21,219 bases of DNA, taken from the IMG/VR virus record IMGVR_UViG_3300020187_000262, positions 1 to 21,219 of that record; one strand, 5' to 3'. Under the pieces are notes generated by a model. It was not told the origin of the DNA. It saw only the letters and a list, made by a program, of their open reading frames with translations, and ran no database searches. The first letter of the stretch is position 1. Each line of letters opens with the position of its first letter. The stretch is from a virus. This document shows, piece by piece, positions 1-21,219 of this stretch. Position numbers and translations under genes: made by a program.

Positions 1-1
1 A

Positions 2-913
2 GACATTAAAATCCTATCAGGTAAATATGGATTGGTAGATATGAACACTGTTATTAAACCTTATGATGTCTATTTAGGGAATAAAACAGCTACTCAGAAA
101 AAAGATTGGGCTGAAGGTGTTTATGAAGTATTAGCCAGAAGATATGATTTAGACAATACAGTATTCAAATTCCTAGCAGGTGCTGATTATACTCATTACT
201 TAGAAGAAATGCTTCCTAAATCTAAAGATGTTTTAGAAGGAAAAAAAGTAGGTGAGAGATTACAATATCTAGATAAGTTTGAGGCTATAGGTGAGATTGA
301 TGGTACTGAGGTTTATTCAACTAAAGAAGAAGCAATCCAAGTAGCTGAGATGAAAGGATGTTCTGGGTACCATACACATGAACTAGAAGGTAAAACAGTC
401 TACATGCCATGTGAAAAACACACTGATAACTATAAAGATTCATTTTCAAAACTAGATGAACAGCAGATAGTAATAGGTCCATTAATGAAACCTAATATGT
501 TGATTCCTAGATTAGATGATGATGGTGAAAAATACCATGTATACTTTACAGCTGATACTATCAAGAAAATAGCTTACAAGATGGTAAAAGATAAGTTGAT
601 AGATAAAGTAAACCTAGAGCATGATAACATGGAATCTGTAGATGCCTATTTAGTTGAAAGCTGGATTATAGATGGTGAGAATGATAAATCTAAGAACTAT
701 GGATTTAATCTCCCAGCTGGAACATGGATGGGAATGTATAAGATTGAAGATAAAAATATCTGGAATGAATATATCAAGACAGGACTAGTCAAAGGATTCT
801 CTGTAGAGGGAATGTTTGGAAAGTATGCTATGGATAAATGTAAAGCAGGTAAAACATGTGCCTGTGGATTATCAGAGTCTGGAATGTGTGATGGATCTCA
901 CTTAACTAAATAA
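2..913 (+). CDS. Prohead protease, XkdF-like, fused to DUF6884-like and CDGSH-like segments (5' partial)
   Basis: The frame is open from the window edge, so the true start lies upstream. The internal TTG at 32 is not a convincing start because the domain already begins before it. Counting from the first visible codon, residues 3-95 resemble a DUF6884/YaaA-like domain (ILSGKYGLV, IKPYDVYL, FLAGADY and a closing VGERLQYL). Residues 119-137 carry a GCSGYH...YMPC Cys/His segment also met in other phage proteins. Residues about 150-275 match the XkdF-type putative phage serine protease (VNLEHD, then AGTWMGM, then KGFSVEGMF), with H207 and S267 as candidate catalytic residues. The C-terminus carries C286-x-C288 and C296-D-G-S-H300, close to a CDGSH iron-sulfur motif but one residue shorter between the cysteine pairs. 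Such proteases cleave scaffold and capsid during head maturation, and scaffold and capsid genes follow. The protease call is fairly sure. The roles of the flanking domains are inference. Confidence 0.8.
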   Translation, partial: DIKILSGKYGLVDMNTVIKPYDVYLGNKTATQKKDWAEGVYEVLARRYDLDNTVFKFLAGADYTHYLEEMLPKSKDVLEGKKVGERLQYLDKFEAIGEIDGTEVYSTKEEAIQVAEMKGCSGYHTHELEGKTVYMPCEKHTDNYKDSFSKLDEQQIVIGPLMKPNMLIPRLDDDGEKYHVYFTADTIKKIAYKMVKDKLIDKVNLEHDNMESVDAYLVESWIIDGENDKSKNYGFNLPAGTWMGMYKIEDKNIWNEYIKTGLVKGFSVEGMFGKYAMDKCKAGKTCACGLSESGMCDGSHLTK

Positions 914-914
914 T

Positions 915-1097
915 ATGGGAAAGATAGATAATTTTGTAACCAAGTGGGCTAGTAGGAAATTCTTAGTATTTACCCTAGCAACAATTCTTCATCTAGTAGC
1001 TGATATAACATCCAGTGACTGGGTAGTAATAGCATCCATTTATATTGGAGGACAGAGTGTAGTAGACTTAGCATCAATCTATAAATCTAAAATATAA
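915..1097 (+). CDS. Small membrane protein, holin-like
   Basis: A 60-residue protein that starts one base after the stop of the protease gene. It has a hydrophilic N-terminus with basic residues, a hydrophobic helix at about residues 16-31 and a second at about 36-50 (WVVIASIYIGG), then a short basic tail. This is the shape of a small phage inner-membrane protein, and a holin-like role is possible, but nothing in the sequence proves lysis. A second small membrane protein near 9.5 kb is the other holin candidate. The tight packing with the protease and the following 46-residue gene argues for one transcript. Confidence 0.6.
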   Translation: MGKIDNFVTKWASRKFLVFTLATILHLVADITSSDWVVIASIYIGGQSVVDLASIYKSKI

Positions 1098-1237
1098 TGC
1101 CTATACCTACTCCTACTCCAGCTGAGAGACAAGAAGATTATATTAATAGATGTATTCCAGTGTTAGTTGAAGAAGATAACTTACCTAGAGATAAAGCAGC
1201 AGCTATATGTTATGGTAAATGGAATAATAATAAGTGA
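1097..1237 (+). CDS. Small conserved phage protein, 46 residues
   Basis: This short gene starts in a TAATG overlap with the stop of the membrane-protein gene and encodes 46 residues. It has a proline-rich start (MPIPTPTPAERQ), a cysteine in INRCIP and a closing AAAICYGKW. Short proteins with a proline-rich head and a C-terminal A-x-C-Y-x-x-W pattern are common beside phage portal or protease genes, so I take it as a real gene. Its function is unknown. The paired cysteines could bind a metal or form a disulfide, but that is speculation. Confidence 0.6.
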   Translation: MPIPTPTPAERQEDYINRCIPVLVEEDNLPRDKAAAICYGKWNNNK

Positions 1238-1459
1238 TTTTAGAAACTTTATTTTCCTTATCCTCCTTATCTCTATCTCTTTTTTCTTACTATCTTATTT
1301 TTTAGAGATACTAATAACTTTATTATATTAAAGGTACTAAAAATATCCTAGGAAGCCAAACTTAGGTTAGCTGATTGGGGATATCCCTTTGATATTTATC
1401 TGTAGTGGAACCATTGGGGTCTCCACATTCAATATTTTATAACCTTTATTACCCAATTT
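1238..1459. other. Intergenic gap between protease operon and scaffold gene
   Basis: This is the longest gap in the head module and holds no convincing gene. Its first part (about 1248-1306) is a pyrimidine-rich tract. AGCCAA at 1354-1359 is the reverse complement of a TTTGGCTTCC element found at two other intergenic sites. A ten-base palindrome, GGGATATCCC, lies at 1378-1387. A small hairpin (GTGGA 1405-1409 with TCCAC 1422-1426) overlaps a possible promoter for the scaffold gene. Confidence 0.6.
1414..1443 (+). promoter_or_regulatory. Possible promoter for the scaffold and capsid genes
   Basis: TTGGGG at 1414-1419 and TATAAC at 1438-1443 are 18 bases apart and 17 bases upstream of the scaffold ATG. 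The spacing is sigma-70-like, but the match is modest and the region is AT-rich. The call leans on the position at the end of the only long gap in the head module. Confidence 0.35.
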
Positions 1460-2116
1460 ATGACTTCAAATGAATTAAAGTCTCTAGTAAAAGAGTATTT
1501 CAATCTTATTGAAGCTGAAGTAGCAGTTGAGGAAGTAGTAACTGAAGAGTTTGCTGCTGAGGAAGTTGCTGAAGAAATTGTGTCTGAGGAAATAACAGAA
1601 GAAACTTTTGGTAGTATCAAAGATATTAATGGTGCATTCACTATTACTTATCCAGGTACTTCTATGCAAATAGGAGATAAAGTTACTGTTACAACTACTG
1701 AAGGTCAAGAAATGGATGCCCCAGATGGTACTCATGAACTTGAAGATGGTACTAAGATTGTGACTAAAGATTCTGTTATTACTGAGATCATGTCAGCTGA
1801 TGAGAAGAAAGAGCTTGCTGAAGAGGCAGAAGAAGAAAAAGAAGAAATGGAAGAGGAAGTAGAAGAGGCAAAAGTAGAAGAAATTGTAAAAGAAATTGCT
1901 GAGGCAGTTGCTGAACAAATGAAATCTATGGAAGAAAAGATGGCTAAAATGGAAGAAAAAATGGCTGCCTTTGAATCAATGCCTGCTGCTGAACCAACTA
2001 TCACTTCAACAGGTAAAGAAATTTCATCAAAATTCTCAAAATTTGATGTATCAAAAGCTAACAACTCTAAAGATATGGAGATGGCTTTCAAATTAATTAA
2101 CAAAAGAAAAAAGTAA
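1460..2116 (+). CDS. Capsid scaffold-like protein
   Basis: A 218-residue, very acidic protein placed between the protease and the major capsid protein, the normal position of a scaffold. The N-terminus (LKSLVKEYFNL) is followed by a glutamate-rich segment to about residue 50. A small, predicted beta-rich part (about 50-110, with IGDKVTVTTTEG and DGTHELEDGTK) precedes a long charged coiled coil (about 110-170). The C-terminus is basic (INKRKK). Scaffolds typically combine a coiled coil with a basic capsid-binding tail and are cut by the prohead protease. A decoration or structural role is the alternative. The frame chosen has the AT-rich third positions of its neighbours, whereas the long antisense frames do not. 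Confidence 0.7.
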   Translation: MTSNELKSLVKEYFNLIEAEVAVEEVVTEEFAAEEVAEEIVSEEITEETFGSIKDINGAFTITYPGTSMQIGDKVTVTTTEGQEMDAPDGTHELEDGTKIVTKDSVITEIMSADEKKELAEEAEEEKEEMEEEVEEAKVEEIVKEIAEAVAEQMKSMEEKMAKMEEKMAAFESMPAAEPTITSTGKEISSKFSKFDVSKANNSKDMEMAFKLINKRKK

Positions 2117-2122
2117 ACTATT

Positions 2123-3031
2123 ATGGCATTAGATGTAACAGGGCTAACTGACTTTAACAATGAAGTTGCAGGTGAGCTCTTAGTAAAATCAGTATATGGT
2201 GGTTCCACTATGGAATACATTACTGTAAAAGAGGGTGTTAAGCACCAAGAACCAATCAATTTGATGGAAGTAGATCTACAGATCCAAGGTGGAACATGTG
2301 TATCTAACCCTTCAGGTTCATTAACATTCACTCAAAGAGATATCACAGTTTGTCCAAGAACAAGCTTTGATGGTATCTGTTTGAAAGACATGGATAAAAA
2401 ATACTTAGGTATTGCAGATCTAGAACCAGGCTCATACAATGAGACTTTTGCTCTAGCTTCTAACTACTCTGAGTTGTTAGTAAATAACTTCCAGAAGAAA
2501 AATGATCAATTTTTGTGGGCAGGTGACCAAGCAGGTTGTTCAGCAGCAGATGGTTTGATCTCAATCATTTCAGGTTCAACTGCTGGTGTAGTAACTGCAG
2601 GTGGTGCAGCTGTAACATTAGCAAACATGGATGCTATGCTTGGTGCATTGGATTCAGATGTAGCAGACAGAGAAGACATTACTTTCTTCATGTCAGTACA
2701 AGGTTTCAGAACTTATGTTACTGCATTAAGAACTGCTAATAACTTCTACTTTGACCCAGCTTCTATTGAAAACAGAGGTGGTATCTTAGAGATGGCTTAC
2801 CCATTCTCTCCAGGTGTTAAAGTTGTAGGAACTGTTGGTCTTAATGGATCAAACAGAGTAGTATTAGGACCTGCTAAACAAATTGTTGCAGGTACTGACT
2901 TGATGAGTGATTTCTCTGAATTTCAACTATGGTATGACATAAATTCTGACCAATTGAAGCACAGAATCTCAACTAAATTAGGTGTAAATGTTGCCTACCC
3001 TTCTTTCTGGGTAAGTAATGATGAAGCTTAA
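2123..3031 (+). CDS. Major capsid protein
   Basis: A 302-residue protein directly after the scaffold-like gene (6-base gap). Features that recall major capsid proteins of Bacteroidota phages include an N-terminal DFNNEVAGELLVKSV, the EGVKHQEPINLMEVDLQIQ segment, paired cysteines in GGTCV and ITVCP, and a long glycine- and alanine-rich middle. No signal peptide or membrane segment is visible. Neighbours (protease, scaffold, portal, connector) fix the context, and an HK97-type fold is expected from the order protease-scaffold-capsid. The capsid call is strong from position. The family call is from memory of similar sequences. Confidence 0.82.
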   Translation: MALDVTGLTDFNNEVAGELLVKSVYGGSTMEYITVKEGVKHQEPINLMEVDLQIQGGTCVSNPSGSLTFTQRDITVCPRTSFDGICLKDMDKKYLGIADLEPGSYNETFALASNYSELLVNNFQKKNDQFLWAGDQAGCSAADGLISIISGSTAGVVTAGGAAVTLANMDAMLGALDSDVADREDITFFMSVQGFRTYVTALRTANNFYFDPASIENRGGILEMAYPFSPGVKVVGTVGLNGSNRVVLGPAKQIVAGTDLMSDFSEFQLWYDINSDQLKHRISTKLGVNVAYPSFWVSNDEA

Positions 3032-3053
3032 TAATATAAATTAATCCAGTAAA

Positions 3054-3075
3054 GGGAGGATGAAATACTCCTCCC
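3054..3075 (+). other. Stem-loop after the capsid gene
   Basis: GGGAGGA (3054-3060) pairs perfectly with TCCTCCC (3069-3075) around an eight-base loop. It is not followed by a T run, so it is a weak intrinsic terminator at best. It may instead stabilise the abundant capsid mRNA or mark processing. Confidence 0.55.
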
Positions 3076-3100
3076 AATACTAACTAAAACCAGATAAATT

Positions 3101-3658
3101 ATGTCATGTGATATTACAAGTGGATTTACACTGGGCTGTAGAGATTCAGCAGGTGGAATCAAAAACCTATATATCTTAGGTGCATCTGGTTCTGATGCAG
3201 GTGCAATAACATCTGTTACTGATGCAAGTGAAGGGTTGATTTCAGGTATTACTGGTTCAGGTGAATTTTACAAATTTGAATTATTTAGACAAACAAGTGA
3301 TTTCTCAGAAGCTATTTCAGCTACACCTGAGAATGGAACTGTATTCTATGAACAATCTGTTAATGCAGTGTTCTTCAAATTACAAAGCTCAACTAGAAAC
3401 CAAATTAAAGTATTAGCTCAAAATCCAGACCTAAAGATTATTGTTGAAACAAACAATGGTGTTGATGATGGTATTGGAAGATATTGGTTGTTAGGTGAAG
3501 ATAATGGTATGCAATTACTAAGTGGTACAGGTCAAACTGGAACTGCATTTGGTGATCTTTCAGGATACTCATTAACATTCACTGGACAAGAAAGTAACCC
3601 AGCTTCTGAAATTTCAGGTAGCTTAAGTGATGCCTTATCAGGTATTACTGTAGGGTAA
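3101..3658 (+). CDS. Virion protein, probable tail-tube-like protein
   Basis: A 185-residue protein with a short Cys-containing N-terminus (MSCDITSGFTLGCRDSAGG), beta-rich character and a C-terminal stretch (AFGDLSGYSLTFTGQE) of the kind seen in major-tail or tail-tube proteins of siphoviruses. It has its own flanks: a stem-loop before it and an intrinsic terminator after it, which fits a highly expressed structural gene. No catalytic motif or membrane segment is seen. A head decoration protein is the alternative. Confidence 0.5.
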   Translation: MSCDITSGFTLGCRDSAGGIKNLYILGASGSDAGAITSVTDASEGLISGITGSGEFYKFELFRQTSDFSEAISATPENGTVFYEQSVNAVFFKLQSSTRNQIKVLAQNPDLKIIVETNNGVDDGIGRYWLLGEDNGMQLLSGTGQTGTAFGDLSGYSLTFTGQESNPASEISGSLSDALSGITVG

Positions 3659-3673
3659 TAATAATTAGGAATG

Positions 3674-3705
3674 GGGTTATGGTTTAGGCTATAACCCTAT
3701 TTTTA
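3674..3705 (+). terminator. Intrinsic terminator after the tail-tube-like gene
   Basis: GGGTTAT (3674-3680) pairs with ATAACCC (3691-3697) around a ten-base loop and is followed by TATTTTTATATTT. It sits in the 62-base gap before the next structural gene, so it probably gives partial termination. Confidence 0.7.
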
Positions 3706-3720
3706 TATTTATAAAAAGAT

Positions 3721-4179
3721 ATGCTACAATTTAATAAGTCCCTTGGTTCCAACAAAAATGCTTTGTATCTTGACACAGTCAACACTGGTTCAGGTTATTA
3801 TGATTCATTAAAAGTAGCATACTCTCAATCATATGATCAGTCTAGTGGTGTATTTGATGTAACAGCAACTTCAATTCCTAATGCTTATAGAAACTATTTA
3901 ATTATAGAGAATTCAGGTAGTGTTGTTCCTTCACCAAGTGGTCAATATGATGTTGAAGTTTATACAGCTACAGAAGTAAAAGTACAAGCAACTTGGATAG
4001 AGGCATCAAAAACATGGACTGCTGAAAGTGATATATGGAGTGATGTAGGTGCTGAAATTATTACATTATCAGATTTACTTTACAGTGACAGAGCATTTAT
4101 TTCAGGTAGTAATGAGAGTAGCATAACAACATATGTATCTTCAAATGAAGATGCAAGATATACAACATACAATGGATAA
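3721..4179 (+). CDS. Small virion structural protein, unknown role
   Basis: A 152-residue protein beginning MLQFNKSLGSNKNALYL and rich in serine, threonine, tyrosine and aspartate, with predicted beta structure. It contains no membrane segment or recognisable catalytic motif. It lies between the tail-tube-like gene and the portal and overlaps the portal start by eight bases, so it is almost certainly a virion or assembly protein. I do not recognise a family with a proven role. Confidence 0.6.
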   Translation: MLQFNKSLGSNKNALYLDTVNTGSGYYDSLKVAYSQSYDQSSGVFDVTATSIPNAYRNYLIIENSGSVVPSPSGQYDVEVYTATEVKVQATWIEASKTWTAESDIWSDVGAEIITLSDLLYSDRAFISGSNESSITTYVSSNEDARYTTYNG

Positions 4180-5413
4180 ATTAAAATTTTCATCAATTAA
4201 GAAGGAATTCTCTCAAAGAGTCAATGTGACTGAGAAAAAGGGAGACCATTATGTTAAATTTGGTCAGTACAATGATTTTCCAAATGAGTTAATCAACCTA
4301 TACAATAATTCATCTATTCATAACACTTGTGTTAATGCTGTAGTTGATGCTATTAAAGGTGAAGGATTAGTATCAGAACCAAGTTTTGTAATAGAACAAG
4401 CTAACACTGATTCAGAAACATGGAATTCAATCTATGGTAAGTTAGCACAAGATTATAAATTATATGGAGGTTTTGCTCTAGAAGTTATCTGGAATAAGGC
4501 AAGAACTAGACCAGTAGAATTCTACCATATAGACTTTAGCTATTTAAGAGCAAAGGAAAAAAATTACAGAGGTAAAGTACCTGGTTACTATATCTCTGAC
4601 TCATGGGATGATTACAGATATGGACAAAAGATAGAAGATCTACCATACTTACCATGTTACAACCCTAAAACAGCAGTAGAGGAACCAAAACAATTATTTG
4701 TATTCCAACCATATGCTCCAGGACAAAAATATTACCCATTACCTGATTATGTAGGTGCTTTAAGAGTAATTGATCTTGATACTGAGGTAGACAATTTCCA
4801 TATTAACAATATTAAAAATGGTTTAGCACCTTCACTTGCTATCACTACCTTCACAAATGCTGATGAGGATGAGAGACAAGCAATTGAAGGAATGTTACAA
4901 GACCAATATTCAGGAACAGATAATGCTGGTTCTCTAATTTATATAGATGTAGATTCACCAGAGAATGCTCCTGTAATAACTCCAATCCCACAGAATGGAG
5001 CTGATGATTACTACTATAATGTAAATGAAATGGTAGTACAGAAAATATTAACTGCTCATAGAATCACATCTCCTATGATTTTAGGAATTAAAACACCAGG
5101 ACAACTTGGAGGTAGAGATGAGGTTGTAGATTCTTATTTACTGTTTGTAAACACAGTAGTAAGACCATTCCAGCAGGATATATTAAGTGTTGTTGAATTA
5201 TTATTAGAAGCACAATACCCAAATATAGACATATCAGTTGGTGTACAACAACTTAAGTTATTTGCTGATGGTGAAGAAGAAGTAGATGTTGTAACTTCTA
5301 TTGATGCTGAAGTAGGAGCTGATAGTGAATTAGAAGCTGAAATTGAAAAAGCTGATGATGAAGCTAAGGGTGGTAATGTAAATGAACCAATAACAGAATT
5401 ACCAACAGTATGA
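4172..5413 (+). CDS. Portal protein
   Basis: The portal forms the twelve-subunit ring through which DNA is packaged and to which the neck attaches. The N-terminal part has the portal-like run HYVKFGQYNDFPNELINLY, then NNSSIHNTCVNAVVDAIKG, and a middle segment (MVVQKILTAHRITSPMILGI) typical of phage portals. The C-terminus is very acidic (glutamate- and aspartate-rich from about residue 370). I start it at the ATG at 4172 (MDKLKF), giving 413 residues. The in-frame ATG at 4133 would add 13 residues deep inside the previous gene and lacks a natural leader. The stop overlaps the connector start by four bases (ATGA). The portal lies downstream of the capsid gene and far from the terminase, an unusual order. 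Confidence 0.8.
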   Translation: MDKLKFSSIKKEFSQRVNVTEKKGDHYVKFGQYNDFPNELINLYNNSSIHNTCVNAVVDAIKGEGLVSEPSFVIEQANTDSETWNSIYGKLAQDYKLYGGFALEVIWNKARTRPVEFYHIDFSYLRAKEKNYRGKVPGYYISDSWDDYRYGQKIEDLPYLPCYNPKTAVEEPKQLFVFQPYAPGQKYYPLPDYVGALRVIDLDTEVDNFHINNIKNGLAPSLAITTFTNADEDERQAIEGMLQDQYSGTDNAGSLIYIDVDSPENAPVITPIPQNGADDYYYNVNEMVVQKILTAHRITSPMILGIKTPGQLGGRDEVVDSYLLFVNTVVRPFQQDILSVVELLLEAQYPNIDISVGVQQLKLFADGEEEVDVVTSIDAEVGADSELEAEIEKADDEAKGGNVNEPITELPTV

Positions 5414-6024
5414 CAGATACATTAATTATATCAGAAGCAAAAGTTAGACAATTTACAGATATTAATGATTCTGTAGATTCATCTCTAATCAAAAACAATG
5501 TAAGAACTGCTCAGGATATTCACTTACAGAGAATCATAGGTACTCAATTATATGATAAAATTTTAAGTGATATAGATGCTAACACACTTACTGGCAATTA
5601 TCTCACATTAGTAGACAGTTATATACAGGACTTCCTGCTTTATGCTGTATATTATGAGACACTAGAGTCTATTTATTTAAGACCAAGAAATAATGGTCTA
5701 TTACAACCAACTGGAGGTGAAAATTCTATTGAAATTGATAGAAGTCTTTACAATATGAAAAGACAATCTGTTGAAAATAAAATGGAATATTATGCAGATA
5801 GATTATCTAACTATATTAGTGATGAGGAAGGATTATTCCCAGAGTTAAACACTAATAATAAATTATATGAGCAAAATCCAGATTATGCTTCACAATATAG
5901 ATCACCAATTGTATTTGGTTACAAAGCTAAAAGAGGTGCTCATTATAGAGATGCTAAGGATGCAGGACTAAGAATTACAGACAGCAAATATAAACAATTC
6001 CCTTGGGGATCAGACATTAAATAA
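5410..6024 (+). CDS. Head-tail connector-like protein (DUF6712-like)
   Basis: A 204-residue protein starting in a four-base overlap with the portal stop. The N-terminal half is helical and resembles head-tail adaptors: DSSLIKNNVRTAQDIHLQRIIG followed by TQLYDKI, and an aromatic helix (FLLYAVYYETLESIYL). The second half is polar and tyrosine-rich. Adaptors of this kind bind under the portal ring. Family assignment to a DUF6712-like connector is from pattern recognition. Position directly after the portal supports it. Confidence 0.6.
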   Translation: MTDTLIISEAKVRQFTDINDSVDSSLIKNNVRTAQDIHLQRIIGTQLYDKILSDIDANTLTGNYLTLVDSYIQDFLLYAVYYETLESIYLRPRNNGLLQPTGGENSIEIDRSLYNMKRQSVENKMEYYADRLSNYISDEEGLFPELNTNNKLYEQNPDYASQYRSPIVFGYKAKRGAHYRDAKDAGLRITDSKYKQFPWGSDIK

Positions 6025-6026
6025 TT

Positions 6027-8537
6027 ATGGGAAGGAATTTAACTAACTTACACATTTCAGAATCATTTCAGTATCTAACACAGATATCTGGTTCAGAACT
6101 TACTGATGGTTTAGGTGTAGATATTGATTCATTAAATATTACAGCATCTACAGCTACATCAGCATCACATGCAGTAATAGCAGATAGTGCTTTAACTGCT
6201 ACAAGTGCTTCATTAGCTACAACAGCTTCACTTGTAAGTACAGCTGATGGTAGTTCAGAAAGTGGTATTCACTACTTACCATTTGTTGATGTAAGAGCAT
6301 CTGATGGTCAACAACTATTTACAGATACTGAACTTCAATATAATCCAGCTACAGATACAATAGAGGCAAACCTAACAGGGACAGCATCATTTGCAGATAC
6401 AGCAACAAGTGCTTCATTTGCAACAACAGCTTCTTATGCTATTTCATCTTCAGCAGATGATTTAACATTACAACAAGTAACAGATAATGGTGCTACAACA
6501 ACTAATGATATTAGTATTGATGGTAGAATATATGGAGTGGCTGGTATTTCAAGTCCTTCAGCAGGAGGTACTTATACTATAAGAGGTGGTACTGTAAATC
6601 ATACATTGCAACTACAAGGTAATGATGTTACATCTACAAACTCTATTAAGTTAGACAATACAAATGGAATCCAGATTAGTGGAAGTTTAGGCATTCAAGA
6701 TGATATTACAATAGCTGGTGATTTAACAGGTTTAGCATCAAATGTAAATGTAAATAGTATTACAGCTAGTTTTGCTTCATTTACTTCAGCAAGTATTGGA
6801 AGTCTAAGAACAGTAACAGGTTCAGCAGTAATCATTGGTGATGAGTTTATTATACTAAATGCTGATACACCAACTGCAAGATATGCTGGTATAAAAGTAT
6901 ATGATTCAGGTTCAGGAACACCAGTTACAGCATCTTTAGAATGGGATGGTTTAAGTGATAATTGGGTTTTAGTTGAAGAAAGTGGTAATAGTGGAGTATT
7001 ATTAACAGGTCCTACTGGTTCTAAAGGTAGTGAAGTATTACCTACAGTAAACACATTACAAAAAGGTGGTGGACATCATACATTAATAAATTCAAGTATT
7101 AGTGATGATGGAACATTAGTAACAATAGATGCTAATGTAAGTGCTTCAGGATATGTAAGTGCTTCAACATTTATAGGTGATGGTTCAGGATTAACAGGTG
7201 TTGGTGCTTTCCCATTCACAGGTTCAGCAGAGATTACAGGTTCACTTGGTGTAACAGGTAGTTTTAGTGTTGAAAATAATACAATAGGAGGAACAGAGTT
7301 ATTTGCTGGTTTAGGAGCATCATTAGCAGCTAATAATGGTAATCTTCAACTTGGTGGTGTTAGTAATACTTTAGACACAAATGGTTGGGGTAGAGTTGTT
7401 ATAGGTGGTAGAAGTAATAATCTATCAGGTGGTAATGGTGTCTCTATTTGGGGTGGATTTGCTAATTCACTTTCAGGTGGAGAAGATAATGCTATCATGG
7501 CTGGTAGAAGTAATACTATCTCTGGAAATGGGGAATGGATTGTAATTGCTGGTGGTAGAAGTAACACTGTCTCTTCAGCTAACTACTCTGCTATAGTAGG
7601 TGGAGAAAGCAATACAATCACAAGTGGTCAAAAATCTGTTATTTTAGGAGGTGATGGATCTTCTATTGGTAACAACCTTAGAAGTTTTATTATAGGTGGT
7701 GAAGGTAATAGAGTTGTTACAGGACAAGGTGGTGGTGTTGTTGGTGGATTTGATAACCAAATTGATCATGATAGAAGTGTCATTATAGGTGGTGCTAGTT
7801 TATCTACAACTAAAGCCAATGAAGCAGTAGTTCCAGACTTAACAATAAATGGAACAGTAAGTGGTTCAGCTGGAGTAGTTGATTTTGAAAGTGATGTTCA
7901 AATCACAGGCTCAGTAACAGCAGGTGATGCCTTAAATGTCAATAGTGGAACAGATTCAATGCTACTCTCTATTGATAGTAATACTACAGGAACAAGAAAT
8001 GGTATACTTGGTGGATATCAAAACACAGCAAGTGATACAGATTCAGTTGTATTAGGTGGATTTGGTAACACAGCAAGTGGATTAAGAAGTGGTATATTAG
8101 CAGGACAAAGTAACACAGCTTCACATATTAGAAGTGTTGTATTAGGTGGTATTAGCTTATCTACAACAAAACCAGATGAAGCAGTAGTTAATCACTTAAC
8201 CACAAATGGTACTGTAGTTCAGGATGTAAAAGCACTATCAATAGTAGCCAATGCAGCAGAGTTAGATGCATCAACAGGTAACATGTTTACTTTAACACTA
8301 CAGAATGGTGTAGATACAGAACTACAACTTTCAAATCAAACAGCAGGACAAACATTTAGTGTTCAAATCACTAATAATGCTACAGGAGCAGGAACTATTA
8401 GTTTTGATTCTCAGTTTTTATTTGAAGGAGGTACAGCATTTACAGCTACAGCAGCAACAAATGCAGTAGATGTTTTAACATTTACTTGTTTTGCAGGAGG
8501 TGATGTAGTGTGTGTAAGTGCCAAGAATTTTAGTTAA
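6027..8537 (+). CDS. Tail fibre or receptor-binding protein with YadA-like beta-roll repeats
   Basis: An 836-residue repetitive protein. The N-terminal part has Ala/Ser/Thr repeats typical of phage fibre shafts (TATSASHA, then GTASFADTATSASFATTASY). From about residue 455 to 590 it carries about eight short repeats of the form V-I-x-G-G-x-x-N-x-[IV], as in YadA/hemagglutinin head domains, expected to form a left-handed trimeric beta-roll. A module containing SLSTTK, then VV, then L-T-x-N-G-T-V occurs twice, near residues 584 and 703, after separate repeat blocks. The C-terminal 100 residues form a predicted beta domain ending VVCVSAKNFS. It starts three bases after the connector stop. Function inferred: trimeric fibre contacting the host surface. 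Confidence 0.75.
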   Translation: MGRNLTNLHISESFQYLTQISGSELTDGLGVDIDSLNITASTATSASHAVIADSALTATSASLATTASLVSTADGSSESGIHYLPFVDVRASDGQQLFTDTELQYNPATDTIEANLTGTASFADTATSASFATTASYAISSSADDLTLQQVTDNGATTTNDISIDGRIYGVAGISSPSAGGTYTIRGGTVNHTLQLQGNDVTSTNSIKLDNTNGIQISGSLGIQDDITIAGDLTGLASNVNVNSITASFASFTSASIGSLRTVTGSAVIIGDEFIILNADTPTARYAGIKVYDSGSGTPVTASLEWDGLSDNWVLVEESGNSGVLLTGPTGSKGSEVLPTVNTLQKGGGHHTLINSSISDDGTLVTIDANVSASGYVSASTFIGDGSGLTGVGAFPFTGSAEITGSLGVTGSFSVENNTIGGTELFAGLGASLAANNGNLQLGGVSNTLDTNGWGRVVIGGRSNNLSGGNGVSIWGGFANSLSGGEDNAIMAGRSNTISGNGEWIVIAGGRSNTVSSANYSAIVGGESNTITSGQKSVILGGDGSSIGNNLRSFIIGGEGNRVVTGQGGGVVGGFDNQIDHDRSVIIGGASLSTTKANEAVVPDLTINGTVSGSAGVVDFESDVQITGSVTAGDALNVNSGTDSMLLSIDSNTTGTRNGILGGYQNTASDTDSVVLGGFGNTASGLRSGILAGQSNTASHIRSVVLGGISLSTTKPDEAVVNHLTTNGTVVQDVKALSIVANAAELDASTGNMFTLTLQNGVDTELQLSNQTAGQTFSVQITNNATGAGTISFDSQFLFEGGTAFTATAATNAVDVLTFTCFAGGDVVCVSAKNFS

Positions 8538-8555
8538 TACACAGATATATTAATA

Positions 8556-8590
8556 GTGGGAGGTATGTGATATAACCACATATTTCCCAC
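8556..8590 (+). other. Long stem-loop between the two fibre genes
   Basis: A 14-pair stem (8556-8569 with 8577-8590, two G-T wobbles) closes a seven-base loop. No T run follows, so it is not a classical terminator. It lies 19 bases before the next ATG and may control mRNA processing, stability or initiation. Confidence 0.6.
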
Positions 8591-8609
8591 AAATAAACAC
8601 ACATATAAT

Positions 8610-9440
8610 ATGTTTATACCATTTGGATTTATGGCAGGTACTTCAGCAGCACCACCATCATATGATACAGATGCTCAAGCATTTTTTACAGCAGTAGAAG
8701 GTGGAGGTGATACTTTAACTACTACAGAAAAAGATGGGGTTAATCAACTGGTATTAGATTTGAAGGCAGATTCAATATGGAGTGATATTCTGTATGCTTA
8801 TCCTCTTGTAGGTGGAACAGCTACAGCACATAAGTGGAACTTAAAAAATCCACTAGATACTGATGCTGCATATAGAGTAACTTGGGGTTCAATAATGGCA
8901 CATAATAGTCTTGGTATTATAGGAGATTCAAATGACCCAGATAGTTATGGTGATACTCACTATAATCCAAGTGTAGCAAGTGCTACAGAACATACTATTG
9001 CTATGTATTTTAATCAAGGATTAGTAGCTACTCCTGCTAATGAATATGATTATGGTGCATTTATAAGTGGTGATGATAATATGATTTCATTTGGATTTAA
9101 TAATCAAACTACAATGTATGCTTGTTGGCAGAATACTAGTTATAAAACTACTACCAGTGGAACTTACACAAAGAGTGTATATGCTTCTTCCAATGATGGT
9201 ACTAATACAACTATTTACCAAGATGGTTCACAACTCACTTCAGTAGCTCAAGGATATGATCCTACAAATTTATCTTATTATCTATTAGCATCTCATAGAA
9301 CAGGAACTCCTGGTGTTACTGGAGAGACTGGTAGAGGTATTGGTATAGCTATTGCCTATAGTGTAGGTTTAGATTCAACAGAACACTCAAATCTAAGTAC
9401 TGCAATAACTGATTATGTAACAAGTTTATCAAGAAACTAA
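8610..9440 (+). CDS. Tail-associated protein with LamG/concanavalin-like fold
   Basis: A 276-residue protein. The start has a hydrophobic MFIPFGFMAG but no proper signal peptide. Residues about 18-50 form a helical region (DAQAFFTAVEGGG, then EKDGVNQLVLDLK). The next part (YAYPLVGGTATAHKWNLKNP, then DTDAAYRVTWG) matches a pattern common in phage tail and appendage proteins with LamG-like jelly-roll domains. The rest is beta-rich with YTKSVYASSNDG and IYQDGSQLTS, as expected for a carbohydrate-binding sandwich. It follows the fibre, so a receptor-binding or accessory-fibre role is likely. Confidence 0.6.
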   Translation: MFIPFGFMAGTSAAPPSYDTDAQAFFTAVEGGGDTLTTTEKDGVNQLVLDLKADSIWSDILYAYPLVGGTATAHKWNLKNPLDTDAAYRVTWGSIMAHNSLGIIGDSNDPDSYGDTHYNPSVASATEHTIAMYFNQGLVATPANEYDYGAFISGDDNMISFGFNNQTTMYACWQNTSYKTTTSGTYTKSVYASSNDGTNTTIYQDGSQLTSVAQGYDPTNLSYYLLASHRTGTPGVTGETGRGIGIAIAYSVGLDSTEHSNLSTAITDYVTSLSRN

Positions 9441-9452
9441 ACTAAACAAAAG

Positions 9453-9611
9453 ATGGATTCAATGACAAAAGATAGTGTAGCTAACCTAACAACAATAGGT
9501 GGACTGGGAATGACAATGACAGATATAACAGGTGTAATGACATTATGTGTGTTATGCACTGCATTAATACTTAATATTCAGAGAATCTATACATTTTTCA
9601 AAAAGAAATAA
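9453..9611 (+). CDS. Small membrane protein, holin candidate
   Basis: A 52-residue protein. It has a polar start (MDSMTKDSVANL), a glycine-rich turn (GGLGMTMTD), one clear membrane helix (about residues 25-41, VMTLCVLCTALILN), an arginine at the interface and a basic end (FFKKK). It is the last gene of the structural run and sits just before a double terminator. Size, single helix and position fit a phage holin, but no endolysin is next to it, so the role is inferred. Confidence 0.55.
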   Translation: MDSMTKDSVANLTTIGGLGMTMTDITGVMTLCVLCTALILNIQRIYTFFKKK

Positions 9612-9612
9612 C

Positions 9613-9645
9613 ATTCCCTTAGGGTGCTACCTTAGGAATACTTTT
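9613..9645 (+). terminator. Terminator after the structural gene run
   Basis: ATTCC (9613-9617) pairs with GGAAT (9635-9639), extended inward by TTAGG/CCTTA with one bulge and one mismatch, followed by ACTTTTC. It begins two bases after the holin-candidate stop. Confidence 0.55.
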
Positions 9646-9704
9646 CATATTTGTGGAAAACTGGAGAATAAGAACAATAGATTTAATACATTTTGGAAAG
9701 TGAA

Positions 9705-9724
9705 AGGGGAGCAAATGCTCCCCT
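9705..9724. terminator. Hairpin between convergent genes, probable bidirectional terminator
   Basis: AGGGGAGC (9705-9712) pairs perfectly with GCTCCCCT (9717-9724) around an AAAT loop. It lies between plus-strand structural genes and minus-strand accessory genes, where both transcripts need to stop. T runs are weak on both sides. Confidence 0.6.
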
Positions 9725-9752
9725 CTCTAACTAACAAATAACAAATAAAAAC

Positions 9753-9956
9753 TTATTCAGAACCTTGATTTAATTTTTTTTCAATTATTTGGGCAGTTTC
9801 ATAAGTACCATATGAAGCATATTCTGTAAATGCCATTGCTACACCTATTACTTCTGTTAATTTTGTAATATCATTATTATTAGAATATTCAACTGCTGCT
9901 TTAAGCATTGATTGTCTAACAATAGATTCATGTGTGTTGTTGTTGTTGTAAGCCAT
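9753..9956 (-). CDS. Small hypothetical protein in the inverted cassette
   Basis: A 67-residue soluble protein with an asparagine run near the start (MAYNNNNTHESIV) and amphipathic helices (LKAAVEYSNN, then AQIIEKKLNQ). It is downstream of the nuclease-like gene on the same strand, 29 bases apart, so they likely share a transcript. I recognise no family. An antitoxin, inhibitor or immunity role beside a nuclease is possible but unsupported by motifs. Confidence 0.5.
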   Translation of the reverse strand: MAYNNNNTHESIVRQSMLKAAVEYSNNNDITKLTEVIGVAMAFTEYASYGTYETAQIIEKKLNQGSE

Positions 9957-9985
9957 ATCTCTCTATTTATACTATAATATAATGA

Positions 9986-10489
9986 TTATTCTTGGCTAAG
10001 CCAAGTTTTATTTTTCATATTCCATATCTTTCCATAATTAGTAAACCAGTAATCTGGTATTCTATAGTATGGTTTATTATCTCTACCAAATCTACCAGCT
10101 ACAATTAATTGGTCTAATCTTGAATATATTTCATCTACATTTATAAACCACATTACACCACTATCTCTTTGTTGTTGACCATATACACATATTAACACTG
10201 GTAGTTGTTTATACTGGTTATATATGTGAGATTTGAACATAGTATACCTCTTAGGTAAGTCAGTTCTTAATAAAGTAGATTTTTTATGTTCAATGAATTG
10301 AAATGGAGTCCTAAAATCAGGATGTTTTCTCCATGTATCATCATAACTGGTGTAAATGTCTCTAGTTGGTCTAAATACCATTTTTTTAGGTATTTCAAAT
10401 CCTCTAGATGATATAAGATGTCTATACACCATATCTTCATATCTCTTACTATCTGCTAATTGATCATTAAATTGTAAATCTCCTGCCAT
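9986..10489 (-). CDS. Probable PD-(D/E)XK-type nuclease, accessory
   Basis: A 167-residue protein read from the ATG at 10489 (MAGDLQFND). A longer frame starting at 10537 is rejected because its extra 16 codons cover the promoter -10 box at 10509-10514. The key segment is KHPDFRTPFQFIEHKKS, in which P-D-F and then I-E-H-K have the spacing and order of a PD-(D/E)XK nuclease core. A helix before it (SKRYEDMVYRHLISSRGF) and beta strands after it (LPVLICVYGQQ, VMWFINVDEIY) suit that fold. It may act as a nuclease or Holliday-junction-resolvase-like enzyme. The motif is convincing by eye, but the family is not confirmed. Confidence 0.55.
   Translation of the reverse strand: MAGDLQFNDQLADSKRYEDMVYRHLISSRGFEIPKKMVFRPTRDIYTSYDDTWRKHPDFRTPFQFIEHKKSTLLRTDLPKRYTMFKSHIYNQYKQLPVLICVYGQQQRDSGVMWFINVDEIYSRLDQLIVAGRFGRDNKPYYRIPDYWFTNYGKIWNMKNKTWLSQE
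9991..10015 (+). terminator. Plus-strand terminator-like hairpin inside the nuclease gene end
   Basis: CTTGGCTAAGCCAAG (9991-10005) is a perfect inverted repeat followed on the plus strand by TTTTATTTTT. Read on the plus strand it looks like an intrinsic terminator that would block read-through antisense to the minus cassette. On the minus strand it has no T run and lies in the last codons of the nuclease gene. Confidence 0.45.
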
Positions 10490-10508
10490 GTTTTTATTTG
10501 TTAATATT

Positions 10509-10537
10509 AATATAAGTAAAGTAACTTGGATAGCCAA
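10509..10537 (-). promoter_or_regulatory. Promoter of the minus-strand cassette
   Basis: On the minus strand, TTGGCT (10537-10532) and TATATT (10514-10509) are 17 bases apart. The -35 box lies in TTTGGCTATCCAAG, almost identical to the promoter at 15014. Expected transcription start is about 10 bases upstream of the ATG at 10489, leaving a very short leader. Confidence 0.65.
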
Positions 10538-10579
10538 ACTATCCTTATTACATTAATAACTATTGTAGAGGTATAGCAA

Positions 10580-10594
10580 GGTAGACATCCTACC
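10580..10594 (+). other. Small hairpin in the divergent control region
   Basis: GGTAG (10580-10584) pairs with CTACC (10590-10594) around ACATC. It sits between the minus promoter and the direct repeats. It may be an operator half-site pair or a transcript hairpin. No T run follows. Confidence 0.35.
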
Positions 10595-10595
10595 C

Positions 10596-10625
10596 TAATT
10601 AAAACTGACAGTTACTAATTAAAAC
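10596..10625. repeat. Direct repeats and inverted repeat, possible operator
   Basis: TAATTAAAAC occurs at 10596-10605 and again at 10616-10625, a 20-base period (about two helix turns). Between them, AACT-GAC-AGTT gives dyad symmetry flanked by TAATT on both sides. The site lies between divergent promoters, the usual place for a regulator binding site. Confidence 0.5.
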
Positions 10626-10654
10626 ATATATTTTATCATATTTTTGAAAGTAGC

Positions 10655-10683
10655 TTGGCATTTTAAGAAAATTTACATATAAT
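10655..10683 (+). promoter_or_regulatory. Sigma-70-like promoter facing the sigma-like gene
   Basis: TTGGCA (10655-10660) and TATAAT (10678-10683) are exactly 17 bases apart, close to the sigma-70 consensus. Transcription would start near 10690, leaving a leader of about 130 bases before the sigma-like ATG. Confidence 0.65.
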
Positions 10684-10793
10684 TATAACTGCATAAGCAG
10701 GCACAATGGGTGTAGCACTTCAACCCCTACATTAAAGACAGAAGGTTGTTGGATCAGATACCACAATTGAAGTTAAGACTCAGTACATTTTGA
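10684..10793 (+). other. Untranslated leader or small RNA candidate
   Basis: The stretch between two plus promoters holds no gene but has higher GC and possible hairpins: TGTAG (about 10710) with CTACA (about 10726), and TTGTTGG with CCACAA near 10746-10766 with one bulge. It was checked as a tRNA and does not fold as one. Nothing firmer can be said from the sequence. Confidence 0.3.
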
Positions 10794-10799
10794 TATAAT
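10773..10799 (+). promoter_or_regulatory. Possible second promoter with extended -10 box
   Basis: TGATATAAT (10791-10799) is an extended -10 element, and a weak TTAAGA lies 15 bases before the TATAAT hexamer. The start site would be 10-15 bases before the ATG at 10819. Confidence 0.4.
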
Positions 10800-10818
10800 C
10801 TGTTGCACTGCTGAGTAT

Positions 10819-11403
10819 ATGGAGGGGGAGGGAACAGACTTAGAAACAATAATAACTGATATGGTTAAAGATAGATTGAATGAATGGGTGAAAGAAGAGT
10901 ATGACTGGATAGTTAGACAAATCACTAAAAATATAGCTAAAGGAGGGATGAGTGAATATGCTCTAGACTTAGCCCACCACATCATCCTTGACCTATACAA
11001 CATGGATGAGGATAAGATAGCTGGAATGTTAGATAATGGTAAGTTGAAATGGTATGTCCTCTCAGGAGCTGGGTTGCAGTTAAGAAGTGGAACATCACCA
11101 TTCTATAGAACTCATAGAAAGTTAAAAATGTCAGCTAGAAGTGGAGTGATAGAAAGTGATGCAGACAATCCCTATTATAATGAAGGGTATGAGATGGAGG
11201 ATTTTGATGGTGAGGAAACATTATCAGTATGTCTTGAGAAAGCAGTCAACCAACTTGATTGGTACCTCAAAGCTCTATGGGATAAGAAATTCAACTCAAA
11301 CTGGACACTCCAGGAGATATATGAGCATTATAATATAGGGAAAGTCCACCTAATAAAGGATCTAAATAAGGCAATAGCTGAGGTAAGAGAAATTTGTAAA
11401 TAA
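10819..11403 (+). CDS. Sigma-70-factor-like protein
   Basis: A 194-residue acidic protein. The segment YALDLAHHIILDLYNMDEDK, then LDNGKLKWYVL and a later SPFYRTHRK, resembles region 2 of small sigma-70-type proteins in Bacteroidota phages. The C-terminal part (WTLQEIYEHYNIG, then LIKDLNKAIAEVREI) looks like a region-4-type helix-turn-helix. It is the first gene after a strong divergent promoter and heads the run to the terminase genes, as expected for a late-gene regulator. The ATG at 10861 (MVKDRLNEW) has a more native A/T-rich leader and could be the true start. The sigma assignment is moderate and could be another DNA-binding regulator. Confidence 0.5.
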   Translation: MEGEGTDLETIITDMVKDRLNEWVKEEYDWIVRQITKNIAKGGMSEYALDLAHHIILDLYNMDEDKIAGMLDNGKLKWYVLSGAGLQLRSGTSPFYRTHRKLKMSARSGVIESDADNPYYNEGYEMEDFDGEETLSVCLEKAVNQLDWYLKALWDKKFNSNWTLQEIYEHYNIGKVHLIKDLNKAIAEVREICK

Positions 11404-11422
11404 TAATTAAATATAAACAACA

Positions 11423-11701
11423 ATGGAAAAAATGAGTTTTATTATGTTCTGTTTAGGAGCATTTAGTTTGGCAGTAGGAATAGTAATACAACCATATGTG
11501 AAGACATTATGGCAGTGGTGTAAACACAGTATTTCCCACAGAAAAAACACACAATCAACTACTAATTACCAGCAACAGATTGATGATTTACAATCTCAGG
11601 TAGATAACTTAGCTGAAGTATTAACATCCAGAGATAAGAATAGAAAAAGTAATACAAGGAAAAATGTAAGAGAATATCTTGCAGAACTACAGACAAAATA
11701 A
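11423..11701 (+). CDS. Membrane-anchored coiled-coil protein
   Basis: A 92-residue protein with one N-terminal membrane helix (about 5-24, IMFCLGAFSLAVGIVI). A basic linker with histidines follows, then a coiled coil at about 50-70 (QQQIDDLQSQVDNLAEVL) and a basic end (NRKSNTRKNVREYL). The overall layout recalls spanin- or Rz-like small lysis proteins, but no lipobox or second gene supports that. Function unknown. Confidence 0.55.
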   Translation: MEKMSFIMFCLGAFSLAVGIVIQPYVKTLWQWCKHSISHRKNTQSTTNYQQQIDDLQSQVDNLAEVLTSRDKNRKSNTRKNVREYLAELQTK

Positions 11702-11720
11702 CATAACATAATACAGATAT

Positions 11721-12026
11721 ATGGAACTAGTACAATTCATAGGAGTGATAGCAGTAGTGTTATTATTCACAAAACATTTTCAACCAATCCAGCCAACTAA
11801 AGATAAGGTAGTAGAATGGTTAATAGGTAAGATAGTAAGGTTAGGAATAAAATTCAAACCAGCAATGCATCTTGTTCAAGTGACAAAATTATTGACATGC
11901 TCAAAATGCCTTTCATTTTGGATTATCCTGTATTTAACCCATGACCTATTTACAGCTGCCACAGGTGCCATAGCAGCAATGGTAGTTGATAATATGTTGG
12001 TAAAAACACAGAATAATGCAGATTAG
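11721..12026 (+). CDS. Membrane protein with CxxC-FW motif, DUF1360-like
   Basis: A 101-residue protein with hydrophobic segments at about 5-17 and 63-92. It carries a LLTCSKCLSFW motif, resembling small phage or bacterial membrane proteins with CxxC followed by FW (the DUF1360-type pattern). The two cysteines may bind a metal or be redox-active. Its end overlaps the next gene by 11 bases. The role is unknown. Confidence 0.5.
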   Translation: MELVQFIGVIAVVLLFTKHFQPIQPTKDKVVEWLIGKIVRLGIKFKPAMHLVQVTKLLTCSKCLSFWIILYLTHDLFTAATGAIAAMVVDNMLVKTQNNAD

Positions 12027-12270
12027 TAAGCAAGAAGCAACATGGTTAGTTGAGGAATTCAATCCCATGAGAGGATTAAAGATAGATAAGACTACTATAC
12101 CTAAATTTATTAAAGCCATTAACATTATAATGGAACAAAATAGAAGAATTCCTTCATGTGGTTGTGAATTTAAGGTAACAGCTCAAATAGCTAATTCAGC
12201 TTATAATCAATTTGAGACAGAGATATTAGCAGTATATAATAAACCAACTAGAGGTAGAAAGAAGAAATGA
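12016..12270 (+). CDS. Small hypothetical protein with basic C-terminus
   Basis: An 84-residue soluble protein overlapping the end of the membrane-protein gene. It is helical, with a paired cysteine motif (PSCGCEFK) and a strongly basic end (PTRGRKKK) that may contact nucleic acid. It shares an ATGA overlap with the following gene. No family recognised. Confidence 0.55.
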   Translation: MQISKQEATWLVEEFNPMRGLKIDKTTIPKFIKAINIIMEQNRRIPSCGCEFKVTAQIANSAYNQFETEILAVYNKPTRGRKKK

Positions 12271-12473
12271 GCCCATTCAAAAAAGGACATAATGTAAATG
12301 AAGGTAGAAAAAGAGATACCTCAAGTAATGAAAAGAAACAAGGTAATGGTTCTTTGAATACCTACTATTATAGTAAAAGTAGATTCAAAAAAGGAGGAAA
12401 GTATCTTGATCCTGAGAGAGTAGATTATTACATTAACAATGATATGGATTTAGGAGAATTATTAGATGACTAA
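12267..12473 (+). CDS. Small basic hypothetical protein
   Basis: A 68-residue, lysine- and glycine-rich N-terminal part (SPFKKGHNVNEGRKRD, later SRFKKGGKY) with an acidic end (DMDLGELLDD). It overlaps both neighbours by a few bases, so it is translated as part of the run. It is possibly nucleic-acid-binding. No family recognised. Confidence 0.5.
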   Translation: MSPFKKGHNVNEGRKRDTSSNEKKQGNGSLNTYYYSKSRFKKGGKYLDPERVDYYINNDMDLGELLDD

Positions 12474-12957
12474 GGAGTGTAAAGATTGTGGTAAGGAACT
12501 ATCAGTAGATATGTTCCATTACTCAAATAAGAAAAAAGGTGTACTAAAATCATATTGTAAGAATTGTAGTTATGATAGAGTACAATCTCATATAGCTAAA
12601 GATCCAATAGCCTATAAATACTATATGAACAGGTATTACCAGGAAAATCCTGAGAAATACCCAGGTAATCACATATCAAAATCAATACCTAAACAATGTG
12701 GTGTCTATAAGATATCATGTGAGTTAACTGATGATTCTTACATTGGATGTTCTGCCAATATTAGAAGTAGAATCTATAAGCATAGAAAAGCATATGGTAA
12801 GGGTAAACAGAAAAATCTATATAAACTAATTAAGGAATATGGTTGGGAAGCATTTGATGTGGAGATATTGGAGTTATGTGATAGAGAAATTCTATTTGAT
12901 AGAGAAACACACTACATCCAGTTACATAAACCTAATCTAAATAAAAACAAAGTATGA
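12466..12957 (+). CDS. Zinc-ribbon plus GIY-YIG endonuclease (homing-type)
   Basis: A 163-residue protein with two parts. The N-terminus has a four-cysteine zinc ribbon (C5-x2-C8 and C31-x2-C34). The C-terminal part is a GIY-YIG nuclease: G79-V-Y, then S-Y-I-G at 91-94, the arginine-containing helix NIRSRIYKHR (about 99-108), LYKLIKEYGWEAFDVEIL, and the metal-binding glutamate E147 in DRETHYI. Zinc-ribbon/GIY-YIG pairs are typical of free-standing homing endonucleases in phages, which cut a related genome and spread by repair. It lies within overlapping small genes ahead of the terminase. Confidence 0.75.
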   Translation: MTKECKDCGKELSVDMFHYSNKKKGVLKSYCKNCSYDRVQSHIAKDPIAYKYYMNRYYQENPEKYPGNHISKSIPKQCGVYKISCELTDDSYIGCSANIRSRIYKHRKAYGKGKQKNLYKLIKEYGWEAFDVEILELCDREILFDRETHYIQLHKPNLNKNKV

Positions 12958-13139
12958 TGGATACAGATATAGATTGTACATTAGTGAGAGACTTTATTAA
13001 TGACAATAAGGAAATAGCATTTTTATACATGTTAAAGCAAGACAAGGATGACTGCACTGAACATATTGACTTCATAGAGGAAATGCAGTTAACCCACAAA
13101 TTCCTCCTGTATTCCCACATGAGAGCCAACACAGACTAA
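12954..13139 (+). CDS. Small acidic hypothetical protein
   Basis: A 61-residue helical, acidic protein that overlaps the GIY-YIG stop by four bases (a second ATG at 12957 gives 60 residues). Visible features are two cysteines and a histidine-containing end (LTHKFLLYSHMRANTD). Position just ahead of the small terminase fits a packaging-related or unknown role. No family recognised. Confidence 0.45.
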   Translation: MMDTDIDCTLVRDFINDNKEIAFLYMLKQDKDDCTEHIDFIEEMQLTHKFLLYSHMRANTD

Positions 13140-13174
13140 GTTAATATGTATAATCACACACAAATAACATACAA

Positions 13175-13576
13175 ATGGCTGGAACTAAATTGAGTAAAGC
13201 AGAAACAGATGCTAGGGTAGATAAGTGTATGGAGTTAAGATACAACTTAGAGAACCCAATGTTACATAGAGAATGGTTAACATTCTGTAAAAAGGAGTAT
13301 AATGATAAGAGTGAAAAACAATACACTGCTTATTGGATGACTGCTAAGGAGAGATATAATGAGGGATGGAAAGCCAAATTAAATGGTATGCTTGATCCAG
13401 CTATGAATTCACTTATTGAACTAATGGCTAGTGATGATGAGAAAGTAAGACAGAGAGCAATTGATCAGATTGTCAAATACACTGGTAATGATATTGAGAA
13501 GATAGAAGCCAAAATTGAAGGTAACATTGAGTTAAACTGGGGAGAACAAGAGACTGGATATGGTAGAACATTATAA
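13175..13576 (+). CDS. Terminase small subunit
   Basis: A 133-residue protein directly ahead of the large terminase. The N-terminal half is helical with a possible helix-turn-helix (SKAETDARVDKCMELRYN, then EWLTFCKKEYND, then YTAYWMTAKERY). A second helical part (LIELMASDDEKVRQRAIDQ) and a KYTG element precede an acidic C-terminus. These suit a DNA-recognising small terminase that forms a ring and recruits the large subunit. It overlaps the start of a small embedded gene. Confidence 0.7.
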   Translation: MAGTKLSKAETDARVDKCMELRYNLENPMLHREWLTFCKKEYNDKSEKQYTAYWMTAKERYNEGWKAKLNGMLDPAMNSLIELMASDDEKVRQRAIDQIVKYTGNDIEKIEAKIEGNIELNWGEQETGYGRTL

Positions 13577-13724
13577 AGGATATAAGATATTTGATACAAT
13601 GCATGACAAACAAAGGTATTTCCTTGTGTTTGATCCTAATAATGAAGTAGTATACAAAACAAACAAGAGAGAGAATGCAAGTAACTTTATTTACACCTCA
13701 TGTAGGGCAAAAAAAGATAATTGA
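13560..13724 (+). CDS. Small overlapping gene, 54 residues
   Basis: This frame starts inside the end of the small terminase gene and ends 50 bases inside the large terminase gene. The protein (starting MVEHYKGYKIFDT, containing RYFLVFDPNN and EVVYKTNKRENAS) has balanced composition and AT-rich third positions in the part outside the overlaps, and resembles short phage proteins with a KGYKI...YFLV-D pattern. The 98-base gap between the terminase genes would otherwise be unusually long here. I take it as a likely real gene of unknown function. Confidence 0.55.
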   Translation: MVEHYKGYKIFDTMHDKQRYFLVFDPNNEVVYKTNKRENASNFIYTSCRAKKDN

Positions 13725-14907
13725 TGGATTTGCTGATACTGAACATAAGTTTGGAGTAGTAAGTACTGGTAGACAGTTTGGTAAATCATTATTAGCACAA
13801 AACCTATTATTGTATTGGTTATTGAAAACACCTAATCAGAAAGCAGGATGGGTGTCTCCAATATTTACTCAGTCTAAAAAGGTATTCAAAGAACTAGAAG
13901 CAGCATCATTCAAGTTAATTAAATCCAGTAATAAAGCAGATTTAACTATTACATTTATAAATGGTTCAACTGTTCAATTTTTAGGTGCTGAGAGGTATGA
14001 TTCAATTAGGGGTTTCTCATTTAACTATATGGTTATTGATGAGGCAGCATTTATTAAGGAACAAGCAGTTAATGAAGCAATATTTCCTACACTATCAGCT
14101 ATAGGGAAAAAATGTTTAATCATATCTACACCTAAGTCAAAAAACTGGTTTTATACCCACTACCTTAAGGGGCTTGATGATGGTGGTGACTACATCTCAT
14201 TCATGGGTATATCAACAGATAATCCACATATAGATGCTGAATTTATTGCTGAACAGAGTAAGTCTTTACCACCTGATATATTCAAACAAGAATATTTAGC
14301 TCAATTTACTGAGAGTGGTAATGATGTATTTACTGGAGTAGATATGGTATGTAATATAAATCAATGGAATGTACAACAGCCAAACAGAAGATATTATTTT
14401 GGACTTGATACTGGATTGTCTAATGACTATTCAGTCCTCACAATTATGGATGAATCAGGCAGAGTATGCAAAGTTATTAGAGATAATGGTAAGTCATTTG
14501 AAGAACTATCACAAATATTCATTGCTGAACTCAGAAGATACTCCATACATGGTGGTTATATTGAAACCAATGGGATTGGTAGAGCTATGTATGAATTAGT
14601 CTCTAAACAGATTAAAAAGTCTCAAGCATTCATTACTACCAATGATAGTAAGAATCAAGGTATTAGAAACCTGATTTACAAGATACAGAATGGTGAGTTG
14701 GAATTACCTGATGAAAAACTATTTCCACACTTAAAACAAGAACTACAAGCATATAGTTATAAGATTTCAGCTAATGGAACAATGACATTTAATGCTCCTA
14801 ATGGTTATCATGATGATTGTGTTATGTCACTTATGTTTGCAAATGAAGCTAGAGAAAAACTTGCCTTATCCAAAGGAAAATTGTATATTGGATCAATGAA
14901 TAGATAA
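13675..14907 (+). CDS. terL: Terminase large subunit
   Basis: A 410-residue packaging motor and nuclease. The ATPase part shows a Walker-A-like STGRQFGKS (30-38, K37), a Walker B YMVIDEA (118-124, D122-E123) and the coupling motif ISTP (150-153). The nuclease part shows D245 in YFGLDTGLSNDYS, E297 in YIETNGIG and D380/D381 in GYHDD, the expected metal-binding triad. It hydrolyses ATP to pump DNA through the portal and cuts concatemers. It is the last gene before a strong terminator. No frameshift or missing catalytic residue is seen. Confidence 0.95.
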   Translation: MQVTLFTPHVGQKKIIDGFADTEHKFGVVSTGRQFGKSLLAQNLLLYWLLKTPNQKAGWVSPIFTQSKKVFKELEAASFKLIKSSNKADLTITFINGSTVQFLGAERYDSIRGFSFNYMVIDEAAFIKEQAVNEAIFPTLSAIGKKCLIISTPKSKNWFYTHYLKGLDDGGDYISFMGISTDNPHIDAEFIAEQSKSLPPDIFKQEYLAQFTESGNDVFTGVDMVCNINQWNVQQPNRRYYFGLDTGLSNDYSVLTIMDESGRVCKVIRDNGKSFEELSQIFIAELRRYSIHGGYIETNGIGRAMYELVSKQIKKSQAFITTNDSKNQGIRNLIYKIQNGELELPDEKLFPHLKQELQAYSYKISANGTMTFNAPNGYHDDCVMSLMFANEAREKLALSKGKLYIGSMNR

Positions 14908-14979
14908 TATTTATAATTAAATAAAGAAATAAAAGGAGTATCTTGTTTATTCATTTTCCATTTTCTCTCCTCCTTTTTT

Positions 14980-15006
14980 AGTCCCACCTTCTGTGGGACT
15001 TTTTTT
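14980..15006 (+). terminator. Rho-independent terminator after the large terminase
   Basis: AGTCCCAC (14980-14987) pairs perfectly with GTGGGACT (14993-15000) around CTTCT, followed directly by six T. A textbook intrinsic terminator ending the transcript that starts at the sigma-like gene. A pyrimidine-rich tract precedes it. Confidence 0.93.
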
Positions 15007-15014
15007 ACCTTAGT

Positions 15015-15043
15015 TTGGCTTCCCAAGAAATAGATGTTATATT
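15015..15043 (+). promoter_or_regulatory. Promoter of the tail module
   Basis: TTGGCT (15015-15020) and TATATT (15038-15043) are 17 bases apart, 8 bases after the terminator T run. The -35 box is part of TTTGGCTTCCCAAG (15014-15027), shared with the minus-strand promoter at 10537. It fits a start about 20 bases ahead of the next ATG. Confidence 0.7.
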
Positions 15044-15073
15044 TAGATATAATAATAATAACAAATAATAACA

Positions 15074-15265
15074 ATGGAAAAAGAATTATTAAAAGAATTG
15101 ATCAGTCAAGTAAGTAGATTAGCTGATAATGTAGAAGAGTTATCATTAACAGTTGACAACAGCTTCCATACAGGAACATTTTATGATGGAAAGTTAGTTG
15201 ATGGTTTAATGGAAATAGCTAGATCAGTAAATCCACAAAGATGGGAAGATCCAATGAAAAAATAA
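15074..15265 (+). CDS. Small hypothetical helical protein
   Basis: A 63-residue acidic protein with a heptad-like N-terminal helix (LLKELISQVSRLADNVEELS), first in the tail transcript. It is followed by two hairpins, the second with a T-rich tail, so it may be expressed more than the genes after it. No family recognised. A tail-assembly or virion role is only suggested by position. Confidence 0.55.
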   Translation: MEKELLKELISQVSRLADNVEELSLTVDNSFHTGTFYDGKLVDGLMEIARSVNPQRWEDPMKK

Positions 15266-15275
15266 TCTTCTAGAT

Positions 15276-15320
15276 CTCACCTTGTGAGTAGATTTGTCCC
15301 CTATGGGGACATTTCTTTTA
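15276..15320 (+). terminator. Tandem hairpins with T-rich tail (attenuator-like)
   Basis: CTCAC (15276-15280) pairs with GTGAG (15284-15288). Then TGTCCCC (15295-15301) pairs with GGGGACA (15305-15311) around TAT, followed by TTCTTTT. The second hairpin looks like an intrinsic terminator between the small gene and the tail chaperone gene, which probably lowers but does not abolish read-through. Confidence 0.65.
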
Positions 15321-15355
15321 CTGGGGATACAAGAACTAAGAACATATTTATTGAC

Positions 15356-16216
15356 ATGAATAATATTAAGATGGAAATACCAGATTACTTATCAATCAAG
15401 GATTGGAAGTATTTTAATTCACTAGAGCACTTATCTACAACAGATAAGATGATTGCTATGGTTAGTGAGTTAGGAGGAATAGATGAGGATGAATTAAAAA
15501 AGTATAAGTCAACTAAGTTAACAAAGACATATACTACATTATTAGAGGCATTTCAAGATTTAACACCTGCCTACTATCCAGTATTTGAGTTAGATGGTGT
15601 TTTATATGGTTATAACCCCATGACTAAGATGACATTGGGTGAGTATGTGGATATAGAGAGACTGGCCAGTAAATCACATGATAACATGGAAGAAATAATG
15701 GCTATACTATATAGACCAATCACTAAAAATAGGTTTAGTGGATTAAAATGGGCTTACAAATCAGCAACTAAGATAGCATTAGGTGAGGCTGAGAACTTAT
15801 TCAAATACTATGAGGTAGAAGAATATGATAGTAGTAAAAGAAGTGAGTTAGCTGAGAAATTAAAACACTTACCAGCATCAATAGGGTTAGGGGCATTAAG
15901 TTTTTTTTTGCTTCTAGGAAGCAATGTCTCAGTAAATTCACAGCTCTCTTCTCTCAATCCCAAGGAGCAGATGGTGATGATGAAGGAACTGAACAAACAA
16001 ATGGATACAATGAACATTGGGGCTGGTTTGCTACAATTTATCACCTCTCTACAACATCCATCTTATCAATCACAGGACAGAAAAGTATCACAGACCTCAA
16101 TTTCATCTTTGTACTTAACTTCTTGGCTTTTGAACAAGATAAAAACCAAAGGGAAGACCAAGCTAGAAAGCAACAAGAAAGAATTAATAGAATTAGATAA
16201 TGATAGTAACTTATAA
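15356..16216 (+). CDS. Tail assembly chaperone, zero-frame product
   Basis: Read without frameshift this gives 286 residues. It resembles a widespread phage tail-assembly-chaperone-like family: an N-terminal MEIPDYLSIKDW, a middle with YYPVFELDGVLYGYNP and MTLGEYVDIERL, then AILYRPITK, and a conserved LPASIGLGALSFF just before the run of nine T. A GTG-initiated version from 15284 is rejected because that GTG sits in a hairpin and the extra codons cover a terminator. The ATG at 15371 is an alternative start. After the T run, this frame has unusually many G and C third positions (for example AAG GAG CAG ATG GTG), unlike the rest of the genome, and it overruns the next start, so its last 100 residues are doubtful. 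See the -1 frame entry. Confidence 0.65.
   Translation: MNNIKMEIPDYLSIKDWKYFNSLEHLSTTDKMIAMVSELGGIDEDELKKYKSTKLTKTYTTLLEAFQDLTPAYYPVFELDGVLYGYNPMTKMTLGEYVDIERLASKSHDNMEEIMAILYRPITKNRFSGLKWAYKSATKIALGEAENLFKYYEVEEYDSSKRSELAEKLKHLPASIGLGALSFFLLLGSNVSVNSQLSSLNPKEQMVMMKELNKQMDTMNIGAGLLQFITSLQHPSYQSQDRKVSQTSISSLYLTSWLLNKIKTKGKTKLESNKKELIELDNDSNL
15901..15922 (+). promoter_or_regulatory. Probable -1 ribosomal frameshift site
   Basis: Nine T (15901-15909) place a U-UUU-UUU slippery heptamer in register with the reading frame. They are followed two bases later by a small hairpin, GCTTC-TAG-GAAGC (15910-15922). A one-base backward slip joins the upstream frame to the open -1 frame. Polymerase slippage on the T run would give the same product. 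Confidence 0.65.
15908..16200 (+). CDS. -1 frame extension of the tail assembly chaperone
   Basis: After a -1 shift on the T run, a frame of about 97 codons runs to TAA at 16198-16200. It has no start codon of its own, and stops at 15844 and 15853 close it upstream. It encodes NEHWGWFATIYHLS, then FIFVLNFLAFEQDKNQRED and a charged coil (QARKQQERINRIR), the pattern of the C-terminal chaperone product (a GT-type fusion). Third positions are AT-rich as in native genes, and its stop overlaps the next ATG as TAATG, like five other junctions here. The fusion would be about 281 residues. A miscounted T run would instead make it a simple in-frame gene. Confidence 0.65.
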
Positions 16217-16643
16217 ACAAACAGTAGATACAGTTCAGGCAGCAGCTAATGCACATTTGGCAATCAAGTCATTTGCTGAAGGTAGTATCTCATATTTAGA
16301 TGCTCATTCACAGAACATAGTTTATCCTTTTATGTTTATGAGACCACTTAGTTCACCTGGTTTGGCTAGTAATGTTAGAACACTTAACTTTGAATTATAT
16401 ATGTTAGATGTTCCTTTATTAAGTGATGAATCACCATTACAAGTAAAATCAAGAACAGAATTATTCCTATATGATGTATTGTCATATTTAAGATATGGTC
16501 CAACAAATGAGTATACAATGGATTTCACTTTATCAAGTATTACTCCAGTTGATGAAGGATTCCAAGATAGAGCTTATGGATGGGTAGGTGGTTTGAGTAT
16601 CACAAGTGAAGGAGTTTACAATTATTGTAATTACCCAGAATAA
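16200..16643 (+). CDS. Tail-completion or neck-like protein
   Basis: A 147-residue protein starting in the TAATG overlap with the chaperone -1 frame. Features include AANAHLAIKSFAEGSISYLD, a YPFMFMRPL strand, LNFELYMLDVPL, and a helix with LFLYDVLSYLRYG. The pattern resembles small neck or tail-terminator proteins that cap the tail tube, supported by the HK97-gp10-like gene that follows. Function inferred from resemblance and position. Confidence 0.5.
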   Translation: MIVTYKQTVDTVQAAANAHLAIKSFAEGSISYLDAHSQNIVYPFMFMRPLSSPGLASNVRTLNFELYMLDVPLLSDESPLQVKSRTELFLYDVLSYLRYGPTNEYTMDFTLSSITPVDEGFQDRAYGWVGGLSITSEGVYNYCNYPE

Positions 16644-16996
16644 TGGCTGATCAATTTGTAAATTTAGATAGTGAGTTAGTAGGACTACAGGTAGCAATTG
16701 CTCAAACAATGAGGAAACTTGCTCCTAGTAGGACAGGTAACCTTAGAAGAAGTATCAGACCACAAAAACTTATTGATACACCTCAAGGTATTCAAGCACC
16801 TATTACTTATATTAACTATGGTCAGTTCCCTGATTTTGGTACTAAGTATCAATCAGCACAACAATTTACAGAAAGATCACAAGAAGAAGAATTACAAAAA
16901 CAAGCAGATGCTATTGGTATGGCAGCAGGTAAGGATGTACTTAATATGCTAGATTTACCAACTGAGATAGACTTAACATTACAAGTAAAAGTATAA
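16643..16996 (+). CDS. HK97-gp10-like neck or tail protein
   Basis: A 117-residue protein with the HK97-gp10 hallmarks: an N-terminal helix, then LAPSRTGNLRRSIRP, then a strand, and INYGQFPDFGTKYQSAQQF, followed by a helix with EEELQKQADAIG. Proteins of this family act at the head-tail junction or in tail completion. It overlaps both neighbours by one base in TAATG sequences, so translation is coupled. Confidence 0.65.
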   Translation: MADQFVNLDSELVGLQVAIAQTMRKLAPSRTGNLRRSIRPQKLIDTPQGIQAPITYINYGQFPDFGTKYQSAQQFTERSQEEELQKQADAIGMAAGKDVLNMLDLPTEIDLTLQVKV

Positions 16997-18354
16997 TGGC
17001 AATTAATTTAAGACAAAACAGCACATCACCAAACATTGGTAATAGCAATCTAGTACATGCTGTTACCTCTAATTCATCATCACAAGCACAATTCAAATTT
17101 GTAGCTGATATTAATGATGCTAATGGTGATTTATTACAGAGAATAAAACAACAACCTAACCCTAATACTACTGGTGTATTTGATTTTGGAAATATTATTC
17201 CAACTTATTTAGGTCCAACTGATGAGGTATGGAAAATTGCTAATGTAACTCAAAATACAGCATGTGGTAAGGATTTTCAAATTAGATTTGGTGAGGAATA
17301 TGCATCCACAGTAACAGGATTTACATCATTGTATACAGGTGATACTCCAGATGCAGCAGGTAATCCTAATGTATCAGGTAGTGATTATATTTTCCTAATT
17401 GATGGAGTTACTAATCCAAATGATTTAGTAAATTGGAATTGGAATAGTGGTTCAAAATACAATGAAGAAGATCCATTAGATGATGTCACATTTACACATC
17501 AAAATGGTTTAACATACTTTAATACTTCAAGTGTTAGAATAGGTGATTACCATACTATCAGTTTTCTAAATGGTAACTTAGGTGGAGAAGGAACATTAGA
17601 TGTAAATTCAGCACAAGATGTATTTGCTGTTATTTACAGACAATATGATGCTACAGGTAGTTTATTAGATACAGATACATTATTCAATACAGCAGCAGGA
17701 CCTAGAACATTACAAACTCAATTTTGGAGTGATGTTTATACCACACAAGATGAAACAACAAGATTAATTCACTGGCCTGCTGGACCACAGAATATAGAGG
17801 ATGCAGGTGTACCTATTTTATTAGATGATACAGGGTACTATACAATGACATTCTATGCTCAAGCAACTGATACATTTTCTAATCTAGATGGTGTTTGGGG
17901 AGAATATAGATTTGATATTGACAATAAAAATTGTGGGTATGATGGAGTAAGATTTGCTTGGAAGAATGAGTATGGAGTATGGGATTACTTTAATATGGGA
18001 TTAGCAGAATCTACTACTTCAACAATTGAAAGAGAATCATATGAACAATCATTTGTTGATTACTCAGCTACTAATACTGTCACATATAATAAAGATAGAA
18101 GAGGTCAATCACAATTCCAAAATAGAATAAATAAAGTAAGAACAGCACAATCAGATTATTTGAATCAAACAGATGCTGATAACTTAAGAGAATTATTCTT
18201 CTCAACAAATGTGTATGTTCAGGATGGTACTGAATTTTTACCTGTTGTAATTGAGAATGCTTCTGTAAGAGAAAAAACAAACCCAAGATCACAAAAACTA
18301 TTTACATATACTGTTAACTACAGATATGCTAATGAAGAAAGACCAAGAGTATAA
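16996..18354 (+). CDS. Large tail structural protein, distal-tail-like
   Basis: A 452-residue, beta-rich, acidic protein. Its C-terminal half carries CGYDGVRFAWKNEYGVWDYFN, a motif recalling phage tail proteins of Bacteroidota phages, then RAQ-type polar repeats and a closing KLFTYTVNYRYANEERPRV. The first half is serine/asparagine-rich with several GDI/GNI turns. It sits between the gp10-like gene and the baseplate-like gene, a distal-tail position. It may be a Dit-like protein or a fibre base. The assignment is tentative. Confidence 0.5.
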   Translation: MAINLRQNSTSPNIGNSNLVHAVTSNSSSQAQFKFVADINDANGDLLQRIKQQPNPNTTGVFDFGNIIPTYLGPTDEVWKIANVTQNTACGKDFQIRFGEEYASTVTGFTSLYTGDTPDAAGNPNVSGSDYIFLIDGVTNPNDLVNWNWNSGSKYNEEDPLDDVTFTHQNGLTYFNTSSVRIGDYHTISFLNGNLGGEGTLDVNSAQDVFAVIYRQYDATGSLLDTDTLFNTAAGPRTLQTQFWSDVYTTQDETTRLIHWPAGPQNIEDAGVPILLDDTGYYTMTFYAQATDTFSNLDGVWGEYRFDIDNKNCGYDGVRFAWKNEYGVWDYFNMGLAESTTSTIERESYEQSFVDYSATNTVTYNKDRRGQSQFQNRINKVRTAQSDYLNQTDADNLRELFFSTNVYVQDGTEFLPVVIENASVREKTNPRSQKLFTYTVNYRYANEERPRV

Positions 18355-21219
18355 TGGTAATAATTAGAGCAAAAGATAACTTTGGTAATGTAGCTGACTT
18401 AGATGTCCTACAGGAAGCAGAACTTAGATGTGATGTATCAGCTATTGAATCAGGTGATATAGGAAGAGTATTTGGTATCTCATCACAAGAGTTTATGTTG
18501 CCTGGTACTGATAATAATAATCAGTTCTTTGGTAATATATTTGATTTAGGTGCTGAACCATCTGTAGCATTAAACCATACAGTGTTTGCTTCTCTAATGG
18601 TAGATGGTAATGAAATATTCAGTGGTAAAATGTATATCAACAATGTCCTTACAGATGATGAGGGTTATGTGATGTATAAAACATTGATAATTAATGAAAC
18701 CATTGATTTCAATACTAGGATAGAGAATATCTATATGAATGAACTAGACTTATCTAGTTTAGATCATGATTTAACTCTAGCAAATATTACAGGTAGTTGG
18801 GATGGTGATTTAGTAAATGGTGATGTAGTTTACCCATTAGTAGATTATGGTAGTTCTCCTATCTCAAATGTAGCCAATGGAGCTATTGGTGATGCTACTT
18901 TCAATAATGAAGATTTCCCTTTAGATGTAGCTGATTTCAAACCAGGTATTAAAGTAAAATCATTAGTAGATGCTATATTTGATCAGGTAGATTACAACTA
19001 TTCTTCATCATTCCTTGATAGTGATTATTTTGATAAGTTATTTATCTTATCTACAGCTAATGAACAAAGAGGTATAGGTGAGTCTCCAATACAATATTCC
19101 ACACAAGTAAGATTTGATAATGGAGGTACACCACAACCTATAAATGATGGTGTAACTGCTACTGTATTATTCCCTACTGAAGTATATGATAATGGAAATG
19201 CTTATGATCCAGTAACTGGTATCTACACTGTACAAGCAGATGGTGATTATAATATCAATACAACTATTAGATTATTTACTACTCTACCTCCATCTCCTCT
19301 TAACCTAAGAAAGGTAACAGCTAAATTATTTGTAAATGCTTCTTTAGTAGCACAATCAATTGATTTATCTGCATTTGCTCAAACAACAGTTGGTATAAGC
19401 AAATCTATACCAAACTTAGAGATTGGTGATGAGATTAAGATAACAGTAACAAATGAGACTATAAGTAGATTTAGTGGTAATGTTGTAGCAGGTTCAAATG
19501 GTTTCCTAAACCAACAAACTAACTTTCTAAATGTTGCTTCAGTAGGTGCTTTATATGCTGGTACTGTTAACATGAGTAGAATGTTTGGTGATGAAGAAAC
19601 AGTAGTAGATTTCCTACAAGGTTTGATAGAGAAATTCAATCTAGTAATTGAACCAAAACAAGATGAAAGGAATATTCTTATTATTGAGCCTTATAATACA
19701 TGGAAAGAAAATGGTGAGATAGTAGACTGGAGTGATAAATTAGATAATTCAGTTAGAAAGTCAATTAGAGGTACAATGAATGATCAAGCTAAGGTTATTT
19801 CATTTGCTGATAAGGAAGATGATGATATTCTAAACACATACACTCAAGAAACATATAAAAAGATATTTGGTGAATCATTATATTTTGATGATGGTGATTT
19901 AACTCAAGGTAAAAGAGAGATAGGTGGTTTCTTCTCACCTACTCCTATAATGTCAATTGATGGAACAAATTTAGATGTTATACCTCACTTATACAAGAGA
20001 GAAAATGATATCAAAACAGCTCTTAAATTCAACTATAGAATATTACACTTTAATGGTAATAAGGAAATCCAAGATGTAACAGCATATGATGATACAGGTG
20101 CTAATCAAGGTAAAGGATATTGGGTAAGAGATGTAAATACATTAACTAAAACATTAATTACCAGTTATGGTTCATTCCATTATTTGGATATTGATGTTGA
20201 TGATAATTCTCCAGACTTTGACACATCAAGAGATTTGAATTGGAATAATAGAAACCAAGTTCATTTCTCATCACCAGTATTAGCTGATGGTTATTTTGCT
20301 AAAAGAGATGCTGTATATGAGTATTGGGCATTCTATCTAAATGATCTATACCATCCTGAGTCTAAAATGTTGACTTGTAATATTTATTTTACTCCTGATG
20401 AGTTAAAAGATATTCAATTAAATGATAAGATTTTTATTGATGGTCATTATTACAGAATCAATACTATCAAGTCATTTGACTTAACTAAAGATTCAAGTGT
20501 AGAAGTTGAATTAATCAAATCACCAGTTAGACAATTCCAATTCCCAGTAAGAAGAGTATACAATGATACTACTTCAGGAGGTACAGGTGCTGGTTCAGGT
20601 GGTACTTTTAATGATGTTACTTTAGATGATGGCTCTATTACTGCTGGTGGTAGTGGTAATTATGTTTTTGTAGATACTAATTTACCAGTAACAGGTTCAG
20701 GTAACCAAGAGTTAGTAGGTAGAGTAGCTCCATTAGATGGATTTACATTATATGATTCAGGTATTGATAGTGGTTCAGTAGTATGGAAAGCATCTCCACC
20801 ACAAAATACAAATGGTATTAGACCTATTAAATCATTAGGTAATAATGATATTAACTTTGGTGCTAATGAAGTAACAGCTATTGGAAATAATAATACTATA
20901 AATGATCAAACTAGTGTTGTTAATATTCAGGGTACAGGAAATTCAGTTGAATCATTCTCCCAATATGTTCAAGTAGTAGGTGATAATAATACTATCAAAG
21001 ATTCTAGTAATAAGTCAGCTATACTACAATCAACTACATCAGAAATTAGTGGGAATACCACACTATCAACCATTATAGGTGGTGAGGACACCATAATCAG
21101 TGGCTCAGATAAGTCTGTGGTTATAGGCCAGGATTTAACAATTGAAGGAGGTAATTCAAATATTGTAGTAGGTAACTTTGATACAACAACTAAAGTAGTA
21201 AAAGACTTAATCAACACTG
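18354..21219 (+). CDS. Baseplate or tail protein with C-terminal beta-roll repeats (3' partial)
   Basis: An open frame of 955 codons with no stop before the window end, starting in a TAATG overlap. The N-terminal part (QEFMLPGTDNNNQFFGNIF, then SGKMYINNV) and a middle part (ETVVDFLQGLIEKFNLVIEP, ILIIEPYNTWKENGEIVDWS) resemble a baseplate-hub-like tail protein of Bacteroidota phages. A GTGAGSGGT linker near residue 743 precedes a fibre-like segment. The last 130 residues carry beta-roll repeats (AIGNNNTIND, VVGDNNTIKD, IIGGEDTIISG) and a TTTK-VV module like that of the 836-residue fibre. The size suggests a hub with an attached receptor-binding tail. The 3' end is missing. Confidence 0.7.
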   Translation, partial: MVIIRAKDNFGNVADLDVLQEAELRCDVSAIESGDIGRVFGISSQEFMLPGTDNNNQFFGNIFDLGAEPSVALNHTVFASLMVDGNEIFSGKMYINNVLTDDEGYVMYKTLIINETIDFNTRIENIYMNELDLSSLDHDLTLANITGSWDGDLVNGDVVYPLVDYGSSPISNVANGAIGDATFNNEDFPLDVADFKPGIKVKSLVDAIFDQVDYNYSSSFLDSDYFDKLFILSTANEQRGIGESPIQYSTQVRFDNGGTPQPINDGVTATVLFPTEVYDNGNAYDPVTGIYTVQADGDYNINTTIRLFTTLPPSPLNLRKVTAKLFVNASLVAQSIDLSAFAQTTVGISKSIPNLEIGDEIKITVTNETISRFSGNVVAGSNGFLNQQTNFLNVASVGALYAGTVNMSRMFGDEETVVDFLQGLIEKFNLVIEPKQDERNILIIEPYNTWKENGEIVDWSDKLDNSVRKSIRGTMNDQAKVISFADKEDDDILNTYTQETYKKIFGESLYFDDGDLTQGKREIGGFFSPTPIMSIDGTNLDVIPHLYKRENDIKTALKFNYRILHFNGNKEIQDVTAYDDTGANQGKGYWVRDVNTLTKTLITSYGSFHYLDIDVDDNSPDFDTSRDLNWNNRNQVHFSSPVLADGYFAKRDAVYEYWAFYLNDLYHPESKMLTCNIYFTPDELKDIQLNDKIFIDGHYYRINTIKSFDLTKDSSVEVELIKSPVRQFQFPVRRVYNDTTSGGTGAGSGGTFNDVTLDDGSITAGGSGNYVFVDTNLPVTGSGNQELVGRVAPLDGFTLYDSGIDSGSVVWKASPPQNTNGIRPIKSLGNNDINFGANEVTAIGNNNTINDQTSVVNIQGTGNSVESFSQYVQVVGDNNTIKDSSNKSAILQSTTSEISGNTTLSTIIGGEDTIISGSDKSVVIGQDLTIEGGNSNIVVGNFDTTTKVVKDLINT

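What the first reader, a model, noticed from the sequence alone, without database searches (positions are those of the whole stretch)
1..21219. No CG dinucleotide seen anywhere in the window
Reading every row and every row junction I found no CG on the plus strand (and therefore none on the minus strand, as CG is self-complementary). Every arginine codon is AGA or AGG, and no codon ends C before a G-starting codon. Other palindromes such as GATC, GTAC, GGCC and CTAG are present, so the loss is CpG-specific, not general GC avoidance. At roughly one-third GC, hundreds would be expected. Possible causes are long-term 5mCpG deamination under a CpG methyltransferase, a CpG-targeting restriction or defence system, or strong selection on codon pairs. 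TG and CA look abundant, which fits deamination.
Basis: seen in the sequence. Interest (0 to 1): 0.88.

Follow-up and report, generated by a model that had tools for sequence, protein, structure and literature searches.

The report
Coastal phages with no CG dinucleotides
A widespread lineage of small coastal-sea bacterial viruses has removed every single CG pair from its DNA, while close relatives have each removed other short words such as AATT or GATC, which suggests that their unknown hosts carry DNA-cutting defences, one of which recognises just the two letters CG.

Summary
It is not an artefact. Thirteen further related IMG/VR contigs, each from a different sample, are also CG-free: 0 of about 2,518 expected in 91.5 kb of distinct sequence. 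The one partial exception, L084, has CGs only in an Illumina-adapter/chimeric end. CG-containing relatives have O/E 0.3–0.9. CG-free portals form one clade (100/98), while MCP and TerL genes that cross the clade boundary have lost all CG. Amino acids are kept (CGN Arg becomes AGR) and lost CGs are not channelled into TG/CA, so deamination fails. Sister lineages each lack other words completely: AATT 0/297, CTAG 0/93, GATC, CATG, GTAC, GCG/CGC, TGAG/CTCA, GAGC/GCTC. Asymmetric words vanish on both strands, so selection acts on double-stranded DNA. Best explanation: total elimination of restriction sites by an apparently unmodified small phage family, the CG clade facing a defence that reads the bare dinucleotide CG. 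Rival: the phage's own lineage-specific PD-(D/E)XK-like nuclease (9986–10498, minus) cuts CG. Host and enzyme are unidentified.

The parts
1..21219 (.). CG-free DNA, whole record (0 CG; 566 expected by base composition, about 351 by comparison with unaffected relatives)
32..913 (+). prohead protease (Peptidase_S78_2), truncated 5', with DUF6884-like segment
   Evidence: Pfam
2123..3031 (+). major capsid protein (by synteny and conservation); clade members carry MCPs of mixed ancestry, all CG-free
4133..5413 (+). portal protein; portals of the CG-free contigs form one clade (100/98)
   Evidence: Pfam Phage_portal; tree
6027..8537 (+). tail-fibre-like gene; tracts 85-90% identical to CG-containing sisters, CG-poor there too (module exchange)
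9986..10498 (-). PD-(D/E)XK-like small protein (HPD...FIEHKK) found only in CG-free contigs; candidate phage-encoded nuclease (rival explanation); fold not confirmed
   Evidence: AlphaFold model unusable
10819..11403 (+). sigma-factor-like conserved protein (weak)
12466..12957 (+). GIY-YIG homing-type endonuclease; also in CG-containing sisters, so not the discriminating factor
13175..13576 (+). small terminase (putative, by position)
13675..14907 (+). large terminase; used to find relatives
16996..18354 (+). tail protein
18354..21218 (+). large tail protein, runs off the record end; in relatives followed by tape measure and the protease, which closes the gene order into a ring

Best explanation
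This is complete restriction-site elimination, taken to a dinucleotide. The phages belong to a small (about 24-31 kb) coastal-sea family that appears to carry no protective DNA methylase of its own, and each lineage survives by lacking the words its hosts' DNA-targeting defences recognise. For the clade of the window that word is the bare dinucleotide CG, so its hosts most likely carry a restriction-type system that cuts (or otherwise destroys) DNA at CG, or at 5mCG after methylation. Shown: absolute absence; clade specificity; genome-wide reach including genes of different ancestry; preserved amino acids; the same kind of total absence of other words in sister lineages; action at dsDNA level in those sisters. 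Inferred: that the agent is a host nuclease, that it reads only CG, and its identity.
For: 0 CG in 91.5 kb of distinct sequence, 2,518 expected; 14 contigs including the window, other near-family contigs O/E 0.3-0.9 and none in between. One portal clade. MCP and TerL genes cross the clade boundary and mirror the rule: L115 MCP CG 0 / GTAC 8 / GATC 3 versus L192 CG 33 / GTAC 0 / GATC 0; L086 MCP CG 0 / AATT 6 versus L169 CG 26 / AATT 0. Sisters lack other words totally: G001 AATT 0/297, GATC 0/80, GAGC/GCTC 0/52 and 0/33; G002 CTAG 0/93; L161, L181, L192, L214, L240 several words; L212 GCG 0/65 and CGC 0/51. Asymmetric words vanish on both strands although genes lie mostly on one. Near-identical CG-free pairs: 142 substitutions, 13.4 CGs expected to arise, none seen. 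Amino acids kept, spectrum not deamination-like. Precedent for the mode: complete or almost complete elimination in about one-tenth of viral genomes (PMC6286503), phage K without GATC (PMC6532042).
Against: No host is known and no CG-reading restriction enzyme was found; I know of no described 2-bp CG cutter, only CG methyltransferases such as M.SssI and M.MpeI (PMC5944983). Restriction specificities usually vary between strains, yet the CG rule is constant over a deep, widespread clade. A lineage-specific nuclease gene in the phage offers an alternative.
Confidence: 0.66

Rival explanations
1. Self-imposed rule: the phage encodes a CG-cutting nuclease (the PD-(D/E)XK-like gene at 9986-10498, minus) that destroys host or competitor DNA, and protects itself by having no CG. 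Chloroviruses use 2-4 bp viral endonucleases against host DNA but protect themselves by methylation.
For: The protein family occurs only in CG-free contigs (window/L001, L003, and a diverged version at the same locus in L083); no relative in other family ORFs, viral contigs or cultured phages. It has conserved D...PD...ExK residues. The CG rule is constant over a deep clade, as expected of a vertically inherited cause. Chlorovirus precedent PMC7019647.
Against: L002, 98% identical to L003, has another gene in that place, and L158 has an HNH gene there, so universality is not shown. Sisters lacking four or five words have no matching number of nucleases. Fold not confirmed.
Confidence: 0.15
2. 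Mutational erosion: CpG methylation in the host followed by 5mC deamination to TG/CA.
For: TG and CA are somewhat raised (symmetrised TG 1.25 versus 1.12 in sisters).
Against: Exact zero; Arg CGN kept as AGR by transversion; NCG went to NCA and NCT about equally; 4-fold C before G went to A as often as to T; other lineages purge AATT equally.
Confidence: 0.03
3. RNA-level or translational selection (an RNase cutting CG in mRNA, codon-pair bias, missing tRNA-Arg).
For: CG is palindromic, so strand cannot be tested directly for CG itself.
Against: Non-coding DNA is CG-free too (0 of 93); every codon frame is affected; in sisters asymmetric forbidden words are absent from both strands although genes are mostly on one.
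Confidence: 0.04
4. Several ordinary 4-bp systems together (ACGT, CCGG, GCGC, TCGA, CGCG) removed CG piecemeal.
For: Sister lineages do lack several 4-bp words at once, including GCGC or CGCG.
Against: 12 of 16 NCGN contexts are not palindromes and are equally absent (ACGA alone about 338 expected in the pool); no clade member keeps any CG context.
Confidence: 0.07

Closest known systems
Type II restriction-site avoidance in phages (Rusinov et al. 2018, PMC6286503)
   Same: Elimination of short recognition words from an otherwise ordinary dsDNA phage genome; complete or almost complete elimination in about a tenth of viral genomes.
   Different: Here the word is a dinucleotide, 0 of about 2,500 expected across a clade; sisters also purge asymmetric 3-4 bp words, whereas the reported cases are mostly sites of orthodox Type II systems.
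Staphylococcus phage K, no GATC (PMC6532042); phiX174, no GATC (PMC5014478)
   Same: Absolute absence of one short word, attributed to Sau3A restriction (phage K) or linked to mismatch repair/MutH (phiX174).
   Different: 4-bp word, single phages; here a 2-bp word fixed in a whole clade, with different words in sister clades.
CG-specific prokaryotic methyltransferases M.SssI and M.MpeI (PMC5944983)
   Same: Show that bacteria can have enzymes reading the bare CG dinucleotide.
   Different: Methyltransferases only; a partner nuclease reading CG is not described to my knowledge.
Chlorovirus endonucleases such as Nt.CviPII and CviJI (PMC7019647)
   Same: Virus-borne nucleases with 2-4 bp specificity used against host DNA (relevant to the rival).
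   Different: Self-protection there is by DNA methylation, not by absence of sites.
Nonlabens phages P12024S/L
   Same: Nearest cultured portal proteins (31% identity); hosts are marine Flavobacteriia.
   Different: Distant; 35.7 kb genomes; no nucleotide-level relative of the window in the cultured-phage collection.

Membership tests
Restriction-site elimination (anti-restriction by absence) | Specific short word absent far beyond base composition | tested here: met
   0/566 in window, 0/2518 in clade
Restriction-site elimination (anti-restriction by absence) | Absence independent of reading frame, strand and gene ancestry | tested here: met
   non-coding 0/93; MCP and TerL genes of mixed ancestry all CG-free; asymmetric words in sisters lost on both strands
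Restriction-site elimination (anti-restriction by absence) | Host nuclease with matching specificity | not testable with these tools
   host unknown; genome-contig scans found no relative
Restriction-site elimination (anti-restriction by absence) | Word is a 4-6 bp palindrome of an orthodox Type II system | tested here: not met
   word is the dinucleotide CG in all 16 contexts; hence 'works like', not a textbook Type II case
CpG decay by 5mC deamination | CG lost to TG/CA specifically | tested here: not met
Virus-encoded restriction nuclease with self-protection (chlorovirus-like) | Nuclease gene in all members that follow the rule | tested here: inconclusive
   present in window, L003, L083; place taken by other genes in L002 and L158
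Virus-encoded restriction nuclease with self-protection (chlorovirus-like) | Cleaves at CG | not testable with these tools
   needs biochemistry

The most novel reading that the evidence does not exclude
Marine (probably flavobacterial) hosts carry an undescribed immune system that recognises the bare CG dinucleotide, strong and common enough to have forced every CG out of a widely distributed phage clade; more generally, the forbidden words of this phage family are a direct read-out of hidden host defences, including asymmetric 3-4 bp and 2-bp specificities.
Probability: 0.55. Interest if true: 0.86.

Novelty: new variant of a known kind. Interest (0 to 1): 0.76.

Why it matters
A whole phage clade without one CG implies a DNA-targeting defence (or a viral weapon) that reads two bases, shorter than any restriction nuclease I know of that acts as a barrier. 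It also gives natural CG-free viral genomes, shows how completely unmodified phages can rewrite themselves, and makes host defence specificities readable from uncultured phage sequence: one can predict that a host of the window phage has CG methylation or a CG nuclease, and that hosts of G001-like phages have AATT and GATC systems.

Tried and rejected
Deamination, codon and mRNA explanations (tested, rejected). Assembly or sequencing artefact: rejected, since 14 contigs from different samples agree and contigs from several of the same samples (e.g. 3300020185, 3300007541, 3300017913, 3300011254) have normal CG. L084's 8 CGs turned out to be an Illumina adapter plus a chimeric end. GIY-YIG nuclease as the cause: rejected, also in CG-containing sisters. 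AlphaFold of the PD-(D/E)XK-like protein from a 3-sequence alignment gave pLDDT 42 and was not used. Pfam, NCBIfam, PHROGs, PADLOC and PDB searches gave no family for it. Host search through genome contigs with portal and terminase found nothing. Literature searches for CG-free phages and CG-cutting restriction found none. The 235-aa candidate nuclease of CTAG-free G002 had no family or PDB match.

Full report
Observation. The window contains no CG at all (0; 566 expected from C and G content), while every other dinucleotide is near normal. It is a complete IMG/VR virus record and encodes structural and packaging genes of a tailed phage: protease, capsid, portal, fibres, terminase, tail proteins. 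Against the word frequencies of unaffected relatives the expectation is still 351. CG is the only word of two to four bases that is missing among those expected more than eight times.

Relatives. A terminase search brought 80 viral contigs. The same phage (L001) and two relatives at 78-79% amino-acid identity (L002, L003) have exactly zero CG; the next relatives at 68-70% have O/E 0.54-0.93. Portal, capsid and sigma-like queries added L083 (17.0 kb, 0 of 486), L085 (0/305), L086 (0/201), L087, L115 (0/184), L158, L159 (0/226), L168 and L171, all with zero, and L084, whose eight CGs all lie in the first 154 bases: an Illumina adapter followed by a stretch 95% identical to the CG-containing L095. 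Pooled over ten distinct contigs: 0 of 2,518 expected in 91.5 kb, with 0 of 93 in non-coding DNA. There is a gap between zero and about 0.3: no intermediate contig was found in the near family.

Phylogeny and gene exchange. The seven CG-free portals form one clade (100/98), but CG-free terminases sit in two places and CG-free capsid genes in several. L115's capsid gene groups with CG-containing L192; L169, which is CG-containing and AATT-free, groups with CG-free L086. So genes have crossed the boundary between CG-free and CG-containing lineages, and every gene now in a CG-free genome has lost all CG. The shared genes mirror each other's rule: L115 capsid has CG 0, GTAC 8, GATC 3; L192 has CG 33, GTAC 0, GATC 0; L086 has CG 0, AATT 6, and L169 has CG 26, AATT 0. 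In fibre tracts 85-90% identical between clades, the sister side is CG-poor (G001 has 0-7 CG per kb over about 6 kb there against mostly 10-27 elsewhere) yet AATT-free, which reads as import from the CG-free pool followed by removal of AATT. The direction of transfer is inferred.

Mutation or selection. Between near-identical CG-free contigs there are 142 substitutions, of which 13.4 should have made a CG; none did. Comparing the closest sister genes codon by codon, arginine CGN stays arginine (AGR) in 70%, the same as AGR to AGR, which needs a transversion; NCG becomes NCA 33%, NCT 29%; four-fold C before G becomes A as often as T. Composition at four-fold sites with a C at the second position agrees; at other four-fold sites before G the lost C appears mostly as T, so the evidence there is mixed. 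Overall this is what exclusion of CG from sequence space gives, not deamination. These comparisons are partly saturated at silent sites, so they speak for the end state rather than the path.

The family-wide pattern. Counting other words showed that sister lineages have each purged different words completely: G001/L103/L104 lack AATT (0/297 in G001), GATC, GAGC/GCTC and TGAG/CTCA (at most two copies left); L089 lacks AATT, CATG, GATC; G002 lacks CTAG (0/93); L161, L181, L192, L214, L240 lack several; L212 lacks GCG and CGC; distant members G003, G005, G010, G011 lack none. The CG-free clade has all these words at ordinary levels. AATT holds no cytosine, so no cytosine chemistry explains it. 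The asymmetric words are missing from both strands although most genes are on one strand, so the agent acts on double-stranded DNA. The natural reading is elimination of sites read by host restriction-type systems, a known strategy: complete or almost complete elimination in about a tenth of viral genomes, mostly orthodox Type II sites (PMC6286503); phage K lacks GATC (PMC6532042); phiX174 lacks GATC (PMC5014478). What is unusual is the size of the word. CG in all sixteen NCGN contexts is absent, so the agent reads two bases. CG-specific bacterial methyltransferases exist (PMC5944983), but no CG-reading restriction nuclease turned up in the searches.

Rival: a phage weapon. A PD-(D/E)XK-like protein (window 9986-10498, minus; homologue in L003; diverged homologue at the same place in L083) occurs only in CG-free contigs among all family ORFs and had no other relative in the viral or cultured-phage collections. 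Chloroviruses carry 2-4 bp endonucleases that degrade host DNA (PMC7019647). A phage could do this with CG and need no methylase. Against it: L002, nearly identical to L003, has another gene there and L158 an HNH gene, and the many-word sisters do not carry matching numbers of nucleases. The structure prediction was unusable.

Limits. Hosts are unknown; nearest cultured portals are from Nonlabens phages (31%), which suggests Flavobacteriia. Two genome scans found no relative. Contigs were found by homology, so CG-free phages of other families would have been missed. Several contigs are near-duplicates (L001 of the window, L002/L003, L086/L087/L171). That the source samples are coastal rests on my own knowledge of the IMG sample numbers, not on a tool result.

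Noticed in passing
G001 (25,979 bp, L105), G002, L089, L161, L181, L192, L212, L214, L240: Each sister lineage lacks its own set of short words completely (AATT, GATC, CATG, CTAG, GTAC, GCG/CGC, TGAG/CTCA, GAGC/GCTC, ACTG/CAGT).
   Followed up: yes
window 1-21219; G001, G002, G005 records: Gene order closes into a ring of about 24-31 kb with no recognisable replication, integrase or methylase gene; how these phages replicate is open.
   Followed up: partly
L105 8551-12642, L103, L092, L088, L096, L100: CG-free islands over fibre genes inside CG-containing sisters, read as recent imports from the CG-free pool and so a signature of module exchange.
   Followed up: partly
L084:1-154: Illumina adapter sequence and a chimeric stretch at the contig start, the only CGs of that contig.
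   Followed up: yes
G001 8281-8928 and 9340-9804; L161 11289-12211; window 32-275: DUF6884-like proteins or segments (Pfam match shown for the window copy, others by likeness), single, double or fused to the protease; function unknown.
   Followed up: no
L142:5167-5874 (minus), in CTAG-free G002: 235-aa protein with a possible PD-(D/E)XK motif, unique in the family and without database match; a candidate CTAG nuclease to test.
   Followed up: partly
L018/L035 (record G003, 31,285 bp): Two different large-terminase genes 29 kb apart that fall in different parts of the tree; likely a chimeric contig.
   Followed up: no
L040, L041, L039: More distant phages with low but non-zero CG (O/E 0.22-0.32) and, in L040/L041, high TG/CA.
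   Followed up: no
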